Source of the DNA: Albibacterium bauzanense
Lineage (GTDB): Bacteria; Bacteroidota; Bacteroidia; Sphingobacteriales; Sphingobacteriaceae
DNA length: 64,000 nucleotides
Direction: 5' to 3'
Assembly: GCF_004339765.1 (NCBI RefSeq)
Contig: NZ_SMGO01000002.1
Coordinates: forward strand, 1-64,000
Shown here: positions 1-64,000 of the stretch, piece by piece
Position numbering within the stretch: position 1 is the first letter of the stretch
Layout of the letters: every line of letters starts with the position of its first letter
Notes under the pieces: model-generated
The model's database searches: none
The model's input: only the letters and a program-made list of their open reading frames with translations
What the model was told of the DNA's origin: nothing
Program-made: the position numbers and the translations under genes

Positions 1-464
1 CCTTCCTGAAGCTCCCCGTCACCCATCAGCACATAGACCAATTGTTTATCACCGTCCAGCTTTTTGGTCTGGGCAGCACCGATCGCTACCGAGAGTCCCT
101 GTCCTAAAGATCCTGAGGCGATCCGGATTCCCGGCAGGCCGTCATGCGAGGTCGGGTGTCCCTGCAAACGTGAATTGATCTTGCGGAAAGTAGCCAGCTC
201 GCTGGCCTCAAAATAACCGGCACGCGCTAAGGTGCTGTAAAACACAGGGGAAATATGACCCTGTGAAAGGAAGAACATATCCTCACCCTTTCCTTCCATC
301 CGGAAGTTGGTGTCATGCTTTAATACATGAAAGTATAAAGCCGTAAAGTAATCGGCACATCCTAAAGAGCCTCCCGGATGGCCTGAACTGCATCCGTGTA
401 CCATGCGAACAACATCGCGCCTTACCTGCGAAGCGATGCTTTCTAGTTGTTTAATATCTGTCAT
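1..464 (-). CDS. Transketolase, N-terminal (TPP-binding) subunit, partial
   Basis: The reading frame starts at an ATG whose complement is at 462-464 and runs off the left edge, so only about the first 154 residues are seen. They match the N-terminal subunit of a split transketolase: SGHPGGSLG near residues 27-35, a substrate/TPP histidine-containing GHP motif, GHISPVFYS, and GDGELQEG, the start of the TPP-magnesium motif. Transketolase moves two-carbon units between pentose and hexose phosphates, the natural exit for xylulose-5-phosphate made by the xylose genes further along. It begins 7 bp after the transaldolase-type gene and is probably co-transcribed with it. The C-terminal subunit would be expected just outside the window. 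The call is firm; whether the enzyme is split or single-chain cannot be judged from this fragment. Confidence 0.9.
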   Translation of the reverse strand, partial: MTDIKQLESIASQVRRDVVRMVHGCSSGHPGGSLGCADYFTALYFHVLKHDTNFRMEGKGEDMFFLSQGHISPVFYSTLARAGYFEASELATFRKINSRLQGHPTSHDGLPGIRIASGSLGQGLSVAIGAAQTKKLDGDKQLVYVLMGDGELQE

Positions 465-471
465 TTTTTTC

Positions 472-1125
472 TTATTGCATTTTATTCGCAGCTGCTAAAA
501 ACTGAACCATACCCAAATCTGTTAAAGGATGCTTTAATAACCCCAATATAGATTCTAAGGGGCATGTGCAAACATGGGCACCTGCTTCAGCACAACTAAT
601 AATATGATTTGGATTACGGATTGAAGCTGCAAGAATTTCTGTTTTATATCCTTGTACATTATATATCTTTGCGATCTGCTCAATCAATTGAACTCCATTC
701 CAACCAGTATCATCAATCCTACCAATAAAAGGCGATACATAAGTAGCTCCTGCTTTAGCAGCAAGAATTGCTTGACCAGCAGAAAACACCAATGTACAAT
801 TTGTTTTAATACCATTATCTGTAAACCACTTCAAAGCTTTTACACCTTCTTTTATCATCGGAACCTTCACTACAATATTAGGATGAATAGCCGCCAATTT
901 CTTCCCTTCAGCTACCATTCCATCGAAATCTGTAGAAAGAACTTCTGCACTAATATCTCCTTCCACTATATTACAAATGGAAAGATAATGAGCGTGAATA
1001 TTGTCTTCACCTTTGATTCCTTCCTTAGCCATAAGACTCGGGTTGGTTGTAACTCCGTCTAAAATCCCCAAATTTTCAGCTTCTTTAATTTGTCCTAAAT
1101 TTGCTGTGTCTATAAAAAACTTCAT
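472..1125 (-). CDS. fsa: Transaldolase / fructose-6-phosphate aldolase family protein
   Basis: A 217-residue protein of the small TalC/FSA transaldolase subfamily, normally about 215-220 residues. It opens with [10 protein letters not shown] and has GVTTNPSL at residues 24-31, the Schiff-base lysine in VVKVPM (Lys87), [11 protein letters not shown] and SPFIGRIDD. These enzymes either transfer dihydroxyacetone units in the pentose phosphate pathway or cleave fructose-6-phosphate; sequence alone does not separate the two. It lies 7 bp upstream of transketolase on the same strand, so the pair forms the non-oxidative pentose phosphate arm beside the xylose genes. A LacI-type operator sits 28 bp before its start, which suggests sugar-dependent repression. 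Confidence 0.9.
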
Positions 1126-1407
1126 GTTATTATTAATTAAATTTATAAATTAGTGCCAACGTTTGCATAAAGATATGGATTTATTTAAAATTCACAATTA
1201 AAACAATGATTTCTACAACAATTAACAGACTTTTTATGAAGGTTTAGTTAGGTTGTATTTAAAGTATCGAATATTTGAATATATTTACTTTATTAATAAT
1301 GTCATATTATTAATAATAGCAAGCATTTCTACTATATTAAATCGATCTTTGCAACCAGCTAAGCATTAGATTATTAGACTAGAAGTAAAACCATTAAACA
1401 TTTCACA
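1126..1407. other. Divergent intergenic region fsa / lacI
   Basis: Non-coding, strongly AT-rich. It holds the LacI-type operator at 1154-1167 and, nearer the regulator, two copies of the palindrome TTATTAATAA at 1290-1299 and 1307-1316. The copies form an 11-bp inverted repeat with a 5-base loop (GTCAT). GATCTTTG at 1344-1351 resembles a Bacteroidota -7 element for lacI. No open frame of interest is present. Confidence 0.6.
1154..1167. promoter_or_regulatory. LacI-family operator, site 1 (fsa/lacI)
   Basis: TGCCAACGTTTGCA, a near-palindrome centred on the CpG of AACGTT, as expected for LacI-family repressors. Eight related sites occur in this window, all between genes. It is 28 bp upstream of the fsa start, so bound repressor would block that promoter. 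The nearby lacI gene could be autoregulated from the same site. Confidence 0.8.
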
Positions 1408-2430
1408 TTGAAAAAAATAACGATACTTGATATAGCTAGAGAATTAAATATTACATTCTCTACTGTTGCAAGAGCTTTAAATGATCACCCAGCCATTAGT
1501 ACAAATACCAAAGCTCTAGTCAGAGAAACAGCTGAACGTTTAGGGTATACCCGTAACAAAATTGCGTCTTCATTGCGATCTGGAAAAACCAAAGTTATTG
1601 GTTTAATTGTACCCAGACTTGAACTTAGTTTCTTTAGTTCAGTTATTCATGGAATTGAACATGTTATTAATGCTAACGGCTATACATTACTATTATATCA
1701 ATCACGTGAATCTATAAAACGAGAAATAAAAGGGATCGAGACCTTTCTACAATTGCAAGTCGATGGGATTATTGCTTCAATATCTCTAGAAACAACTTCT
1801 TATAAACATTTTACAGACCTCCGCAAACAAAAAGTTCCTCTATTACTTTTTGATCGAATCATTGAGAATGCCGACATCCCTTATGTTAGCATTAATGACT
1901 ATAAAGGAGGTTTTATGGCCACAGAACACCTTATAAAACAAGGATATAAAGATATTGTTATTATTTCAACCAACCATAAAATCAGCATCTTTCAAGAACG
2001 CTTGAAAGGAAGTATTGACGCGTTAAAGTTTTACAATTTACCAATAAGAGAAGACTTGATCTTTTACGGAAACCCATCCAGAGAGTTTGGCGAAAGTTGC
2101 ATAAGACAACTCTATCAAAATGGAGAAAAGTTTGATGGTATCGTTACTCCTGAGGATTACACTGCATTGGGTGCAATACAAGCTCTAAAGTCTTATGGAC
2201 TTAAGGTACCGGAAGATGTAGGTGTTATTGGATTTGCAAATGAAGCTTTCGGGGATTATATTACTCCTAGATTAACTACAATTGATCAACAAAACATAGC
2301 AATGGGAGAACAGGCGGCTTCTCTATTTGTTAAGCTAATTAAAAGTCCAGACTTTTATGCACAGCCAATACCCAAAATTATCATTGATCCTATTCTGATT
2401 CCAAGAGAGTCTTCTGTTAGAAAAAGTTAG
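1408..2430 (+). CDS. LacI-family transcriptional regulator
   Basis: 340 residues, the usual LacI length, starting at a TTG codon; the helix-turn-helix begins at residue 3 (ITILDIARELNITFSTVARA), so an earlier start is unlikely. The hinge helix (IASSLRSGKT, about residues 48-57) is followed by a periplasmic-binding-protein-like effector domain with VDGIIA, LLLFDR, FDGIVTPEDYTALG and VPEDVGVIGF. LacI repressors bind palindromes with a central CG, and such sites (TGCCAACGTTTGCA type) are found beside this gene and before four other transcription units here. It is therefore the likely master repressor of the xylose and oxidative operons. The effector is unknown; xylose or a derived sugar is the simplest guess from context. 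Confidence 0.92.
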   Translation: MKKITILDIARELNITFSTVARALNDHPAISTNTKALVRETAERLGYTRNKIASSLRSGKTKVIGLIVPRLELSFFSSVIHGIEHVINANGYTLLLYQSRESIKREIKGIETFLQLQVDGIIASISLETTSYKHFTDLRKQKVPLLLFDRIIENADIPYVSINDYKGGFMATEHLIKQGYKDIVIISTNHKISIFQERLKGSIDALKFYNLPIREDLIFYGNPSREFGESCIRQLYQNGEKFDGIVTPEDYTALGAIQALKSYGLKVPEDVGVIGFANEAFGDYITPRLTTIDQQNIAMGEQAASLFVKLIKSPDFYAQPIPKIIIDPILIPRESSVRKS

Positions 2431-2437
2431 GTTTTCT

Positions 2438-2486
2438 AATATATTAAAAAGGGTATCAATAAAATTGATACCCTTTTTAATATATT
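2438..2486. terminator. Bidirectional terminator between lacI and the xyl operon end
   Basis: A perfect 23-bp inverted repeat (arms 2438-2460 and 2464-2486) with a 3-base AAA loop, containing GGGTATCAAT and its complement flanked by A- and T-runs. It lies between two convergent genes and touches the stop codon of the minus-strand gene, so it can end transcription in both directions. Confidence 0.9.
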
Positions 2487-3542
2487 TTAAGATAATCCTA
2501 TTAATCTTCGATTATATTCTTCATTACTGCCTGTTGCAGCAAAATCATCAAAGGCTTTATCGGTTACATGGATAATATGATCAGCGATAAACTTTGCACC
2601 TTCAATAGCTCCATCTTCAGGATGTTTAATTGCACATTCCCATTCCATTACTGCCCAACCCTTAAAGTCGTAAGCAGCTAGCTTACTAAATATCGATTTG
2701 AAATCTACCTGTCCATCTCCTAGCGAACGGAAACGTCCGGCACGATCAATCCAATTAGAATAACCACCATACACACCTTGCTTTCCCGTCGGATTAAACT
2801 CAGCATCCTTCACATGAAACATTTTTATACGTTCATGGTAATAATCGATATAACTTAAATAATCCATAGATTGTAAAACAAAATGCGATGGATCATACAG
2901 TAAACATGCTCTTGAGTGATTATTCACTTTTTCAAGAAAACGTTCATAACTCACACCATCATGCAAATCTTCTCCAGGGTGAATTTCATAACACAAGTCA
3001 ATTCCATTTTCTTCATACACATCTAATATCGGTAGCCAACGTTTTGCCAACTCATTAAATCCAGTCTCTACCAGTCCAGCAGGGCGCTGAGGCCATGGAT
3101 AAACCGTATGCCAAAGCAGGGCGCCACTAAACGTTCCAGCTGCACTCAATCCTAAATTCCGGGAAGCCCTGGCAGCAAACTTCACTTGCTCTATGGCCCA
3201 TTCTGTTCTCGCTTTGGGATTGTTATGATATTGTTGTGGTGCAAAACCATCAAACATCTCGTCATATGCGGGATGAACAGCCACCAACTGCCCTTGAAGG
3301 TGTGTACACAATTCAGTAACTTCTAAGCCCCATTCATTAATCTTACCTTTAATTTCCTGAGCATAATCTTTACTTTCAGCTGCAAGTTTTAAATCAAAGT
3401 AAGAATTTGCCCAAGTCGGGATTTGAATTCCTTTAAATCCAATACTCTTTGCCCATTTACAAATAGACTCTAAATTATCAAAAGGTGGATTTTCACCTAG
3501 AAACTGAGCTAAAAATATACCGGGTCCTTTAAGCGTTTGCAT
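2487..3542 (-). CDS. Cytosolic TIM-barrel sugar isomerase/epimerase (xylose isomerase-like)
   Basis: 351 residues, no signal peptide, AP-endonuclease-2/xylose-isomerase-like TIM barrel. Likely metal ligands lie in LCYEIHPGEDLHDG, LLYDPSHF, MFHVKDAEF and VMEWEC. It is the last gene of the xylB-xylA-DUF1080-Gfo-TIM operon, 3 bp after the Gfo oxidoreductase. Family members next to Gfo and DUF1080 proteins have been implicated in 3-keto-sugar pathways, where they isomerise, hydrate or eliminate the keto-sugar. That role here is inference. It could also be a plain keto-sugar epimerase serving the oxidoreductase product. Confidence 0.85.
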   Translation of the reverse strand: MQTLKGPGIFLAQFLGENPPFDNLESICKWAKSIGFKGIQIPTWANSYFDLKLAAESKDYAQEIKGKINEWGLEVTELCTHLQGQLVAVHPAYDEMFDGFAPQQYHNNPKARTEWAIEQVKFAARASRNLGLSAAGTFSGALLWHTVYPWPQRPAGLVETGFNELAKRWLPILDVYEENGIDLCYEIHPGEDLHDGVSYERFLEKVNNHSRACLLYDPSHFVLQSMDYLSYIDYYHERIKMFHVKDAEFNPTGKQGVYGGYSNWIDRAGRFRSLGDGQVDFKSIFSKLAAYDFKGWAVMEWECAIKHPEDGAIEGAKFIADHIIHVTDKAFDDFAATGSNEEYNRRLIGLS

Positions 3543-3545
3543 AGT

Positions 3546-4709
3546 TTAATTATTTATTTCAAAAACAGTCCATTTTTCATTGCTCTCACCACTCTTCACT
3601 ACCGTATCTATAAAGGCCATTCCTCTAATACCGTCGTCAATAGAAGGAAAATCTAATAATTCTGATGGAGTAGTACCATCTATCTTTGCAGATAAAGTTA
3701 AGGCAAAACTACGATATAAATTTGCAAAAGCTTCAAGATAACCTTCCGGGTGACCAGCGGGAGTTCTACAATTAAATTTAGCTATATCAGATAAGAAACC
3801 GTTAGTTCCAGCTCGATAAGTTTGAGTTGGTTGAGTATGCCATTTTACCATTAGTGTATTAGGTTCCTGTTGTGCCCATTCCAATCCGCCTTTTTCTCCA
3901 TAGACACGAATCTTCAGAGCATTCTCCTCACCAGCTGCTATTTGAGATGCCATCAGTACACCTGCAGCTCCATTATCGAATTTTAACAATACATTCCCAT
4001 CGTCTTCTAATCTTCGTCCTTCTACCATTGTATTCAAATCAGCACAAAGATGTGTGATCTTCAATCCAGAGATATATTCTGCAAGATGGGCAGCATGCGT
4101 ACCAATATCACCCATTGCCCCGCTCTTACCAGACTTTTTAGGATCCGTTCTCCATGCCGCACCCGCATTACCCTCTCGTTCGGTTAATGTACTTAACCAC
4201 CCTTGAGGGTATTCAACATATATTTTGCGAATTTTGCCGAACATTCCTTCTTTTACCATTTGTTTGGCCTGCTTTACCATCGGATAACCTGAATAAGTAT
4301 GAGTTAATAATAATATCAACCCAGTCTCTTCAAGCTTTCTTTTTAATTGGAATGCCTCATCCAAACTAAAAGTAATTGGCTTTTCAACGACAACATTAAA
4401 ACCCTTATCCAATGCTAACATTGCCGGAGCAAAATGCGCATAATTAGGTGTTACAATGGTAACAAAGTCCATGCGGACATCAGGAGGCAACTGGCTTTCT
4501 TTCTCAATCATTTCTTCAAAGTTGAGATACACTCGTTCCTCTGGCAAAAACAACATTTTTCCACTATCCTCAGCTATCTGTGGGTCAATACTAAGAGCGC
4601 CACAAACAAGTTCGACAAGCCCGTCCATATTGGCAGCGTGTCTATGAATTGCGCCAATGAAGGCATCTTTCCCTCCTCCTACCATTCCCATTCGTAATTT
4701 CCTGTCCAT
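3546..4709 (-). CDS. Gfo/Idh/MocA-family oxidoreductase, cytosolic
   Basis: 387 residues with an N-terminal Rossmann fold (MGMVGGGKDAFIGAIHR near residues 7-23), the family EKP motif (VVEKPITFSLDEA, catalytic lysine) and the C-terminal GDIGTHAAHLAEY motif with the conserved histidines. No export signal, so it should use soluble NAD(P). The family oxidises or reduces one hydroxyl of a sugar, often at C3, or acts on inositols. It sits between an exported DUF1080 protein and a TIM-barrel isomerase, the trio found in 3-keto-glycoside operons of gut Bacteroides. Substrate is unknown; xylose-containing or fucose-containing sugars are suggested only by context. Confidence 0.88.
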   Translation of the reverse strand: MDRKLRMGMVGGGKDAFIGAIHRHAANMDGLVELVCGALSIDPQIAEDSGKMLFLPEERVYLNFEEMIEKESQLPPDVRMDFVTIVTPNYAHFAPAMLALDKGFNVVVEKPITFSLDEAFQLKRKLEETGLILLLTHTYSGYPMVKQAKQMVKEGMFGKIRKIYVEYPQGWLSTLTEREGNAGAAWRTDPKKSGKSGAMGDIGTHAAHLAEYISGLKITHLCADLNTMVEGRRLEDDGNVLLKFDNGAAGVLMASQIAAGEENALKIRVYGEKGGLEWAQQEPNTLMVKWHTQPTQTYRAGTNGFLSDIAKFNCRTPAGHPEGYLEAFANLYRSFALTLSAKIDGTTPSELLDFPSIDDGIRGMAFIDTVVKSGESNEKWTVFEINN

Positions 4710-4757
4710 AATATTTATTTTATTCAGTTTTCTAAATTCTTTAATTCAAATTAAAGA

Positions 4758-5570
4758 TTACAATTCTTTATAAAGTATATTCTTATACTGTACTTTAAAC
4801 GGCTGACCAACATGCATTTGAAATCCAATTAATCCTTCAGCAGTAAAGTTTTTCTTATCATCATCTAACAAAATGCTCATTAATTGACCGTTGACAATCT
4901 GAATAATTATATTCCCACGTGCAATAATATGAACCGTGTTCCAACCATTAATATTAAAAATACCTTTTAATAAAATAGGATCTCCAATCTTCGCTACTGA
5001 TTTAAATAAAGTTATTTCAGAATCATTAACCACTCTCGTCACTTCACCACGCTTTGATAAGACAAGCGCACTTCCTCCTTGCCATTCTCTTACAGTTCTT
5101 TCATCATGAATATTTCCAGAATAGCTATTATTAAAATCAATATCAGCCTGATATCCTCTAAGGATCCATTTACCCACTTCAGGCATTTCCTCACTTCTAT
5201 ATTGGATGCCACTATTAACTCCATTAATCCTAAAATCCACTTTTAGCTCAAAGTCCTTAACTACATCTCCCTTCCATATTAAAAAATTATTAATCTTAAC
5301 CGGATTATCTACGGTCGATTGACCGATGATTTCACCGTTTTCTACCCTCCAGAAAGCGGGATCTCCATCCCAGCCGGCTAGAGATTTACCATCAAAAATG
5401 GGAATAAACCCTAGACTGTCATCTTGTATAGTTGGTGGATAAACACCTCTAAATTGGGTTTGAGCAGATGAAAGTGTATTTTGAGCATTCGTTCTATTAA
5501 TGATAATTAATAGAACGAATACCACAATAATTTTAATTATTGACAGATATTTTCTTGTCCCTATTTCCAT
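4758..5570 (-). CDS. Exported DUF1080 (3-keto-disaccharide hydrolase-like) protein
   Basis: 270 residues. The N-terminus (charged start, then IIKIIVVFVLLIIINRTNAQ) is a Sec signal peptide ending near residue 30. The mature part is one DUF1080/PF06439 jelly-roll: GFIPIFDGKSLAGWDGD, GEIIGQS, FELKVDFRI, NSGIQYRSE, GYQADID and GLIGFQMH. This family has been renamed for cleavage of 3-keto-glycosides. Placed between xylose isomerase and a Gfo oxidoreductase, it may release xylose or a keto-sugar in the periplasm. The signal-peptide coding region carries a perfect 14-bp inverted repeat (5487-5520). Catalysis is not proven from sequence. Confidence 0.85.
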   Translation of the reverse strand: MEIGTRKYLSIIKIIVVFVLLIIINRTNAQNTLSSAQTQFRGVYPPTIQDDSLGFIPIFDGKSLAGWDGDPAFWRVENGEIIGQSTVDNPVKINNFLIWKGDVVKDFELKVDFRINGVNSGIQYRSEEMPEVGKWILRGYQADIDFNNSYSGNIHDERTVREWQGGSALVLSKRGEVTRVVNDSEITLFKSVAKIGDPILLKGIFNINGWNTVHIIARGNIIIQIVNGQLMSILLDDDKKNFTAEGLIGFQMHVGQPFKVQYKNILYKEL

Positions 5571-5621
5571 AGATATATTTATTAATCCAATAAATATATC
5601 TATTTAATTACAAATAATCTT

Positions 5622-6953
5622 TTAAATATATCGATTAATAAGGTTTTCTAAATACTCTTGTCTACCACTCCTACGTTCTGGTTCTCCATTAGCAATCGCA
5701 TATTCGCGTAGGTCCTCAAGTTTAAGTTTTCCACTTTCAAACTCCTTTCCCGATCCGCTGTCATAAGAAGCATAGCGATCCTTCCGTATCTTTTTATATT
5801 CAGATTTCTCTAAAATCTGGTCTGCAATAATCAAAGCTCTGGCAAAAATATCTACTCCACCTACATGTGCATAAAACAAATCAGCCGGATCTGTAGAATT
5901 TCTTCTGATTTTAGCATCGAAGTTAATTCCACCTCCTCCAAATCCATTGGATTCCAAAATAATAAGCATCGATTCTGTCAATTCGTTAATATCATTTGGA
6001 AACTGATCAGTATCCCAACCATTTTGATGGTCGCCTCTGTTCGCATCAATAGATCCAAGCGCACCTGCATCAGCAGCTATCTGAAGCTCATGTTGAAACG
6101 TATGTCCCGCTAATGTTGCATGGTTCACTTCAATATTTAATTTAAAATCACCTAAAAGATCGTACTGTCTTAAAAAGCCTAATACAGTAGCTGCATCATA
6201 ATCATATTGGTGCTTTGTCGGCTCACATGGTTTTGGCTCAATAAAGAATGTTCCTTTAAAACCTTGTTTTCTAGCATAATCCTTTGCCATATGTAAGAAT
6301 TTAGCAAAATGTTCCTGCTCCCTCTTCATATCTGTATTCAAAAGGGTCATATAGCCTTCTCTTCCGCCCCAGAACACATAATTTTCTCCACTTAAAGCAA
6401 TCGTAGCATCCAATGCCGCTTTAACTTGAGCAGCACCGTGACTCAATACATGAAAATCAGGGTTAGTAATCGCTCCATTCATATACCGCGGATGAGAAAA
6501 CAAATTTGCAGTTCCCCAAAGCAACTTTACACCGCTTTGTTTTTGTTTCTCCTGTGCGTAAAGAACCATCTTCTCTAATCTGCGTTCATTTTCTACAATA
6601 TCATCTCCATAATCTACCACATCAACATCATGAAAGCAATAATATGGAAGATTCATTTTTGTAATAAACTCAAACGCAGCATCCATCTTATCTTTTGCAC
6701 GCTCAATCGGGTCAGCTTTCTTATCCCATGGAAATGATAAGGTGGGTGCGCCGAAAGGATCACTACCGTTAGCATTAAAAGAATGCCAGTAAGCAACTGC
6801 AAACTTTAAATGGTCTTTCATACTCTTGCCCCTTACTACCTTATCTGCATCATACCATCTATATGCAAAAGGATTATCCGACTGCAATCCTTCATATTTA
6901 ATTTCTCCGATTCCCTTGAAAAATTCTTGATCTCCCAATATTGTTTTTGACAT
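5622..6953 (-). CDS. xylA: Xylose isomerase
   Basis: 443 residues, typical of class II bacterial xylose isomerases (about 440). Key residues are in place: catalytic CFHD with His108, VFWGGREGY at 193-201, FIEPKPCEP with Glu239 and Lys241, Glu275 and His278 in [14 protein letters not shown], Asp303, and Asp314/Asp316 in NGWDTDQFP. It converts D-xylose to D-xylulose in the cytosol with two divalent metal ions. It begins 17 bp after xylulokinase ends, in the same operon, under the LacI-type operator in front of xylB. Confidence 0.98.
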
Positions 6954-6970
6954 AATAATAATTTATTAAA

Positions 6971-8449
6971 TTAACTTAATTCTCTGATTAATAATTCTTC
7001 CCATTCTCGATAAACCTCTTCGTAAGAAGTGATAGCTTTGGGCTCAACTATCTTTATCGGTTTTATATTAGCAAATGCCTCTTCTGCAGAGGAAAAACTC
7101 TTATATCCAATACCTGCACCTAATGCAGCTCCAACACTTCCATCAGTTTGGTAAAGTTCTACCGGAACTCCAGTGGAGTTCACAAATGCATCAATGAATA
7201 AATCACTCATAAAAAGATTGGCTTTTCCAGCTCTGATGATATTAGGCCTCATTCCCATCTCTTTCATCCTATCTAAACCATATCGAAATGAGAAGGCAAT
7301 GCCTTCTTGGACAGCTCTAAAAATATGCGCTTGCGAATGTCTATTTAAATCAATATTATTTATATGTGCGCCTATAATCTTATTATTTAACATCCTCTCA
7401 GCCCCATTTCCAAAAGGTAGTACACGCAATCCTTCACTACCGACGGCTACCCTTTGCGCTTCTCTATTCATACCCTCATAACCTTCGTTAGATAAAAAAT
7501 TATTTTTAATCCAACGGTTTAATATTCCGGTACCATTAATGCAAAGCAAAACTCCCAAACGATTAACTTCCTTTGTATAATTTACATGTGCAAAGGTATT
7601 TACACGCGAATCTGAATCGTAAACTAATTGATCTGTAACTCCATATATTACGCCCGATGTTCCTGCCGTAGCTGCAACCTCTCCTGGTCTTAATACATTC
7701 AATGATAATGCATTATTTGGTTGATCGCCTGATTTATAAGTTACCGGAATTTCTGGCTTCAACGATAAAATATCTGCAACACTTTTACTAAGATTACCAT
7801 GCGCTGAAAATACTTCTTGAATCGGAGGAAACATTCCCCTATCAAAACCATAATACTCAATAATATCTTTCGATAAATCGTTCTCTTTAAAATCCCAGAA
7901 CACTCCTTCTGATAATGCAGATATACTTGTTGTAATATCTCCCGTTAGTTTCATTGCAATAAAATCTCCAGGAAGCATCACTTGGTATACCTGTTCAAAT
8001 ATATCAGGTTCATTCTCTTTCACCCAAGCTAGTTTTGCTGCAGTAAAGTTACTTGGAGAGTTCAAAGTACGACTTAAACACCTCTCATGCCCTATTCCAT
8101 CAAAAGCTCTATCTCCAATTTCAACTGCCCTACTATCACACCAAATAATGGAATTTCGCAAAACATGTTTATCCTTATCTACCAGAACTAACCCATGCAT
8201 CTGATAAGCGATACCGATAGCAGCAATATCTAACGGGTTATATATGCCTGACTTATTAAGCCTTAATATAGCCTTCTGTACATGTTCCCACCACATTTCC
8301 GGATCCTGTTCTGCCCAACCCACATTTTTTACTATTATCTCCGATTCTATATCAGGATATTGGGATGAAGCTATACATTGTTGATTAGCTGAATCAACTA
8401 CTGAAACTTTGATCGAAGATGTACCTACATCAATTCCTAATAATAACAT
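6971..8449 (-). CDS. xylB: Xylulokinase (FGGY family)
   Basis: 492 residues with the FGGY kinase start GIDVGTSSIKVSVV, the substrate segment YQMHGLVLVD, MLPGDFIAMKLTGD, the ATP-site segment EVAATAGTSGVIYG, and the C-terminal IRAGKANLFMSDLF. It phosphorylates D-xylulose to xylulose-5-phosphate, the substrate of the transketolase at the left edge. First gene of the five-gene operon that continues with xylA. A LacI-type operator lies about 70 bp upstream. Other FGGY substrates are possible in principle, but linkage to xylA makes xylulose by far the best call. Confidence 0.95.
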   Translation of the reverse strand: MLLLGIDVGTSSIKVSVVDSANQQCIASSQYPDIESEIIVKNVGWAEQDPEMWWEHVQKAILRLNKSGIYNPLDIAAIGIAYQMHGLVLVDKDKHVLRNSIIWCDSRAVEIGDRAFDGIGHERCLSRTLNSPSNFTAAKLAWVKENEPDIFEQVYQVMLPGDFIAMKLTGDITTSISALSEGVFWDFKENDLSKDIIEYYGFDRGMFPPIQEVFSAHGNLSKSVADILSLKPEIPVTYKSGDQPNNALSLNVLRPGEVAATAGTSGVIYGVTDQLVYDSDSRVNTFAHVNYTKEVNRLGVLLCINGTGILNRWIKNNFLSNEGYEGMNREAQRVAVGSEGLRVLPFGNGAERMLNNKIIGAHINNIDLNRHSQAHIFRAVQEGIAFSFRYGLDRMKEMGMRPNIIRAGKANLFMSDLFIDAFVNSTGVPVELYQTDGSVGAALGAGIGYKSFSSAEEAFANIKPIKIVEPKAITSYEEVYREWEELLIRELS

Positions 8450-8519
8450 AAATTCTATTTCCTAATAATAACAATTTCCGCATTTTTTCTCTTTTTTAAG
8501 CGGGGTTTTCAAAGCCCAA

Positions 8520-8533
8520 CGCCAACGTTTGCA
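8520..8533. promoter_or_regulatory. LacI-family operator, site 2 (xylB operon)
   Basis: CGCCAACGTTTGCA, matching site 1 in 13 of 14 positions, about 70 bp before the xylB start codon. It links the xylB-xylA-DUF1080-Gfo-TIM operon to the LacI regulator next door. Confidence 0.8.
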
Positions 8534-8640
8534 TTGAATTTGTAAAGCTAAAAAATATTACAATAAAATAAAACAAATACCTATTATCTTTATGAAACAC
8601 CATATAGAAATAGTTATTAAATGAGTTATGAACAATTGAA

Positions 8641-8697
8641 TGAATACCTGAAATTAATAAGATGTAAATAATACAATTTATTAATTTCAGGTATTCA
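8641..8697 (-). terminator. Terminator of the ThuA/dehydrogenase unit
   Basis: A perfect 20-bp inverted repeat (arms 8641-8660 and 8678-8697) with a 17-base loop, beginning 8 bp past the stop codon of the minus-strand dehydrogenase-cytochrome gene. No strong T-run follows, so it may also stabilise the message end. Confidence 0.75.
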
Positions 8698-8705
8698 AAT
8701 ATAGA

Positions 8706-10970
8706 TTAATTGTCTTTAGCAGATTCGGCTTCAAGCTCTTCCACCGTCCATGGTGTAGTCCTAGATTTCAATTTCTCTCTTAAAGCACTTACCTCTTCTG
8801 TACTTATGAAAGGTGAAACTCTATTAAAATTACCAAAATTTCCCGGTCCGCCGCGCAACTCGAAACGTGCATAACTTAAAATTGATGCAATCCAATCATC
8901 GCTATTATCTCCAAAAGGAGGCATAAAACCGCCTGGGTAATTTTCGCCATCAATAGCTCCGCTAATACCATTAAGCACTATTCGTATTGCTGTATTCTTA
9001 TCTCCTAATAATCTTCTTGACCCAACCAATGGTGGAGCAACCTTCGATGGAAGACCTTTTCCATCATCACCATGACAACTTGCGCATAATGCCCGGAAGA
9101 TTTCGGCACCTTTCAAAACATGATCACGGTCAGAAGCCGATAAAGAACCAAGCCTAACTCCATAATTTTTAATATTTTCAGTCTGCTCTAATGAAGCGAG
9201 AGTGGCGTTAAGCATTTCATTATTTTTATTCTCGGCCATAAGAGCATCAATCAGTGGTTGAGTAGCCTTCTTATTAACTGAAAGTGATAAAAGAAGCTGT
9301 GTACGAACATCATAATTCGGATCGGATTGAAGCACTTTTAACCTATCCATTATTTTTGCGTTATTCTCTCTAATATACGGTTCACTAATCCAAACCGCTG
9401 TTCTTCTTACTTGAGCATTTGGATCATCAAACGCGGCTATTAATATATTCTCATCAATCGAGTTAAGACCTTCAAGAGTCCATAAGGCATGAATCTTCGC
9501 CAAGTATGATAACTCTGAATCAGACGAACCTGTCACAATCTGTTTTAGTAAAGGCACTACAGATTTATCGCCAAGCACTACTAATTCCTTTTGAGCGTTA
9601 TCTCTCCACCATCCATTTGGATGAGATAAATGAGCCACCAACTGGGCTGGTGTTTCATTTAGCATTTTTGGCAAAGGTTGAGACTTATATCCATCATGAA
9701 CCAAACGGTAAATTCTTCCATGACCAACGTTGTCGCCAAATCCAAATCTATCGATCACTTTTCTAAGAAAAGATCCTGGTCTTGTCCAATTTCCTTGTTG
9801 AATGATACCACGATGCATATCTACTATATATAAATGCCCATCCGGACCTGTATAGGTATTTACTGGGCGAAAATTCATATCAGTTGAAGATATAAACTCT
9901 TGTCTATAATAGGCATTTTGAACCACTCGCTTACCTTTTAAGTTTAATACTTTTGCTCTTCTTATTAACCTACCAACGGGTTCTGCAACTATATAATCAC
10001 CTAATAAATCATTTGGCAATGCATTACCTCGGTAAATCGATTGACCTGCAGCTGCAGTAAAGTGATTCAATGTACTATCGGGACGTAATCTAAGTAATCC
10101 ACCTTGAACATCCGGTGTAGAAATAATAGGCCATACAGCATTAAATTCGTCACTATATTGATCTTTAAAATCAAGGGCTCCGTATACAGGGTTAATCTGA
10201 AACCTTTGAACAGCAATCTCCCCACCAGCGCGAGAATAGAATAATCTACCATAATTATCATGCGTTAAACCCCATTGTCCAGCCGAACCACTAATAATTG
10301 AATCTGCTTTCAAAACTCCATCAACATACCTAAATCGTATTGGCTCATAAGTCATGTACATCCAATTATCGAGGTTCCAATCCAAGCCGCTTCTTTGATG
10401 CTCCATATTAGCATCATTCGCAGAATAACTAGGATCTTCATAAACAATTCTCTTCGCATCTGCTTTACCATCTCCGTTCGTATCTTTATAAGCGGTTATA
10501 GTTATACTATTAGTTTCATTTATAAAAACTTCATCATTTACACATAATATCATTCTAGGAAGTAAGAGACTATCAACAAATATTGTACTCTTATCCATAA
10601 CTCCATCGTTATTAGTGTCTTCAAGCATTGAAACACGGCTAACAGGGCTTTGCTCACCAGAAGCGTTAGCATCTTGCATGTAAGTTAGCATCTCAGCAAC
10701 AAACATTCTTCCATTACCATCCCAGGCAATAGCAACTGGCTCTTTTATCATTGGTTCACTTGCAACCAACTCTAAATGATATCCTGGAGGTAAATTGAAA
10801 GTTTTCATACTTTCTTCCGGAGTCAAATATTCAGAACTAGGATTAGGATCGAACGTTCTTGCAGGGTATGGATTGTTTACCAAGCTAGTATCTTTTGATT
10901 TTATTGCTGTACAAGTGATGATTAACATGGAGATCATGATCATGCTAAAAATCCAAAGTGTCTTTTTCAT
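8706..10970 (-). CDS. Lipoprotein beta-propeller dehydrogenase with HEAT repeats and cytochrome c domain
   Basis: 754 residues. A lipoprotein signal ends in the lipobox LIITC (Cys20). Then comes a membrane-bound dehydrogenase beta-propeller (LTPEESMKTFNLPPGYHLEL, DTNNDGVMDKSTIF, GLDWNLDNWMYMTYEP), a HEAT-like stretch at about 440-590 (SHPNGWWRDNAQKELVVLGD), and a C-terminal class I cytochrome c: heme motif CASCH with a distal methionine in GGFMPPFGD. This architecture is widespread in Planctomycetes, Verrucomicrobia and Bacteroidota and is presumed to oxidise sugars or their derivatives and pass electrons to heme. It follows a ThuA gene by 24 bp and lies downstream of SusC/SusD pair 1. Cofactor of the propeller and substrate are not known. 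Confidence 0.85.
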   Translation of the reverse strand: MKKTLWIFSMIMISMLIITCTAIKSKDTSLVNNPYPARTFDPNPSSEYLTPEESMKTFNLPPGYHLELVASEPMIKEPVAIAWDGNGRMFVAEMLTYMQDANASGEQSPVSRVSMLEDTNNDGVMDKSTIFVDSLLLPRMILCVNDEVFINETNSITITAYKDTNGDGKADAKRIVYEDPSYSANDANMEHQRSGLDWNLDNWMYMTYEPIRFRYVDGVLKADSIISGSAGQWGLTHDNYGRLFYSRAGGEIAVQRFQINPVYGALDFKDQYSDEFNAVWPIISTPDVQGGLLRLRPDSTLNHFTAAAGQSIYRGNALPNDLLGDYIVAEPVGRLIRRAKVLNLKGKRVVQNAYYRQEFISSTDMNFRPVNTYTGPDGHLYIVDMHRGIIQQGNWTRPGSFLRKVIDRFGFGDNVGHGRIYRLVHDGYKSQPLPKMLNETPAQLVAHLSHPNGWWRDNAQKELVVLGDKSVVPLLKQIVTGSSDSELSYLAKIHALWTLEGLNSIDENILIAAFDDPNAQVRRTAVWISEPYIRENNAKIMDRLKVLQSDPNYDVRTQLLLSLSVNKKATQPLIDALMAENKNNEMLNATLASLEQTENIKNYGVRLGSLSASDRDHVLKGAEIFRALCASCHGDDGKGLPSKVAPPLVGSRRLLGDKNTAIRIVLNGISGAIDGENYPGGFMPPFGDNSDDWIASILSYARFELRGGPGNFGNFNRVSPFISTEEVSALREKLKSRTTPWTVEELEAESAKDN

Positions 10971-10994
10971 ATCTAATTTTTCAGATTATTTTAA

Positions 10995-11735
10995 TTATTT
11001 TGTCCGCCCCATAGCATATTTAATCCCTCCTAAAATATGCTTCACAAGAAGAGGATCGGTAATGGATTTTTCGTCATGGCCTAAAGCTGTATAGAAAGAA
11101 CGGCCTCCATCAAATGCATGAAACCAACTAATTGGATGAAATTCACCATTCTGGCCACCTTCATAGCTATTCTCGTCAACTGTAATCAAAACATCAAGCC
11201 CTTGACCAATCCATTTAAAGTTATAGATCTCATCAGTTTTTTCCCACTGTTGTGGTAAATGAGATGTTGATATATTATTCGCGTCAATTATATTCAATAA
11301 TACATCCTGTTGTCCACGAGGATGATTCTTAAAGTAGGCCCCTATAAGTTCACCATACCATGGCCAATCGTATTCAGTATCTGTAGCGGAGTGGATTCCA
11401 ACAAATCCTCCTCCTGATTGTATGTAATTCTCAAATGCTTCCTGTTGCTCATCATTTAAAACATCTCCAGTTGTACATAAGAAGACTACAGCGTCAAATT
11501 GTTTTAGGTTTTCAGAATTAAAAACCTGTGAATCTTCGGTAATTTCAACTTCAAAACTATTCTCCTTACCCAGTTGCTGAATTACTATTTGGCCAGCTGA
11601 TATAGCAGAGGAATGTCTAAATGTTACTGTTTTACTGAAAACTAATATTTTATTTGAATTAGCCAATAAATTTTCATTAAATGAAAGAATCAGGAAAAAA
11701 CAAAAAAGAAGTGATAAAGTAATTTTATTTTTCAT
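10995..11735 (-). CDS. Exported ThuA-domain protein
   Basis: 246 residues: Sec signal peptide (about residues 1-25, ending FNENLLANS) and one ThuA domain, a relative of class I glutamine amidotransferase folds. Signatures are ILVFSKTVTFRHSSAI, FDAVVFLCTTGDVL, GGGFVGIHSATDTEYDWPWYG and FYTALGHDE. ThuA was first named in rhizobial trehalose utilisation, where the thuAB genes are tied to 3-keto-sugar metabolism. It is immediately upstream of the cytochrome-bearing dehydrogenase. In the 1226-residue protein at 23010-26690 the same two domains are fused, so the two proteins probably work as a pair. Precise chemistry of ThuA is unsettled. Confidence 0.85.
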   Translation of the reverse strand: MKNKITLSLLFCFFLILSFNENLLANSNKILVFSKTVTFRHSSAISAGQIVIQQLGKENSFEVEITEDSQVFNSENLKQFDAVVFLCTTGDVLNDEQQEAFENYIQSGGGFVGIHSATDTEYDWPWYGELIGAYFKNHPRGQQDVLLNIIDANNISTSHLPQQWEKTDEIYNFKWIGQGLDVLITVDENSYEGGQNGEFHPISWFHAFDGGRSFYTALGHDEKSITDPLLVKHILGGIKYAMGRTK

Positions 11736-11884
11736 TTGATAGACGATTAGTATAATATTAGGAGTAATAGTCTCTTTTAATGAAGAGAGTGTTATAATTC
11801 AAGAGTTACTCCCTTATAATGTATGCTGTTCCTGAAATTAATTATTCATAAAGAGATTCATGAATATCAATAACAGTAATATAA

Positions 11885-11921
11885 GAAACGGGATTAACTT
11901 AAAATCAAGCAATCCCGTTTC
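11885..11921 (-). terminator. Hairpin after SusD-1
   Basis: An 11-bp inverted repeat (11885-11895 and 11911-11921, GAAACGGGATT and complement) with a 15-base loop, 9 bp past the susD stop. The T-run on the minus strand is weak, so partial read-through into the ThuA gene is possible. Confidence 0.6.
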
Positions 11922-11930
11922 ATTTTTTAT

Positions 11931-13760
11931 CTAATTTGTATAACCTGGGTTTTGTTCAATATTTGGATTTTGATCTATCACATTTTGTGGGATCGGGCTC
12001 ATATATTGTTTAGGTAAAAACTTCACAGTATATTTCTTTTCCTCTTCAACAGAGTATACCCACACACCTGAGTTATCAGCTGGTTTTGTATTACGGATAA
12101 CCATATTATGTCTAGGTGTACCCATTATTTCTTCATTCTGAGCTAGACGCTTATTATCAAGGAATCGCTTATCTTCAAAACAAAGCTCCACCCTTCTCTC
12201 TCTATAGATTGCTTCTCTCATCTGCTCTTTTGAAAGTCCAGTTGCAAGACTTGGAAGATCTGCGCGGTTTCTAATTTTATTAACTGCGTCATAAACAGAT
12301 GCGATAGGTCCACTTGCTTCATTCGCTGCTTCTGCATAGTTAAGTAAAACCTCTGCATAACGATAGAAAATGAAGTTTTGACCACTTGCATTATCTCCAG
12401 GAGCTTTATCAGGATTTAACTTTTTCTTTTGATAGTAACCTGAATCTCCAACATCTGTTGTACCAGCTAAGTCAATTTGATTTGTTTTATCTGGATTAGG
12501 AACAGTTTCGTCGATGCGGGTACGAATTATTTCCTCTCTAGGCATCCAATCCATTTTATAATGAGCTCCATCAAATACAATGAAATCATAAAATCTTTGT
12601 TCACGGTCTTTATATGGATCCTGAGGATCATAGCCTGAAGTAGGATCAGTAATTAGTTTACCATTTGCCATACTAAACTGATCAACCAATTCCTGAGTTG
12701 GATTATAATTTCCCCATGTTTGATATTCCCCTAATACGTAAGTCGGTCCACCAAATCTTTCATAACTAGAACCCATATTTGTATTAGCGACAACTTGTCT
12801 GTCCCAGATCACCTCAGAATTATATTCATTCGACTCTCTCCATAAATTTGCTAAATCATCGAATAAACGGTAAGGATTACCATTTCCATATTCATCAATA
12901 AATTTTTTATTAGTGGCTGCAGCAGTAGCCCATCTATTTGCATCATAGTTTCCAAAATGAACAAACTTGCCAGGATCAGGTAAATAAGGCGACGCTGTGT
13001 TAAACAGAGGACTTGCGCCAAATAATTCAATCCATCCTTTTACTACTAACGCAGCACCTAAAGTAGCTCTTCCTGCATCAGGTGAACCTGGTGACATTTT
13101 AACTGGCAAATAACCATTAGAAACAACACTTCCTAATTCACTAGTAATGAAATTAAAAGTTTCTTCGAAAGTAGCTCTCGGTGTTTGCAACTCTTCTGGT
13201 GTCATACTATTACGATCCAATACCTCTGTAAGTATAGGTAATCCTCCTACATGCATAAAGAATTCACTGTAAAAATAGGCACGTAGAAACCTTGCTTCAT
13301 CAATTCGACGATTGAAATACGCTTCAGAAAAATTAGCCTTATTTTCATTCATTTTTTGTATGTATGTATTGATCTTCCTGATTTTCACAAAGAACTGCTG
13401 CCAGGTATATCCATCGGTCGGACCCTGTGTGCCTCCCCAAATATTATCTGTACTGGATGATGGTACAATAGCCATACCTACTCTCCAATTGGACGCCGTA
13501 TAATAATGGCTAATATTATAATTATCTGTGAAAAAATCCAGGTTTTGTGTCAGGTTTGACTTATTTGGGATCTCGCTATAGATATCATTTAGGTAAATAT
13601 CTGCGTTCGTCTCATTCGCCCACTGTGTAACGTCCGTTAAATTACTCTTATTATCATTATCCAGGAACTCGTCTGGTTTACATGATGCGATTAAGAGAAT
13701 CACCCCTAAACATATCATAAAGGGCCTAATTCGATTATATATTGATTTATTTGCTTTCAT
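11931..13760 (-). CDS. SusD/RagB-family glycan-binding lipoprotein 1
   Basis: 609 residues. Lipoprotein signal (MICLGVILLIASC) then the SusD fold with TPR-like helices and the family C-terminus (NFIFYRYAEVLLNYAEAANE, YRERRVELCFEDKRFLD, QNPNIEQNPGY). SusD proteins sit on the outer face of the outer membrane as the lid of a SusC transporter. It starts 10 bp after the partner susC ends, so the two are one transcript under the operators at 17039-17331. Ligand is unknown. The neighbours are oxidative enzymes rather than hydrolases, so the imported ligand may be a short glycan or glycoside. Confidence 0.95.
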   Translation of the reverse strand: MKANKSIYNRIRPFMICLGVILLIASCKPDEFLDNDNKSNLTDVTQWANETNADIYLNDIYSEIPNKSNLTQNLDFFTDNYNISHYYTASNWRVGMAIVPSSSTDNIWGGTQGPTDGYTWQQFFVKIRKINTYIQKMNENKANFSEAYFNRRIDEARFLRAYFYSEFFMHVGGLPILTEVLDRNSMTPEELQTPRATFEETFNFITSELGSVVSNGYLPVKMSPGSPDAGRATLGAALVVKGWIELFGASPLFNTASPYLPDPGKFVHFGNYDANRWATAAATNKKFIDEYGNGNPYRLFDDLANLWRESNEYNSEVIWDRQVVANTNMGSSYERFGGPTYVLGEYQTWGNYNPTQELVDQFSMANGKLITDPTSGYDPQDPYKDREQRFYDFIVFDGAHYKMDWMPREEIIRTRIDETVPNPDKTNQIDLAGTTDVGDSGYYQKKKLNPDKAPGDNASGQNFIFYRYAEVLLNYAEAANEASGPIASVYDAVNKIRNRADLPSLATGLSKEQMREAIYRERRVELCFEDKRFLDNKRLAQNEEIMGTPRHNMVIRNTKPADNSGVWVYSVEEEKKYTVKFLPKQYMSPIPQNVIDQNPNIEQNPGYTN

Positions 13761-13770
13761 AATAATTATC

Positions 13771-16700
13771 TTAAAAATTCAATTCTATTCCAAAGGTTGT
13801 TGATTTCATAACAGGATATGAGGTCTCCCGATTAGAGTATCCTACTTCAGGATCTATATGTTTTAGCTTACTAAATGTAAACATGTTTTGACCTGTTGCA
13901 TATACTCTCAAAGATCCAATTCCCCATTGTTTGGTTATTCTTTCAGGAATTCTATAGCTGATAGAAGCAGTCTTCAAACGAAGATAACTTGTATTTGCCA
14001 TCCAGAAATCTGAAGCCTTTGTATTATTTGAATAAGGTGCAGGAAGAGAACGAGGATATTTAGCATTTTGGTTTTCAGGAGTCCAACGATTATCATAATA
14101 CTCATAAGCTGTATTACTTCCATTGTTTTCAAATGGAACAGTCATAAACTGTCTAATATTGATATTTGATTTGCCTGATCCTTGGAAGAATAAAGATAAA
14201 CCAACCCCTTTCCATTCAACCGAAGGAGTAAATCCAAATGTCCATGCAGGATAAACAGGATTACCAATTACTGTTAAATCATTATCATCAATAATACCAT
14301 CTGGAGTGCCATTTGGACCACTCAAATCTGCATATCTTATATCTCCGGGATGAAGAGCACCAAACTGTTGAATATTGTATCCATCCTGAGCATCCACAAT
14401 ACCATCATCATTAACATCATCTGCAGTTGAGAATAAACCAAGCGATTTAAAGCCATATGGAGTTCCGAAAGGCTGTCCTACTCTTGTACGGTTAGGGTTA
14501 TTACGCTCAGCGTCTGTTTGAAAAACTTCAACCATACTATTTTTCGCATAACTAACGTTTGCATTAAAAGAATAACTAAAATCTTCACTAAAGCTTCCTC
14601 TGGTTCCTGCACTTATTTCAAAACCTTTATTTTTCATCTCACCCTTATTCTCTTCTGATAATGAAAGTCCGTATTCTACAGGAAGAGTAACTTGAGGAGC
14701 TAATAACATACCAGTTCTACGTTCTGTAAAATAATCAAACTCTACGTTAAGTCTGCTATTCCATAGATTGAAATCAACACCAACGTTAGTTTTGGTTGAT
14801 ATCTCCCATGTTATATTCGGATTAGGCTCTCGTTCAATGCGAGACCCTTGCACTAAAGTACCATTACCAAAAGCATAAGCATTTCCTCTTAGGTTATAAC
14901 CAGTCATATATTGAAAAGCTCTTCCGGCAAGCATCCCTGCTTTACCCCATGAACCTCTAATTTTCATATCTGTTAACCAGTTATCAGTACCATCCATAAA
15001 TTTCTCTTCAGAGATACGCCATGCCGCTGAGAAAGATGGGAAATACCCCCATCTGCTTCCCGGAGCAAAGTAATAGTGTCCATCATACCTTCCTGCCGCT
15101 TCAAACATATATTTCTGATCATAAGCATAAGCTAAACGATATACGTATCCAACTTCACTACCTGTATTCGAATTACCATCATTATTGAAGTCTAAGCGAT
15201 TTGAACTTCCCAAACCAAGCTCATCAATCCCTACACTAAAGTTATCTCTTCTTGCATTAAAGAAGTCTTCCTTATATTGACGGCCTTCTGCAACCAATAA
15301 ACCAGTCACGGAATGAACATCATTAAACGTTTTACTATAATTAACGTATCCTTGATAGGTGTAATTAGTTTGACGACGGTTTTCTAAACTAAGCCATGTA
15401 TAAGGCTTTCCTCCACCTTCTTGTAACGATACAGCCTCTGTAAATGAATAAGGATTCGTAGACAAATCAATCACATGATATTTAAAAGGAACATGATATA
15501 GCTTATTATTAATTTGAGTAGGGTCATAACTAAATACACCCTTTACACTTAAGCCATCAATAATTTGTTGTTCAACAAATAAAGTACTTAATAAAGTATT
15601 TTGATCAATCTTTCTATATCCTGGAGACCTTAAAACACCTACCGGACTGTTCGCAGAAGATTCTCCCCAATGCTCGCCATCTGGATAAATTAAACTTTGT
15701 GTAGGTAAGAATTTATAAAAAGAGCGGAATAAGTGATTCCCTGTTGTCTCATCAGCATCGATGTCGTCTATGCGCGAAATAGATCCCTGCAAGGAGAAAC
15801 CCACTTTTGTTGTAGCAGTAGGCTTCATTTCCAAATTAATATTATAATTATATCGATTATAGCCTACTTGATCAAAAATTCCTTGTTGGTCATAATAACC
15901 TAAAGCAGCATAATAACTAACATGCTCTGTACCGCCCCTGAAATCAATTCCATAGTTCTGAGTAGGGGTATTCTTATTAAATAGATCAAGGAAATTAGAA
16001 TTAGGATATTTATAAGGATCATCCTTATGTAGCTGATTATAATCTTTAATTAGATCAGGATCATTAGGTGGCGTGGTGCCATTCGGAGTCTGATTATAAT
16101 ACCCTTCATTTTGCAATGTCATATAATCAACTGCGTCCAACATCTTAGGCAAATAAGTAGGATTAGAAAAACCTATAGAAGAACTTAGACGAACCTGAGG
16201 CTTTCCAACTACTCCGCGCTTGGTTGTAATTAACACAACACCATTTGCACCCCCTATACCAAATGGAGCCACTGCAGCCGCATCTTTCAATAATGTAACG
16301 GTTTCGATAGTAGACGGGTCTATTTGTTGCATATTATCCCGTTTTATTCCATCCACTATAATTAACGGCCCATTATTATCTCCAGTAGTTACAATACCAC
16401 GAATATGAATGTCTGGACTATCAAAACCAGGTTGTCCACCATTTGGACGCATACTGATACCAGAAAGTCGACCAGCCATAGACTCTGAAATGTTAGGAGC
16501 AGGCACTTGAGCTAGCTCATCCCCCTTTATGGAACTGATAGATCCGGTAACCTCTGCACGCTTCTGAGTACCGTAACCAACAACAACAACTTCAGATAAA
16601 GCTTGAACATCTGGCTCCAAAATAACATTCAACATACTATTGTTTCCAACAGTTACTTCCTGTTTAAGATAACTAATGTACGTAAACTCAAGAACGCTAC

Positions 16701-16971
16701 TTTGGTTAGGAACAGCAATCGTAAAACGACCATTTAAATCAGTCGCAACTCCTTGAGAGGTTCCTTTAACTTGGACACTCACTCCAATTAATGGCAATCC
16801 TTCTGGATCTTTTACAGTTCCGGAAACTTGAGTTTGTGAAAATGCTAACGAAGCAGTTAAAATCGTCAGCACAACTAAAACGGAAAACCTTTGCAGACTC
16901 TCCCAATAGTACTTAAGACAAAATCTCAATCTGTTAGATTTGTCTAACACATTTTGTAAAATTTGATTCAT
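13771..16971 (-). CDS. SusC/RagA-family TonB-dependent transporter 1
   Basis: 1066 residues. A long n-region and hydrophobic stretch (VLVVLTILTASLAFSQ, to about residue 46) form the signal peptide. A carboxypeptidase-regulatory-like domain follows (VSGTVKDPEGLPLIGVSVQV), then the SusC signature EVVVVGYGTQKRAEVTGSIS, the plug (GVVLITTKRG) and a beta-barrel ending in TTFGIELNF. It imports oligosaccharides across the outer membrane with TonB energy. No STN domain is present, so it is not tied to an anti-sigma/ECF switch. Regulation instead fits the three LacI-type operators upstream. Confidence 0.96.
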   Translation of the reverse strand: MNQILQNVLDKSNRLRFCLKYYWESLQRFSVLVVLTILTASLAFSQTQVSGTVKDPEGLPLIGVSVQVKGTSQGVATDLNGRFTIAVPNQSSVLEFTYISYLKQEVTVGNNSMLNVILEPDVQALSEVVVVGYGTQKRAEVTGSISSIKGDELAQVPAPNISESMAGRLSGISMRPNGGQPGFDSPDIHIRGIVTTGDNNGPLIIVDGIKRDNMQQIDPSTIETVTLLKDAAAVAPFGIGGANGVVLITTKRGVVGKPQVRLSSSIGFSNPTYLPKMLDAVDYMTLQNEGYYNQTPNGTTPPNDPDLIKDYNQLHKDDPYKYPNSNFLDLFNKNTPTQNYGIDFRGGTEHVSYYAALGYYDQQGIFDQVGYNRYNYNINLEMKPTATTKVGFSLQGSISRIDDIDADETTGNHLFRSFYKFLPTQSLIYPDGEHWGESSANSPVGVLRSPGYRKIDQNTLLSTLFVEQQIIDGLSVKGVFSYDPTQINNKLYHVPFKYHVIDLSTNPYSFTEAVSLQEGGGKPYTWLSLENRRQTNYTYQGYVNYSKTFNDVHSVTGLLVAEGRQYKEDFFNARRDNFSVGIDELGLGSSNRLDFNNDGNSNTGSEVGYVYRLAYAYDQKYMFEAAGRYDGHYYFAPGSRWGYFPSFSAAWRISEEKFMDGTDNWLTDMKIRGSWGKAGMLAGRAFQYMTGYNLRGNAYAFGNGTLVQGSRIEREPNPNITWEISTKTNVGVDFNLWNSRLNVEFDYFTERRTGMLLAPQVTLPVEYGLSLSEENKGEMKNKGFEISAGTRGSFSEDFSYSFNANVSYAKNSMVEVFQTDAERNNPNRTRVGQPFGTPYGFKSLGLFSTADDVNDDGIVDAQDGYNIQQFGALHPGDIRYADLSGPNGTPDGIIDDNDLTVIGNPVYPAWTFGFTPSVEWKGVGLSLFFQGSGKSNINIRQFMTVPFENNGSNTAYEYYDNRWTPENQNAKYPRSLPAPYSNNTKASDFWMANTSYLRLKTASISYRIPERITKQWGIGSLRVYATGQNMFTFSKLKHIDPEVGYSNRETSYPVMKSTTFGIELNF

Positions 16972-17038
16972 AGTAATTAGGTTTATTTATAAATTTAGGA
17001 CAATAGGTATTCAGTGTATAAAATTGGTTTATAATCTA

Positions 17039-17052
17039 TGCAAACGTTGGCA
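17039..17052. promoter_or_regulatory. LacI-family operator, site 3 (SusC-1 proximal)
   Basis: TGCAAACGTTGGCA, the exact reverse complement of site 1, 67 bp before the susC-1 start. Forms an inverted pair with site 4, 64 bp away start to start. Confidence 0.82.
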
Positions 17053-17102
17053 ATACAACAACTAATTAACATTTAGTAAATCAAAATTTAGATTATATTG
17101 GA

Positions 17103-17116
17103 TGCCAACGTTTGCA
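17103..17116. promoter_or_regulatory. LacI-family operator, site 4 (SusC-1 distal)
   Basis: TGCCAACGTTTGCA, identical to site 1. Paired with site 3 around the likely promoter, an arrangement that fits repression by a looped dimer of dimers. Confidence 0.82.
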
Positions 17117-17317
17117 TAAACTTAGTAAATATAAAAATTATTTCTTATTAACGCAAAAAAGAAAAAAATATTTAATTGAGCTTTAAAAGACACCATCATT
17201 ATTAAATCTTAGCAGAGAAGGGCAAAGGTCTTTAAAAAATGTGTTATTATAAATATTATGCAATATTAATGCAACAAACAATAACTTCTAATGCAACAAG
17301 TGCAAAATTAAACACAG

Positions 17318-17331
17318 GGCCAACGTTCGCA
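17318..17331. promoter_or_regulatory. LacI-family operator, site 5 (auxiliary)
   Basis: GGCCAACGTTCGCA, with one change from the consensus at the first base and the T-to-C variant also seen in sites 7 and 9. It lies about 215 bp beyond site 4 and 43 bp past the 3-prime end of the neighbouring dehydrogenase gene, so it is probably an auxiliary site for susC-1. Confidence 0.65.
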
Positions 17332-17373
17332 CAGTAAAATTAAAGTATCAATAATTTAGATTATAATCCAATA

Positions 17374-19431
17374 TCATTTAACTACTCGAATAACTCCTCT
17401 CATTACAAGATAATGACCTGGGTAAGAGCATATATAAGGATAAACTCCTGGAGTATTTGGCACATTCAAATAAATTGCTTGTGTTTCCCCTGGTTGCAAA
17501 ATTTTAGTATATGCAATAACCTTAGAACTATTAGGAACATAATTCATCTTCTCTCCTTGCACGCCTAATTTCAACGCTAACTCTCCGATTTCATTTCCTG
17601 CACCAACTTCCGTCATTACAAAATTATGAAGCATATCATCGTTATTATTAAAAACTAACTTAAGCTTGGTTCCGACTTTTACAGTAATATTATCTGTACT
17701 AAACTTCAATCCCGACAATGTTCTCAGTGTTATCGTAAGATCGGCTTTTCCACCCCAATTTGCAGGCATTTGTACCGTATGTTTACCTAAAACTTCTTGA
17801 TCTTTTACTGCTTGAGTTGTATTTGAATTACTAACCATTGATTCATGATCATGACCCATTGACATTTCAACTCTGTTATCATCTGTAATTATTACCTTCT
17901 CTCCATTAGGTATATTATTCAATGTGTAATACCCAAAATTATGTAATAGAGGACGTTGTTCTGCAGATAAAACACCTTCAGCTTTTATTTCATGTATGTA
18001 TCCTTCTTTTAAACTATCTAAAACTAGTCGAACGCGCATTTTATCTTCAGACACGACAATTGCCTTAATCGCACGATCTGCTTGATTAATCGGAGGACTT
18101 CCATACGTACTATGATATTTATAAATAAAGTCTCCTATACTATAAGATGATACATCACGAGCGGACTTTTCATCAACTGGCAATGTAAATTCTATTTCAA
18201 AACCATCAGGCTGCGCCTTAATTGTTTTCATTTCAAAGGGCATAACACCTGTCCATTCCAGCTTCTGCAATCCAAACGGAGCACTTCCTGTAGATCCCCA
18301 ACCGCGAGATGTCATTCCAACAAACATGGCTCCATCAGGACCCCAATTCATTCTTAATATACCTGAGGAAAATCCTTCCCGAAAAGGAAAAACAACTCCT
18401 TGATAAACACCCTTCACTTTCTCAAGAAATACACGCATAATTTTACTATGACCTTGATCCCCAACAAACAATTGATCTTCAAATGGCCCCATCTTTCCTT
18501 CATTATTATAATTAAGAATCCCTGATGTAGAAATCCCTAATATCGTGTGAGGAAACCATACAGCGGGCGTTTTAATTCCTTTAACGGTTTTAGCTACTTC
18601 AAACATAGGCTTTCCTGTATCTGGAATATCTGAAGGTTTCAATGTTATATTCGACTCGGGTTCTCCAGACCATTTCAAGCTACTCGGATTTCCCATAAAA
18701 TCTCTTTCCGCAACATGTGAAATAAAGCCTGATCCCACCCAGTGACCTTGATTATCAGAATAGAATATATCTCCTGAACTATTTAACCCCATACCCGCTG
18801 GCGATCTAAATCCGGCCGCAAAAGGTGTCATTTTAAAATCTGGAGAAAATTTGAGCATCCAACCATGCCATTTTGAAAGGCTTTCACTATTCCCATTCCA
18901 ACCAAGATTCAACGCTACAATCATATCACCATTCTTATCTAATAATGGTCCATAAGCATACTCATGATAATTTCCTGTTTCAGACAAAGGCCAAGAATAC
19001 ATTGTTTCATACTGGTCAGCCTTACCATCACCATCTGAATCTCTCAAACGAGTTAATTCAGAACGTTGTACAGCATAAATATCTCCTTTAATATAATTTA
19101 AACCTAAAGGTTCATGTAGACCTTGAGCAAATAATCTGTAAGTTGGCTGCCTTCTATCCTTCATTGAAGTATTGTCTATAATCCAAACTTCGCCTCGACG
19201 TGTAGAAACTGCCAGTGAACCACTAGGCAAAAATGTCATTCCACCTACCTCAAGAAGAAGCCCTTGAGGAATAGGCACTGTACTTAACCGATAAATATCA
19301 TTTTCGGTGTATATCTTAACAGTATCATTAGCTGTAGAATTATTTATACTATTATTTTGTCCAAAGCTAATTGTTGAATATAGAACACCTATGACTGCTA
19401 AATATTTTATATAATTTATTTTCAGATTCAT
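17374..19431 (-). CDS. Exported beta-propeller dehydrogenase with C-terminal cupredoxin domain
   Basis: 685 residues. Sec signal peptide (YLAVIGVLYSTISFGQ), then a sorbosone/glucose-dehydrogenase-like six-blade propeller (MTFLPSGSLAVSTRRGEVW, QGLHEPLGLNY, RDSDGDGKADQYETMY, SPAGMGLNSSGDIFYSDNQG, LFVGDQGHSKIMRVF). The last 120 or so residues are a plastocyanin/azurin-type domain: MLHNFVM gives one copper histidine and YICSYPGHYLVMRG gives the Cys-X4-His-X3-Met of a type 1 copper site. It should oxidise a sugar-derived substrate and pass electrons to its own blue copper. It starts 11 bp after the DUF1080 gene ends, so the two share a transcript. The propeller cofactor (PQQ or none) cannot be told by eye. 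Confidence 0.85.
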   Translation of the reverse strand: MNLKINYIKYLAVIGVLYSTISFGQNNSINNSTANDTVKIYTENDIYRLSTVPIPQGLLLEVGGMTFLPSGSLAVSTRRGEVWIIDNTSMKDRRQPTYRLFAQGLHEPLGLNYIKGDIYAVQRSELTRLRDSDGDGKADQYETMYSWPLSETGNYHEYAYGPLLDKNGDMIVALNLGWNGNSESLSKWHGWMLKFSPDFKMTPFAAGFRSPAGMGLNSSGDIFYSDNQGHWVGSGFISHVAERDFMGNPSSLKWSGEPESNITLKPSDIPDTGKPMFEVAKTVKGIKTPAVWFPHTILGISTSGILNYNNEGKMGPFEDQLFVGDQGHSKIMRVFLEKVKGVYQGVVFPFREGFSSGILRMNWGPDGAMFVGMTSRGWGSTGSAPFGLQKLEWTGVMPFEMKTIKAQPDGFEIEFTLPVDEKSARDVSSYSIGDFIYKYHSTYGSPPINQADRAIKAIVVSEDKMRVRLVLDSLKEGYIHEIKAEGVLSAEQRPLLHNFGYYTLNNIPNGEKVIITDDNRVEMSMGHDHESMVSNSNTTQAVKDQEVLGKHTVQMPANWGGKADLTITLRTLSGLKFSTDNITVKVGTKLKLVFNNNDDMLHNFVMTEVGAGNEIGELALKLGVQGEKMNYVPNSSKVIAYTKILQPGETQAIYLNVPNTPGVYPYICSYPGHYLVMRGVIRVVK

Positions 19432-19442
19432 GTCAGATTAAT

Positions 19443-20852
19443 TTACCAGATGATCGAATATTCCAATGAGGAGATGTTTTTACTAAATGCGATTACAAGT
19501 TCGTCTGCATTTCGCGATTTTCTAATAATAGGCTTCAAACGTTCATTTACTTTTATATAATATGATTTCCCGTCTATAACATATAAACCCTTCCCTAAAG
19601 ATTCTATCACTTTACCGCTTGCTATTCTAAAATATAAATTTGTCGGTGCATTAGTAACACTAACCTCTCTTATCAAAGATTCTCCATTGGCTACCATTGA
19701 AATTTTATCATCAACATTAAATCCACTATACTCATAATGGAAAGTTACATTTTTGTTATTATCTAGAGAATAGCCTTTATTATGAAAATCATCAAATGGA
19801 ATTGAATCTGGCCATATAGAATCTGAATTACTTAATAAAGCAACCGATGGTGCAGAAGACAAAGTAATCAACGCTCCAAGTGGGGTAGCTAACTGGGGTT
19901 CACCTCTAGACTCCCACATATCAGTCGCATCAACAAATCCTCCTCGCCAAAATTGTAAAATGGATCCTTGTTTTAAATCATAAGAATAATTAGTATGATT
20001 AGGATTTCCTACTGATATTACGTGCGTGCGCTTGCCATTGTCGAACAATAAATAACTTCTTAATACATATGGTTCTGCTTTAGCTTCTACTATAATAGGA
20101 TTAACCATACGAAATCGCCTGGCAGCATCACCGGTTAATTGTTGAACAGGTTCTTCGAAGCTTTTATAACTTATATTTCTAAATGCTAAAACATGGTTCT
20201 CATCTGCTTGAAAAACGAGAGGCCCCTTTGTACTTTCATCATTAAAAATCGCTCCATCAGAAGGACCTTCTAATGAAATGCCTTGATGAATAAGCACTCC
20301 ATTCAAATATACCTCAGCAAAACTTGCTTTATCTACTTTCTTCCCTGAACTATCAAAAGTAGGAGATTTGAATTTCACTTTTAAATGTTGCCATAAACCA
20401 GGTGCTTTCCCAACATTACTTATAGGCTGCTTTGTATGAAAGGAAATACTACTTTCTGCTTTATTAACATCTATAGTTCCAATTCTAGATAGGGGATTTT
20501 GACTTTCCGGCCAACTATCAGATAATTGGATCTTATAACGTCCCATTATATATACGGCAGAATTACTTCCATTAGTTGTTAAAAAATCAAAATCTATTTC
20601 AGTATCGCCCTCCAATTGCAATCCAGATACTAAATTAGTTGCGCCTTTCATTGGAGTATTCACAACAATGCCATTTCCCTTAACAAACTTTGTTGTTGAT
20701 TTATTAAAATCTGTTATTAAATCAGAAACAATCAACCAATTTTCACCTGGTTTCTCGAATGCGTCAAAATTCGAAGTGGGAACAGAACTTTGAGAGAATA
20801 CATAATTCGAACATATTATGCTCCCTAGTAATAGCAAGACAACTTTCTTCAT
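19443..20852 (-). CDS. Exported DUF1080 protein with extra C-terminal domain
   Basis: 469 residues, Sec signal peptide to about residue 20 (LLLLGSIICSNYVFSQ). Residues about 30-235 look like a divergent DUF1080/LamG-type jelly-roll (TEIDFDFLTT, NSAVYIMGRYKIQL, GLWQHLKVKFKSP, AEVYLNGVLIHQG, HVLAFRNISYKSF). Residues about 240-469 form a second beta-rich domain I do not recognise (KAEPYVLRSYLLFDNGKRTH, GSILQFWRGGFVDATDMWES). Co-transcribed with the dehydrogenase-cupredoxin that follows. A role in binding or cleaving an oxidised glycoside is plausible from the DUF1080 part only. The FWRGGFVDATDMW segment contains several aromatic residues that could bind sugar. Confidence 0.75.
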   Translation of the reverse strand: MKKVVLLLLGSIICSNYVFSQSSVPTSNFDAFEKPGENWLIVSDLITDFNKSTTKFVKGNGIVVNTPMKGATNLVSGLQLEGDTEIDFDFLTTNGSNSAVYIMGRYKIQLSDSWPESQNPLSRIGTIDVNKAESSISFHTKQPISNVGKAPGLWQHLKVKFKSPTFDSSGKKVDKASFAEVYLNGVLIHQGISLEGPSDGAIFNDESTKGPLVFQADENHVLAFRNISYKSFEEPVQQLTGDAARRFRMVNPIIVEAKAEPYVLRSYLLFDNGKRTHVISVGNPNHTNYSYDLKQGSILQFWRGGFVDATDMWESRGEPQLATPLGALITLSSAPSVALLSNSDSIWPDSIPFDDFHNKGYSLDNNKNVTFHYEYSGFNVDDKISMVANGESLIREVSVTNAPTNLYFRIASGKVIESLGKGLYVIDGKSYYIKVNERLKPIIRKSRNADELVIAFSKNISSLEYSIIW

Positions 20853-20888
20853 AAAGCTATAATTTTAAAATTCGTTACAATTTAAAAA

Positions 20889-20932
20889 TTAAACGTCAGA
20901 TTTTTGTTACAATGCAAAAAATCTGACGTTTA
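20889..20932 (-). terminator. Terminator after the Gfo/TIM/fusion operon
   Basis: A perfect 17-bp inverted repeat (20889-20905 and 20916-20932; TTAAACGTCAGATTTTT and complement) with a 10-base loop. It lies between the stop of the Gfo gene at 20960 and the start of the DUF1080 gene at 20852, which separates the two operons. Confidence 0.85.
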
Positions 20933-20959
20933 AATAAGCAACAATAATAAGAGTCAATT

Positions 20960-22072
20960 TTAACTAAAGGTAAATTCAGGCAGATGCATAATCTCTCCTC
21001 CTTTCATTGCAGATTCATGTGCTAAAATACCTACACAGGTAATGTTAGCCGCCTCAACTGCATTAGGATAGGGTTGACGATTCTTCGATAATGAACTTAC
21101 AAACTCATGAACTAAATGGGGATGAGAACCACCATGTCCGGATCCCTGGATGAAAGAAAGATGCTGATGCCCTTCTAAATCATACACAGATTCAGTTGTG
21201 AATTCTTGAATCTCTGTAGGTAATAAGTGAGCATAATCCTTAATCTTAACTCTTTCCGGACTTTCTCCGGTATGAATAACGCTATCTTCATGTTCAATCA
21301 ATGTCCACTCAAAAGATTTTTTAGAACCATACACATCAAAACTCTCCCGGTATTGACGTGCTGTATTAAACAATGAACGGGTTACCTCAGCTGACAGATC
21401 GGAGTCCTTTAGCTTAATATGACAAGTTTCAATCGCAAAGGGAGAACCATATTTTGGTATCAGATTTTCATCAATCCTACCAGAACCGAAACAAGAAACA
21501 TATTCAGCAGAAGCTTTTGGAAGTGCCAAAACCGGACTAACACAATGGGTAGCATAATGCATAGGCGGTAATCCTTCCCAGTAACCTGGCCATCCACCCA
21601 TTTCCTGTTGATGCGATCCGCGCAGAAATTGAATCTTGCCTAATTCGCCATTTTCATATAATTCCTTTACAAACAAAAACTCCCGGCTATAAACCACGGT
21701 CTCCATCATCATATAGGTAAGCCCGGTTTCTTTTACAGCATCGACGATTCGTTTGCAATCCTCAACACTGGTAGCCATAGGAACTGTGCAGGCAACATGC
21801 TTTCCTGCACGCAAGGCTGCAATTGACTGCTCCGCATGGTTCTGAATCGGAGTATTGATATGAACCGCATCAACTTCCGGATCTTTCAACAATTCATCGA
21901 AATCTGTGTATCGCTTCTCAATCCCAAAAGCATTACCAATTTCCTCCAGTTTCTCTGTATTCCTCTGACAGATAGCATACATATTTGCATCTGGATGCTT
22001 TTGATAAATCGGAATAAATTCCGCCCCAAACCCTAATCCTACTATCGCTATATTTATTGGCTTATTACTCAT
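20960..22072 (-). CDS. Gfo/Idh/MocA-family oxidoreductase with atypical active site
   Basis: 370 residues, no signal peptide. Rossmann start INIAIVGLGFGAEFIPIYQ, VDAVHINTPIQNHAEQS, then KHVACTVPMATSVEDC where most family members have EKP. The catalytic lysine position therefore appears to be lost. Downstream PMHYATHCVSPVLAL retains a histidine at the usual site, and RLVHEF-like HPHLVHEFVSS lies near the end. Third gene of the operon headed by the ThuA-dehydrogenase-cupredoxin fusion, 44 bp after the TIM-barrel epimerase. Either this subgroup uses another residue for proton transfer, or it performs a different step such as isomerisation or binding. Fold assignment is firm; function is open. 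Confidence 0.85.
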   Translation of the reverse strand: MSNKPINIAIVGLGFGAEFIPIYQKHPDANMYAICQRNTEKLEEIGNAFGIEKRYTDFDELLKDPEVDAVHINTPIQNHAEQSIAALRAGKHVACTVPMATSVEDCKRIVDAVKETGLTYMMMETVVYSREFLFVKELYENGELGKIQFLRGSHQQEMGGWPGYWEGLPPMHYATHCVSPVLALPKASAEYVSCFGSGRIDENLIPKYGSPFAIETCHIKLKDSDLSAEVTRSLFNTARQYRESFDVYGSKKSFEWTLIEHEDSVIHTGESPERVKIKDYAHLLPTEIQEFTTESVYDLEGHQHLSFIQGSGHGGSHPHLVHEFVSSLSKNRQPYPNAVEAANITCVGILAHESAMKGGEIMHLPEFTFS

Positions 22073-22116
22073 TTCAAATTCTATTTACCTTATTAAAAAT
22101 CGTATCTAATAATCAT

Positions 22117-22980
22117 TTATTTCTCTTGCGACCACTTTCTTAAAAACTGCAAACCTTCCTCGGCAAAACCATCTTGACTTGGTACTAAAGGTCGCCACAT
22201 ACAAACAGCACCTGCTAACTCTTTATTGTCAGGAGTAAAACTTTCAATAGAAACAGTTTTATTATAATTAATTGCTGTTAACCCACGTTTATAGGCTCCC
22301 CAATTAGTTTCACCCGTTCCAGGTGTACCTCTGTAATTTTCCGATACTTGTAAGTGAACAAGCTTATCTCCAACGGAAATAATAGCTTTTTCAATATCTC
22401 GTTCTTCAATATTCATATGAAAGCCATCCAGAATAACCTTAGCTGAAGGATGATCAATATCTTTAATCAGCTTCATTACATCTTCAGCAGTATTTACAAG
22501 ATCCGATTCAAAACGATTAAGAGGTTCAATAGCTAACTCTACACCGAAATCCTCTGCCATTACACATGCTTTTCTGATGTTAACTACAGCACGATCCCAT
22601 TCAATCCGTTTCTGATCAGGAGATACCAAGCGTGCTTTTCCCACCGAAGAGTACATGGGGCCTGAAACAGATTCAGATCCCAATGCACTAGCTACTTTCA
22701 CACAAGCATGAATATAATCAAAACTAGTTTGATGATAAACAGGATCATCATTTGTAAAATCCCTGCTTGGACCAAATGCCCCACAAATCATCGCTTTTAG
22801 ATCATTTTTTAAGAGAGCTTCATTTACTTTCTCTACATCAATTAAAGAAGGGTCTTCTACTGGTATTTCAACAAAATCATAACCCATCCGCTTTATTTTG
22901 GGAAAAAGAGATAATGTATCAGAATTAAATGGCGATGTCCAAAGCCATGTACTAACACCAAACTTAATATCTAAGCCCAT
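22117..22980 (-). CDS. TIM-barrel sugar epimerase (tagatose/psicose 3-epimerase-like)
   Basis: 287 residues, the usual size of D-tagatose/D-psicose 3-epimerase and hydroxypyruvate isomerase relatives, cytosolic. Metal-site residues appear in order: IEPLNRFE, VILDGFHMNIEE, LVHLQVSENYRGTPGTG and VSIESF. Such enzymes move the carbonyl or invert C3 of keto-sugars using manganese. It lies 29 bp after the 1226-residue fusion gene and just before a Gfo oxidoreductase, so it should process the same intermediate. An exact substrate cannot be named. Confidence 0.88.
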   Translation of the reverse strand: MGLDIKFGVSTWLWTSPFNSDTLSLFPKIKRMGYDFVEIPVEDPSLIDVEKVNEALLKNDLKAMICGAFGPSRDFTNDDPVYHQTSFDYIHACVKVASALGSESVSGPMYSSVGKARLVSPDQKRIEWDRAVVNIRKACVMAEDFGVELAIEPLNRFESDLVNTAEDVMKLIKDIDHPSAKVILDGFHMNIEERDIEKAIISVGDKLVHLQVSENYRGTPGTGETNWGAYKRGLTAINYNKTVSIESFTPDNKELAGAVCMWRPLVPSQDGFAEEGLQFLRKWSQEK

Positions 22981-23009
22981 AAATTAATTTCCTTTTAATA
23001 AAGTCAAAC

Positions 23010-26000
23010 TTATTTAACTACTTTCATTACTCCTTGCATCATTCTCCAATGTCCCGGGAATGTACATACAAAAGGATAGTCCCCTACCTGTGATGGAGCA
23101 GTAAATTCTAAGACAGTGCTTTCGTCCGGATCTAACAATTTTGTAGCATGCAACACTTCTGGAATGCGGGGAACATAGGACAAAGAGGCTGCATTCGCAT
23201 TAAGTGCCATTTCATCGGCTGCCGCACCTACTTTATTTAGTGTTCCTGGTTTAATAATAATTAAATTATGTTGCATTTGATCTGGATTTGCAATACGAAT
23301 ACGTACTTTTTGACCAGCTTTAACCGTTACCAACTTCTTACTAAATGCCATCGCATTTGGAACAACATCTATTTGTAATACCGTTACATCCTGTGCAGGT
23401 GCATTCACAGGCTTAGCCGTTTCTGCAACAACTGTCTTAGCGGTGCCTGGTTTTCTTAATTCAATGGTAGCATCTTCCATACTCCCGGTAAATCTGAATG
23501 TACCTTCATAATCACCAATTTTATCATTAGTAGGTTCTTGAAGATCCTGAGAAGATCGCAAATTCAGGTCTAATGTCTTGGTAAATAATGCGGGAGCCTT
23601 ACCCTTAGCCACCTGCTTACCGTCCACTTCGATACTCATTTCTCCACCTGCCAGTAACTTAGCAACCAATTCATATTTTTCTGGTAAAGCAGCATTTGAA
23701 ACAGCCACATAAGATTTACCATCCTGCCGAACGATCATATTTAATTTGCCGTCCTGAATAAAGACTCCATAACCGTTTTCTCTTCCACCTTGACCCGCTA
23801 TAAAACCTTGAATAGGTGCATTCGGATCAATAGCAACCTGCTGACCTCCTGGGCCATTTGGACGGCCATCCTGCTGGCTTGCACGACCAATAGCAGCTTT
23901 AATGATAATTTCCTTGCCAACCACATCCGGGCTAAAAGCTACTGCGCCAACAGAACCTTGTCTGCGAGCTAAGGAATATATCTCGTTACTCAAACCCTGA
24001 ACAACCCGTTGAGTTAAGGTCAATTCGGTTGTACCTGAAGTCTTAAATCCAGCCGGCACTGATGACATAAATCCATCTTGATGTCTTATAGCTGCTGCAT
24101 ACAAAGCTTTTGAAATCCACTCATCTTTCGCATTCTCAGCATCCAGACTTGCTGTATATAATGCTTTACCTGCTTCTACGGAAGTCGGAAGTTGAGCCAC
24201 AACAACGAACGCATTCATGCGCGTATTCAGATCAGGATCCTTTAATAAACCAGCCTTTTGAATCAATGCAAATGTCTGCTCATTTTTAGGCAGCACTTCC
24301 AGAGCAGCTTTTCTGACACCAGCAGAAGGATGAGATAAAGCACCAACTACCGCTTGAGAAGCCTCAGAATTAGAGCCATCTAATACTTTTAAACCTTCCA
24401 AGGTCCATAAAGCATTAATTGCGGGGCCATTCAAACCAATTTCATCAACTTTTTTATCATTAATTAGTTTAATCAATCCCGGTATTGCTGCCTTATTATT
24501 ATTCTCAACCAATAAACGTTGTGCAGTCAATCGCCAAAATAAATTATCACTTTCCAAAGCGCCTAATAAACCAGCCGTGTTATCTTTAGAAAGACTAATG
24601 GGGGTATAAGGTTTAGCATCTTTATAAACAATTCGGTAAATACGACCTCGGTCTAGATCACGCATTGGAGTAATAAAAGCATTACCCTGACCATTTATAA
24701 ATTGCTTTCCTTCAGAAACGGTAGGTCCAGGAGTAGGGTTATGCTGAATAATGAAGTTATACCAATCAGCAACCCAAACAGCACCATCCGGACCAACCGT
24801 TGCCTGAACGGGACCTACCCACTCATCTGAACTTGCTAATAAGTTCCATCCATCTACCTCTTTATAACCTGCTCCACTACGCTCAATTATTGCATTATGA
24901 GTAAGTCTACCAGTAGGCTCATTTACAAATGCAATGCGATTCCAATATTCCTTAGGAAAATTCCTAGCCGTATAAAAATCATGACCAGCCGCGGCAGTAA
25001 AACCTCCATGCACATCTACCTGTCTTAAATTAGGAGTAAGCGTATGCATATCACCGTGACCCTGAATGATGGAAAGAGGAATAACTTGTTGAGCAACATT
25101 TCTTCCTCCAGGTCTTCCATTGCTATTCTGTGTATCAGAAGCTTGAACAATTCTTTCAGGGAAAGGTCTTTGCATCAATTGATAAGGCATTGAGTAATAA
25201 TCACTGTGATTACCGTTGGCTGTAGAAACAAAAACATTATTATCTTCCGTAAATCCTAAACCCCAGGTATTATTATTCGAATTTGCTAAAAATTCAAAAT
25301 CAGTGCCATCAGGGTTAAAACGATAAACTCCTTGAGCAAACCTAAAACTCTTATTATCGATGGTATTATTAAATCCAGAATAACCAACTACCCCCCAAAT
25401 CTTATTATCAAAACCATATCTTAAATTTGAAGGTCCTGCATGTGTATCATTCTTACCCCAACCTTCCATAAATTCCTGACGAAGATCCGCTTTATCATCC
25501 CCATCTGTATCCTTCAAGAAAACCATATGGGGAGCCATCGATATAATCACACCTCCATTCGCAAATACGATGCTGGAAGGGATATTAAGACTATCTGCAA
25601 AAATTGTAAATTTATCTGCTCTTCCATCACCATCGGTATCTTCTAATATCTTAATTCGATCGTTAGCAGCACCATCCGTTTCCACAAAAGTATTTGGATA
25701 ATCTACTGACTCTACAATCCACAACCGCCCTCTTTCATCCCAAGACATCGCAATCGGATTCGTTATATCAGGCTCTGCTGCAAAAAGTTTAACTTCGAAA
25801 TCAACCGGTACCTGCATTAAATCCATAGACTCTTCGGGTGTCAAGGCATATTGAAACTTTGGTGCAGGATCCCGTTTCTCATAATTAGGAACAATGATCG
25901 TATCGTTATATAAAACCTTCGGAGTTTTAAATGCTGCAATTTCAGCCTGAACTTTATCACCGATAGCCCACAATACTCCGTTTCCAATCAACTTCTGAAA

Positions 26001-26690
26001 CATCGGATTTGTCCAGGTGCTGTCATTATGACCGTAAGCAGTATAAAACACTCTTCCTTTTCCCTGATTACGAACCCAGGTCCAAGGCTCTTTCACACCA
26101 TTTTCTACACGTTCCTGCAATACCGTTTTATCAGGATTTATGTTACTATGAACATAGGTTTCATCCCAGGTCTCAAACTCATTAATACCTTCCATAACCG
26201 GATGAGTCTTGTTAACATTTACTGCGGTGAAATGACCGGTTTTATGCGATTTAAACTGACCTCCAATAGCTTGGATATACCACGATGAATTAACAAAACT
26301 CGCTGATGCAGAATGAATCGGGATCAATCCCTTTCCGCCTTCTACAAAGTCTTTTATCACTTTTTCTTTAGCCGGAGAGATCTTATCATAATTAGCATAG
26401 ATAATCAGCCCGTCATATTTATTTAAATTTGCTGCATTAAGATCATTCGTATCGGTAGTATAAGTGATATTAATACCACGGGCAAACAAAGGAATGCTAA
26501 GCATAGGAGCAAACTTCCCGGAATTATGATGCGTATCTTTATGTCCTAAAAATAACACTTCAGCCCTACGCCCCGGAGGTTGCTGTTTGTCATTCTTGTC
26601 TCTTATATTAATTGAATGGTTATAAATACCGTTTGCAAGACTGCTAAGCAAAACACCGCTAAACAGCATTAAAAAGAAAATCTTCTTCAT
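23010..26690 (-). CDS. ThuA / dehydrogenase / HEAT / LamG-like / cupredoxin fusion protein
   Basis: 1226 residues, exported (MLFSGVLLSSLANG). Domains in order: ThuA at about 42-245 (AEVLFLGHKDTHHNSG, FNTAYGHND-like VFYTAYGHND); beta-propeller dehydrogenase at about 280-690 (LTPEESMDLMQVPVDFEVKL, DTDGDGRADKFTIF, GHDFYTARNFPKEYWNRIAF); HEAT-like repeats at about 700-850; a LamG-like segment at about 930-1080 (GYGVFIQDGKLNMIV, GDYEGTFRFTGSMEDATIEL); and a C-terminal type 1 copper domain with MQHNLI and FVCTFPGHWRMMQG. It heads an operon with a TIM-barrel epimerase and a Gfo enzyme, behind two LacI-type operators. The same modules are separate or carry cytochrome c elsewhere in the window, so this fusion ties them functionally. 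The substrate is unknown. Confidence 0.87.
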   Translation of the reverse strand: MKKIFFLMLFSGVLLSSLANGIYNHSINIRDKNDKQQPPGRRAEVLFLGHKDTHHNSGKFAPMLSIPLFARGINITYTTDTNDLNAANLNKYDGLIIYANYDKISPAKEKVIKDFVEGGKGLIPIHSASASFVNSSWYIQAIGGQFKSHKTGHFTAVNVNKTHPVMEGINEFETWDETYVHSNINPDKTVLQERVENGVKEPWTWVRNQGKGRVFYTAYGHNDSTWTNPMFQKLIGNGVLWAIGDKVQAEIAAFKTPKVLYNDTIIVPNYEKRDPAPKFQYALTPEESMDLMQVPVDFEVKLFAAEPDITNPIAMSWDERGRLWIVESVDYPNTFVETDGAANDRIKILEDTDGDGRADKFTIFADSLNIPSSIVFANGGVIISMAPHMVFLKDTDGDDKADLRQEFMEGWGKNDTHAGPSNLRYGFDNKIWGVVGYSGFNNTIDNKSFRFAQGVYRFNPDGTDFEFLANSNNNTWGLGFTEDNNVFVSTANGNHSDYYSMPYQLMQRPFPERIVQASDTQNSNGRPGGRNVAQQVIPLSIIQGHGDMHTLTPNLRQVDVHGGFTAAAGHDFYTARNFPKEYWNRIAFVNEPTGRLTHNAIIERSGAGYKEVDGWNLLASSDEWVGPVQATVGPDGAVWVADWYNFIIQHNPTPGPTVSEGKQFINGQGNAFITPMRDLDRGRIYRIVYKDAKPYTPISLSKDNTAGLLGALESDNLFWRLTAQRLLVENNNKAAIPGLIKLINDKKVDEIGLNGPAINALWTLEGLKVLDGSNSEASQAVVGALSHPSAGVRKAALEVLPKNEQTFALIQKAGLLKDPDLNTRMNAFVVVAQLPTSVEAGKALYTASLDAENAKDEWISKALYAAAIRHQDGFMSSVPAGFKTSGTTELTLTQRVVQGLSNEIYSLARRQGSVGAVAFSPDVVGKEIIIKAAIGRASQQDGRPNGPGGQQVAIDPNAPIQGFIAGQGGRENGYGVFIQDGKLNMIVRQDGKSYVAVSNAALPEKYELVAKLLAGGEMSIEVDGKQVAKGKAPALFTKTLDLNLRSSQDLQEPTNDKIGDYEGTFRFTGSMEDATIELRKPGTAKTVVAETAKPVNAPAQDVTVLQIDVVPNAMAFSKKLVTVKAGQKVRIRIANPDQMQHNLIIIKPGTLNKVGAAADEMALNANAASLSYVPRIPEVLHATKLLDPDESTVLEFTAPSQVGDYPFVCTFPGHWRMMQGVMKVVK

Positions 26691-26722
26691 ATAAAAAATT
26701 GTTTATTATGGTTTATTTAAAA

Positions 26723-26736
26723 TGCAAACGTTGGCA
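26723..26736. promoter_or_regulatory. LacI-family operator, site 6 (fusion operon proximal)
   Basis: TGCAAACGTTGGCA, identical to site 3, only 32 bp before the start of the ThuA fusion gene. Inverted relative to site 7, 72 bp away start to start. Confidence 0.82.
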
Positions 26737-26753
26737 ATCAACCAATCAATAAC

Positions 26754-26761
26754 CAAATTTA
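26754..26761 (-). promoter_or_regulatory. Putative -7 element of the fusion operon
   Basis: On the minus strand this reads TAAATTTG, a full match to the Bacteroidota TAnnTTTG box. An ATTG that could serve as the -33 element is about 21 bp further upstream (26783-26786). The box lies between operators 6 and 7, so a bound repressor would cover or loop the promoter. Confidence 0.5.
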
Positions 26762-26794
26762 ATAATGCTGACAATATTAGATCAATAATACCAA

Positions 26795-26808
26795 TGCCAA
26801 CGTTCGCA
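26795..26808. promoter_or_regulatory. LacI-family operator, site 7 (fusion operon distal)
   Basis: TGCCAACGTTCGCA, one change from site 1. Site and flanks (AATGCTGACA, TAGATCAATAATAC) are repeated in front of the araC gene at 42522-42610. Confidence 0.8.
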
Positions 26809-26859
26809 TCCTAAACGTAAATATATATTATTATTTTAATATTTAAAAATTAGCATGAA

Positions 26860-27800
<941 letters not shown>

Positions 27801-27918
27801 TTATTACTTACTAGGTTTTCATTCATAATTAGGTTAGGCACAAGCATAGATTTCCTAAACTTTCATTTAATAGAAAAGCATAATGTACTTCTGCTAAAAT
27901 AGTAAATATCATATAACT

Positions 27919-30363
27919 TTATCCTCCAATTAATGTATAACTTTTCCCTTTCTTAGTTTTGATATCATAAAGCCAATTCTCAGGCATAGAAACACTTAGA
28001 TCCTTATTTGATGGCTTAATAAGGGGCGAAGGTATATTTACTATTTTATATAGCGGATTTGGATTAACTCCACTCGACTTCTTCAGCAAGTTGTTTGTTT
28101 CAGCCTGATTTAACCTTACACGAAGATTACCACCAACTGATGAGTGCACAACCAAGCGCGTTACTTTATGATTATCCCAATCCATATCAATAATAAAACC
28201 GCCTCTGGCTACCAAACCTTTTACACTTCCTTTTCCCCAAACATCAGGCAAAGCAGGTAACAAATAAACAAATCCATCATGGCTTTGCATCAACATTTCA
28301 GCAACACCAGAAGTATATCCAAAATTACCATCGATTTGAAAAGGAGGATGTGCATCAAATAGATTTGGATACGTACCACCTGATCCTCTTCCTACAGGCG
28401 CAATTTGATCAGTTATTAGCTTGTAAGCATGATTGCCATCAAGTAAACGTGCCCATAAATTAATTTTCCAAGCCATTGACCATCCTGTTGAAACATCACT
28501 GCGATAAATCATTGAATTTTTTGCTGCAGCAAAAAGTTCAGGATTACGGAATGGCGATATCTGATTTCCAGGAAACAAACCATATAGATGCGATACATGA
28601 CGATGATGGTCAGTTGGAGAATCCATATCCTCTAACCACTCCTGTAACTGGCCATATTTACCAACCTGCATAGGTGGAAGTCTCTTTCGATAACTTAGAA
28701 CACTATCAGCAAATGCTTTGTCGATATTTAAATCAGCAGCAGCACTCGCAACAGCTGTAAACAGACCATAAACTAACTGATTATCCATTGTTGTACCTGC
28801 AGAAACAGAGACCTGATCTCTGCCTTTAGTAAGATAGGCATTTTCAGGCGATACTGAAGGAGATACAACCAACCAACCATGTTCCTCTTCTGGCTGTAAA
28901 ACATCAACAAAATACTGAGCGGCACCTTTCATTAGTGGATAATACTTTTTAAGAAAAGCACGGTCTCCAGTATACAAATAGTGTTCCCAAAGATGCTGAC
29001 AAAGCCAGGCATTACCTGTCGGCCAAAGTCCCCAAAATGCACCATCAACAATACCTGTAATTCTCCATATATCTGTATTATGGTGTAATGACCATCCCCT
29101 TGCACCGTACATTTCCCTTGCAGTCGTCTTTCCAGTAACAGATAAGTCTTCTATCATATCAAAAAGTGGTGCACTCAGCTCTGATAATTGTGTAACTTCA
29201 CTTGGCCAGTAATTCATTTGGGCATTTATGTTTACCGTATATTTACTGTCCCACGCCCCTTTTAAATCGCCATTCCATATACCTTGTAAGTTTGCAGGCT
29301 GCGAGCCGGGTTGAGACGATGAAATAAGCAAATATCTACCAAACTGAAAATAGAGCTCTGCCAATTGCGGGTCTTTCCCATTGGCAAAATCTTTAATCCG
29401 AACATCTGTAGTAGCTTTTGCAGCTTCACTTATACCTAAATCTAATTTTACCCTATTATAATACTCTTGATAAAACTTAGAATGAGCATGTAATAACGTT
29501 TCAAAATCCTTTTTATAAGCCTTATTCAAAATACTTTGTGCACGACTAAAGGGATCTGCACTAATATCATGATAATTTACAAAGTTGGTAGCCATAGATA
29601 AGTAAATTACTGCAGTATCAGCGTTATTAATTTTGATGCCTGCCGTATCAGCAGTAACAACACCGCCAGAATTTTTTACACGAGTGATAACATTAAATTT
29701 AACCTTACCTTTTTGATTTTCATGATCACTCCCTAAACCCGATAAAACCAGATCTCCCATATGGATTTCTTTATTTTCTTTAAGTGGGCTTTGCAATGTA
29801 ATATCGCATGTGATCATCTTAGGTTTGTCAGCAGTCAACCTAACCATTAAAACATTATCAGTAAAGGATGTGAAATATTCCCTTTTATAACGCACTCCGT
29901 TATGAACGTAGCTTACTGATGCGGTAGCATCTTCAATATTTAAATCTCTTCTATATTCCGATGTATTTTTGTGGTCAGAAAAGTTAATATATAGGTTTCC
30001 AGCTAGCTGATAAGGCATACCACTATTACCTTTCGGACCCAACAACTTATTGGCCACTAATTGGGCTTCTTCAAACTTTTTTTGAACCAATAATGCCCTA
30101 ACCTGCTCAATGCCGGACTTAGCATTAACATCATTATTGTTATTCGGCCCCCCAGCCCATATGGTTGATTCGTTTAACTGTAATCGTTCCATTTGAGTTG
30201 TACCAAATACCATTGCTCCAATATAACCATTACCGATAGGTAATGATTCGTTCCAATTACTGGCCGGCTCATTATACCATAAAACATTTTCTTGTGCCAC
30301 AGCAGTTACATGACAAACAAGCAAACTTAGAAATGCAATTAACCTTTGATAATTAAGTTTCAT
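27919..30363 (-). CDS. GH95 alpha-L-fucosidase / alpha-L-galactosidase
   Basis: About 814 residues from the ATG at 30363. The open frame extends 10 codons to a TTG, but the ATG gives a cleaner signal peptide ([17 protein letters not shown]). GH95 hallmarks: [73 protein letters not shown] (active-site asparagines), [21 protein letters not shown] and [17 protein letters not shown]95 inverting enzymes release alpha-1,2-L-fucose from xyloglucan or host-type glycans, and some release L-galactose from complex xylans. It is divergent from susC-2 and carries a copy of the 32-bp AraC-type site upstream. The nearby fucose-oxidation operon supports L-fucose or L-galactose as product. Confidence 0.95.
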
Positions 30364-30485
30364 AATTCTTTTTTTTATATAATTAAGTTCCAACCTACCG
30401 GACTAGCGAACAATCCAAAATGGCAAATAAAGTAAACTATAATTGGCCTCCAAATAAATGCTTTAAATTCAATCTAAGATTACAC

Positions 30486-30517
30486 ATAATTACCCTGTTA
30501 TTAAGGAATATTACCAT
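30486..30517 (+). promoter_or_regulatory. Putative AraC-type site A (GH95 side)
   Basis: A 32-bp site opening ATAATTACCCTGTTATTAAG and closing GAATATTACCAT. ATTACC occurs near both ends, spaced like two half-sites about 21 bp apart, as AraC/XylS proteins need. It lies about 120 bp before the GH95 ATG. It differs from site B at only 2 of 32 positions when site B is read on the other strand. Confidence 0.75.
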
Positions 30518-30698
30518 CGCCAATCTTTTACTTTTCTACGTGTCTCTTGTTATCCTGATCTTATGCAATGTAGTAAGTTCGACCGAAAAAGATAGTACAG
30601 ACTAATAAGAGACTTAAACGATTCTGATTTTCTTAATATCTTTCAAACTCCTAATATTATTTAAACTATCTGACTAGTTATACGAAACATTACAATCA

Positions 30699-30730
30699 AT
30701 GGTAATTTCCCTTAATAACAGGGTAATTAT
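30699..30730 (-). promoter_or_regulatory. Putative AraC-type site B (SusC-2 side)
   Basis: Reverse-orientation copy of site A, 30 of 32 positions identical, about 185 bp before the susC-2 ATG. Orientation relative to the gene it serves is the same as for sites A and C. Confidence 0.75.
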
Positions 30731-30915
30731 GTAAAACCATAAGTCTTTTCTAAATCCTTTATTTGGTTGTTAAGCTACAGCCAAAATGTAGCACCATTTA
30801 TTAACCAATTATAAACGTGATGCGTATGATATAAAAGACAACCCAATTTTGCAATGTAAGAAAGTGTATGCAGCAATTCTGGTGCATACTAAATCAAAAA
30901 CAAACCCAAAAAATT

Positions 30916-33900
30916 ATGAAAGTAAAAAAATCTACCCTGTATTATGCAGGATTTCTATCGCCAAAAAATTTGTCGATCAAAAGAATATTGTTACCCGCTA
31001 TTATGATTGTGGCCACGACAAATATAATGGCTAAAGAAACAAACAAAACACTTGTAAATTCAAATAATTTAATTCTATTACAAACTGAACAACAGGCGAA
31101 CGTTATAACAAGAGTAATTACCTCTAATAACCAAGCCCTCGGAGGAGTTACAATATCTCAACTTCAAGTTTCGGGAAAGATCACTGATGATGCTGGTATG
31201 TCATTGCCAGGGGTGAGTGTAAAAGTAAAGGACACCAACATTGGAACCGTATCAGGTATTGATGGTAATTATACTCTTCCTGCTTCTGGAGAAAATACAG
31301 TTCTTGTATTTTCATACCTGGGATTTGAAACTAAAGAAGTGGTAGTAGGAAATCAATCTACTATTAATGTAATCCTTGTACCAAGTAAATCTTCCTTAGA
31401 TGAAGTTGTTGTAGTTGGATATGGTACGCAAAAGAAAGCAACGTTAACTGGCTCTGTAGTAGATGTGTCTGGCGAGGAGCTAACAAAAAGTCCAAGTGCT
31501 AACGTCACTGCGTCTCTTCAAGGAAAATTACCAGGTATGATAGCCGTACAACGAACTGGAGAACCAGGAAGAGATGATGCCAATATATTAATTCGCGGGA
31601 ATGGAACAACCGGAAACAATTCACCACTTATTATCATTGATGGTGTTGAACGTAGTTTAATTGGTCGGCTAAATAATGAGGATATAGAATCCATATCTGT
31701 ATTAAAAGATGCATCCGCTGCCATTTATGGAGCCCGTGCAGCGAACGGTGTTATTTTAGTAACTACTAAAAAAGGGGAAATCGGCAAACCTGAATTTAGC
31801 ATTTCACTTAATAATGCTTTTAGCCATCCTACTAAGATTCCAGATATGCTAGACGCTGTTACTTTTGCTCAGGTTTATAATGAAGGTAATTACTATAGAG
31901 CTGGTAGACCTGAAAACTCAACACCTTTCTACTCTGATGATGCTATACAAAAATATAGAGATGGTTCTGATCCCGTTCTATATCCAAATACCGATTGGAT
32001 GGGAGAAGTAGTAAAAGACTACTCACTTCAACAAAAACTTAACATGCAAGTAACTGGTGGTTCTGAAGCAGTAAGATACTTACTTTCTTTTGGTACAATG
32101 AGCCAAGATGGAGATTTTAAGCACAATCCTACCGATTATAAACAATATAACTATAGAGGAAAAATTGACGTAAACATCACTGAAAACCTTAGTATAGGTG
32201 CAAACATAAGTGCCATTCTTAGTAAAAAGAACTATTCAATTGTTGGAGGTGAAATCAATTTCGTAAACTTGTTACAAGCTAGCCCGTTATTGGTAGCTAG
32301 ATATCCTAACGGGTTGATCGCACCGGGTAGATTTGGAGAAAGCCCTCTTTTATTAGACCAAAGAGGTTTTAATAATACCAAAGACGAACCTATATATTCT
32401 ACATTTACACTTGGCTACAAAGTTCCATTTGTAAAAGGTTTAAGAATTGATGCTTCATACAATTATGATTTAAGTCATGTATTTCAAAAAAGATTTAATC
32501 TGCCCTATACTTATCATGAATACAATGTAAATACTCAAGAGTACGATCTAAAACAAGGTACTGGTGCTTCAACAGTAGAACTTTGGGACAGATTCACTAG
32601 GTATACTACCCAATTATATAACTACAGGCTTACTTACGAAAATACATTTGGCGATCATAATATAATGGCCATGGTAGGACAAGAACAGCAACAAAATACA
32701 AGTAACTGGACTGAGGCTTATAGAAAGAATTTTGTAAGTCCGGCTATCGATCAAATTAATGCAGGTAGTAGTTCTGCTGAAGATAAGAATAATGGAGGTA
32801 ATGCATCAGCAAGTGCATATAACAGCTATTTAGGTCGTTTAAGTTATGATTTCAAATCTAAGTATCTGTTTGAAACATCATTCCGCTATAATGGATCTCA
32901 AAATTTTCCTAAAACCACAAGATATGGTTTCTTCCCAGCAGTACAAGCTGGTTGGCGTTTATCTGAAGAGGACTTTATTCAAAATGCCCTCCCTTTCGTT
33001 AACAATTTAAAGGTTAGAGCTACCTATGGAGAAGTTGGAAATGACCGTGTAAGCCAATATCAATATTTGCAATTATTCTCATTAGGTGGCAATTATGTGT
33101 TTGGTAGCAATGATGCACCAGGAGTTACTTCTAGCACATTACCCAATCCTAATATAACTTGGGAAGTTAGTAAGAAAACAGACTTTGGATTAGAAGCTTC
33201 TCTTTGGCAAGGATTGTTAGGTTTTGATTTTACTTATTTCACTGAAAAAAGAACCAACATCTTGGCGGCTAGAAATCTTTCAATTCCAGCCATTTTAGGT
33301 TTCCCTTCCTTACCAAACGAAAACATTGGAAAAGTTGATAATAAAGGTTATGAAATCATCATAAACCATAGAAATACATTTAATGAGTTAAGATATAATA
33401 TCTCGGCGAACATGGGTTATGTAAAAAGTAACGTCGTGTTTTTAGATGAAACACCAAATCCAAATGCGCCATGGAAAAGTGTAACAGGGCATCCGGTTGG
33501 AGCCAATCTAATTTATAAAGCAGATGGAATATTTCATACGCAAGCTGAGTTAGATGCCTATCCTCATCAAAGCGGCACACAGGTCGGAGATATTAAAATT
33601 ATTGATTATAATAATGATGGTAAAATTGATTCTGATGACCAATACAGATTTGACAAGTCATCTACTCCAGAAGTAGTATTCGGTATGAATATGAATTTTG
33701 AATGGCGTAGTTTAGACTTAAATGTATTCTTCCAAGGACAAACCAATGTTTACAACTATGATAGTAATTTTGCAAACTTAGGAAACGCGAATTTTACGAA
33801 TGCTTTTGTCGCAAGAGCAGCTGATCGATGGACTGAAAGCAATCCAAACGGCACCATGCCTAGATCCGATGGTTTCTCACCAGGAACAAATACATTCTTT

Positions 33901-34125
33901 TTATACGATGCCACATTTATTAGATTAAAAAGTTTAGAATTAGGTTGGACAGCACCTAAGAAATTAACTTCTACAATTGGATTAAATAGCGTGCGCTTCT
34001 ATGCAAGTGGTTTCAATCTACTTACTTGGTCTAAAGAAAATAAGTGGTCTGATCCAGAAGGAACAACTGCATTGGTTTACCCACAACTAAGAACCATAAA
34101 CTTAGGAGTAAATGTTAAATTTTAA
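30916..34125 (+). CDS. SusC/RagA-family TonB-dependent transporter 2
   Basis: About 1069 residues from the ATG at 30916; the frame is open to an ATG at 30868, but the later start gives a proper signal peptide (RILLPAIMIVATTNIMA) and a reasonable leader. After about 60 residues comes the carboxypeptidase-regulatory-like domain (VSGKITDDAGMSLPGVSV), then DEVVVVGYGTQKKATLTGSV, the plug (GVILVTTKKG) and a barrel ending NLGVNVKF. Imports oligosaccharides with TonB energy. It overlaps or abuts susD-2 downstream and is divergent from GH95. The AraC-type site B upstream predicts activation with GH95 and the fucose operon. Confidence 0.95.
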   Translation: MKVKKSTLYYAGFLSPKNLSIKRILLPAIMIVATTNIMAKETNKTLVNSNNLILLQTEQQANVITRVITSNNQALGGVTISQLQVSGKITDDAGMSLPGVSVKVKDTNIGTVSGIDGNYTLPASGENTVLVFSYLGFETKEVVVGNQSTINVILVPSKSSLDEVVVVGYGTQKKATLTGSVVDVSGEELTKSPSANVTASLQGKLPGMIAVQRTGEPGRDDANILIRGNGTTGNNSPLIIIDGVERSLIGRLNNEDIESISVLKDASAAIYGARAANGVILVTTKKGEIGKPEFSISLNNAFSHPTKIPDMLDAVTFAQVYNEGNYYRAGRPENSTPFYSDDAIQKYRDGSDPVLYPNTDWMGEVVKDYSLQQKLNMQVTGGSEAVRYLLSFGTMSQDGDFKHNPTDYKQYNYRGKIDVNITENLSIGANISAILSKKNYSIVGGEINFVNLLQASPLLVARYPNGLIAPGRFGESPLLLDQRGFNNTKDEPIYSTFTLGYKVPFVKGLRIDASYNYDLSHVFQKRFNLPYTYHEYNVNTQEYDLKQGTGASTVELWDRFTRYTTQLYNYRLTYENTFGDHNIMAMVGQEQQQNTSNWTEAYRKNFVSPAIDQINAGSSSAEDKNNGGNASASAYNSYLGRLSYDFKSKYLFETSFRYNGSQNFPKTTRYGFFPAVQAGWRLSEEDFIQNALPFVNNLKVRATYGEVGNDRVSQYQYLQLFSLGGNYVFGSNDAPGVTSSTLPNPNITWEVSKKTDFGLEASLWQGLLGFDFTYFTEKRTNILAARNLSIPAILGFPSLPNENIGKVDNKGYEIIINHRNTFNELRYNISANMGYVKSNVVFLDETPNPNAPWKSVTGHPVGANLIYKADGIFHTQAELDAYPHQSGTQVGDIKIIDYNNDGKIDSDDQYRFDKSSTPEVVFGMNMNFEWRSLDLNVFFQGQTNVYNYDSNFANLGNANFTNAFVARAADRWTESNPNGTMPRSDGFSPGTNTFFLYDATFIRLKSLELGWTAPKKLTSTIGLNSVRFYASGFNLLTWSKENKWSDPEGTTALVYPQLRTINLGVNVKF

Positions 34126-34135
34126 AAAGAAGGAA

Positions 34136-35842
34136 ATGAAAAAATTAATTTTATTAATCATAATGAGTTGCGGATTTTATTCTTGTAGCGATAATATCCT
34201 CAACCTTTCGCCAATAGATCAAATTAGCGAAGATGCCGTATGGACAGACTCTAAGCTTTTAGCTGCATACCAAACAGAGCTATATAACTCCATACAACAT
34301 GGTTTCAAAATACACATGCAATCTAAAGCTACGGACGAAGCTTTTGCTAGTATTGACTTTGATATAGGTGTAATCCCAAGAGGTAATCTTAATGCAGATA
34401 ATGTTGGTAATGTATCCAATGAGCATTGGACTGGCGGGGGTAACATTTACTATTGGAACACCGGTTTTAAATACATAAGAAAAATCAATCTTTTTCTTGA
34501 GAAAATGGAATCAAGTACACTTGAACTTAATGATAAAGCGAGATTGATTGCTGAATCAAAATTCTTAAGGGCGTTTATTTATTTCCAGTTCATTGAAAGA
34601 TTTGGAGGTGTCCCTATTGTAGATAAAACTTTTAATCTAGGAGATGAATTTTCTTTTACAAGAAATACATTTGATGAAAATGTCGCTTTTATTGAATCTG
34701 ATTTGAATGCAGCCATACCTGACTTACCAGCCAGATATGCCTCAACCGATGCGGATTTTGGTAGAGCTACAGCAGATGCATGTAAAGCATTGAAATCTCG
34801 ATTATTCTTATATGCTGCTTCACCACTTTTTAATACTACTAATGATCGAAGTAAATGGGAAAAAGCAAGAGACGCCGCTAAAGATCTATTGAATAGTGGA
34901 TATTCATTACACCCAGATTACACCACACTTTTCAATCAACCAAGTGGTTCTGCAAATAATGAGATCATCTTTTCCAGACAGTTTTCAAGTACAAACTCTC
35001 ACCAAAACCCCATGAATAATTTAGGTCGTAGGTATGGTGCTTACGGTGGATGGTGGTCTAGTAACGGTCCTTCTCAAAATTTAATAGATGATTATGACAT
35101 GATCAATGGCGAGCGTCCATTTATTTATTCAGGTAGTGGGGCCAATATCACTAAAAGTGTTAACCCTCTTTCTGGATATGATCCTCAGAACCCGTACAGC
35201 AATCGCGACCCACGTTTAGATGCGACAGTTATACATAATGGAAGCCAATACCATGGTGATACTTTTGAAATGTGGGTAGCATCCGACGGAAATACCTGGG
35301 GCTATGACACCTACAAAGAAAGTGGAGATAATCCTCGTTCAAACTATCAATTAAAAAAGTTTATGCCAGACGTTAATACACCTCTTAGCTGGCAATACAA
35401 CTATACAAACCCATGGATAATATTCCGTTTGGGCGAGATATATCTTAACTATGCCGAGGCTTCGTTTGAATTAGGAGACGAAGCTACAGCAAGAGAATAT
35501 CTATCAAAAGTTAGAGATAGGGCCAGCGTTAACATGCCAGCCATACCTTCTACTGTAACAGGCGAAGCATTAAGACAAAGAATCTACAACGAACGTAGAG
35601 TTGAGCTAGCATTTGAGGAACACAGATACTGGGATGTAAGAAGATGGAAAATTGCTGAAGATGTTGGAAACAGACCAATTTACGGCATGGATATATTTAA
35701 AGATACTAATGGTAATTTAGAATATGTTCCCGTTTTACTACTTAAAAGAACATTTCTACCTAAAATGTATTTATTACCTATTCAAACTAGTGAAATTAAT
35801 AAGAACAATGGTTCATTAAGCCAAACTCCTGACTGGCAATAA
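34136..35842 (+). CDS. SusD/RagB-family glycan-binding lipoprotein 2
   Basis: About 568 residues from the ATG at 34136, which has an AGAAGGAA ribosome site; the frame also reaches an ATG at 34112 overlapping susC by 14 bp. Lipoprotein signal ends at FYSC. The SusD fold shows NIYYWNTGFKYIRKINLFLE, AESKFLRAFIYFQFIERFGG, IIFRLGEIYLNYAEASFELG and YNERRVELAFEEHRYWDVRR. Partner of SusC-2 for a glycan that is probably fucosylated or L-galactosylated, judged from the adjacent GH95. A clear terminator follows. Confidence 0.95.
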   Translation: MKKLILLIIMSCGFYSCSDNILNLSPIDQISEDAVWTDSKLLAAYQTELYNSIQHGFKIHMQSKATDEAFASIDFDIGVIPRGNLNADNVGNVSNEHWTGGGNIYYWNTGFKYIRKINLFLEKMESSTLELNDKARLIAESKFLRAFIYFQFIERFGGVPIVDKTFNLGDEFSFTRNTFDENVAFIESDLNAAIPDLPARYASTDADFGRATADACKALKSRLFLYAASPLFNTTNDRSKWEKARDAAKDLLNSGYSLHPDYTTLFNQPSGSANNEIIFSRQFSSTNSHQNPMNNLGRRYGAYGGWWSSNGPSQNLIDDYDMINGERPFIYSGSGANITKSVNPLSGYDPQNPYSNRDPRLDATVIHNGSQYHGDTFEMWVASDGNTWGYDTYKESGDNPRSNYQLKKFMPDVNTPLSWQYNYTNPWIIFRLGEIYLNYAEASFELGDEATAREYLSKVRDRASVNMPAIPSTVTGEALRQRIYNERRVELAFEEHRYWDVRRWKIAEDVGNRPIYGMDIFKDTNGNLEYVPVLLLKRTFLPKMYLLPIQTSEINKNNGSLSQTPDWQ

Positions 35843-35868
35843 CCAATAAATTTAGTTGTTTTACATTG

Positions 35869-35907
35869 AATGCGCCATTGCTATAAAACAATGGCGCATT
35901 TTTTATT
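35869..35907 (+). terminator. Intrinsic terminator after SusD-2
   Basis: A perfect 12-bp GC-containing stem (AATGCGCCATTG, arms 35869-35880 and 35889-35900) with an 8-base loop, followed at once by TTTTATT. Textbook intrinsic terminator on the plus strand. Confidence 0.92.
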
Positions 35908-35963
35908 AAGAGAAATATAAAACAACCCCTAGGCTATAGAAACAGCAGCTTTCTCTATTAGAG

Positions 35964-35991
35964 TAATTGTTTAAATAGGTTTAAACAATTA
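35964..35991 (-). terminator. Hairpin at the end of the fucose-type operon
   Basis: A perfect 12-bp inverted repeat (TAATTGTTTAAA, arms 35964-35975 and 35980-35991) with a 4-base loop, overlapping the stop codon of the zinc dehydrogenase gene. Confidence 0.65.
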
Positions 35992-37005
35992 TAGATTAGC
36001 CATTGCCTTAATTACAGACGACTTAGGGTCAAGCCAGCTTTTAAAATCGGTGCTAAGAGTACTAAAATCTGAACGATGTGTTATATAGTTCATTGGGTCA
36101 ATCAACCCCTTCTTCATTGAATCAATCACATGCTCAAAATCAGCCCTTGTGGCATTTCTACTACTCATTAGCGATCCTTCACGCTTATGAAACTCTGGAT
36201 GGCTAAACGATATTTCTTCTTTCTGCAAACCTATCAGAATAAGACGTGAACCATGTGCCATATATTGAAATGCAGAATTTATAGCACTTCGGCTACCGGT
36301 TGCATCTATTACAACAGTAGGCATTTCACCACCTGTAATCTTCCGTATTTGCTGCTTTACATCTAAACGTGCATTAACTGTATACTCGAAGCCGAGTTTC
36401 TCCTTACAAAATGCTAAGCGGCTATCCTTAATATCCATAGCAATTACTCGCGCTCCAGCGATTCTGGCAAATTCCATTGCCCCTAAACCAATTGGACCTG
36501 CACCAATAACTAAAACAAATTCATTCTCAACAATAGAAGCACGTCTCACGCCGTGAACTCCAATAGCTAGCGGCTCTACCAATGCAAGCTCATCATAAGT
36601 TAACCCATTACCATGTACTAATAATCGAGATGGAACGGACAAATATTCCACCATGCCACCATCCATGTGTACTCCACAAACCTTCAAACTTACACAACAA
36701 TTAGGTTTACCATTATTACAAGCAATGCAATCTCCACAATTAATATATGGAATAAAGGTAACAGGTTCGCCAATAACAAAACCTGGCGCATTATCAGCCT
36801 CTATCAATTCTCCAGAAAGCTCATGCCCTAGAATACGTGGGTAATCAAAATAGGGTTGCGTACCTTGGAAAGCATGTAGGTCTGTGCCACAAATACCTAT
36901 TCTTTTAATTTTTATGATTGCATTATTCTCAGTTAATGATGGCCGATCAGCCTGTTTATACTCAAATTTTCCCGGTTGGGAACAAACTAACGAATCCATT
37001 TTCAT
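35989..37005 (-). CDS. Zinc-dependent medium-chain sugar-acid/alcohol dehydrogenase
   Basis: 338 residues, MDR family. The catalytic zinc segment is GICGTDLHAFQG with GHELSG, the structural zinc loop is NCGDCIACNNGKPNCC, and the NAD-binding motif is VIGAGPIGLGAMEFA. Last gene of the esterase-transporter-aldose dehydrogenase-lactonase operon, 2 bp after the lactonase. By position it may oxidise 2-keto-3-deoxy-L-fuconate or L-fuconate itself. Zinc dehydrogenases of this type also act on gulonate or threonine, so the substrate is inferred only from the operon. Confidence 0.85.
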   Translation of the reverse strand: MKMDSLVCSQPGKFEYKQADRPSLTENNAIIKIKRIGICGTDLHAFQGTQPYFDYPRILGHELSGELIEADNAPGFVIGEPVTFIPYINCGDCIACNNGKPNCCVSLKVCGVHMDGGMVEYLSVPSRLLVHGNGLTYDELALVEPLAIGVHGVRRASIVENEFVLVIGAGPIGLGAMEFARIAGARVIAMDIKDSRLAFCKEKLGFEYTVNARLDVKQQIRKITGGEMPTVVIDATGSRSAINSAFQYMAHGSRLILIGLQKEEISFSHPEFHKREGSLMSSRNATRADFEHVIDSMKKGLIDPMNYITHRSDFSTLSTDFKSWLDPKSSVIKAMANL

Positions 37006-37007
37006 TC

Positions 37008-37838
37008 TTATAACCTATAAAACTCAATTGCATTTTTGCCAAAAACCTTCTGTTGTTCCTCATCACTATATCCTGAAAAATAGTTTTTAACAATCTCATA
37101 AACCTCACTAAAGGATCCGGATAATGTACAAACCGGCCAATCCGACCCAAACATAACCCTGTCAACTCCAAAAGCTTCAACAACAATATCTATATAAGGG
37201 TCAAACTCATCTGCTGACCACTGATTCCATCTTGTTTCAGTAACCATACCTGAAATTTTGCAGAACACATTCCTATACTTGGAAATTTCGATTATATCGG
37301 TACGCCAATTTTCCAAGATATTATCTTTAATAAAGGGCTTGGCAATATGATCGATAACGAATCGCTGTTCGGGGAATTTTGCGACCAATTCTTTAGCAAA
37401 TTGTAACTGGTCGGGATTTATTAGAATATCATAAGTATAATCATACTTAGTAAGTAGCGATATTCCATTTAAAAAATCAGGCCGTAACATAAAATCCCGT
37501 TGCTGTTCACCTTGAAGAACATGACGAAACCCTTTTAATTTTTTAAATTGACTGTAATAATCGAGTCTTTTCTCTACATTGGGGGACAAAAGATTTACCC
37601 AACCTACAATACCTTTAATAAAGTTATATTGTTCGGCATTGAGTTGTTGGAAATCATTTTCTTCTTCTGACTGATTTGATTGAACAACCACACAACCATC
37701 AAATCCATTTGCTTTTAAGGCTACGCCTAACTCTGGCGGTAAATAATCCCGTTGAAGTATAGCCATATCTTCTGTAATCCATGAATCCCTTATTGGATCA
37801 TATTTCCAAAAGTGCTGGTGCGAATCAATCTTTAGCAT
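37008..37838 (-). CDS. Amidohydrolase-2 family lactonase (L-fuconolactonase-like)
   Basis: 276 residues, the usual length of L-fuconolactone hydrolases. Starts IDSHQHFWKYDPIRDSWI (metal-binding HxH), with GFRHVLQGE, RFVIDHIAKP and MFGSDWPVC (late aspartate) in family order. These TIM-barrel enzymes open sugar-acid lactones in the cytosol. It directly follows an aldose 1-dehydrogenase that would make the lactone and precedes a dehydrogenase by 2 bp. L-fucono- or L-galactonolactone is the best substrate guess given GH95 and the FucP-like transporter. Confidence 0.88.
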   Translation of the reverse strand: MLKIDSHQHFWKYDPIRDSWITEDMAILQRDYLPPELGVALKANGFDGCVVVQSNQSEEENDFQQLNAEQYNFIKGIVGWVNLLSPNVEKRLDYYSQFKKLKGFRHVLQGEQQRDFMLRPDFLNGISLLTKYDYTYDILINPDQLQFAKELVAKFPEQRFVIDHIAKPFIKDNILENWRTDIIEISKYRNVFCKISGMVTETRWNQWSADEFDPYIDIVVEAFGVDRVMFGSDWPVCTLSGSFSEVYEIVKNYFSGYSDEEQQKVFGKNAIEFYRL

Positions 37839-37847
37839 TTCGGAAAG

Positions 37848-38888
37848 TTATTTTAGAAAAGCCAAAGTGTCATCTATCAGCCCCTGTTCAATTAACTGCG
37901 TCCAAAACTCCTGAGGAATAACGGTTTGTATCATATCCATATTTTGTTTAATTCGTTTTGGATTAGCTGTATTCAGTGCTATACTTTTTACTCCTGGAGC
38001 CTTCAACGCAAATGCTACACACGCTTCTGCGGGATTAATATTAAAAGTTTCGCATATTTTAAAGAAATCATAACGCCATTTTATAAGATGATTATGCCCT
38101 GGCATATCCGAATTCACTAGCTTGTAGTCGTAAAAGTTACTGCCAATTAAAAAACCCGAGTGGAAAACAGCAGAGTTAATAATCGGAATATGTTTTTGCT
38201 CCAATTCACGCATAAACTCTAATAACTCTATTGGATGACTTTTTAGAGTCATACTATTCGCTATCATCACCCAATCCAAATCTACATCTTTTACAATGCG
38301 AGAAATTATTTTCCAATCTTTTGCTCCTACCCCAACTGAACTCACCTTACCACTTGTCTTTAAGTCAGACAATGCACGATATGCTTCAAGTATATCATTA
38401 TACCGTTTACTTTCATCTTCAGAACTATTAGCTTCTGCTAAATATTCATCGGGGTCGTGAACAGAAACCATCTGCGGAACATAGCCTTTTAGCAATTCAT
38501 TTCCTTGCTCAAAACATTGCATCATTCCCTGGTAGCTGATCATCTGTACCGCATCATGTTGAAGGTCTATCCAAACATCTTTTTCAAAAGTTGGCTCTGG
38601 AGTCTTTAGCTCGGTCCTAAACCATCCCAACTTATTGCTTATAAGTACCTTTCCTTTCTCAACCTTTAAGTCATTCAGATATTTTCCAAGTGATTCAAGA
38701 GCCAATCCTGCGCCATATTTTCCGGCCGAATCAAATACAACCTGGCTTGCCGATTGATCAACACACTCTTTAACAATTTCTCTTTTTATCTTTTCCTCAA
38801 GAGCAACAAATAAGTTTCCAAGACTGCTTGTCCCAAATATAACTTTCGGAAATTCTAATACCGCTGAATCCATTTTAATGGTGCTCAT
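37848..38888 (-). CDS. Aldo/keto reductase-type L-fucose (D-threo-aldose) 1-dehydrogenase
   Basis: 346 residues of the aldo/keto reductase fold: VIFGTSSLGNLF at the start, active-site tyrosine in VFDSAGKYGAGLALESLG, lysine in VLISNKLGWF, histidine in MVSVHDPDEYL. The closest characterised group is D-threo-aldose 1-dehydrogenase, which oxidises L-fucose, D-arabinose or L-galactose to the lactone. It overlaps the end of the transporter gene by 14 bp (a second ATG at 38873 would avoid this), so it is translationally coupled. The lactonase comes 9 bp later, matching the reaction order. Confidence 0.86.
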   Translation of the reverse strand: MSTIKMDSAVLEFPKVIFGTSSLGNLFVALEEKIKREIVKECVDQSASQVVFDSAGKYGAGLALESLGKYLNDLKVEKGKVLISNKLGWFRTELKTPEPTFEKDVWIDLQHDAVQMISYQGMMQCFEQGNELLKGYVPQMVSVHDPDEYLAEANSSEDESKRYNDILEAYRALSDLKTSGKVSSVGVGAKDWKIISRIVKDVDLDWVMIANSMTLKSHPIELLEFMRELEQKHIPIINSAVFHSGFLIGSNFYDYKLVNSDMPGHNHLIKWRYDFFKICETFNINPAEACVAFALKAPGVKSIALNTANPKRIKQNMDMIQTVIPQEFWTQLIEQGLIDDTLAFLK

Positions 38889-40167
38889 GAGCTAGTTCTT
38901 GTTTCAATTTAGAACCGTATAATGCATAATAGGTTATATAAACATACCCGATAAGTGGTATAACCATAGCAATAGCCATACTCATTGATTTTTCGGCTAT
39001 GTATCCCATTAAAGGTGGAAATACAGCACCGCCTACAATAGCCATAACCATAATTGATCCAGCTAATTTTGCATTTTTTCCAAGTCCACGGATACTTAAA
39101 GCAAAGTTTGTTGGATACATCAGCGACATAAAAAAACTAGTGAGAAATATAGCCCAAACACCTATCATACCAGGGATGACTATTCCAATACCTACTAATA
39201 AAATATTGATCATACCATATAAGGTCATTAACTTATTGGGAGGAATAAATTTCATAAAGTACGTTGCAGAGAAACGTCCGATACCAAAGGCGACCAATGT
39301 TCCGGTCAAAAAGTAACCAGCAACCTTTTCAGGCTGACCTGTAAAGTCTTGAACATAAGTAATAAAAAAACTCCAAGTACAAGTTTGTGCCCCACAGTAA
39401 AAGAACTGAGAAATCACCCCTTTATAAAAATGAGGGTATCGGAGCAAATCTTTAATAGTAGTTCTATGACTTCCATCTTCGACTTCATCATTGCTCTGCG
39501 GAAATCTTAAAAATGCTAGAATAACGCCCCAAATAACAGCGAAGCCACCTAGTACAAGATAAGGTGTAACAACACGCATCGTTTCTTGTTCAAGATAGGC
39601 TTGATACTGTCCACTTAGCTTCAAAGCTTCTATTTTTGAGGGATCATGCTCAATACCTGAAAATATAAATACGGTACCCAGCAAAACACCTAACACAGCT
39701 CCTATCGGATTGAAAGCTTGCGAAAAATTAAGACGACGTTCAGCTGATGCCGCACTTCCCATCTCAACAATAAAAATATTAGCTCCTGTTTCCAAGAATG
39801 TTAATCCGGAGGCAATTACAAACAATGCAAATAAAAAATACTCATACTTTCCAGCAATTGCAGCGGGCCAAAATAAAAAGCAGCCCGCTGCAAAAAGGAA
39901 TAAGCCAAGACATAAACCAACCTTATAAGAATAACGCTTTATTACGAGAACCGAAGGAATCGCAAGCACAAAATAACCCAAGTAGAAAGCAGACTGAATT
40001 AATCCGGCTTGAAACCTGGTTAATTCAAATGACTTCATAAATTGCGTTATAAGAACGTCATTCATATTATTGGGAATACCCCAAATGAGGAATAATACAG
40101 TTACAAATGAAAATGAGACTACATTATTTCTTGGGATAAACCCTAACACTTCCGAATTTTTAGACAT
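38875..40167 (-). CDS. fucP: FucP-like L-fucose:proton symporter (MFS)
   Basis: 430 residues with about 12 predicted membrane segments. FucP-family signatures are clear: LFLIWGIPNNMNDVLI, containing the aspartate used for proton coupling, and LTFLETGANIFIVEMG, with the glutamate found in FucP. Also LNFSQAFNPIGAVLG, and SLMYPTNFALSIRGLGKNAK near the end. It carries L-fucose, or a related sugar such as L-galactose, across the inner membrane. It lies 25 bp after the CE1 esterase and overlaps the aldose dehydrogenase gene, one operon. Confidence 0.93.
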   Translation of the reverse strand: MSKNSEVLGFIPRNNVVSFSFVTVLFLIWGIPNNMNDVLITQFMKSFELTRFQAGLIQSAFYLGYFVLAIPSVLVIKRYSYKVGLCLGLFLFAAGCFLFWPAAIAGKYEYFLFALFVIASGLTFLETGANIFIVEMGSAASAERRLNFSQAFNPIGAVLGVLLGTVFIFSGIEHDPSKIEALKLSGQYQAYLEQETMRVVTPYLVLGGFAVIWGVILAFLRFPQSNDEVEDGSHRTTIKDLLRYPHFYKGVISQFFYCGAQTCTWSFFITYVQDFTGQPEKVAGYFLTGTLVAFGIGRFSATYFMKFIPPNKLMTLYGMINILLVGIGIVIPGMIGVWAIFLTSFFMSLMYPTNFALSIRGLGKNAKLAGSIMVMAIVGGAVFPPLMGYIAEKSMSMAIAMVIPLIGYVYITYYALYGSKLKQELAHEHH

Positions 40168-40192
40168 TATTGCTGTGTCAATGAATTATTAA

Positions 40193-41320
<1,128 letters not shown>

Positions 41321-41436
41321 TTATATAATGGTTTATTTATCACTCTTGAAAGACGTTGATTACTGTCATTCTAGATTTTATTTGGCAATTGCAATTTGCA
41401 TCCAAATAACTGCTTTAATCCAATCTATGATTATAA

Positions 41437-41468
41437 ATAATTACCTCATTATTAAGGAATATTACCCT
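41437..41468 (+). promoter_or_regulatory. Putative AraC-type site C (fucose-type operon)
   Basis: Third copy of the 32-bp site, sharing TTATTAAGGAATATTACC with site A and differing mainly in the CTG/TCA triplet and the last bases. It lies about 130 bp before the CE1 esterase start and just past the araC stop codon. Confidence 0.75.
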
Positions 41469-41483
41469 GATGATTGCAATGCA

Positions 41484-42368
41484 TTAAGTCTCATCAAAGC
41501 TTCTAGGCATGTAGCTTTGTTTATAATTTAATGGAGTCTTTCCTGTAATCAATTTAAACATGGAATGAAAAGAAGAAAAATTATTGAACCCACTTTCATA
41601 ACATATCTGCTTAATACTAATTTCATCCTCGAGAAGCAATTTGCAGGCATGGCTGATCCTTATTTCGTTAACAAATTGCAGATATGTTTTATTGGTTTTG
41701 GCTTTAAAATAGCGGCAAAAAGAATTAGGTGTTAAATTAGCTATTGCCGCTATTTCCTCAAGCAATATTTTATCTTTAAAGTTCGCAAAAGAGTAATCAT
41801 AAATAAGCTTAATCCGATATTTATCTCCTTCATCAAAATTGCACATAAAACCAACAGAAGATAATGGCTTTCCACTATTAGTCAATCCAATAAGAGCCAA
41901 TACTTCCATCAACAAAATAATACGTGTGTGCCCTTCAGCACTGACCAATTGTTCAATTAAGCCCGCAATTACAGGTTCTTTCTTCGCAGAGATCTGTATC
42001 CCCCTTTTTGCATTATTTAAAGTGTGTTTTATAACTTTGTTCTCCGGAACATTGAGGAAAGTTTGACCCCAGAAATCTTCAGAGAAATGTATTACCGTAG
42101 CATATGGATTCTCACCTTGCCGCTCTATATGATTTTCGTTATCGTATTTCCAGTAATGTGGCAAATTAGATCCAAGCAAAACTATATTGCTTTGTTCAAA
42201 TCTTTTAATACTGTCACCCACAAACTGCGTACCTGATCCCTTATGAAAATATATTAGTTCAATTTCCGGATGGTAATGCCATCTATTATTAATGTTTGGC
42301 AAACAGTCTTGTCTTGTGCTAAAGGATAGTACTGGCTGATGAGATACTTTTAATAATTCTGGTTTCAT
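41484..42368 (-). CDS. AraC-family transcriptional regulator
   Basis: About 294 residues from the ATG at 42368, which follows GGAGGATATT, an unusually good ribosome site for this genome; the open frame extends four codons to a TTG. N-terminal cupin-like sensor (HYHPEIELIYFHKGSGTQFV, LLGSNLPHYW) and C-terminal double helix-turn-helix (ILLEEIAAIANLTPNSFCRY, EISIKQICYESGFNNFSSFH, ITGKTPLNYK). It sits directly before the fucose-type operon. The 32-bp sites A-C are the obvious targets. Its own leader has a paired LacI-type operator, so its expression should depend on the LacI regulator. Confidence 0.92.
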   Translation of the reverse strand: MKPELLKVSHQPVLSFSTRQDCLPNINNRWHYHPEIELIYFHKGSGTQFVGDSIKRFEQSNIVLLGSNLPHYWKYDNENHIERQGENPYATVIHFSEDFWGQTFLNVPENKVIKHTLNNAKRGIQISAKKEPVIAGLIEQLVSAEGHTRIILLMEVLALIGLTNSGKPLSSVGFMCNFDEGDKYRIKLIYDYSFANFKDKILLEEIAAIANLTPNSFCRYFKAKTNKTYLQFVNEIRISHACKLLLEDEISIKQICYESGFNNFSSFHSMFKLITGKTPLNYKQSYMPRSFDET

Positions 42369-42521
42369 AATATCCTCCAAGCTAATTCATTAGTTACAAC
42401 GCCATTGAATGAAACTAATAAATTTGATTTCTAATATTATAATATTCAGTTAAACTTCAGTTTATAATCTATTTAACTTCCTTGACACCTAAATTCTGAT
42501 CTCTGATATATCAATAAGTAA

Positions 42522-42535
42522 TGCTAACGTTGGCA
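42522..42535. promoter_or_regulatory. LacI-family operator, site 8 (araC proximal)
   Basis: TGCTAACGTTGGCA, one change from sites 3 and 6. About 155 bp before the araC ATG and inverted relative to site 9. Confidence 0.75.
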
Positions 42536-42596
42536 TAACCACAACAATTAACCAATTTATAATGCTGACAGGAAATACTAGATCAATAATACTCAA

Positions 42597-42610
42597 TGCC
42601 AACGTTCGCA
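42597..42610. promoter_or_regulatory. LacI-family operator, site 9 (araC distal)
   Basis: TGCCAACGTTCGCA, identical to site 7, with the same upstream flank (TAGATCAATAATAC then CAATGCC). Start-to-start distance to site 8 is 75 bp. Confidence 0.8.
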
Positions 42611-42724
42611 TTACAATGGTAAAAGTATAAATTATTTTTAAATAACCAAAGATTATTACTAAATAATTCTTTTATTAATTCGAAATAATAAAAGAATTAC
42701 AAATCAGGGTAATGAAAGTAACAA

Positions 42725-42767
42725 AAAAGGTTAGTGAAAAAGCTAATTGCTTTCTCACTAACCTTTT
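42725..42767 (-). terminator. Terminator after SusD-3
   Basis: 13-bp inverted repeat (AAAAGGTTAGTGA, arms 42725-42737 and 42755-42767), giving CCTTTTTTGT on the minus strand after the stem, just past the susD-3 stop codon. Confidence 0.85.
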
Positions 42768-42796
42768 AACAAACTTAGTTAAAACCTAATATTTAA

Positions 42797-44584
42797 TTAA
42801 TAATCAGGATTTTGTTCTAAAGTGTATTTACCATCTTTAAAGCTATTATCAATAGCTTGTTGAGGAATTGGCATAATAGCATCCGGAACTCTGGTATAAG
42901 TACCACCTGATAAGTAACCTTTTAAAGTAGACTCATAAGCAATAAAACCATTTAACTCCTTGGTATCTGTAGTTCCATCTTCAGCTCCGAAACGGACTGC
43001 ATCGAATGCACGGTGACCCTCTAAACCTAACTCTAAGGTGCGTTCAAAGAAGATAGCTTCCAATGCTTTTGCCGAACTAGCAAACTGAGGTGATCCTGGA
43101 GGATATAACCCAATCTTATAATTAGCTGCAGGAGTACCATCAGCATTCAGAACCCAGTTTTCTTTCGATCCGGTATTTGTTGCCATACGGTTACGAACCT
43201 GGTTTACATAGTCCATAGCTAACGGAAGGCTTCCAATTCTTGCTTCCACTTCAGCAGCCATTAACAATACATCAGCATAACGAATTACATTGATATTTAA
43301 ATTATTCTCAGGTCTTGATGCAGCTAAACCATTAGCAGCTTTTGAAGTAAAGAACTTCTGGCTAATATAAGGACCAGCAGCAGCAGCGTCTCGAACCCAA
43401 CTTGGTGAAAATTGTCCGTAATCCAAGAATGGAATACCGCGACGACCAACACTCCAGTCTAATCTTGGATCAATTAAACCAGCATCCGGAGTATAAGGAC
43501 TTGCTGCAGGAATACCATCATCACTTTTAATTTTATCTGCATTACGAGCAGCATCATTAAAAATAGGAAGACCATTAGCATCTACACGGAAATGGTTAAC
43601 AAACCATTGTGACGGGTAGAAGAATCCATATCCTCTGTTATCTCCAGGGCCACCACCACTTTGTGGGCTAATATATTGTAAATCTCGGCTTGAATTCGCA
43701 TAGCCACCGTCACTTCCATCATTCACAGAATGTTGAACAGCAAATACAGCTTCTGGTCCGTTTTCGGTTAAACTGTTAAAGTTTGCATGATAGTCATTAT
43801 TTAATTTATACTTAACGCCACTGTTTGTTACACCATTTGCAATCACATCGTTAAACGCTGTTTGAGCTAAAGCATAATTTGCATTATCGCCTTCATTTCC
43901 CATGTAAAGGTATGTTTTACCTAAATAAGCCATAGCTGCCCATTTGTTAGCTCTACCTTTATCAGCATTCGTAGGGGCCAGATTTTCAGCTGCAAATTTA
44001 AAATCAGCAGCAATACTAGGCCATGCGTCTACGAAATTACCTGATTCGTCAGTATTCGGAACTAATGGATCGCCAATAACGGCCTCATCAATAAAAGGCA
44101 CATTCCCAAAAAGACGTTTTAATTGGAACATATAATGTCCACGTAAGAAACGGGCTTCTGCTGCTATTTGCGTTTTCTGAGCATCAGTTAATCCTTCAAC
44201 ATTTGGAAGGTTTGTCAATACTAAATTAGTGCGATAAACCGCATCATAATAAAATCTAAAATTATTAAGTCCATTACTGTTACCGGCATTCGCTTCAAAT
44301 TTTTGGATTTCAATCATCTGAGGTTGATCTCCACCGGTTGACCCTTTATGGGCCTCACCACCCCGGATACTTCCGAAAAGGATGTTACCTGGTCCTCTAT
44401 CCATACCACCCGCACCGTTCAAGGCAGAATATGCGCCTGTCAAGGCCTTATCAATTCCATCGGGTGTAGTTAATACGCTTCCTGGGAAGGAACCGATAGG
44501 TTGCTGCTCTACGAAGTTATCCTTGCAGGACAACAACGTAACACATACAACTAATGTAAATATTACTGAATGAATCTTTTTCAT
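42797..44584 (-). CDS. SusD/RagB-family glycan-binding lipoprotein 3
   Basis: 595 residues, lipoprotein signal ending VTLLSC (Cys20). SusD features: AAEARFLRGHYMFQLKRLFG, NVIRYADVLLMAAEVEAR, FFERTLELGLEGHRAFDAVR and the family C-terminus DGKYTLEQNPDY. It starts 31 bp after susC-3 ends and pairs with it. The nearest enzymes upstream are Tat- or Sec-exported oxidative proteins, so the ligand may be a glycan or glycoside processed by oxidation. No LacI- or AraC-type site is seen in front of this pair. Confidence 0.95.
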   Translation of the reverse strand: MKKIHSVIFTLVVCVTLLSCKDNFVEQQPIGSFPGSVLTTPDGIDKALTGAYSALNGAGGMDRGPGNILFGSIRGGEAHKGSTGGDQPQMIEIQKFEANAGNSNGLNNFRFYYDAVYRTNLVLTNLPNVEGLTDAQKTQIAAEARFLRGHYMFQLKRLFGNVPFIDEAVIGDPLVPNTDESGNFVDAWPSIAADFKFAAENLAPTNADKGRANKWAAMAYLGKTYLYMGNEGDNANYALAQTAFNDVIANGVTNSGVKYKLNNDYHANFNSLTENGPEAVFAVQHSVNDGSDGGYANSSRDLQYISPQSGGGPGDNRGYGFFYPSQWFVNHFRVDANGLPIFNDAARNADKIKSDDGIPAASPYTPDAGLIDPRLDWSVGRRGIPFLDYGQFSPSWVRDAAAAGPYISQKFFTSKAANGLAASRPENNLNINVIRYADVLLMAAEVEARIGSLPLAMDYVNQVRNRMATNTGSKENWVLNADGTPAANYKIGLYPPGSPQFASSAKALEAIFFERTLELGLEGHRAFDAVRFGAEDGTTDTKELNGFIAYESTLKGYLSGGTYTRVPDAIMPIPQQAIDNSFKDGKYTLEQNPDY

Positions 44585-44615
44585 ATTTATCTTATTAAAT
44601 ATTATTCCTTAATTA

Positions 44616-47600
44616 TTAAAACCCAACGTTTATACCAAACAAAATTTGTTTTGGTGTTGGAAAGCTATTATTAATTACACCCATGGATGTATCACCTCCA
44701 CTCATGAAACCGTCAGGATCCAATACCGTTGTGTTCTTAGGTTTAGCAGTAAACAAGTTTTGCGACTGAACGTAAATACGTACCTTATCCAATCCAATTC
44801 CACTAATTACATTCTTTGGCAATGTATAACCTAATTGAAGCGTTTTCAAACGTAAATACGAAGCAGATTCCAAATAGTAATCGGTAGCGTTCACATTTGA
44901 ATAGGTATCCAACAAATCAGCCTTAGGCAATTTCGCATTGTTTCCTAATTCAGGAGTCCATGATTCGTAAAGCATACGGGCACTTCTGTTATATTGGAAA
45001 GTATTAAAATCAACATTATAACGGCTTAAGTTAAATAACTGACCACCTTTGTTCCAAAATACAAAAGCTGTAAAATCAAAATTCTTGTAATTCAATCCTA
45101 AGTTAAAGCTCATTTGGAAATCAGGATGTGGGGAACCGATAATGGTACGGTCATCTGCATTGATTACCTTATCACCGTTCACATCTTGGATCTTCCAACG
45201 ACCTACTGCAGGTGGAATCCACGGAGTAGTAGTACCTTCTGGATTATAGGTAGCATTAAATGCATCTACTTCTGCTTGCGTATTAAAGAAACCATCCAGT
45301 TTATAACCGTAGAAAGAAGCAATCGGATCACCTACACGGGTTAAACTTGGGCTACCATTCAAACGAGTGCTTGAGCCAGCAATTGTTGCTGCAGGATTAT
45401 CCAATACTCGTGTTACCTCATTTTTGTACTTAGAGAAGGTAGCAGCTAAATCATAACCAAAACCTTCTATAATATCACCACGTTTGCTCAAGCTGATATC
45501 AATCCCTTTATTGGTCATATCACCAGCGTTTAGGTATGGTTGAGTAGCATCAATACCTGTTCTCGGGGGTTGATTTTGAACCAATAGATCCTTGGTCTGC
45601 TTATTATAGACTTCAATGCTGAAGTTTACCGAATTGTTGAACATCGTTGCATCCAAACCAATATTGGTCGTTGTGTTTTCTTCCCACTTAGCAGTAGGAT
45701 TACCCACTCTATCAACAGTATAGCTATCACTTTTCACAGCATTACCTCCACTAATAGGGTAACCTTGTGCTAAGCTTGATACATAAACATTGTATTGATT
45801 CTCAGCAGAAAGACCACTTTCGTTACCAATAATACCGTAACTTGCACGAAGTTTCAAATCGTTTAAGAATGTAAGGCTTTGCATAAACGGTTCTGCGGAA
45901 ATTCTCCAACCGATTGCCGCTGCAGGGAAATAACCTACACGGTTATCAGCACTAAATTTAGATGATTCATCACGACGAACCGTTGCATTGAATAAGTATT
46001 TACCGGCATAAGCATAGTCAACACGAGTAAATAAAGAATACAAGCTACTACGTCCGAAACCTCCTGAATTCGTTTGAACACCTGTAGCTGCGTCAATTAC
46101 CTGGAAGTTTGGATCATCTTCCAATGCCAAAGAAATTAATGTACGCCCAGCTGTTAAATTTTCATTGTACGATTTAATAGCTTCTGAACCTAATAAGATC
46201 TTGAAATCATGATCTTCTCCAAAAGTAGTACCGTAGTTCAGGGTATTGGTCCAAGTCCACTGATTATTAAAATTCTTTTGATTACTAATCGAGTTCGAAT
46301 TCGTATTTTCAGCATGCTCATAAGTAACCGGTGATATATCCTTAAAGTTTCTTGAGGAATAATTGATACCAAACGATGTACGAGCTGTCAATCCTTTAAT
46401 GATATCGACTTCCCCGAATACGTTACCAAAAATACCGTAGTTTGTCATCTTATCGAAGCGGTTACGGTAAGATTCACCTATACCGTTTCTACCAGTATCA
46501 CCTACGGCAACCAATCCTGGAGCTGCCGAACTTGCCGGATTGCCCATGATATCATAAACAGGAATCAATGGCTGCATAGTCCAAGCTGTTGATGCAGATG
46601 CCCGATCACCATTCATCTCTCCATAGGATACTTGAAGGTTCTCTCCTAAACGGATGTTCTTACGAACGTTAAAGGTAGAGTTTGCACGAAGTGAATAGCG
46701 CTCAAATGAATTATCCTTTCCAATCGTATTCTCACGTTTCATGTAATTCATACTCAAGGCATAATTACCGGTCTGAGTACCACCACGTGCACCTAATTGA
46801 ATATTGGTCATAGGAGCAGGATTGTAATATTCATCGAACCAATCTGTATCAGCAGATTTAACGATCTGGTTCAACCCCGGTTGTCCAAATTTATAGTTTG
46901 CAGGATCAGTAATAGATGCAAATGTAGCTGGGTCACTAACACGCAATGCTTCTAAAGCAGCACCACCCAGTTTTGAACCACCGTTATAAGCTAAAATATA
47001 TTCAGGAATAACAGGGGTAGCACCATAACCATAAGCCGGATGTCCCCATGAAGCTCCACCAGGTTGATAAGCAGGATTCCCTGATGTCTCATAAGCTCCT
47101 TGTAGCTCTTTCCAGTATAAATCACCCATTTCTTTTGCATTCAAAAGATCAGGAAAATCACTTTTGCTTACATAATCACTACCATAGTAAGCATCTACGG
47201 TAACTTTTGGAGCACCTGCCTGGCCTCTTTTTGTTGTGATAATTACCACACCATTGGCAGCACGAGCACCATAAATAGAAGCAGCAGCAGCATCTTTCAA
47301 TACCTGCATCGATTCAATATCGTTCGGATTCAGGTTGTCAACTGCAGAGTTGGTACTTCCAGAACGGCCTCCACCAACAGGAACACCATCAATTACATAT
47401 AGGGGCTCTGATCCTGAGAAAGATCCGAAACCACGGATACGAACTTTGGCACCTCCATCTAAGCTACCGTCTGAGCTTACTGTAACACCTGCAGAACGTC
47501 CTTGCAATTGACTGGTAATATTACCTGTTGGAGTTGTATTCAGGTCTTCAGCATTTACAATCGAAACTGCACCAATGATGTCTTTCTTCTGTTCTGTGGT

Positions 47601-48023
47601 ATAACCGGTTACAACCACTTCGTTTAAGCTGGTTACTGCTTCAGCAAGTGTCACATTAACCATAGCACGGCTGTTAACCGCAACACTTTGAGCCACATAA
47701 CCAATGTATGTAAACTCCAAAGTAGCGTTTGCCGGAGCATTTAATGTATAGCGGCCATTCACATCGGTCAATGTGCCGTTCGTAGTTCCTTTTACCACTA
47801 CGCTTACGCCTGGTAAAGTTTCTCCGGCTGCATCTGTAACTGTTCCTGATACCGCAGCCTGAACCAGGCTGGAATTATTAGCTGCCAAACTTACCATTGG
47901 GCTCAACACGCTATTGCTTGATGCAAATGAAGTGCTTCCCAAAACAAGTACAGCTAATACCTGGCCTGCCGTAATTCTCATTACTTTGTTCCAGTTAATA
48001 GGTTTTTGTAAATTAAGATTCAT
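44616..48023 (-). CDS. SusC/RagA-family TonB-dependent transporter 3
   Basis: 1135 residues. Signal peptide to about residue 35 (AGQVLAVLVLGSTSFASS), carboxypeptidase-regulatory-like domain (VSGTVTDAAGETLPGVSVVV), SusC signature LNEVVVTGYTTEQKKDIIGA, plug (GVVIITTKRG) and barrel ending ILFGINVGF. Its TTEQKKD variant of the usual YGTQKK box separates it from transporters 1 and 2. Imports an unknown oligosaccharide. A 270-bp leader precedes it with a hairpin belonging to the upstream gene, so it probably has its own promoter. Confidence 0.96.
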   Translation of the reverse strand: MNLNLQKPINWNKVMRITAGQVLAVLVLGSTSFASSNSVLSPMVSLAANNSSLVQAAVSGTVTDAAGETLPGVSVVVKGTTNGTLTDVNGRYTLNAPANATLEFTYIGYVAQSVAVNSRAMVNVTLAEAVTSLNEVVVTGYTTEQKKDIIGAVSIVNAEDLNTTPTGNITSQLQGRSAGVTVSSDGSLDGGAKVRIRGFGSFSGSEPLYVIDGVPVGGGRSGSTNSAVDNLNPNDIESMQVLKDAAAASIYGARAANGVVIITTKRGQAGAPKVTVDAYYGSDYVSKSDFPDLLNAKEMGDLYWKELQGAYETSGNPAYQPGGASWGHPAYGYGATPVIPEYILAYNGGSKLGGAALEALRVSDPATFASITDPANYKFGQPGLNQIVKSADTDWFDEYYNPAPMTNIQLGARGGTQTGNYALSMNYMKRENTIGKDNSFERYSLRANSTFNVRKNIRLGENLQVSYGEMNGDRASASTAWTMQPLIPVYDIMGNPASSAAPGLVAVGDTGRNGIGESYRNRFDKMTNYGIFGNVFGEVDIIKGLTARTSFGINYSSRNFKDISPVTYEHAENTNSNSISNQKNFNNQWTWTNTLNYGTTFGEDHDFKILLGSEAIKSYNENLTAGRTLISLALEDDPNFQVIDAATGVQTNSGGFGRSSLYSLFTRVDYAYAGKYLFNATVRRDESSKFSADNRVGYFPAAAIGWRISAEPFMQSLTFLNDLKLRASYGIIGNESGLSAENQYNVYVSSLAQGYPISGGNAVKSDSYTVDRVGNPTAKWEENTTTNIGLDATMFNNSVNFSIEVYNKQTKDLLVQNQPPRTGIDATQPYLNAGDMTNKGIDISLSKRGDIIEGFGYDLAATFSKYKNEVTRVLDNPAATIAGSSTRLNGSPSLTRVGDPIASFYGYKLDGFFNTQAEVDAFNATYNPEGTTTPWIPPAVGRWKIQDVNGDKVINADDRTIIGSPHPDFQMSFNLGLNYKNFDFTAFVFWNKGGQLFNLSRYNVDFNTFQYNRSARMLYESWTPELGNNAKLPKADLLDTYSNVNATDYYLESASYLRLKTLQLGYTLPKNVISGIGLDKVRIYVQSQNLFTAKPKNTTVLDPDGFMSGGDTSMGVINNSFPTPKQILFGINVGF

Positions 48024-48235
48024 AGATTTTTTCTTTCAGTTTGAAATTAAAATAATTAGATCCCCACTCCGATTGCTCAGAGTTTTTCATCATGGGAATT
48101 AAAAATCAGTCATGTTATTACAGGACCGACATGGTTTTAAATCAGTTTGTTTTTCTGTCATATAGTTTATTTAGTTTAGTGGTTAATTGATTAAATTTAT
48201 AATTGGTTAATTATTTAAAAAAGCAAACAACAATC

Positions 48236-48267
48236 CTAACGTGACTGCTCAACAGCAATCACGTTAG
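48236..48267 (-). terminator. Terminator after the Tat TIM-barrel gene
   Basis: 9-bp inverted repeat CTAACGTGA (48236-48244 and 48259-48267) with an extra inner TGCT/AGCA pairing, about 28 bp past the stop codon. GATTGTTGTTTG follows on the minus strand. Confidence 0.75.
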
Positions 48268-48294
48268 TTTGTTTAGACTATAGAAATTGTGATA

Positions 48295-49305
48295 CTAAGC
48301 ACCTAATGCTTTTCTTGCGTATTCTACACATTTCGCAACTTCTTTCACAGCATCAGAGCCAGCAGGAATTTCATATTCCAATTCGATGGTAGCAGGGAAA
48401 TGATATTTGTTCTTTGAAATTAGGTTAAGAACTTCAATAATAGGTGTATCTCCTTGACCCCAAACCACATTCTGACCTCCATTCGCTTTGTTCTTTCTAT
48501 CTTTAGTGTGCATACTCGAAATATGAGAAGCGCGAGCATTGATAAATTCAATCGGATCAAATCCAGCTGCTACATAATGTCCCATATCAAAATTGGCAGC
48601 ATTATTAGCAGATTGAATGAAAGAAGCATCCCACATATCAAACGTTTGCTGTAAGTGACCGTGATAACCTACACGCATATTATTTCTGTAAGCAATATCT
48701 CCCAAACGTTTCGTTTGAACAGAGCTCGTAGGAAACTCAACCGTAACCTGGTTAGCACCCAATGCTTTACCGGCACGCATAGCGTAATCTATTTCTGCAT
48801 CCGAATTATTTACCCCCAATGCACTTGGTTTAAAACCATAGACAGTAACACCTGCATCATTGTACATTTTACGCAATTGCTCAAAACGTGTCATAGGTAC
48901 ACTTGCACGCCATTCTGCTAATTTTTTAGCATATTCAGCCTGTGCAGCTACATATTCAGGACTAGGTTGAGGACGCGGTTGCCCTGGAGCAGGCGCAGCC
49001 ATTTGTGGACGAGGAGGTGCCACAGGAGCTCCAGCAAAAGCTTCCGGAGCTTCTCCCATTAACTCAATAGCACTCACGTTTGCATCTAAACAATACTGAA
49101 GAAGTTGTTCAGCACTGCTAGGCATACTTCTAAAAGAATAGGTAATACATCCTATTTGAACACCATTAAATAAAGAATTTGGTTTGCCTAAGTTCTTAAT
49201 GTAGACAGGTGCTCCAAAAGTTGATTTGGAAGCTACAGCCATACCAGCTACTGCAAGAGTACCGGTGCCAAGAAACTTACGCCTAGATAGGTAGTTGTTT
49301 GTCAT
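48295..49305 (-). CDS. Tat-exported TIM-barrel sugar isomerase-like protein
   Basis: 336 residues. The twin-arginine signal YLSRRKFLGTGTLAVAG is clear, so the protein is folded, probably with metal, before export. The xylose-isomerase-like TIM barrel shows ANQVTVEFPTSS, MRVGYHGH, ANFDMGHYVAAG, ISSMHTKDRK and PATIELEYE as likely metal-site strands. Between about residues 90 and 130 a proline/alanine-rich insertion (PVAPPRPQMAAPAPGQPRPQ) interrupts the fold. It lies between the SusCD-3 pair and a dehydrogenase-cytochrome c gene. Periplasmic members of this family next to Gfo and DUF1080 genes suggest action on an oxidised sugar outside the cell membrane. Confidence 0.85.
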   Translation of the reverse strand: MTNNYLSRRKFLGTGTLAVAGMAVASKSTFGAPVYIKNLGKPNSLFNGVQIGCITYSFRSMPSSAEQLLQYCLDANVSAIELMGEAPEAFAGAPVAPPRPQMAAPAPGQPRPQPSPEYVAAQAEYAKKLAEWRASVPMTRFEQLRKMYNDAGVTVYGFKPSALGVNNSDAEIDYAMRAGKALGANQVTVEFPTSSVQTKRLGDIAYRNNMRVGYHGHLQQTFDMWDASFIQSANNAANFDMGHYVAAGFDPIEFINARASHISSMHTKDRKNKANGGQNVVWGQGDTPIIEVLNLISKNKYHFPATIELEYEIPAGSDAVKEVAKCVEYARKALGA

Positions 49306-49400
49306 AGTTTATAAATTGATTGGTTATTGATCTAATAATTATCTAATATCTATAAAACAATTGTAAAATAAAAATTACTATCGTAAAAAAATTACAATCA

Positions 49401-49408
49401 CAAAAATA
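49401..49408 (-). promoter_or_regulatory. Possible -7 element for the Tat TIM-barrel gene
   Basis: On the minus strand TATTTTTG, a match to TAnnTTTG, 96 bp before the start codon. No convincing -33 partner. Confidence 0.3.
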
Positions 49409-49496
49409 TTATGTTCTACATATTATCTTACAGGTTTATGTACAGAAAATAAGCAATTTAAAATGGCCATTATGAGCCAAAATAAAAACATTAAAC

Positions 49497-49537
49497 AGAT
49501 CGAAGTCCCAAAAGTTGAACTTCCAGGACTTCGATCT
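49497..49537 (-). terminator. Terminator after the dehydrogenase-cytochrome c gene
   Basis: Perfect 12-bp inverted repeat AGATCGAAGTCC (49497-49508 and 49526-49537), 15 bp past the stop codon, followed on the minus strand by GTTTAATGTTTTTAT. Confidence 0.88.
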
Positions 49538-49552
49538 ATAAGAATTCAAGAA

Positions 49553-52420
49553 TTATTCTTGTTTAAACTCAACACCATTCAGTGTCATTAGAGGTTGTGT
49601 AGCTCCAGCTTCTGCATTTTTAAATACAAAGTATATATCTTGTGGACCTGTTAAAGCCTGATCCAGATTGATAACAACTGGAGGAGCTGTGTTAGCTGCT
49701 CTCGCTGCGGCCATTGCTGCTGCTATTGCTTTCTCAGCTGCTGCTTTATTGCCACCTGCATCTTGCAATGCTTGTTCCATAGTAGGCATCTGACCTCTTG
49801 GAGGAGCGATGAATAAAGCAATAGTTGTTTGTCCGATCAAGGCACCAGTAGGAGAACCAAGGTGAGCTTCAATCGTAGCACCAGCATTGTTTTCTCTTTG
49901 CGTAGCTGAGCCAGCGATTTGCAATGATTTGATATTGGTCAGATCCAATCCCTTGAAACCAACGCTAGTACCATTCAATGGTTTAATAACCTTACCACCT
50001 CGTCCGTTATCCGACATTTCACCACCTTGAATATCATCAGCATCACCTGCAGGAACCAATGGGTTGCGCAATCTTACGATACTTTCAACTGCTTGAGCAG
50101 GCGCTGTTCCAGCTCCTTTATCAGTATATCCAGCTTGAAGAATATAAGATCCACGACCATTATCACCATCAGGAACTACTGCATTAAAGGTACCTTTTAC
50201 AGGTAAACTCTTAGAAGTTTCATCCGTAACGTGCATAATGTAGTTTAAGATTGTACTAGCATCATTCGCTGATACACCTGGATTTGCCGGCATTACAGCT
50301 TCACCCCATACACCTGTACCACCATTACGTATTTTATTATTTAATCTTTCCCACTCTGAAGGTGTGTTTTTATATTTCTCAGAAATCTTAACCAAAGCAG
50401 GTCCGATTGAAACCTGGTCTAAGTTATGACAACTAGTACAGTTGTTTTTAGCCATTAATGCTTGTGCAACATTCAAACCAGCCGACATATTAACACTTCG
50501 TTGATTTTGAATTACTTCAGCCCAGTCAAAACCTTCCGATACGTATTGAATCGAAACAGAAACATGATCAGGAGTAATTTTACCGTCAGCTAAGCTTCCA
50601 TCTTCAGCATCACTTAAATTCACCTGATAGTTAAATGGTTTGCCAGGGAAGAAGAATGTTTTATTACCCAATACATCAAAAGTGATCTCAGGTGCAGTAT
50701 TACCAGAAATAATTTTCACAGATTTAGAGCTGCTTTCTCCAGATGGATCAGTAACAGTCAATGTAGCTGTAAACACGCCTTCTTTATCAAAAGTAACCGA
50801 AGGATTTGCTTCAGTAAATGTTTGTACAGAAGCCCCAGCTTCATCCGTAACTTTCCACTCATATTTCAACTCATCACCATCCAGATCGCGTGATCCTTCA
50901 GCAGAAAGTTTAGTAGTAAATGGAACCGGACCCCCATTTTTCTCAACAGAAGCTTCTGCGATAGGTGTACGGTTACCTGCATTATACTCAATTTTCACTA
51001 ATTGAGAATTATGGCTCTTAGCAAACCAGGTGCTTCCATATTCCAATACATATAAATCTCCCTCCGGACCAAATTTCATGTCAATTGGTTCAACTGGGTG
51101 ATAGCTTGGTAAGAAACGTTCCATAGATTCGTAATCGCCATTTTCTTTCATGGTAATTGCCATAATCCAACCTCTTGAAAGGTCAGTAGCCAACCATTTA
51201 CCTTCATAATATGACGGGAAAGGACGTTTAGCATCATCCTTGAAATCTGCTCTATGATAAATAGGACCTCCTGTTGCACTACGGCTACCACTACCTACCA
51301 ATGGAAACTCTTCTGAAGGACCATAAGGGTAATAGATAAACGGCTTAGCAACTGGCGGCAATAATTCAAGTCCGGTATTGTTTACCGAAGTATTGGTATA
51401 ATTGTTCGGGTCTTTTTTCTCTAAAGGAACATCCTTTTCGTAATCAAAATACGGGAAAGCAGCATTTGGACCAACAAAGAATGGCCAGCCAAAGTTACCG
51501 GGACCACGAGCCTGATTTAATTCATCGTATCCACGAGGGCCAATTTCACTATCTACACTAGCATCCGGACCAACTTCTCCCCAATAAACATAACCTGTCT
51601 TACTATCTACAGAAACTCTCCAAGCATTACGGTGTCCCATAGTATAAATTTCCGGACGGGTCTTTTCAGTTCCTTCTGGGAATAAGTTACCTTTTGGAAT
51701 TGTGTAAGTACCATCATCTTCCGGATGAATACGTAAGATTTTTCCACGTAAGTCATTGGTGTTTGCTGCATGAGCCTGATCATCCCAACTTGCACGTCCT
51801 GGTCTTTCATCTGTATGAGCAGATAAAGCATTTCCTGTGTTATTTCCAACAGTCAAGAATAAGTTACCATCTTTATCCCAAGTCATACCACCACCTGTAT
51901 GGCAGCAAACTTCACGTTGAGTAGTAACTTCCAATAAAACTTTTTCAGAGTTATCTACCAATTTACCATCAACCATTTCCCAACGAGTAAGAATGTGTTT
52001 TTTCTCAGTTGGATGAGCATAGTAAATATAGATCCAATGATTCGTATCAAAATCAGGATCAAGAATTAAACCCAAAAGCCCTTCTTCAGCTTCTCTCACA
52101 ACACCTTCTGCACTTGTATATTTTGTATTAACATTAATATGAGCAACTAACGTGGTTGTATCCAACGCAGCATCATATAATTTGATATCCCCTTTACGTT
52201 CAGAGATAACAACATTCCCGTTGTTCATTACCGCAAAGGTATTTGGCTCATCAAGATCTTGCGCCAAGACAACTGGTGTGAAGCGACTATCATCTGGCTT
52301 CTGCCCATCATCTACCATTCCGCTATTTCTGGAACAACCAGCAAGCACAACAGTAAACAATACAAGAACCAGACCCATGAGCTTCATAAATTTAAAATTT
52401 CTCACAGTACAAATTTTCAT
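49553..52420 (-). CDS. Lipoprotein sugar dehydrogenase with PKD, cytochrome c and CBM6-like domains
   Basis: 955 residues (an ATG at 52387 would shorten the n-region by 11). Lipobox VVLAGC. Domain order: glucose/sorbosone dehydrogenase propeller at about 45-470 (EEGLLGLILDPDFDTNHWIY, CCHTGGGMTWDKDGNLFLTV, HRNAWRVSVD); PKD at about 490-575; cytochrome c at about 640-740 (NNCTSCHNLDQVSIGPAL, distal methionine in GEAVMPANPGVS); and a C-terminal CBM6-like domain. That last domain is interrupted by an alanine-rich helix (AAAEKAIAAAMAAARAAN). Likely oxidises a bound sugar at the outer or inner membrane surface and passes electrons through heme. Flanked by Tat-exported TIM-barrel and Gfo genes, each with its own terminator. 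Confidence 0.87.
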   Translation of the reverse strand: MKICTVRNFKFMKLMGLVLVLFTVVLAGCSRNSGMVDDGQKPDDSRFTPVVLAQDLDEPNTFAVMNNGNVVISERKGDIKLYDAALDTTTLVAHINVNTKYTSAEGVVREAEEGLLGLILDPDFDTNHWIYIYYAHPTEKKHILTRWEMVDGKLVDNSEKVLLEVTTQREVCCHTGGGMTWDKDGNLFLTVGNNTGNALSAHTDERPGRASWDDQAHAANTNDLRGKILRIHPEDDGTYTIPKGNLFPEGTEKTRPEIYTMGHRNAWRVSVDSKTGYVYWGEVGPDASVDSEIGPRGYDELNQARGPGNFGWPFFVGPNAAFPYFDYEKDVPLEKKDPNNYTNTSVNNTGLELLPPVAKPFIYYPYGPSEEFPLVGSGSRSATGGPIYHRADFKDDAKRPFPSYYEGKWLATDLSRGWIMAITMKENGDYESMERFLPSYHPVEPIDMKFGPEGDLYVLEYGSTWFAKSHNSQLVKIEYNAGNRTPIAEASVEKNGGPVPFTTKLSAEGSRDLDGDELKYEWKVTDEAGASVQTFTEANPSVTFDKEGVFTATLTVTDPSGESSSKSVKIISGNTAPEITFDVLGNKTFFFPGKPFNYQVNLSDAEDGSLADGKITPDHVSVSIQYVSEGFDWAEVIQNQRSVNMSAGLNVAQALMAKNNCTSCHNLDQVSIGPALVKISEKYKNTPSEWERLNNKIRNGGTGVWGEAVMPANPGVSANDASTILNYIMHVTDETSKSLPVKGTFNAVVPDGDNGRGSYILQAGYTDKGAGTAPAQAVESIVRLRNPLVPAGDADDIQGGEMSDNGRGGKVIKPLNGTSVGFKGLDLTNIKSLQIAGSATQRENNAGATIEAHLGSPTGALIGQTTIALFIAPPRGQMPTMEQALQDAGGNKAAAEKAIAAAMAAARAANTAPPVVINLDQALTGPQDIYFVFKNAEAGATQPLMTLNGVEFKQE

Positions 52421-52517
52421 AAAGTTTAGTTAATTAAGTTTATTGATATTAAGATTATAAATTAGTTTGCGCATTAATTACAAGGTGTCATATGCACACA
52501 CTTGTACAATTGAATTT

Positions 52518-52525
52518 CAAAAGTA
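52518..52525 (-). promoter_or_regulatory. Possible -7 element for the dehydrogenase-cytochrome c gene
   Basis: On the minus strand TACTTTTG, a full match to TAnnTTTG, 98 bp before the start codon. The -33 region is unclear. Confidence 0.4.
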
Positions 52526-52630
52526 TATAATAAAAACTTTAGTTCCTATACATTTTTTATTTTATGCAACAAATAAAATATTCATAGCAATGTCACAATC
52601 TCTTGCTGTTTTGTAACTATACTGTAAAAC

Positions 52631-52678
52631 GAAAAAAGGCCTTCAATTGACCCTGAGATCAATTAAAAACCTTTTTCC
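52631..52678 (-). terminator. Imperfect hairpin after the Tat Gfo gene
   Basis: Arms GAAAAAAGG and AATTGA pair with TCAATT and CCTTTTT on the far side with a few mismatches. It lies 24 bp past the stop codon, and CCTTTTTTCG follows on the minus strand. Confidence 0.6.
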
Positions 52679-52701
52679 TATAAATTTAGAATCTTATATA
52701 T

Positions 52702-54189
52702 TTAGATTCCGCTCAATTTCCAAGGGTCTCTGTACTCTCCCTTAACATATTGATTTACAATATCTACGTTAGTAACACGCATGTTTTTAGCATCCCATAA
52801 AAGTTTCTTTCCTCTAGAAGGGTAAGATTTACGCATTGGGCTTCCGGCAGGAGCGTTAGCAGCAGGAGGCACATCAACAGATGAAGTAAACCCTCTGATA
52901 GCAAGATTCGCAATTAACATAGCTTCTGTTAATAAAGCAGCTTTTTCAAATGGTGAACTTACTTCCATATTGCCATAACCGGCTAAACAAGCTTGTACCC
53001 ATTGTGCATAGTGGCCACTAGCTCCATTAGGAACTCTCTTATATTTAACTGGCACATTTAACCCATCCATTCTTGATACAGGCAATAATCTTGCATTATC
53101 AGAATAGGTTTCAGCCATCATCTTTCCTTTAGTTCCAATGAAAAGAGAACCATTGGTTGGCCAAATTTCATCCGGTCCAATTTCATCCGGTCGAGAAGGA
53201 ATAATACCACCATCAGACCAATGTACTTTCAATGCTTTTTTAGTTTTACTAGTAGGAGCAAATGTTAAAGTAGAAGTAGTAGCAACCGGTCCGCTTTCAT
53301 CATTTGTATATAAAGTAGAAACACTTGATTCTACAGAAGTCACTTCTTTTAAATCAAACACATTCATAGGTGCTTCAATTAAATGCGCACCCATATCACC
53401 AATAGCTCCCGTTCCATAAGCCCACCAGCCTCTCCAGTTAAACGGCACAACCGTTCCATACTGAGCATTCGGATCCGATTTAGGATAAGGTTTTGCCGCA
53501 GCCGGCCCTTGCCATAAATCCCAGTCTAAAGTAGATGGTACCGGCGATGTTTCTGTCGGCCATTTAACACCTTGTGGCCAGATAGGTCTGTTTGTCCAGC
53601 AATACACATCTTCGATATCGCCAATCAATCCAGCCTCAAACCATTCCTTTAAAAGACGGGTACCGTCATTAGAAGCTCCCTGGTTACCCATTTGAGATAC
53701 CACTTTATAACGTTCTGCTAATTCAGCAAGTAAGCGTGCTTCATAGATATTATGTGTTAATGGTTTTTGTATCCAGATATGTTTCCCCAATGTAATGGCA
53801 GCAGTACCAATTACCGCATGCGTATGGTCAGGAGTTGAAACTGAAACAGCATCAAAGTTTTTAACTTCTTTATCGAACAATTCGCGCCAATCCACATACT
53901 TTTTAGCATCCGGATATTTAGCATAGGTCTCTGCCCCTCTTTTTTGATCCACATCGCACAGGAATGCAATTTTAGCTTTCCCACTTCCATGAAATCCGTC
54001 AATATCACTTGCACCTTTACCACCAATACCTACGCCTGCTATATATAAGGTATCACTTGGTGCTACAAACCCTTTACCTAGAACGTGTCGGGGTACGATA
54101 CTAAATGCAGCAACTCCCAGTGCACCGGTCTTGATAAATTCTCTCCTTGATGGAGCTTTAGAGGTTTTTGTTGTCTCTTTTTTTGTCAT
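52702..54189 (-). CDS. Tat-exported Gfo/Idh/MocA oxidoreductase
   Basis: 495 residues. Twin-arginine signal APSRREFIKTGALGVAAF, so the protein is exported folded with its nicotinamide cofactor bound, as in glucose-fructose oxidoreductase. Rossmann motif GVGIGGKGASDIDGFHG, catalytic-motif variant WIQKPLTHN, and GTGAIGDMGAHLIEAP with the C-terminal histidine. Such periplasmic enzymes cannot use free NAD and must relay hydride between two sugars or to another partner. The neighbouring dehydrogenase-cytochrome and TIM-barrel proteins are candidates. The gene is divergent from glpQ-like and DUF1080 genes. Substrate unknown. Confidence 0.88.
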   Translation of the reverse strand: MTKKETTKTSKAPSRREFIKTGALGVAAFSIVPRHVLGKGFVAPSDTLYIAGVGIGGKGASDIDGFHGSGKAKIAFLCDVDQKRGAETYAKYPDAKKYVDWRELFDKEVKNFDAVSVSTPDHTHAVIGTAAITLGKHIWIQKPLTHNIYEARLLAELAERYKVVSQMGNQGASNDGTRLLKEWFEAGLIGDIEDVYCWTNRPIWPQGVKWPTETSPVPSTLDWDLWQGPAAAKPYPKSDPNAQYGTVVPFNWRGWWAYGTGAIGDMGAHLIEAPMNVFDLKEVTSVESSVSTLYTNDESGPVATTSTLTFAPTSKTKKALKVHWSDGGIIPSRPDEIGPDEIWPTNGSLFIGTKGKMMAETYSDNARLLPVSRMDGLNVPVKYKRVPNGASGHYAQWVQACLAGYGNMEVSSPFEKAALLTEAMLIANLAIRGFTSSVDVPPAANAPAGSPMRKSYPSRGKKLLWDAKNMRVTNVDIVNQYVKGEYRDPWKLSGI

Positions 54190-54253
54190 CGTTTTTAGAT
54201 TATGGTTATTGAATATTATTGGTTGTTGAAAAATTCATAGTGATCTAATCTGC

Positions 54254-54271
54254 ATAGAATAATTATTCTAT
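54254..54271. promoter_or_regulatory. 18-bp palindrome in the Gfo/GDPD divergent region
   Basis: ATAGAATAATTATTCTAT, a perfect palindrome 65 bp before the minus-strand Gfo gene and about 160 bp before the GDPD gene. Its position between divergent genes fits an operator; no matching regulator is known here. Confidence 0.45.
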
Positions 54272-54313
54272 ACCTGTATGCAACAAGCAAGTTACATTTT
54301 TTATACTTTTTAA

Positions 54314-54321
54314 CAAATTTA
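54314..54321 (-). promoter_or_regulatory. Possible -7 element for the Tat Gfo gene
   Basis: On the minus strand TAAATTTG, a full match to TAnnTTTG. If used, the 18-bp palindrome lies downstream of it, in a position to repress. Confidence 0.35.
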
Positions 54322-54429
54322 TAAATCAGAAAATTTTAAATTTTAAAAGCATGAAATAATGCATGGCTTAAAATTTGGATTTACTGCGATTTATATTTTA
54401 CTTTAGACGACAGAACAAAAACCCACACA

Positions 54430-55200
54430 ATGAAAATCATTAAAAGCGTATTGATTATTGCTATTATGTTAATAGTTAACCAAAGCCAGGCACAAACCAA
54501 GGTAATTGCGCATCGCGGTGCATTTAAACTACAAAACCTGCCCGAAAACTCCATTGCTTCGCTTAAGCATGCGATCCAATTAAAGTGCTTCGGTTCCGAA
54601 TTCGATGTTCATCTTACTAAAGACGATGTGCTGGTTGTTAACCACGACAAAGATTTTTACGGCATTGATATTGAACGATCTACCTATCAGGAATTATTAG
54701 CTAAAAAGCACCCTAACGGAGAAAGCATTCCAACACTTGAAGCCTACTTAAAGGAGGGAATGAAACAAAAGAAAACCCGTTTGGTATTAGAAATAAAAAC
54801 CTCTGTAATTGATAAAGCACGTACGCTAAAAACAACAGAAATGACTGTAGCTCTGGTCAATAAATTGAAGGCGCAAAAATTAGTCGATTATATTTGTTTT
54901 GATTACGATGCCGGAAAGCTAATCCATCAACTAGCACCGAAAGCAGAGGTAGCCTACCTGAATGGAGATATTGCACCCGAGCAAGTAAAAAAAGACGGCT
55001 ACACTGGCATCGACTATCATTTCAATGTGTTTAAAGCACATCCGGAATGGATAGAAGAAGCACATAAACTTGGTTTAAGCGTTAATGTCTGGACAGTTAA
55101 CACAGATGAGGATATATTAACTGCCTTAAATCAAAAGGTAGATTATATTACTACCAATGAACCTGAAAGAGTATTTGAACTTATAAAAACACATCAATAA
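54430..55200 (+). CDS. Exported glycerophosphodiester phosphodiesterase
   Basis: 256 residues, Sec signal peptide (SVLIIAIMLIVNQSQAQ). GDPD fold: VIAHRGAFKLQNLPENSIAS with the catalytic HR and ENS motifs, EFDVHLTKDDVLVVNHD with metal ligands, LVLEIKTS and NVWTVNTDEDI. It hydrolyses glycerophosphodiesters to glycerol-3-phosphate and an alcohol in the periplasm. It is 8 bp upstream of a DUF1080 gene in an apparent two-gene operon, an unusual partner. The function may be scavenging rather than part of the glycan route. Confidence 0.92.
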   Translation: MKIIKSVLIIAIMLIVNQSQAQTKVIAHRGAFKLQNLPENSIASLKHAIQLKCFGSEFDVHLTKDDVLVVNHDKDFYGIDIERSTYQELLAKKHPNGESIPTLEAYLKEGMKQKKTRLVLEIKTSVIDKARTLKTTEMTVALVNKLKAQKLVDYICFDYDAGKLIHQLAPKAEVAYLNGDIAPEQVKKDGYTGIDYHFNVFKAHPEWIEEAHKLGLSVNVWTVNTDEDILTALNQKVDYITTNEPERVFELIKTHQ

Positions 55201-55208
55201 ACAATTTT

Positions 55209-56024
55209 ATGAAAAATTATAAATTAAAAATTTTAACAGTCAGCTTTTTAAGCTTTTCAGCCTTCCAAGCCAGCGCACAACAACCTGCAGCAGCTCAACC
55301 CGCACCAGCCAGAGGAAATCCTGCAGATACAGAAGTATGGGAACCCATTCCAAAAGTGGTTGTTCCGGGAGCAAGCTTCAGCAATGCGCCCTCAGACGCA
55401 ATTATCTTATTCGATGGAAAAAACCTGGATCAATGGGTAACAACCAAAGACAAATCACCTGCTAAATGGACGGTTGCCGATGGATTGCTAACAGTAAATA
55501 AAGCAACCGGTAATGGAAACATCGAAACCAAGCAATCTTTTAAAAACTACCAACTGCATATCGAATGGCGTATCCCTGCTGATATCGATGGCGAGGGACA
55601 AGGCAGAGGTAATAGCGGCCTATTTTTAGCTTCAACAGGAGGCGGCGATAGCGGCTACGAAGTTCAGATTATGGATTCGTATAACAACGAAAATAAAACT
55701 TATGTTAATGGAATGGCTTCCAGCATCTATAAACAATTTATTCCGGCAGCTAATCCGGCAAAAAAAGCAGGTGAATGGAATACCTATGATATAGCCTGGG
55801 TTGCACCTACTTTCAATGCAGATGGTTCAGTTAAAACACCTGCCCATGTTACTATATTCTTCAACGGCGTATTAGTTCAAAACAATATTGAATTAAAAGG
55901 TGAGACCTTATACATCGGGCAACCCGCTTACAAGCAATACGATTCTGCTCCTATTAAATTACAATCACACGGAGATAAGAGCAAACCTATCAGCTTCCGC
56001 AATATCTGGGTACGCAATCTATAA
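55209..56024 (+). CDS. Exported DUF1080 (3-keto-disaccharide hydrolase-like) protein
   Basis: 271 residues, Sec signal peptide (VSFLSFSAFQASAQ), a short Pro/Ala-rich linker, then one DUF1080 jelly-roll: DAIILFDGKNLDQWVTTKDK, LLTVNKATGNGNIETK, LHIEWRIP, GNSGLFLAS, GYEVQIMDSY, EWNTYDIAW, VTIFFNGVLVQ and PISFRNIWVR. Better conserved than the DUF1080 part at 19443. Predicted periplasmic 3-keto-glycoside hydrolase or binding protein, matching the divergent Tat Gfo enzyme that could make the keto group. Ends with a strong terminator. Confidence 0.87.
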   Translation: MKNYKLKILTVSFLSFSAFQASAQQPAAAQPAPARGNPADTEVWEPIPKVVVPGASFSNAPSDAIILFDGKNLDQWVTTKDKSPAKWTVADGLLTVNKATGNGNIETKQSFKNYQLHIEWRIPADIDGEGQGRGNSGLFLASTGGGDSGYEVQIMDSYNNENKTYVNGMASSIYKQFIPAANPAKKAGEWNTYDIAWVAPTFNADGSVKTPAHVTIFFNGVLVQNNIELKGETLYIGQPAYKQYDSAPIKLQSHGDKSKPISFRNIWVRNL

Positions 56025-56045
56025 GAATTTTTCTACCAGTAAAAG

Positions 56046-56092
56046 AAGCAAAACGAGGCTTATAAAGATACTTTATAAGCCTCGTTTTGCTT
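56046..56092 (+). terminator. Terminator after the DUF1080 gene
   Basis: Perfect inverted repeat of 22 bp (arms 56046-56067 and 56071-56092) with an ATA loop, containing GAGGCTTATAAAG, followed by TTT. It works on the plus strand and is symmetric enough to work on both. Confidence 0.9.
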
Positions 56093-56257
56093 TTACGAAT
56101 ATACCATTATTGATCCTTCCGTTGTATCTGCGTTAAAACAGCCCAAATAGCGCAGACACAACGCGAGGACCACTCGCGAACCATTCGCTTATGTAAAGCA
56201 AGGGTATTACAATACATCACTATGCTTTTAAGAAACCTAATATCTGCATCTTTTCTG

Positions 56258-56265
56258 TATCTTTG
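56258..56265 (+). promoter_or_regulatory. Putative -7 element of der
   Basis: TATCTTTG, a full match to the Bacteroidota TAnnTTTG box, 38 bp before the der start codon. The -33 element is less clear. Confidence 0.55.
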
Positions 56266-56302
56266 CAGAAATTAGAATAAAAGCACCCTTTTAAATAATA
56301 CC

Positions 56303-57604
56303 ATGTCAAATATCATCGCCATCGTTGGCCGTCCGAATGTCGGCAAATCCACCTTCTTCAATCGTTTAGTAGAGAAGCGCAAGGCCATTGTTGACGATTT
56401 TAGCGGAGTAACCCGCGATCGTCATTATGGAACAGGAGAATGGATCGGGAAACATTTTTCGGTGGTAGATACCGGTGGATATGTGCATGGTTCAGACGAT
56501 ATTTACGAGTCAGCCATTCGTGAACAGGTACTTATCGCAATTGATGAGGCAACTGTTATTTTATTTATGGTTGATGTAACTACAGGAGTTACCGACTTGG
56601 ATGATGAAATTGCAAGCTTACTTCGCCGAAGTAAAAAACCAGTCTTTATGGTGGTTAATAAAGTTGATAACACCAATCTTCATATCGAAGCTACTGCTTT
56701 TTACAGCCTGGGCCTGGGCGACCTTTATCCTATTTCATCAATGACAGGTTCTGGAACCGGAGAATTGCTAGATGAAGTTGTAAAGCATTTTGATGACCTG
56801 CCAGAAGAAGAAAATACGCTTGGTAAATATGCTATCGTAGGCCGTCCGAATGTAGGTAAATCTTCTCTTACGAATGCTCTATTGGGCGAAACAAGAAATA
56901 TTGTTACTTCTAATGCTGGCACAACGCGCGATTCGATATCAATTCATTACAATCAATTTGGGCATGAATTTCTTCTTATCGATACTGCCGGATTAAGAAA
57001 GAAAGGAAAGGTTACTGAAGATATCGAATTCTATTCAGTTATGAGAACCATCAAAACACTGGAAGAGGCAGATGTTATTCTCCTGATGTTAGATGCTACA
57101 GAAGGTATTGAATCTCAGGATATCAATATTTTCAGACTGGCTGAAAAGAACAGAAAAGGAGTTGTGATTATTGTGAACAAATGGGATTTAGTAGAGAAAA
57201 CACATAAAAGCAGCAAGGAGTTTGAAGATCGTATTCGTGAAAAGATAGCTCCTTTTACTGATGTGCCTATTATTTTCACTTCCGTTACTGAAAAGCAACG
57301 AATCATGAAGGTGGTAGAAGCAGCGGGCAAGGTTTATATCAATAAGACCAAGAAGATCTCGACATCGAAACTGAATGATATTATGCTGCCGATTATTCAG
57401 AACTTCCCCCCTCCTGCTACGAAAGGAAAATATATTAAAACAAAATATGCAACACAAATCAATGGTCGTTCACCAATGTTTGCATTTTTTTGTAACTTAC
57501 CTCAATATGTAAAAGAGCCTTATAAGCGTTTTATAGAAAATAAACTTCGGGAGAACTTCGACTTTGAAGGGGTGCCTTTAGAAATTTATTTCAGACAGAA
57601 ATAA
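56303..57604 (+). CDS. der: Ribosome-associated double GTPase Der (EngA)
   Basis: 433 residues, the normal Der length. Two tandem GTPase domains: [14 protein letters not shown] near the start with DTGGY and NKVD, and [14 protein letters not shown] near residue 180 with DTAGL and NKWD, then the KH-like C-terminal domain ([20 protein letters not shown]). Der is essential for 50S ribosome assembly. It marks the end of the accessory carbohydrate region. Confidence 0.98.
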
Positions 57605-57633
57605 GCTCAGCCTTCGCTGAGTGGTATAAACCG

Positions 57634-57673
57634 ATAAAGCCTTGGGATTGATTTCTTGAGGCTTTATTTTTTT
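57634..57673 (+). terminator. Terminator after der
   Basis: Stem ATAAAGCCT (57634-57642) with complement AGGCTTTAT (57659-57667), followed by TTTTTTTAT. Lies between convergent der and the S41 protease gene. Confidence 0.85.
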
Positions 57674-57693
57674 ATTATGAATTGTGTTAGATA

Positions 57694-59307
57694 TTATTGC
57701 AGAACTTCCAGGCTTCGCTGAATCATGTAATCGTCGTGGTTGCGAACCTTAAACCAAGCTTCATTTCCGAAAAAATAACGCCCCATCAAGGCTTTAATAT
57801 CTCCTTCTAACTGCTTAGCAGATACGTTAACCTCTTGTTGAGAAAAAGAGACTTCCTGGCTTCTTACAAATTGAAGAAACTCTTGAAAAGTAGCTGAAGG
57901 GAGCTCATAATCTTCAATAAAATTCTCGACAGCAAAAGACGGCGGACTATCAATTAATCGATTATAAACAAATTTACTGATCAAATCTTTTGCTAATACT
58001 TCCTTATAGAAAGGAGTTAAAGCTGTGGTATCCATCGGAATATAAATGTCGGGCATAATCCCTCCAATAACTTTAAACAACTTACCTGAATTGCTTTTAT
58101 AGATCCTGCCATCAGCACTTACTGAATCAGTCCGGGTAATTTCCTGCGTAAGCTCGCCACTTAAAAACCGCTGGTTCAATTCATTAAAATACTGCCCGTT
58201 CCCGAATTTGTAGGGCTTTTGAATACTTCTGCCTAATGGTGTATAATAACGCGCAACGGTAAGACTTAAGGCAGAGCCATCTCCAAAATCAAATTGCTCC
58301 TGCACCAATCCTTTACCAAAAGAGCGTCGGCCGATAATAGTTCCTCTATTTAAATCCTGAATAGCGCCTGCAACGATCTCACTGGAAGATGCGGAGTTCT
58401 CATCAATCAATACCACCAATTTTCCATTCTCATATAATCCCCCATCAGTAGAATAATAATCAGTTCGCCTTTCATTAGCACCTGAGGTATAAACTAAAAG
58501 TTTATCGGCCGCAAAAAATTCATCTGCCACAGCCAAAGCAGCATAGAAATAACCTCCTCCATTTCCTCTCAAGTCCAGAATCAGTTTATCGAAGCGATGT
58601 TTATCCAATGCTTTTAAGGTAGCATCAAATTCTTCTGCAGTACGTTCGCCAAAGCGTTTTATACGAATATAAGCCACTCGGGGTTCAATCATATAGGCAG
58701 CATCAAGCGAGCTAACAACAATCTGATCTCGTTTAACCTTCATCGGCGTTTCAATCTCTTTTCCATCTCTGCTAACCCAGATATTGACTACGGATCCGCG
58801 CTTTCCACGAACCATATTAGAAATCTCTTCCTGGCTGCGATTAGCTCCTGCAATAAGCGAATCATTAACCCAAATTAATTTATCTCCACGCAATATACCT
58901 GCTTTTTCTGCCGGTCCGTTATCAACTATACTGGTAACTAACAGAGTATCGTTTATTGAAAAATACTCAATGCCAATGCCGTCAAAGCTTCCGGAAAGGT
59001 TCTCTTCCATTGCCTGAGCCTTACGCGGTGGGAAATAAATAGAGTGAGGATCCAGGCGTGACAGCATTTCCTTGATCGCGGCATCTTGAAGGGTATCTAA
59101 ACCTACCTTATCAACATAACGCTCTTGAATTAATTGTAAAGCTTTCTGAACTTTTCCCGTTTTATCTGTTGTACCAAGTGGGATAAAACTACTATTACCA
59201 ATACTGATGGATTCTTCTGCATAATTCTGACCCAGGATTAGCCCGACCGCTAGAACGGCGGCATAAGCCAAGGCAAACCAGATGTTTTTTTTGGTAGAAT
59301 TTTGCAT
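57694..59307 (-). CDS. S41-family C-terminal processing protease with PDZ domain
   Basis: About 537 residues from the ATG at 59307 (the frame extends five codons to a TTG). One membrane anchor or signal (FALAYAAVLAVGLILG), a PDZ domain (GIGIEYFSINDTLLVTSIVD, GPAEKAGILRGDKLIWVN), and the S41 core with the Ser-Lys pair: nucleophile in IDENSASSSEIVAGA and lysine in GRRSFGKGLVQEQFD. Processes or degrades periplasmic proteins from the C-terminus. Convergent with der. Not part of the carbohydrate system. Confidence 0.94.
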   Translation of the reverse strand: MQNSTKKNIWFALAYAAVLAVGLILGQNYAEESISIGNSSFIPLGTTDKTGKVQKALQLIQERYVDKVGLDTLQDAAIKEMLSRLDPHSIYFPPRKAQAMEENLSGSFDGIGIEYFSINDTLLVTSIVDNGPAEKAGILRGDKLIWVNDSLIAGANRSQEEISNMVRGKRGSVVNIWVSRDGKEIETPMKVKRDQIVVSSLDAAYMIEPRVAYIRIKRFGERTAEEFDATLKALDKHRFDKLILDLRGNGGGYFYAALAVADEFFAADKLLVYTSGANERRTDYYSTDGGLYENGKLVVLIDENSASSSEIVAGAIQDLNRGTIIGRRSFGKGLVQEQFDFGDGSALSLTVARYYTPLGRSIQKPYKFGNGQYFNELNQRFLSGELTQEITRTDSVSADGRIYKSNSGKLFKVIGGIMPDIYIPMDTTALTPFYKEVLAKDLISKFVYNRLIDSPPSFAVENFIEDYELPSATFQEFLQFVRSQEVSFSQQEVNVSAKQLEGDIKALMGRYFFGNEAWFKVRNHDDYMIQRSLEVLQ

Positions 59308-59447
59308 ATAATAATGGAACAAAAATAGCGTTTATCGCTTGTATTTTAACAATTATTGCTTAAAAGAACAAATAAAGAGCCAAATTACTTTATAAAGAAT
59401 TAATTGTATTAATTTTATGACAGTTACCTGTTATTACACGTGAATAT

Positions 59448-60014
59448 ATGCATGAAATTGAACCTTATTATCGCTGGCGCGATGATTACATTGCAGCAGA
59501 GGATGAACGCTCACCGTTTTATAACGAGGAGTATAATGAATTTGAATATGATAAGCAGATCTATAATTTTTTACTGCATCCGCAATGGGATTCTTTTGGT
59601 TCAGAAACTTTATACTTAAAAGTTTTGTTTGCTGATTATGAGCATGAGTATGTAATTATTGAATTTATAGGCGAGTGGAATGATGCCATCGATAATGATA
59701 TTATGCTGCTAAAAAGAGAGGTAATTGATTTGATGATTGATGAAGGAATCAACAAGTTTATTTTAATTGGAGAGAATATATTAAACTTTCACACCTCAGA
59801 TGATAGCTATTATGAAGAATGGTTTGAAGATATTGGTGATGGATGGATTGCAGGAGTAGGTTTCCGCGATCATGTGATTGCTGAATTTAAAGATTCAGAT
59901 ATCGATTACTTTATTAACTTAGGTGGAGCGTTGAACGACTTGAACTGGCGGACTTTAAATCCTGTTCAGGTTTATCATCATGTAAAGGAACAAATACAAC
60001 TCCGTTTAACTTAA
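59448..60014 (+). CDS. Conserved hypothetical acidic protein
   Basis: 188 residues, very acidic and rich in Tyr, Asp and Glu (for example YNEEYNEFEYDKQIYNF and DDSYYEEWFEDIGDGW), no signal peptide or membrane segment. I do not recognise a family. Alternating hydrophobic strands (TLYLKVLFADYEHEYVIIEF, NKFILIGENIL) suggest an alpha/beta cytosolic fold. It starts 125 bp after the protease promoter region and ends 9 bp before the DUF4833-like gene, so the two may share a transcript. Confidence 0.7.
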   Translation: MHEIEPYYRWRDDYIAAEDERSPFYNEEYNEFEYDKQIYNFLLHPQWDSFGSETLYLKVLFADYEHEYVIIEFIGEWNDAIDNDIMLLKREVIDLMIDEGINKFILIGENILNFHTSDDSYYEEWFEDIGDGWIAGVGFRDHVIAEFKDSDIDYFINLGGALNDLNWRTLNPVQVYHHVKEQIQLRLT

Positions 60015-60023
60015 ATGTAATGT

Positions 60024-60596
60024 ATGAGGAAATCAATTATTTCGATCTCGTTTCTAGTAGGCCTCATGGTTCTATCTATTAATATTGCTGCCCAGGAAAC
60101 GGGTGACCAATCTTTTGATAAACTTGTAGACAAAGAAAGCCTGCCCGTTCCGGCTGAAAAAGATCAGCTATTTTATCTTCAGCGTGATCCTAATTCTAAT
60201 ACAGTTATTTATTCGATAAATTTAGAGGATGGCGAGCTTGATACCAGCCGGCCAGTAAAAGCACACTGGATTCGCTATTCAGAAGGAAGTAAGCGAACTA
60301 ACCTGTCCTTTATCCAACGCACTATGGCCTATGGGGTACATCATACAAAAGTAGAGGATGGCAAATTCGATATCCGGATTCAAGCGTATAAAGATTTACC
60401 GATTGAAGTCAGGTATAACAAACAAAGTAAAAAATACCAAGCTTATACTCTCGTTGAAAATAAAGAAATAGTATTGGAACGTATTTTCGTCCGCATTAAT
60501 GGAGGGTCACTCTTTAAACCGAAAGTAGAATATATTGAAGTTAGCGGTTATAACCCAACCAGCAATGCAAAAATCAATCACCGTTTCCAGCCCTAA
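60024..60596 (+). CDS. Exported DUF4833-like protein
   Basis: 190 residues, Sec signal peptide (IISISFLVGLMVLSINIAAQ). The body (LFYLQRDPNSNTVIYSIN, PVKAHWIRYSEGSKRTNLSF, ERIFVRINGGSLFKPKVEYI) fits the DUF4833 group common in Bacteroidota; the assignment is from memory of the motif order. Function unknown, periplasmic or outer-membrane-associated. The left arm of the following terminator lies inside its last codons. Confidence 0.75.
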   Translation: MRKSIISISFLVGLMVLSINIAAQETGDQSFDKLVDKESLPVPAEKDQLFYLQRDPNSNTVIYSINLEDGELDTSRPVKAHWIRYSEGSKRTNLSFIQRTMAYGVHHTKVEDGKFDIRIQAYKDLPIEVRYNKQSKKYQAYTLVENKEIVLERIFVRINGGSLFKPKVEYIEVSGYNPTSNAKINHRFQP

Positions 60597-60623
60597 CAGG
60601 CAGCATAAAAGAAACGGTGATTG
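60575..60623. terminator. Bidirectional terminator overlapping the DUF4833 gene end
   Basis: Perfect 13-bp inverted repeat CAATCACCGTTTC (60575-60587 and 60611-60623) between convergent genes. The first arm is inside the coding region, so its codons are constrained by the hairpin. Confidence 0.75.
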
Positions 60624-60632
60624 AAATAATAA

Positions 60633-62087
60633 TTAAACGTCGTATGTAGTAGACGATGTCTCTCCTCCTCTACCTGTCCAATTGGTATGGAAAAACTCAC
60701 CACGCGGTTTGTCAAGACGCTCATAAGTATGAGCACCAAAGTAATCTCGCTGAGCTTGTAATAAGTTAGCCGGTAAGCGTTCGCAACGGTATCCATCGTA
60801 GTATATTAATCCGGCACTCAAGCATGGTACAGGAATACCGTGAGTTACAGCAGCCACAATTACATTGCGCCATCCTGCTTGTGCAGCTTGAATTTTATCA
60901 CGGAAGAAATCATCAAGAATTAGATTCTGTAAGTTTGGATTCTTTTCAAAAGCTTCCTTGATTTTTCCTAAGAATGCTGAACGGATAATACATCCTTCGC
61001 GCCACATCATAGCAATGCTGCCATAATTAAGTGTCCAGCCATATTCTTTGGCTGCAGAAGCCATCATTTGGTATCCTTGTGCGTAAGAAATTACTTTTGC
61101 AGCATAAAGAGCATCGCGCAAGTCATTAAGAAAAGCAGTACGATCGCCTTTAAACACTACACTCGGACCTGACAATACTTTAGAAGCTGCTACACGCTCG
61201 TCTTTCAATGCAGACAGGCAACGTGCGAAAACAGACTCAGCAATTAATGTTAATGGTATGCCTAAATCAAGCGCTACTGTACCTGTCCACTTACCAGTTC
61301 CTTTTTGTCCGGCAGTATCCAATATCTTATCAACCAATGGCTGACCATCTTCGTCTTTGAACGCTAAAATATCACGGGTTATCTCGATCAGGTAACTGTC
61401 TAATTCCCCTTCATTCCACTCTTTAAATACATCGTGCATTTCATCAGGCGTCATACCCAACACATCTTTCATGATGTGATAGATTTCGTTGATCAGCTGC
61501 ATATCACCATACTCGATGCCGTTGTGCACCATCTTCACAAAATGTCCGGCACCGCCACTACCTACCCAATCACAACAAGGAGTACCATCAGCCACTTTAG
61601 CGGCGATACCTTGAAAAATAGGTTTTATTGCAGGCCAGGCTGCTTCAGAACCCCCAGGCATGATAGATGGCCCTAACAAGGCTCCTTCTTCTCCACCTGA
61701 AACACCGGTACCGATATATAATAATCCTTTGCTCTCTAAATATTCTACACGACGTTCAGTATCAGGGAAATGTGAATTACCACCATCGATAATAATATCT
61801 CCCGGTTCTAAATGAGGAATTAACAACTCAATAAAATCATCCACCGGCTTACCAGCTTTCACCATTAGCATCACCTTGCGAGGGCTCTTCAATGAATTGA
61901 TCAGGTCTTCGATAGACGAAGCACCATAAATGTTCTTTCCTTTTGCACGCCCATTAACAAAACGCTCTACCTTATCTACCGTACGATTGTATGCCGTTAC
62001 ATGAAACCCTTTACTCTCCATATTAAGAATAAGGTTTTCTCCCATCACGGCAATCCCAATGACACCTATGTCAGATTTTTCTTGCAT
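60633..62087 (-). CDS. gnd: 6-phosphogluconate dehydrogenase, decarboxylating
   Basis: 484 residues, typical long-form Gnd. NADP motif IGVIGIAVMGENLILNMESK, MLMVKAGKPVDDF, IIDGGNSHFPDTERR, TGVSGGEEGALLGPSIMPGG, catalytic GAGHFVKMVHNGIEYGDMQ, and the C-terminal TNWTGRGGETSSTTYDV. Converts 6-phosphogluconate to ribulose-5-phosphate in the oxidative pentose phosphate pathway. Stands alone on the minus strand, divergent from the FGE-sulfatase-type gene. Confidence 0.97.
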   Translation of the reverse strand: MQEKSDIGVIGIAVMGENLILNMESKGFHVTAYNRTVDKVERFVNGRAKGKNIYGASSIEDLINSLKSPRKVMLMVKAGKPVDDFIELLIPHLEPGDIIIDGGNSHFPDTERRVEYLESKGLLYIGTGVSGGEEGALLGPSIMPGGSEAAWPAIKPIFQGIAAKVADGTPCCDWVGSGGAGHFVKMVHNGIEYGDMQLINEIYHIMKDVLGMTPDEMHDVFKEWNEGELDSYLIEITRDILAFKDEDGQPLVDKILDTAGQKGTGKWTGTVALDLGIPLTLIAESVFARCLSALKDERVAASKVLSGPSVVFKGDRTAFLNDLRDALYAAKVISYAQGYQMMASAAKEYGWTLNYGSIAMMWREGCIIRSAFLGKIKEAFEKNPNLQNLILDDFFRDKIQAAQAGWRNVIVAAVTHGIPVPCLSAGLIYYDGYRCERLPANLLQAQRDYFGAHTYERLDKPRGEFFHTNWTGRGGETSSTTYDV

Positions 62088-62313
62088 ATCAGTTATTTAT
62101 TTATTTTCCAATCTCCAAAGTTATACTTTAGACGCGAAAAACAAACAGAAATTAAGGAAGTTTATCAGCGATGATGGTTATTTTATTCCTTTTCTACCTA
62201 ATTCCATTTCACGCATTGAGTTAATTGCTTCAATCTTGTTTTTAAAATATTTATGTTACATTGGGTTTTCTTTTTTATCTTCAAAGTATAAGACCTATAC
62301 AATCGATATATAC

Positions 62314-63285
62314 ATGAATTACAAATATTTATTTTTAATACCTCTTTTATTTATCAGTGTTTTTTCAATAGCCCAGCAAACAACAGCAACAGCACAGAAT
62401 TATAGTCAAAAAATTGACGGAACAAATTTGTCTTTTACAATGCAGGCTATACCAGGCGGGACTTTCAAGATGGGTAGCGATCAAGGAAAGCCTGATGAAG
62501 CACCTGTACACGATGTAAAACTGGATCCATTCTGGATGAGTACATTCGAAGTAACATGGGATATTTTTGAACCATTTCTATACAAAGATTTTGAAGTATC
62601 TCATAGTACAGAATCCATACCTGCAGAAGTAGATGCAGTAACCCGGCCCACAAAGCCTTATTTGGATATGACATTCGGCATGGGTAAAGAAAATCACCCG
62701 GCTTTAGCAATGACTCAATATAATGCGATTCAATTTTGCAAATGGCTCTATGTCAGAACAGGGGTTTTCTATCGCTTACCAACTGAAGCAGAATGGGAAT
62801 ATGCTGCAAGAGCAAATAAGCAGTCAGCTTATTTTTTTGGTGAGGATGCCGCATTGTTAGATGAGTTTGCCTGGTTTAAAGATAACAGTGGTGATAAAAC
62901 TCATGAAGTTGGTAAGAAGAAACCTAATCCATGGGGGCTATTTGATATTTATGGAAATGTAGCAGAATGGACTTACGATCAATATGTTGACAATTATTCA
63001 GCTTTTGCAGGTAAGGTTAGCCATAATCCGGTAGTTATACCAGAAACGCTTTATCCGCATAGTATTCGCGGAGGCTCATTTGTTGATGAAGCAATGGACT
63101 TGCGTTCAGCTGCCCGCCTGGCTTCTGATCCGGCATGGAAACAAATCGACCCTCAAATTCCTAAAAGCAACTGGTGGATGCCAGATGCTCCTTTTATTGG
63201 CATTCGCCTCGTAAGACCTGCCGTAACACCTTCAAAAGAGGAGATTGACGCTTACTATGATAAAAAACCTATAGAAGATTATTGA
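62314..63285 (+). CDS. Exported formylglycine-generating-enzyme/SUMF1-like protein
   Basis: About 323 residues from the ATG at 62314, which gives a clean signal peptide (YLFLIPLLFISVFSIAQQ); the open frame extends upstream to 62059 but would overlap the gnd start and is not likely coding. FGE-sulfatase fold: MQAIPGGTFKMGSDQGKPDE, FWMSTFEVTWDIF, NAIQFCKWLYVRTG, YRLPTEAEWEYAAR, PNPWGLFDIYGNVAEW and SIRGGSFVDEAMDLRSAAR. Members activate sulfatases or, in this exported form, have unknown roles. It is 18 bp upstream of a Tat Gfo oxidoreductase, in one operon. Confidence 0.9.
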   Translation: MNYKYLFLIPLLFISVFSIAQQTTATAQNYSQKIDGTNLSFTMQAIPGGTFKMGSDQGKPDEAPVHDVKLDPFWMSTFEVTWDIFEPFLYKDFEVSHSTESIPAEVDAVTRPTKPYLDMTFGMGKENHPALAMTQYNAIQFCKWLYVRTGVFYRLPTEAEWEYAARANKQSAYFFGEDAALLDEFAWFKDNSGDKTHEVGKKKPNPWGLFDIYGNVAEWTYDQYVDNYSAFAGKVSHNPVVIPETLYPHSIRGGSFVDEAMDLRSAARLASDPAWKQIDPQIPKSNWWMPDAPFIGIRLVRPAVTPSKEEIDAYYDKKPIEDY

Positions 63286-63303
63286 AACCCTAAATAAACA
63301 GTT

Positions 63304-64000
63304 ATGAAAAATAAATATGATCGTCGTGATTTTCTAAAATCGACAGCAGTAATTGCAGGTGCTACAGCTATTGGCACAGCACCAATTTCTGGAGTTTTTG
63401 CTTCAGTTGATGATACTATCAAAATTGCATTGGTAGGATGTGGTGGTAGAGGTACTGGTGCTGCATTTCAAGCATTAAGTACGAAACAAAATCTTAAGAT
63501 TGTAGCACTGGCAGATGCTTTTAGAGAGCCTTTGGATGAGTGTTATAAAAAGCTTGTAGAACGCTTTAAAGATAAAGTTGACATACCTGAAGATCATAAG
63601 TTTGTAGGCTTTGATGCTTATGAAAAAGCTATTGCGCTTGCAGACGTAGTATTATTTGCTACTCCTCCTGGTTTTAGGCCTGCGCACTTTGCAGAAGCTA
63701 TTAAACAAAACAAACATGTCTTTATTGAAAAACCTCTGGCTGTAGATGCACCAGGTATTCGCCAGGTATTAGCTACAGCTAAAGAAGCAGAAACTAAAAA
63801 ACTAAATGTAGTTGTAGGTTTGCAACGCCGTTATCAAAAGAATTATCGCGAAACAATAAAGCAGATTCAAGATGGTGCAATCGGTAAAATTCAAGCCGGA
63901 CAGGTTTACTGGAATAGTGGTGGTGTTTGGGTAAGGCCTCGCACAGCTGATCAGACCGAAATGGAATATCAAGTAAGAAATTGGTATTATTTCAATTGGT
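63304..64000 (+). CDS. Tat-exported Gfo/Idh/MocA oxidoreductase, partial
   Basis: Starts at ATG 63304 and runs off the right edge; about 232 residues seen. Twin-arginine signal YDRRDFLKSTAVIAGATAIG, Rossmann motif IALVGCGGRGTGAAFQAL, VVLFATPPGFRPAHFA, and catalytic HVFIEKPLAVDAPG. Exported with bound cofactor, like the protein at 52702, but with a standard EKP motif. Paired with the FGE-sulfatase-type gene 18 bp upstream. The C-terminal domain that would define substrate is outside the window. Confidence 0.92.
   Translation, partial: MKNKYDRRDFLKSTAVIAGATAIGTAPISGVFASVDDTIKIALVGCGGRGTGAAFQALSTKQNLKIVALADAFREPLDECYKKLVERFKDKVDIPEDHKFVGFDAYEKAIALADVVLFATPPGFRPAHFAEAIKQNKHVFIEKPLAVDAPGIRQVLATAKEAETKKLNVVVGLQRRYQKNYRETIKQIQDGAIGKIQAGQVYWNSGGVWVRPRTADQTEMEYQVRNWYYFNW

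Follow-up and report, generated by a model that had tools for sequence, protein, structure and literature searches.

The region between 2.4 and 30.4 kb of the Albibacterium bauzanense window (the whole 64,000-nucleotide stretch analysed here) is probably a SusCD glycan locus for sugars of plant type, in which classical trimming, by a GH95 glycosidase and an esterase, is joined to the downstream half of a non-hydrolytic 3-keto-glycoside pathway. Fucose- and xylose-bearing oligosaccharides would be imported by SusCD and trimmed by the GH95 enzyme and the esterase, and a periplasmic respiratory dehydrogenase would oxidise the terminal sugar, most likely at C3. The candidate oxidases are a DUF7133 protein carrying a built-in cytochrome c or azurin domain, an exported Gfo protein encoded at 52702 (GFO3) and a LacA-like GMC complex encoded on another contig. 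The 3-keto-glycoside would then be split by a secreted DUF1080 protein, and xylose may be converted to xylulose 5-phosphate by XylA and XylB. Three further genes (FUS, TIM2 and GFO2) could form a related, separate oxidative module, in which FUS would oxidise a sugar outside the cell and the imported keto sugar would be rearranged by TIM2 and GFO2.

Organisation of the locus

All of the genes named in the initial annotation were recovered at their positions in the ORF list and by Pfam. The four gene sets that it described as repeats are present, but they differ in content and are not copies of one another: set 2 has no Gfo, TIM-barrel or DUF1080 gene, and ThuA occurs in sets 2 and 3 only. Every gene from 30393 down to 2487 lies on the minus strand, and the gaps are mostly short. 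No RNA features were found in the window at Rfam thresholds. Across the whole genome, clustering of these families exceeds chance. Counting genes that have a member of another toolkit family no more than 5 kb away, we found 9 of 18 for DUF1080, 8 of 12 for DUF7133, 7 of 13 for Gfo and 7 of 15 for TIM barrels, compared with an expectation of 1.4–1.9 from circular shifts; counts as high occurred in 0.1–0.6% of 2000 shifts.

The window contains three SusC/SusD pairs (11931/13771, 30868/34112 and 42797/44616), rather than two as first annotated. The first pair (SusD, 11931..13760, PF07980; SusC, 13771..16971, PF13715/PF07715) is part of the minus-strand block, as are a secreted esterase (26904..27794; PF00756) and a secreted GH95 glycosidase of the alpha-L-fucosidase family (27919..30393; PF22124, 610 bits). 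The best NCBIfam match of the esterase is the C-terminal part of a xylanase/feruloyl esterase (NF041944, 137 bits, below the cut-off). The GH95 protein is indeed the sole glycoside hydrolase recognised by Pfam, which also recognises two PF00756 esterases. The broader idea that oxidation stands in for hydrolases is not general, as GH43, GH2 and GH5 accompany the set 3 modules in relatives.

Beyond this block, the second pair (SusC, 30868..34125; SusD, 34112..35842) is on the plus strand. A minus-strand block at 35989..41305, with Pfam matches to a zinc ADH, an amidohydrolase, an aldo-keto reductase, an MFS transporter and an esterase, is predicted to oxidise L-fucose, fucose being its predicted substrate. 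The third SusD/SusC pair (42797..48023, minus strand) has 70%/85% paralogues at about 760 kb on contig C2. At the other end of the window are a transaldolase or fructose-6-phosphate aldolase-like gene (472..1125, minus strand; PF00923; TIGR00875, 270 bits, over the cut-off), a possible pentose phosphate sink, and a LacI-type regulator (1408..2430, plus strand; PF00356/PF00532).

A keto-glucal hydratase orthologue in an operon with xylose genes

The first gene of set 1 encodes TIM1 (2487..3542; PF01261, 129 bits), which lacks a signal peptide and is predicted to be cytosolic. By sequence, TIM1 is an orthologue of the keto-glucal hydratase PDB 8RO4, a solved structure named 2-hydroxy-3-keto-glucal hydratase (67% identity over 350 residues, full length). 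Adjoining it is GFO1 (3546..4709; PF01408/PF02894), a Gfo/Idh/MocA oxidoreductase predicted to be a cytosolic 3-keto-sugar reductase, and the set is completed by DUF1080a (4758..5570; PF06439, 106 bits), which has a hydrophobic signal, keeps the QxH motif and is predicted to be a secreted 3-keto-glycoside lyase or hydrolase. The next gene (5622..6953), initially counted as another TIM-barrel member of the toolkit, encodes a xylose isomerase, XylA (TIGR02630, 682 bits, above the equivalog cut-off of 533), and adjoins XylB, a xylulokinase-like FGGY kinase (6971..8449; TIGR01312, 296 bits, under the cut-off of 380). With gaps of 3–51 bp, XylB-XylA-DUF1080-GFO1-TIM1 form one operon.

The XylA/XylB link to TIM1 was seen in only two genomes and is absent from most TIM1 loci. 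Besides the operon described here, genome G260 has the order LacI, XylB-XylA-TIM1. In G247, a genome of the same genus as the window, the genes next to XylA-XylB are TIM2-GFO2-FUS-SusCD. In both G260 and G247, a 56% homologue of the LacI-type regulator flanks XylB-XylA. Because a second genus also has XylB-XylA-hydratase, xylose is a likely product.

Neighbourhoods of TIM1 in other Bacteroidota

We counted the neighbours of TIM1 at 35 loci from other Bacteroidota. GFO1 accompanies TIM1 at 31 of them and DUF1080 at 23, and a LacA-like GMC oxidoreductase, Gluconate_2-dh3 and a nucleoside-type symporter are each found at 21. Small CxxCH cytochrome c proteins occur at 22 loci, plus one large propeller-cytochrome protein, and a BT2158-like Gfo at 16. 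Judged by length, nearly all GSDH-labelled matches in the GMC operons are CxxCH cytochromes of 120–175 aa. The GMC-linked and unlinked hydratases do not separate into two clean clades, as the tree needs at least seven label changes. At two loci without GMC, from two genera, ThuA and a DUF7133-cytochrome gene either lie in one run with GFO1-TIM1 (G258) or follow TIM1 (G264). The modules recur in many genomes, the outcome on which the initial annotation had made its proposal depend. For set 1 the keto-sugar pathway that it proposed is well supported by the hydratase and its Gfo partner, and by the presence of this pair within GMC/cytochrome/DUF1080 operons elsewhere. Set 3, with its ketose-3-epimerase-like TIM barrel and lysine-less Gfo, is not simply another 3-keto-glycoside set.

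No GMC C3 dehydrogenase was found within the window, so none belongs to the TIM1 operon. The LacA-like GMC genes of this genome are on contig C1, at 447 kb, together with Gluconate_2-dh3 and a symporter, and at 462 kb.

Two characterised systems offer a comparison. The four-enzyme glycoside operon of Agrobacterium tumefaciens (GlycDH, AtOGE, AtHYD and Gfo) consists of a GMC protein, two TIM barrels and a Gfo (PMC10628242). Set 1 shares with it the hydratase orthologue and adjoining Gfo, and relatives add the GMC dehydrogenase and further TIM barrels; unlike it, the window has no GMC gene, DUF1080 takes the likely lyase role, and the set 1 operon is joined to XylA-XylB beside SusCD. The LacABC lactose 3-dehydrogenase is found with DUF1080 in Caulobacter and Pedobacter, and genetic evidence from Caulobacter ties the two to the use of lactose (PMC9007349). 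The A. bauzanense genome likewise has 18 DUF1080 domains and, outside the window, GMC and Gluconate_2-dh3 genes; the electron carriers in the window are instead domains of large propeller proteins.

Propeller, ThuA and heme proteins of sets 2 and 4

Set 2 consists of a secreted protein with a DUF7133 propeller, HEAT repeats and cytochrome c (8706..10970; CxxCH at residue 629) and a secreted stand-alone ThuA (10995..11735; PF06283, 247 bits). The former has the DUF7133 propeller, HEAT and cytochrome c domains of PVC-type DUF7133/TIGR02604 proteins.

In set 4, the minus strand encodes TIM3, a TIM barrel with a Tat signal (48295..49305; PF01261, 37 bits), a lipoprotein with a GSDH propeller, PKD and cytochrome c (49553..52420; CxxCH at residue 661), and GFO3 (52702..54189), a Tat-exported relative of the BT2158 glycoside 3-dehydrogenase. 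These are followed by a GDPD gene (54430–55200) and, on the plus strand, DUF1080c (55209..56024; PF06439, 155 bits), a secreted protein that keeps the QxH motif and matches PDB 4qhz at 252 bits. GFO3, a member of the same wider family, scores 438 bits against NF058561, below the equivalog cut-off of 750, and about 300 bits against PDB 8tdf/8tdh. Going by the names in NCBIfam and the PDB and by citing papers, on which our statements about BT2157 and BT2158 rest, set 4 resembles the 3-keto-disaccharide operon of Bacteroides thetaiotaomicron in that its BT2158-like, Tat-exported Gfo has a secreted DUF1080 protein and a TIM barrel with a Tat signal nearby. It differs in the sub-cut-off score of GFO3, in the position of DUF1080c on the other strand with the GDPD gene, and in the added GSDH-cytochrome c protein.

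All three DUF1080 proteins of the window pass the PF06439 gathering cut-off of 26.8 bits (the remaining one, DUF1080b of set 3, at 58 bits), and they are remote from characterised ones (23–34 bits). When the DUF7133 propellers were compared by profile with the GSDH propellers, the latter represented by two full-length sequences only, no convincing match emerged.

A ThuA-propeller-azurin fusion with a non-canonical Gfo

Set 3 begins with a secreted protein combining a weak DUF7133-like propeller (PF23500, 33 bits) and an azurin-type cupredoxin (17374..19431; PF00127, 45 bits), followed by DUF1080b (19443..20852), which pairs a weak PF06439 domain with an uncharacterised C-terminal half and lacks the QxH motif. 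GFO2 (20960..22072), a predicted cytosolic Gfo-fold protein, is 81–86% conserved in its main orthologue group; Val97 replaces the canonical EKP catalytic lysine, and 75 of 76 sequences carry V or I at this position. TIM2 (22117..22980), also cytosolic, is ketose-3-epimerase-like: it matches D-tagatose 3-epimerase structures in the PDB (E=2.7e-38) and scores 173 bits against NF051856 (D-tagatose/D-psicose 3-epimerase), under the equivalog cut-off of 300, the superfamily relation being clear.

The last gene, FUS (23010..26690), encodes a secreted fusion of ThuA, DUF7133 propeller, HEAT, jelly roll and azurin domains, and FUS-TIM2-GFO2 are kept together at 69 of 79 loci; Algoriphagus and Dyadobacter are among the relatives with all three genes. 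In contrast to the PVC-type proteins, FUS has ThuA in front and azurin in place of heme. The best matches of its azurin domain are auracyanin structures, and the copper ligands H1141, C1209, H1214 and M1218 are invariant in all 76 orthologues having the domain. The earlier suggestion that the locus has its own electron carriers is borne out, as the window encodes two heme domains with CxxCH and two domains of azurin type. The propeller of FUS resembles glucose and pyranose dehydrogenases in fold (7cgz, 6jt5), and its histidine H417 is present in all 82 sequences compared. Literature searches for the ThuA/azurin/DUF7133 combination gave nothing relevant. We tentatively suggest that FUS, TIM2 and GFO2 might constitute a novel type of respiratory pathway for sugars in members of the Cytophagales, Sphingobacteriales and Chitinophagales, in which a secreted single chain would oxidise glycans or glycosides, pass the electrons to its own copper domain and replace LacABC, and the keto product would be rearranged intracellularly by the epimerase and the non-canonical Gfo.

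The invariance of H417 and of the copper site also argues against a rather doubtful alternative, that the DUF7133, ThuA and azurin proteins do not oxidise sugars but serve in binding or as electron shuttles at the surface or in the periplasm, and that oxidation is left wholly to the GMC complex encoded elsewhere and the exported Gfo. That Pfam assigns DUF7133 no function is consistent with such a role, as are the GMC and Gluconate_2-dh3 pair in the genome and the frequency of GMC at TIM1 loci; the two genera with ThuA and DUF7133-cytochrome genes beside TIM1 at loci without GMC speak against it.

Oxidation at C1 rather than C3 is unlikely. The GSDH and DUF7133 propellers would then act like soluble glucose dehydrogenases, converting aldoses to lactones that feed pathways of sugar-acid use, the neighbouring fucose block being one example, and sets 2–4 would involve no keto-glycoside cleavage. 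The fold matches of FUS and the predicted fucose oxidation block fit this reading, as does the PF07995 propeller at 49553–52420 (130 bits), with HRN and GEVGPD stretches resembling those of sGDH. However, the set 1 TIM barrel is orthologous to a 3-keto-glycal hydratase, the sets reappear together with DUF1080 and BT2158-like Gfo proteins, and PqqE was not found at E≤0.001 in the genome, which is 99% complete, so that any propeller dependent on PQQ would have to obtain it by import. It is improbable that the Gfo and TIM-barrel proteins act on inositols or free sugars as mere neighbours of SusCD: IolG- and IolE-type profiles match below cut-off and TIM2 resembles free-ketose epimerases, but co-location with SusCD, DUF1080 and GH43/GH2/GH5 is conserved, and inositol catabolism was rejected for set 1 on the scores of TIM1 (578 bits to keto-glucal hydratase vs 46 bits to the IolE structure 3cny).

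Implications for glycan use in Bacteroidota

Routes that oxidise, cleave, hydrate and reduce glycosidic bonds have recently been described, and how widely they extend among environmental Bacteroidota is still largely uncharted. On the favoured reading, of trimming joined to a 3-keto-glycoside pathway, this locus links a route of this kind to the uptake of glycans by SusCD and to the xylose isomerase pathway, a link that predicts a 3-keto-xyloside branch involving two small cytosolic enzymes. It also provides a functional context for DUF7133, ThuA and DUF1080, abundant families mostly without an assigned function, and brings to light in FUS-TIM2-GFO2 a strictly conserved operon with a Gfo protein that lacks the catalytic lysine of its family.

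Gene content and clustering

All genes listed in the initial annotation were recovered by ORF calling and Pfam at its coordinates, and GH95 remained the sole glycoside hydrolase recognised in the window by Pfam. The window holds three SusC/SusD pairs rather than two, and the TIM-barrel match at 5622-6953 is a xylose isomerase, XylA (TIGR02630, 682 bits; cut-off 533), adjoining a xylulokinase-like kinase, XylB (6971-8449). The four sets described as repeats do exist, but they differ in composition and do not repeat one set. From 30393 to 2487 every gene lies on the minus strand, in the order GH95, esterase, FUS (a ThuA, DUF7133, HEAT and azurin fusion; 23010-26690), TIM2 (22117-22980), GFO2 (20960-22072), DUF1080b (19443-20852), DUF7133-azurin (17374-19431), SusC, SusD, ThuA (10995-11735), DUF7133-cytochrome (8706-10970), XylB, XylA, DUF1080a (4758-5570), GFO1 (3546-4709) and TIM1 (2487-3542).

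The source genome (3.08 Mb, 99% complete) encodes 18 DUF1080 domains, 12 DUF7133, 6 ThuA and 23 SusD, with 13 Gfo and 15 TIM over cut-off. In whole-genome circular-shift tests these families are clustered beyond chance, outside the window too. One cluster elsewhere (C3:52000-69000; L207, L208) combines a two-domain DUF1080 protein, Gfo, ThuA, TIM, DUF7133 and SusCD. Another Gfo gene starts at the right end of the window (63418-63795). Genes for a zinc ADH, an amidohydrolase, an aldo-keto reductase, an MFS protein and an esterase (35989-41305) look like a candidate L-fucose oxidation block, which fits the GH95 gene.

A probable 3-keto-glycoside pathway and a possible link to xylose

In set 1, TIM1 is 67% identical over its whole length to PDB 8RO4, deposited as a 2-hydroxy-3-keto-glucal hydratase. 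In the A. tumefaciens pathway (PMC10628242; described again in PMC13273386), C3 is first oxidised by a GMC dehydrogenase; of two TIM-barrel enzymes, one is a lyase that removes the aglycone and the other adds water to the glycal, and a Gfo then reduces the 3-keto-glucose. With a threshold of E<=1e-60, GFO1 is present in 27 of the 247 genomes searched within the class. The 35 TIM1 loci retain GFO1 (31), DUF1080 (23), small CxxCH cytochromes (22), GMC, Gluconate_2-dh3 and a nucleoside-type symporter (21 each) and a BT2158-like Gfo (16). By guilt by association, these kept neighbours argue strongly for a keto-sugar role, with set 1 a predicted member of the known 3-keto-glycoside pathway. Genes for GMC, Gluconate_2-dh3 and a symporter are grouped at C1:447 kb in the source genome, so they could provide the oxidation in trans. 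A LacABC system with DUF1080 is backed by genetics in Caulobacter, as is a LacABC-like dehydrogenase in Pedobacter (PMC9007349). A second GFO1 paralogue (L195, C2:239920-241077; 71% identical) has no TIM1 alongside.

The set 2 pair, ThuA and DUF7133-cytochrome, occurs in a single run with GFO1 and TIM1 in one relative (G258) and directly after TIM1 in another (G264). Neither TIM1 locus contains a GMC gene, and the pair occurs in 0 of the 21 GMC-holding TIM1 loci. This pattern fits a DUF7133-cytochrome that takes over the dehydrogenase role, in numbers too small for a firm claim of replacement.

In the window, XylA and XylB belong to the same compact operon as DUF1080a, GFO1 and TIM1. Among 29 relatives with a TIM1 match, one of another genus (G260) also has LacI beside XylB-XylA-TIM1, with a DUF1080-like gene near, and in G247, of the same genus, xylose genes adjoin TIM2-GFO2-FUS-SusC-SusD. 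From these two arrangements we infer that the released sugar would often be xylose.

Set 4 resembles a periplasmic oxidation-cleavage set, with signal peptides, here as in the other sets, called from N-terminal sequence alone. GFO3 (52702-54189) has a Tat signal, and its companions are a Tat TIM3 (48295-49305), a lipoprotein GSDH-cytochrome c protein (49553-52420) and a secreted DUF1080c (55209-56024). GFO3 scores about 300 bits against PDB 8tdf/8tdh and 438 bits against the glycoside 3-dehydrogenase model NF058561 (cut-off 750). The resemblance falls short of established equivalence to the BT2156-BT2160 operon. The C-terminal QxH motif is kept in DUF1080a and DUF1080c and missing in DUF1080b; PMC13273386 reports H275 as the catalytic histidine of the B. 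thetaiotaomicron lyase. Close paralogues of the SusD-SusC-TIM3 unit (42797-49305; 70%, 85% and 75%) occur at C2:759-765 kb, adjoining another DUF7133 gene.

The FUS-TIM2-GFO2 operon

Set 3 comprises FUS, TIM2, GFO2, DUF1080b and DUF7133-azurin. Scanning one genome per species turned up 274 relatives of FUS, and we took neighbourhoods from the best 79 loci. FUS, TIM2 and GFO2 lie on the same strand within 4 kb in 69 of these 79; of the other ten, seven have either TIM2 or GFO2 and one further locus stops at a contig edge. The operon takes two forms. The first, mostly in Algoriphagus and kin, has a divergent AraC gene followed by FUS-TIM2-GFO2 (GFO2 81-85% and TIM2 60-74% identical to the window proteins). 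The second is SusC-SusD-DUF3823-FUS-ThuA-GFO2-TIM2 (GFO2 about 50%, TIM2 about 45%), accompanied by GH43, GH2, GH5, UPF0261 or PEP_hydrolase genes. The SusCD-FUS-ThuA-GFO2-TIM2 run continues into UPF0261 (Tm-1-like) and PEP_hydrolase-like genes at loci such as L031 and L045, a hint of a further cleavage step on the product. The closest named FUS record, from a Sphingobacteriaceae MAG, is 65% identical. A second SusC-SusD-DUF1080b-DUF7133-azurin unit (L217, C1:776000-790000) is 35% and 45% identical to the corresponding pair in the window.

Foldseek matched regions of an AlphaFold2 model of FUS residues 27-1226 (mean pLDDT 81.5) to ThuA, to auracyanin/azurin and to a propeller that has gluconolactonase-like and glucose-dehydrogenase folds as relatives. 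No variation is seen in the copper ligands (76/76) or in propeller H417 (82/82). A search of the source genome found no PqqE. TIM2 is a ketose-3-epimerase relative with invariant E152, D185 and E246, and Q211 in 71 of 72. GFO2 has Val/Ile at the position of the EKP lysine of Gfo dehydrogenases in 75 of 76 sequences, and is 81-85% identical over several Cytophagales genera, with its operon partner FUS at about 50-65%. The conservation of GFO2 without the usual catalytic residue is the oddest observation of the analysis.

The proposed oxidative keto-sugar reading holds in kind for sets 1 and 4; for sets 2 and 3 it is plausible. The locus as a whole is probably a new version of the known 3-keto-glycoside pathway, joined to SusCD uptake and xylose metabolism, and set 3 is the portion most deserving of experiments.

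What the first reader, a model, noticed from the sequence alone, without database searches (positions are those of the whole stretch)
23010..26690. Five-module fusion links ThuA, dehydrogenase and blue copper in one exported polypeptide
One 1226-residue chain carries ThuA, a beta-propeller dehydrogenase, HEAT-like repeats, a LamG-like segment and a type 1 copper domain (FVCTFPGHWRMMQG). Elsewhere in the window ThuA (10995) and the dehydrogenase (8706) are separate adjacent genes. By the gene-fusion argument ThuA and the dehydrogenase should act on the same intermediate, outside the cytoplasm.
Basis: partly seen in the sequence, partly recalled or inferred. Interest (0 to 1): 0.75.

Follow-up and report, generated by a model that had tools for sequence, protein, structure and literature searches.

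The report
Exported ThuA–propeller–copper redox fusion protein
One long exported bacterial protein joins a sugar-oxidase-like propeller, a ThuA sugar-processing domain and a built-in copper electron carrier; relatives in several phyla keep the first two and use either copper or heme as the carrier, which points to an uncharacterised way of oxidising sugars outside the cell and passing the electrons to respiration.

Summary
ORF 23010-26690 (-) encodes one 1226-residue exported chain: ThuA, DUF7133 beta-propeller, HEAT-like helices, LamG-like sandwich, type 1 copper domain with all four ligands. The propeller's closest solved folds are PQQ sugar dehydrogenases. The ThuA-propeller-HEAT core recurs in nearly all of 80 loci from Bacteroidota, Planctomycetota, Verrucomicrobiota and others. 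The carrier is exchangeable: 51 chains have type 1 copper, 17 have one heme-c motif, none both; in three genomes copper is a separate adjacent gene. In the window the same parts also occur split (ThuA gene 24 bp from a propeller-HEAT-heme gene), a pairing kept in three other genomes. In 33 of 41 Bacteroidota loci the copper fusion sits beside a ketose-3-epimerase-like gene and a Gfo/Idh/MocA oxidoreductase. Most likely it is an extracytoplasmic sugar/glycoside dehydrogenase that passes electrons through the copper domain, with ThuA processing the keto-sugar (inferred). Cofactor and substrate are unproven: the PQQ-clamp arginines seem missing and pqqE was not found. A ThuA-GSDH fusion with xylosidase activity was published in 2015, so this is a new variant of a known kind.

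The parts
23010..26690 (-). Five-module exported fusion protein, 1226 aa
   Evidence: ORF; Pfam/NCBIfam; AF2 and Foldseek
26631..26690 (-). Signal-peptide-like N-terminus, residues 1-20, no lipobox Cys
   Evidence: sequence; most relatives have a lipobox-like motif
25965..26543 (-). ThuA domain, residues 50-242; conserved H126 H149 D176 E177 H221
   Evidence: Pfam PF06283; Foldseek 4jqs; conservation
24618..25838 (-). DUF7133 beta-propeller, residues 285-691
   Evidence: PF23500 E 1e-119; AF2 pLDDT 89.2; Foldseek to PQQ sugar dehydrogenases
24063..24578 (-). HEAT-like helical repeats, residues 705-876
   Evidence: AF2 secondary structure; HEAT_2 below cut-off
23454..23912 (-). LamG-like beta-sandwich, residues 927-1079; variable module
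   Evidence: Foldseek laminin G; absent in sister-species copies
23010..23390 (-). Type 1 copper (auracyanin/azurin-like) domain, residues 1101-1226; ligands H1141 C1209 H1214 M1218
   Evidence: Pfam; PDB 6kol/2aan; ligands invariant
22117..22980 (-). Partner: ketose-3-epimerase-like TIM barrel
   Evidence: PF01261; D-tagatose/psicose 3-epimerases; conserved neighbour
20960..22072 (-). Partner: Gfo/Idh/MocA oxidoreductase
   Evidence: PF01408; PDB relatives; conserved neighbour
19443..20852 (-). DUF1080 (3-keto-disaccharide hydrolase family) protein, 469 aa
   Evidence: PF06439 E 1.6e-15
17374..19431 (-). Second propeller plus type 1 copper protein, 685 aa, divergent
   Evidence: PF00127, weak DUF7133 and GSDH
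11931..16971 (-). SusD (11931-13760) and SusC (13771-16971) outer-membrane uptake pair
   Evidence: Pfam
10995..11735 (-). Solo ThuA gene of the split set
   Evidence: PF06283 E 2.7e-73; pairing in other genomes
8706..10970 (-). DUF7133-HEAT-cytochrome c gene of the split set, heme CxxCH at residue 629
   Evidence: Pfam; motif
5622..8449 (-). Xylulokinase-like (6971-8449) and xylose isomerase (5622-6953)
   Evidence: NCBIfam
2487..5570 (-). Second set of partners: DUF1080 (4758-5570), Gfo/Idh/MocA (3546-4709), TIM barrel (2487-3542)
   Evidence: Pfam

Best explanation
An exported redox enzyme of glycan use. The DUF7133 propeller oxidises a hydroxyl of a sugar or glycoside outside the cytoplasm (fold evidence; reaction inferred). 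Electrons pass to the built-in type 1 copper site and on to the respiratory chain (carrier role inferred from the strict copper/heme exchange). The ThuA domain then acts on the oxidised, probably 3-keto, sugar, isomerising it or helping to cleave the glycosidic bond (inferred from thuAB biology, fusion and adjacency). The partner ketose-3-epimerase-like and Gfo/Idh/MocA enzymes would turn the keto-sugar back into a usable sugar in the cytoplasm (inferred). The HEAT-like and LamG-like modules serve as scaffold and binding parts.
For: Fold: PQQ sugar dehydrogenases head the Foldseek list. Carrier: 51 copper, 17 heme, 0 both among 79 chains; the 11 others are eight truncated contigs, two with copper as the next gene, one without; Pfam confirms; 9 of 9 DUF7133-type proteins of the own genome and 23 of 23 solo relatives have exactly one carrier. 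ThuA link: fusion in nearly all 80 loci, adjacency when split, shared polar residues. Neighbours: epimerase-like and Gfo/Idh/MocA genes, DUF1080 in the operon. Papers: ThuA-GSDH protein with xylosidase activity (PMC4562250); TIGR02604-HEAT-heme protein acting on lactose (PMC5342196); thuAB forms 3-keto derivatives (PMC4765114); DUF1080 as 3-ketoglycoside hydrolase (PMC9007349). Oxidase genes present.
Against: No sequence relative of the propeller in the PDB. By motif comparison the arginines that clamp PQQ in sGDH (from memory) are not kept, and pqqE was not found. No substrate or product is known. The two papers report hydrolysis, not oxidation. Position 3 of the oxidation is an assumption. 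Site geometry untested.
Confidence: 0.5

Rival explanations
1. A glycoside hydrolase or lyase: propeller or ThuA cleaves glycosides without net oxidation, and the copper or heme domain has a secondary role, as the published activities of Xyl_S and Lac161_ORF7 would suggest.
For: Xyl_S (ThuA-GSDH) released xylose and glucose groups; Lac161_ORF7 released glucose from lactose with no acceptor named in the passages read.
Against: A carrier kept through about four exchanges of chemistry is hard to explain without electron transfer. Xyl_S isolated was slow (0.061 per s). Lac161_ORF7 was made in E. coli BL21(DE3), which to my knowledge has lacZ.
Confidence: 0.2
2. An aldose 1-dehydrogenase like sGDH/Asd: it oxidises free sugars, such as xylose or glucose, to lactones, and ThuA opens or moves the lactone.
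For: Closest folds are aldose dehydrogenases; xylose genes lie nearby.
Against: Partners are ketose epimerase, Gfo/Idh/MocA and DUF1080 proteins rather than lactonase or aldonate genes; thuAB biology is about 3-keto sugars.
Confidence: 0.17
3. The propeller is a non-catalytic binding platform and ThuA the only enzyme.
For: Some propellers of this fold only bind proteins: hedgehog-interacting protein is hit 22.
Against: Dozens of propeller residues, H417, R556, D622 and H650 among them, are almost invariant across phyla, and the ThuA domain, not the propeller, is the part found degenerate.
Confidence: 0.07

Closest known systems
Xyl_S / M768_06655 of Cellulosimicrobium cellulans (PMC4562250)
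   Same: Secreted chain with ThuA at the N-terminus followed by a sugar-dehydrogenase-type propeller, plus accessory modules; acts on glycosides
   Different: Propeller is GSDH (PF07995), not DUF7133; PKD and CBM6 modules instead of HEAT and LamG; no copper or heme domain is named
Lac161_ORF7, verrucomicrobial TIGR02604-HEAT-cytochrome c protein (PMC5342196)
   Same: Same propeller family, HEAT repeats, C-terminal electron carrier; reported activity on lactose
   Different: Heme instead of copper; no ThuA domain reported
Soluble PQQ glucose dehydrogenase / Asd / AA12 pyranose dehydrogenase
   Same: Propeller fold; a His and an Asn at matching motif places
   Different: No sequence relatedness found, GSDH Pfam model does not match, PQQ-clamp arginines apparently absent
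Auracyanin / azurin
   Same: Copper-domain fold, about 30-36% identity to auracyanins, all four ligands
   Different: Here fused to, or encoded next to, a propeller protein
thuAB and 3-ketoglycoside pathways (DUF1080, Gfo/Idh/MocA, TIM-barrel enzymes)
   Same: ThuA, Gfo/Idh/MocA, DUF1080 and epimerase-like genes occur together
   Different: Here ThuA is exported and tied to a propeller with its own electron carrier; 3-keto chemistry not shown

Membership tests
ThuA (PF06283) | Profile score over cut-off and ThuA fold | tested here: met
   132.9 bits against 33.4; Foldseek 4jqs, 4e5v, 1t0b
ThuA (PF06283) | Conserved polar residues shared with solo ThuA | tested here: met
   H126, H149, D176, E177, H221 shared
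Type 1 copper (auracyanin/azurin) | Cupredoxin fold and His-Cys-His-Met ligands | tested here: met
Type 1 copper (auracyanin/azurin) | Bound copper | not testable with these tools
   needs purified protein
DUF7133 / TIGR02604 | Profile score over cut-off | tested here: met
   400.7 and 256.3 bits
PVC-type heme-binding CxxCH protein (name of TIGR02604) | CxxCH heme motif in the chain | tested here: not met
   no CxxCH in the 1226 aa; copper domain instead
PQQ sugar dehydrogenase (GSDH PF07995, AA12) | Propeller fold of that group | tested here: met
   Foldseek hits 1-21
PQQ sugar dehydrogenase (GSDH PF07995, AA12) | GSDH profile match | tested here: not met
   no GSDH hit for this chain
PQQ sugar dehydrogenase (GSDH PF07995, AA12) | PQQ-binding residues | tested here: inconclusive
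   motif comparison by eye with GSDH relatives: His and Asn kept, clamp arginines not found; residue roles from memory
PQQ sugar dehydrogenase (GSDH PF07995, AA12) | PQQ synthesis in the genome (not strictly needed) | tested here: inconclusive
   pqqE model: no hit while all 14 controls ring by cross-hits; pqqC without a working control
3-ketoglycoside pathway | DUF1080 and Gfo/Idh/MocA genes in the locus | tested here: met
3-ketoglycoside pathway | 3-keto product formed | not testable with these tools
   needs product analysis

The most novel reading that the evidence does not exclude
A new class of extracellular oxidative glycosidase: propeller and ThuA together oxidise and break the glycosidic bond, without an sGDH-type PQQ site, and hand the electrons to a replaceable built-in wire, copper in Bacteroidota and heme c in Planctomycetota and Verrucomicrobiota.
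Probability: 0.3. Interest if true: 0.8.

Novelty: new variant of a known kind. Interest (0 to 1): 0.57.

Why it matters
To my knowledge ThuA has no settled biochemical function, and DUF7133/TIGR02604 proteins are numerous in Planctomycetota and Bacteroidota without an agreed one. A single chain that ties ThuA to a dehydrogenase-like propeller and to an electron carrier makes the question testable with one purified protein: does a sugar reduce the copper, and what comes out? It would also give a direct link between sugar oxidation outside the cytoplasm and respiration.

Tried and rejected
LamG module as a DUF1080 enzyme: profile comparison gave probabilities under 1%. Direct sequence link of the propeller to solved dehydrogenases: none; profile comparison with GSDH relatives was weak, so a fold search was needed. 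The fold search on the whole chain did not list the propeller in its top 50, so the propeller was modelled alone. Paper searches for ThuA with azurin or with PVC-type heme proteins gave nothing relevant; the primary thuAB paper and two papers on 3-keto glycan pathways are not held. The 685-aa propeller at 17374 falls on a branch too long to place. Reading the fusion as an isolated curiosity was rejected: the architecture is widespread.

Full report
Observation. The ORF at 23010-26690 (-) is one 1226-residue chain. Pfam and NCBIfam place ThuA at 50-242, DUF7133/TIGR02604 at 285-691 and a plastocyanin/azurin domain at 1107-1224. The AlphaFold2 model of residues 40-1226 (pLDDT 78.5, pTM 0.70) adds a helical stretch at 705-876 and a beta-sandwich at about 927-1079; Foldseek finds ThuA structures, auracyanins and laminin G domains. 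The propeller modelled alone with 66 sequences (pLDDT 89.2, pTM 0.89) matches PQQ-type sugar dehydrogenases first: TTHA0570, Acinetobacter sGDH, Streptomyces and E. coli aldose dehydrogenases, Coprinopsis pyranose dehydrogenase and Trichoderma AA12.

How widespread. In 100 related genomes, near-full-length relatives with the same order occur in several genera of the same family. A scan of GTDB genomes gave 80 loci, the display limit, from Bacteroidota (Dyadobacter, Algoriphagus, Cyclobacterium, Chitinophaga, Zobellia, Maribacter and others), Planctomycetota, Verrucomicrobiota, MAGs labelled Gemmatimonadota, Balneolota and Omnitrophota, and the gammaproteobacterium Paraglaciecola. Nearly all have ThuA, propeller and HEAT. 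The LamG module is variable: by a home-made profile it is missing in 13 of 45 Bacteroidota copper chains, and it is missing in both copies of the same-genus genome G001. The core is ThuA-propeller-HEAT-carrier.

The carrier. Of 79 main chains, 51 have a type 1 copper motif, 17 a CxxCH heme motif, none both. Of the 11 with neither, eight reach the end of the stretch held, two (L079, L094) have the copper domain as a neighbouring gene, and L062 has none nearby. G022 likewise has a separate cupredoxin gene next to three tandem core genes (L038). Pfam confirmed cytochrome c in the five heme chains tested and copper in both copper chains tested. On a tree of 103 propellers the carrier changes about four times against about 30 in shuffles (quick method, one very long branch included). 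All nine DUF7133-type propeller proteins seen in the window's own genome have exactly one carrier, seven heme and two copper; a tenth, short and weakly matching protein (389 aa, 39 bits) has none. The 23 solo relatives found in a further search all carry one heme motif. A part that is exchanged for an unrelated redox protein but hardly ever lost is best read as the electron acceptor of the propeller. This is inference, but strong.

ThuA. Fused ThuA domains keep H55, N100, H126, H149, D176, E177, H181, E201 and H221 almost without exception (L062 and L091 differ). H126, H149, D176, E177 and H221 are also kept in solo ThuA proteins beside DUF7133 genes and beside fusions. Four fusions have a shortened or degenerate ThuA domain (L052, L053/L091, L054, L086), and each has a solo ThuA gene next door, which suggests that the function is still needed. 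The solo ThuA gene of the window lies 24 bp upstream of the DUF7133-HEAT-heme gene; the same pair occurs in G022, G025 and G012. The genome has six ThuA domains: one fused, one this neighbour, and a third about 1 kb from another DUF7133-heme gene.

Neighbours. The larger ORFs from 27794 down to 2487 all lie on the minus strand. After the fusion come a ketose-3-epimerase-like TIM barrel (about 30 bp gap) and a Gfo/Idh/MocA oxidoreductase. In GTDB loci with at least 5.5 kb upstream, 33 of 41 Bacteroidota copper fusions have both genes within 4 kb and 38 have at least one. The first is closest to D-tagatose/D-psicose 3-epimerases and more remotely to a 3-keto-glucoside 4-epimerase; the second to glucose-fructose oxidoreductase, DgpA and, weakly, a sugar 3-ketoreductase. 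DUF1080, another propeller-copper gene, SusC/SusD, xylulokinase-like and xylose isomerase genes follow. The window thus holds two parallel sets, a fused copper set and a split heme set, each with a TIM barrel, a Gfo/Idh/MocA and a DUF1080 gene.

Literature. A secreted ThuA-GSDH-PKD-CBM6-PKD protein of Cellulosimicrobium cellulans was purified as the subunit with beta-xylosidase/beta-glucosidase activity; its catalytic domain was not assigned (PMC4562250). A verrucomicrobial TIGR02604-HEAT-cytochrome c protein, Lac161_ORF7, was reported to release glucose from lactose (PMC5342196); it was made in E. coli BL21(DE3), which to my knowledge has lacZ, so contamination must be considered. thuAB operons form 3-keto derivatives of disaccharides (as cited in PMC4765114 and PMC6683767). 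DUF1080 proteins are proposed 3-ketoglycoside hydrolases working with a periplasmic dehydrogenase (PMC9007349). No paper found in the held library describes the ThuA-DUF7133-copper architecture; most subscription papers are not held.

Mechanism proposed. Outside the cytoplasm the propeller oxidises a sugar or glycoside (fold supported, reaction inferred); electrons move to the copper site and on to respiratory carriers and oxidase (three COX1 homologues; path inferred); ThuA processes the keto-sugar (inferred); after uptake the partner epimerase-like and Gfo/Idh/MocA enzymes return it to central metabolism (inferred). A xyloside is a plausible substrate because of the xylose genes and the Xyl_S precedent, but other lineages have other neighbours.

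Limits. The propeller has no sequence relative in the PDB beyond low-complexity WD-40 matches. Compared by eye with GSDH motifs of the same genomes, H417 in DTHAGPSN and N474 in NNTWGLG take the places of the GSDH His and of the HRN asparagine, but the two arginines that I remember as clamping PQQ in sGDH are not found. The search for pqqE was negative although the model cross-hits in all 14 controls; the pqqC search had no working control. The cofactor may be scavenged PQQ or something else. The geometry of ThuA against the propeller could not be examined. Neighbourhood and conservation counts come from related genomes and are not independent events.

Verdict. Observation confirmed; interpretation partly supported; new variant of a known kind with an unproven but testable function.

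Noticed in passing
window 17374-19431 (-): A 685-aa protein with a divergent propeller and its own type 1 copper domain, a second copper-linked propeller in the same gene run.
   Followed up: partly
window 49553-52420 (-): GSDH-PKD-cytochrome c protein: a true GSDH-type propeller with a heme carrier in the same window.
   Followed up: partly
L138 3356-8454 (own genome, contig C3): Another ThuA-like gene, a TIM barrel gene and a DUF7133-type protein with heme lie side by side: a third ThuA-propeller association in this genome.
   Followed up: partly
L052 7275-10661, L053 8420-11761, L054 8059-11445, L086 6929-10129: Fusions whose ThuA domain has lost its conserved middle; each has a solo ThuA gene next door.
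   Followed up: partly
L038 3661-14635: Three tandem ThuA-propeller-HEAT-LamG genes with a single separate cupredoxin gene: a natural split of the copper domain.
   Followed up: partly
window 23010-26690 against relatives: The window copy has a signal peptide without a lipobox Cys, while most Bacteroidota relatives look like lipoproteins.
   Followed up: partly
L088: Paraglaciecola algarum (gammaproteobacterium) carries the fusion with AraC, Gfo/Idh/MocA and epimerase-like neighbours, nested among Flavobacteriaceae in the tree: likely horizontal transfer of the cassette.
   Followed up: no
L081: Record labelled Williamsia (Actinomycetota MAG) groups within Chitinophagaceae in the tree; probably a mislabelled or contaminated bin.
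   Followed up: no
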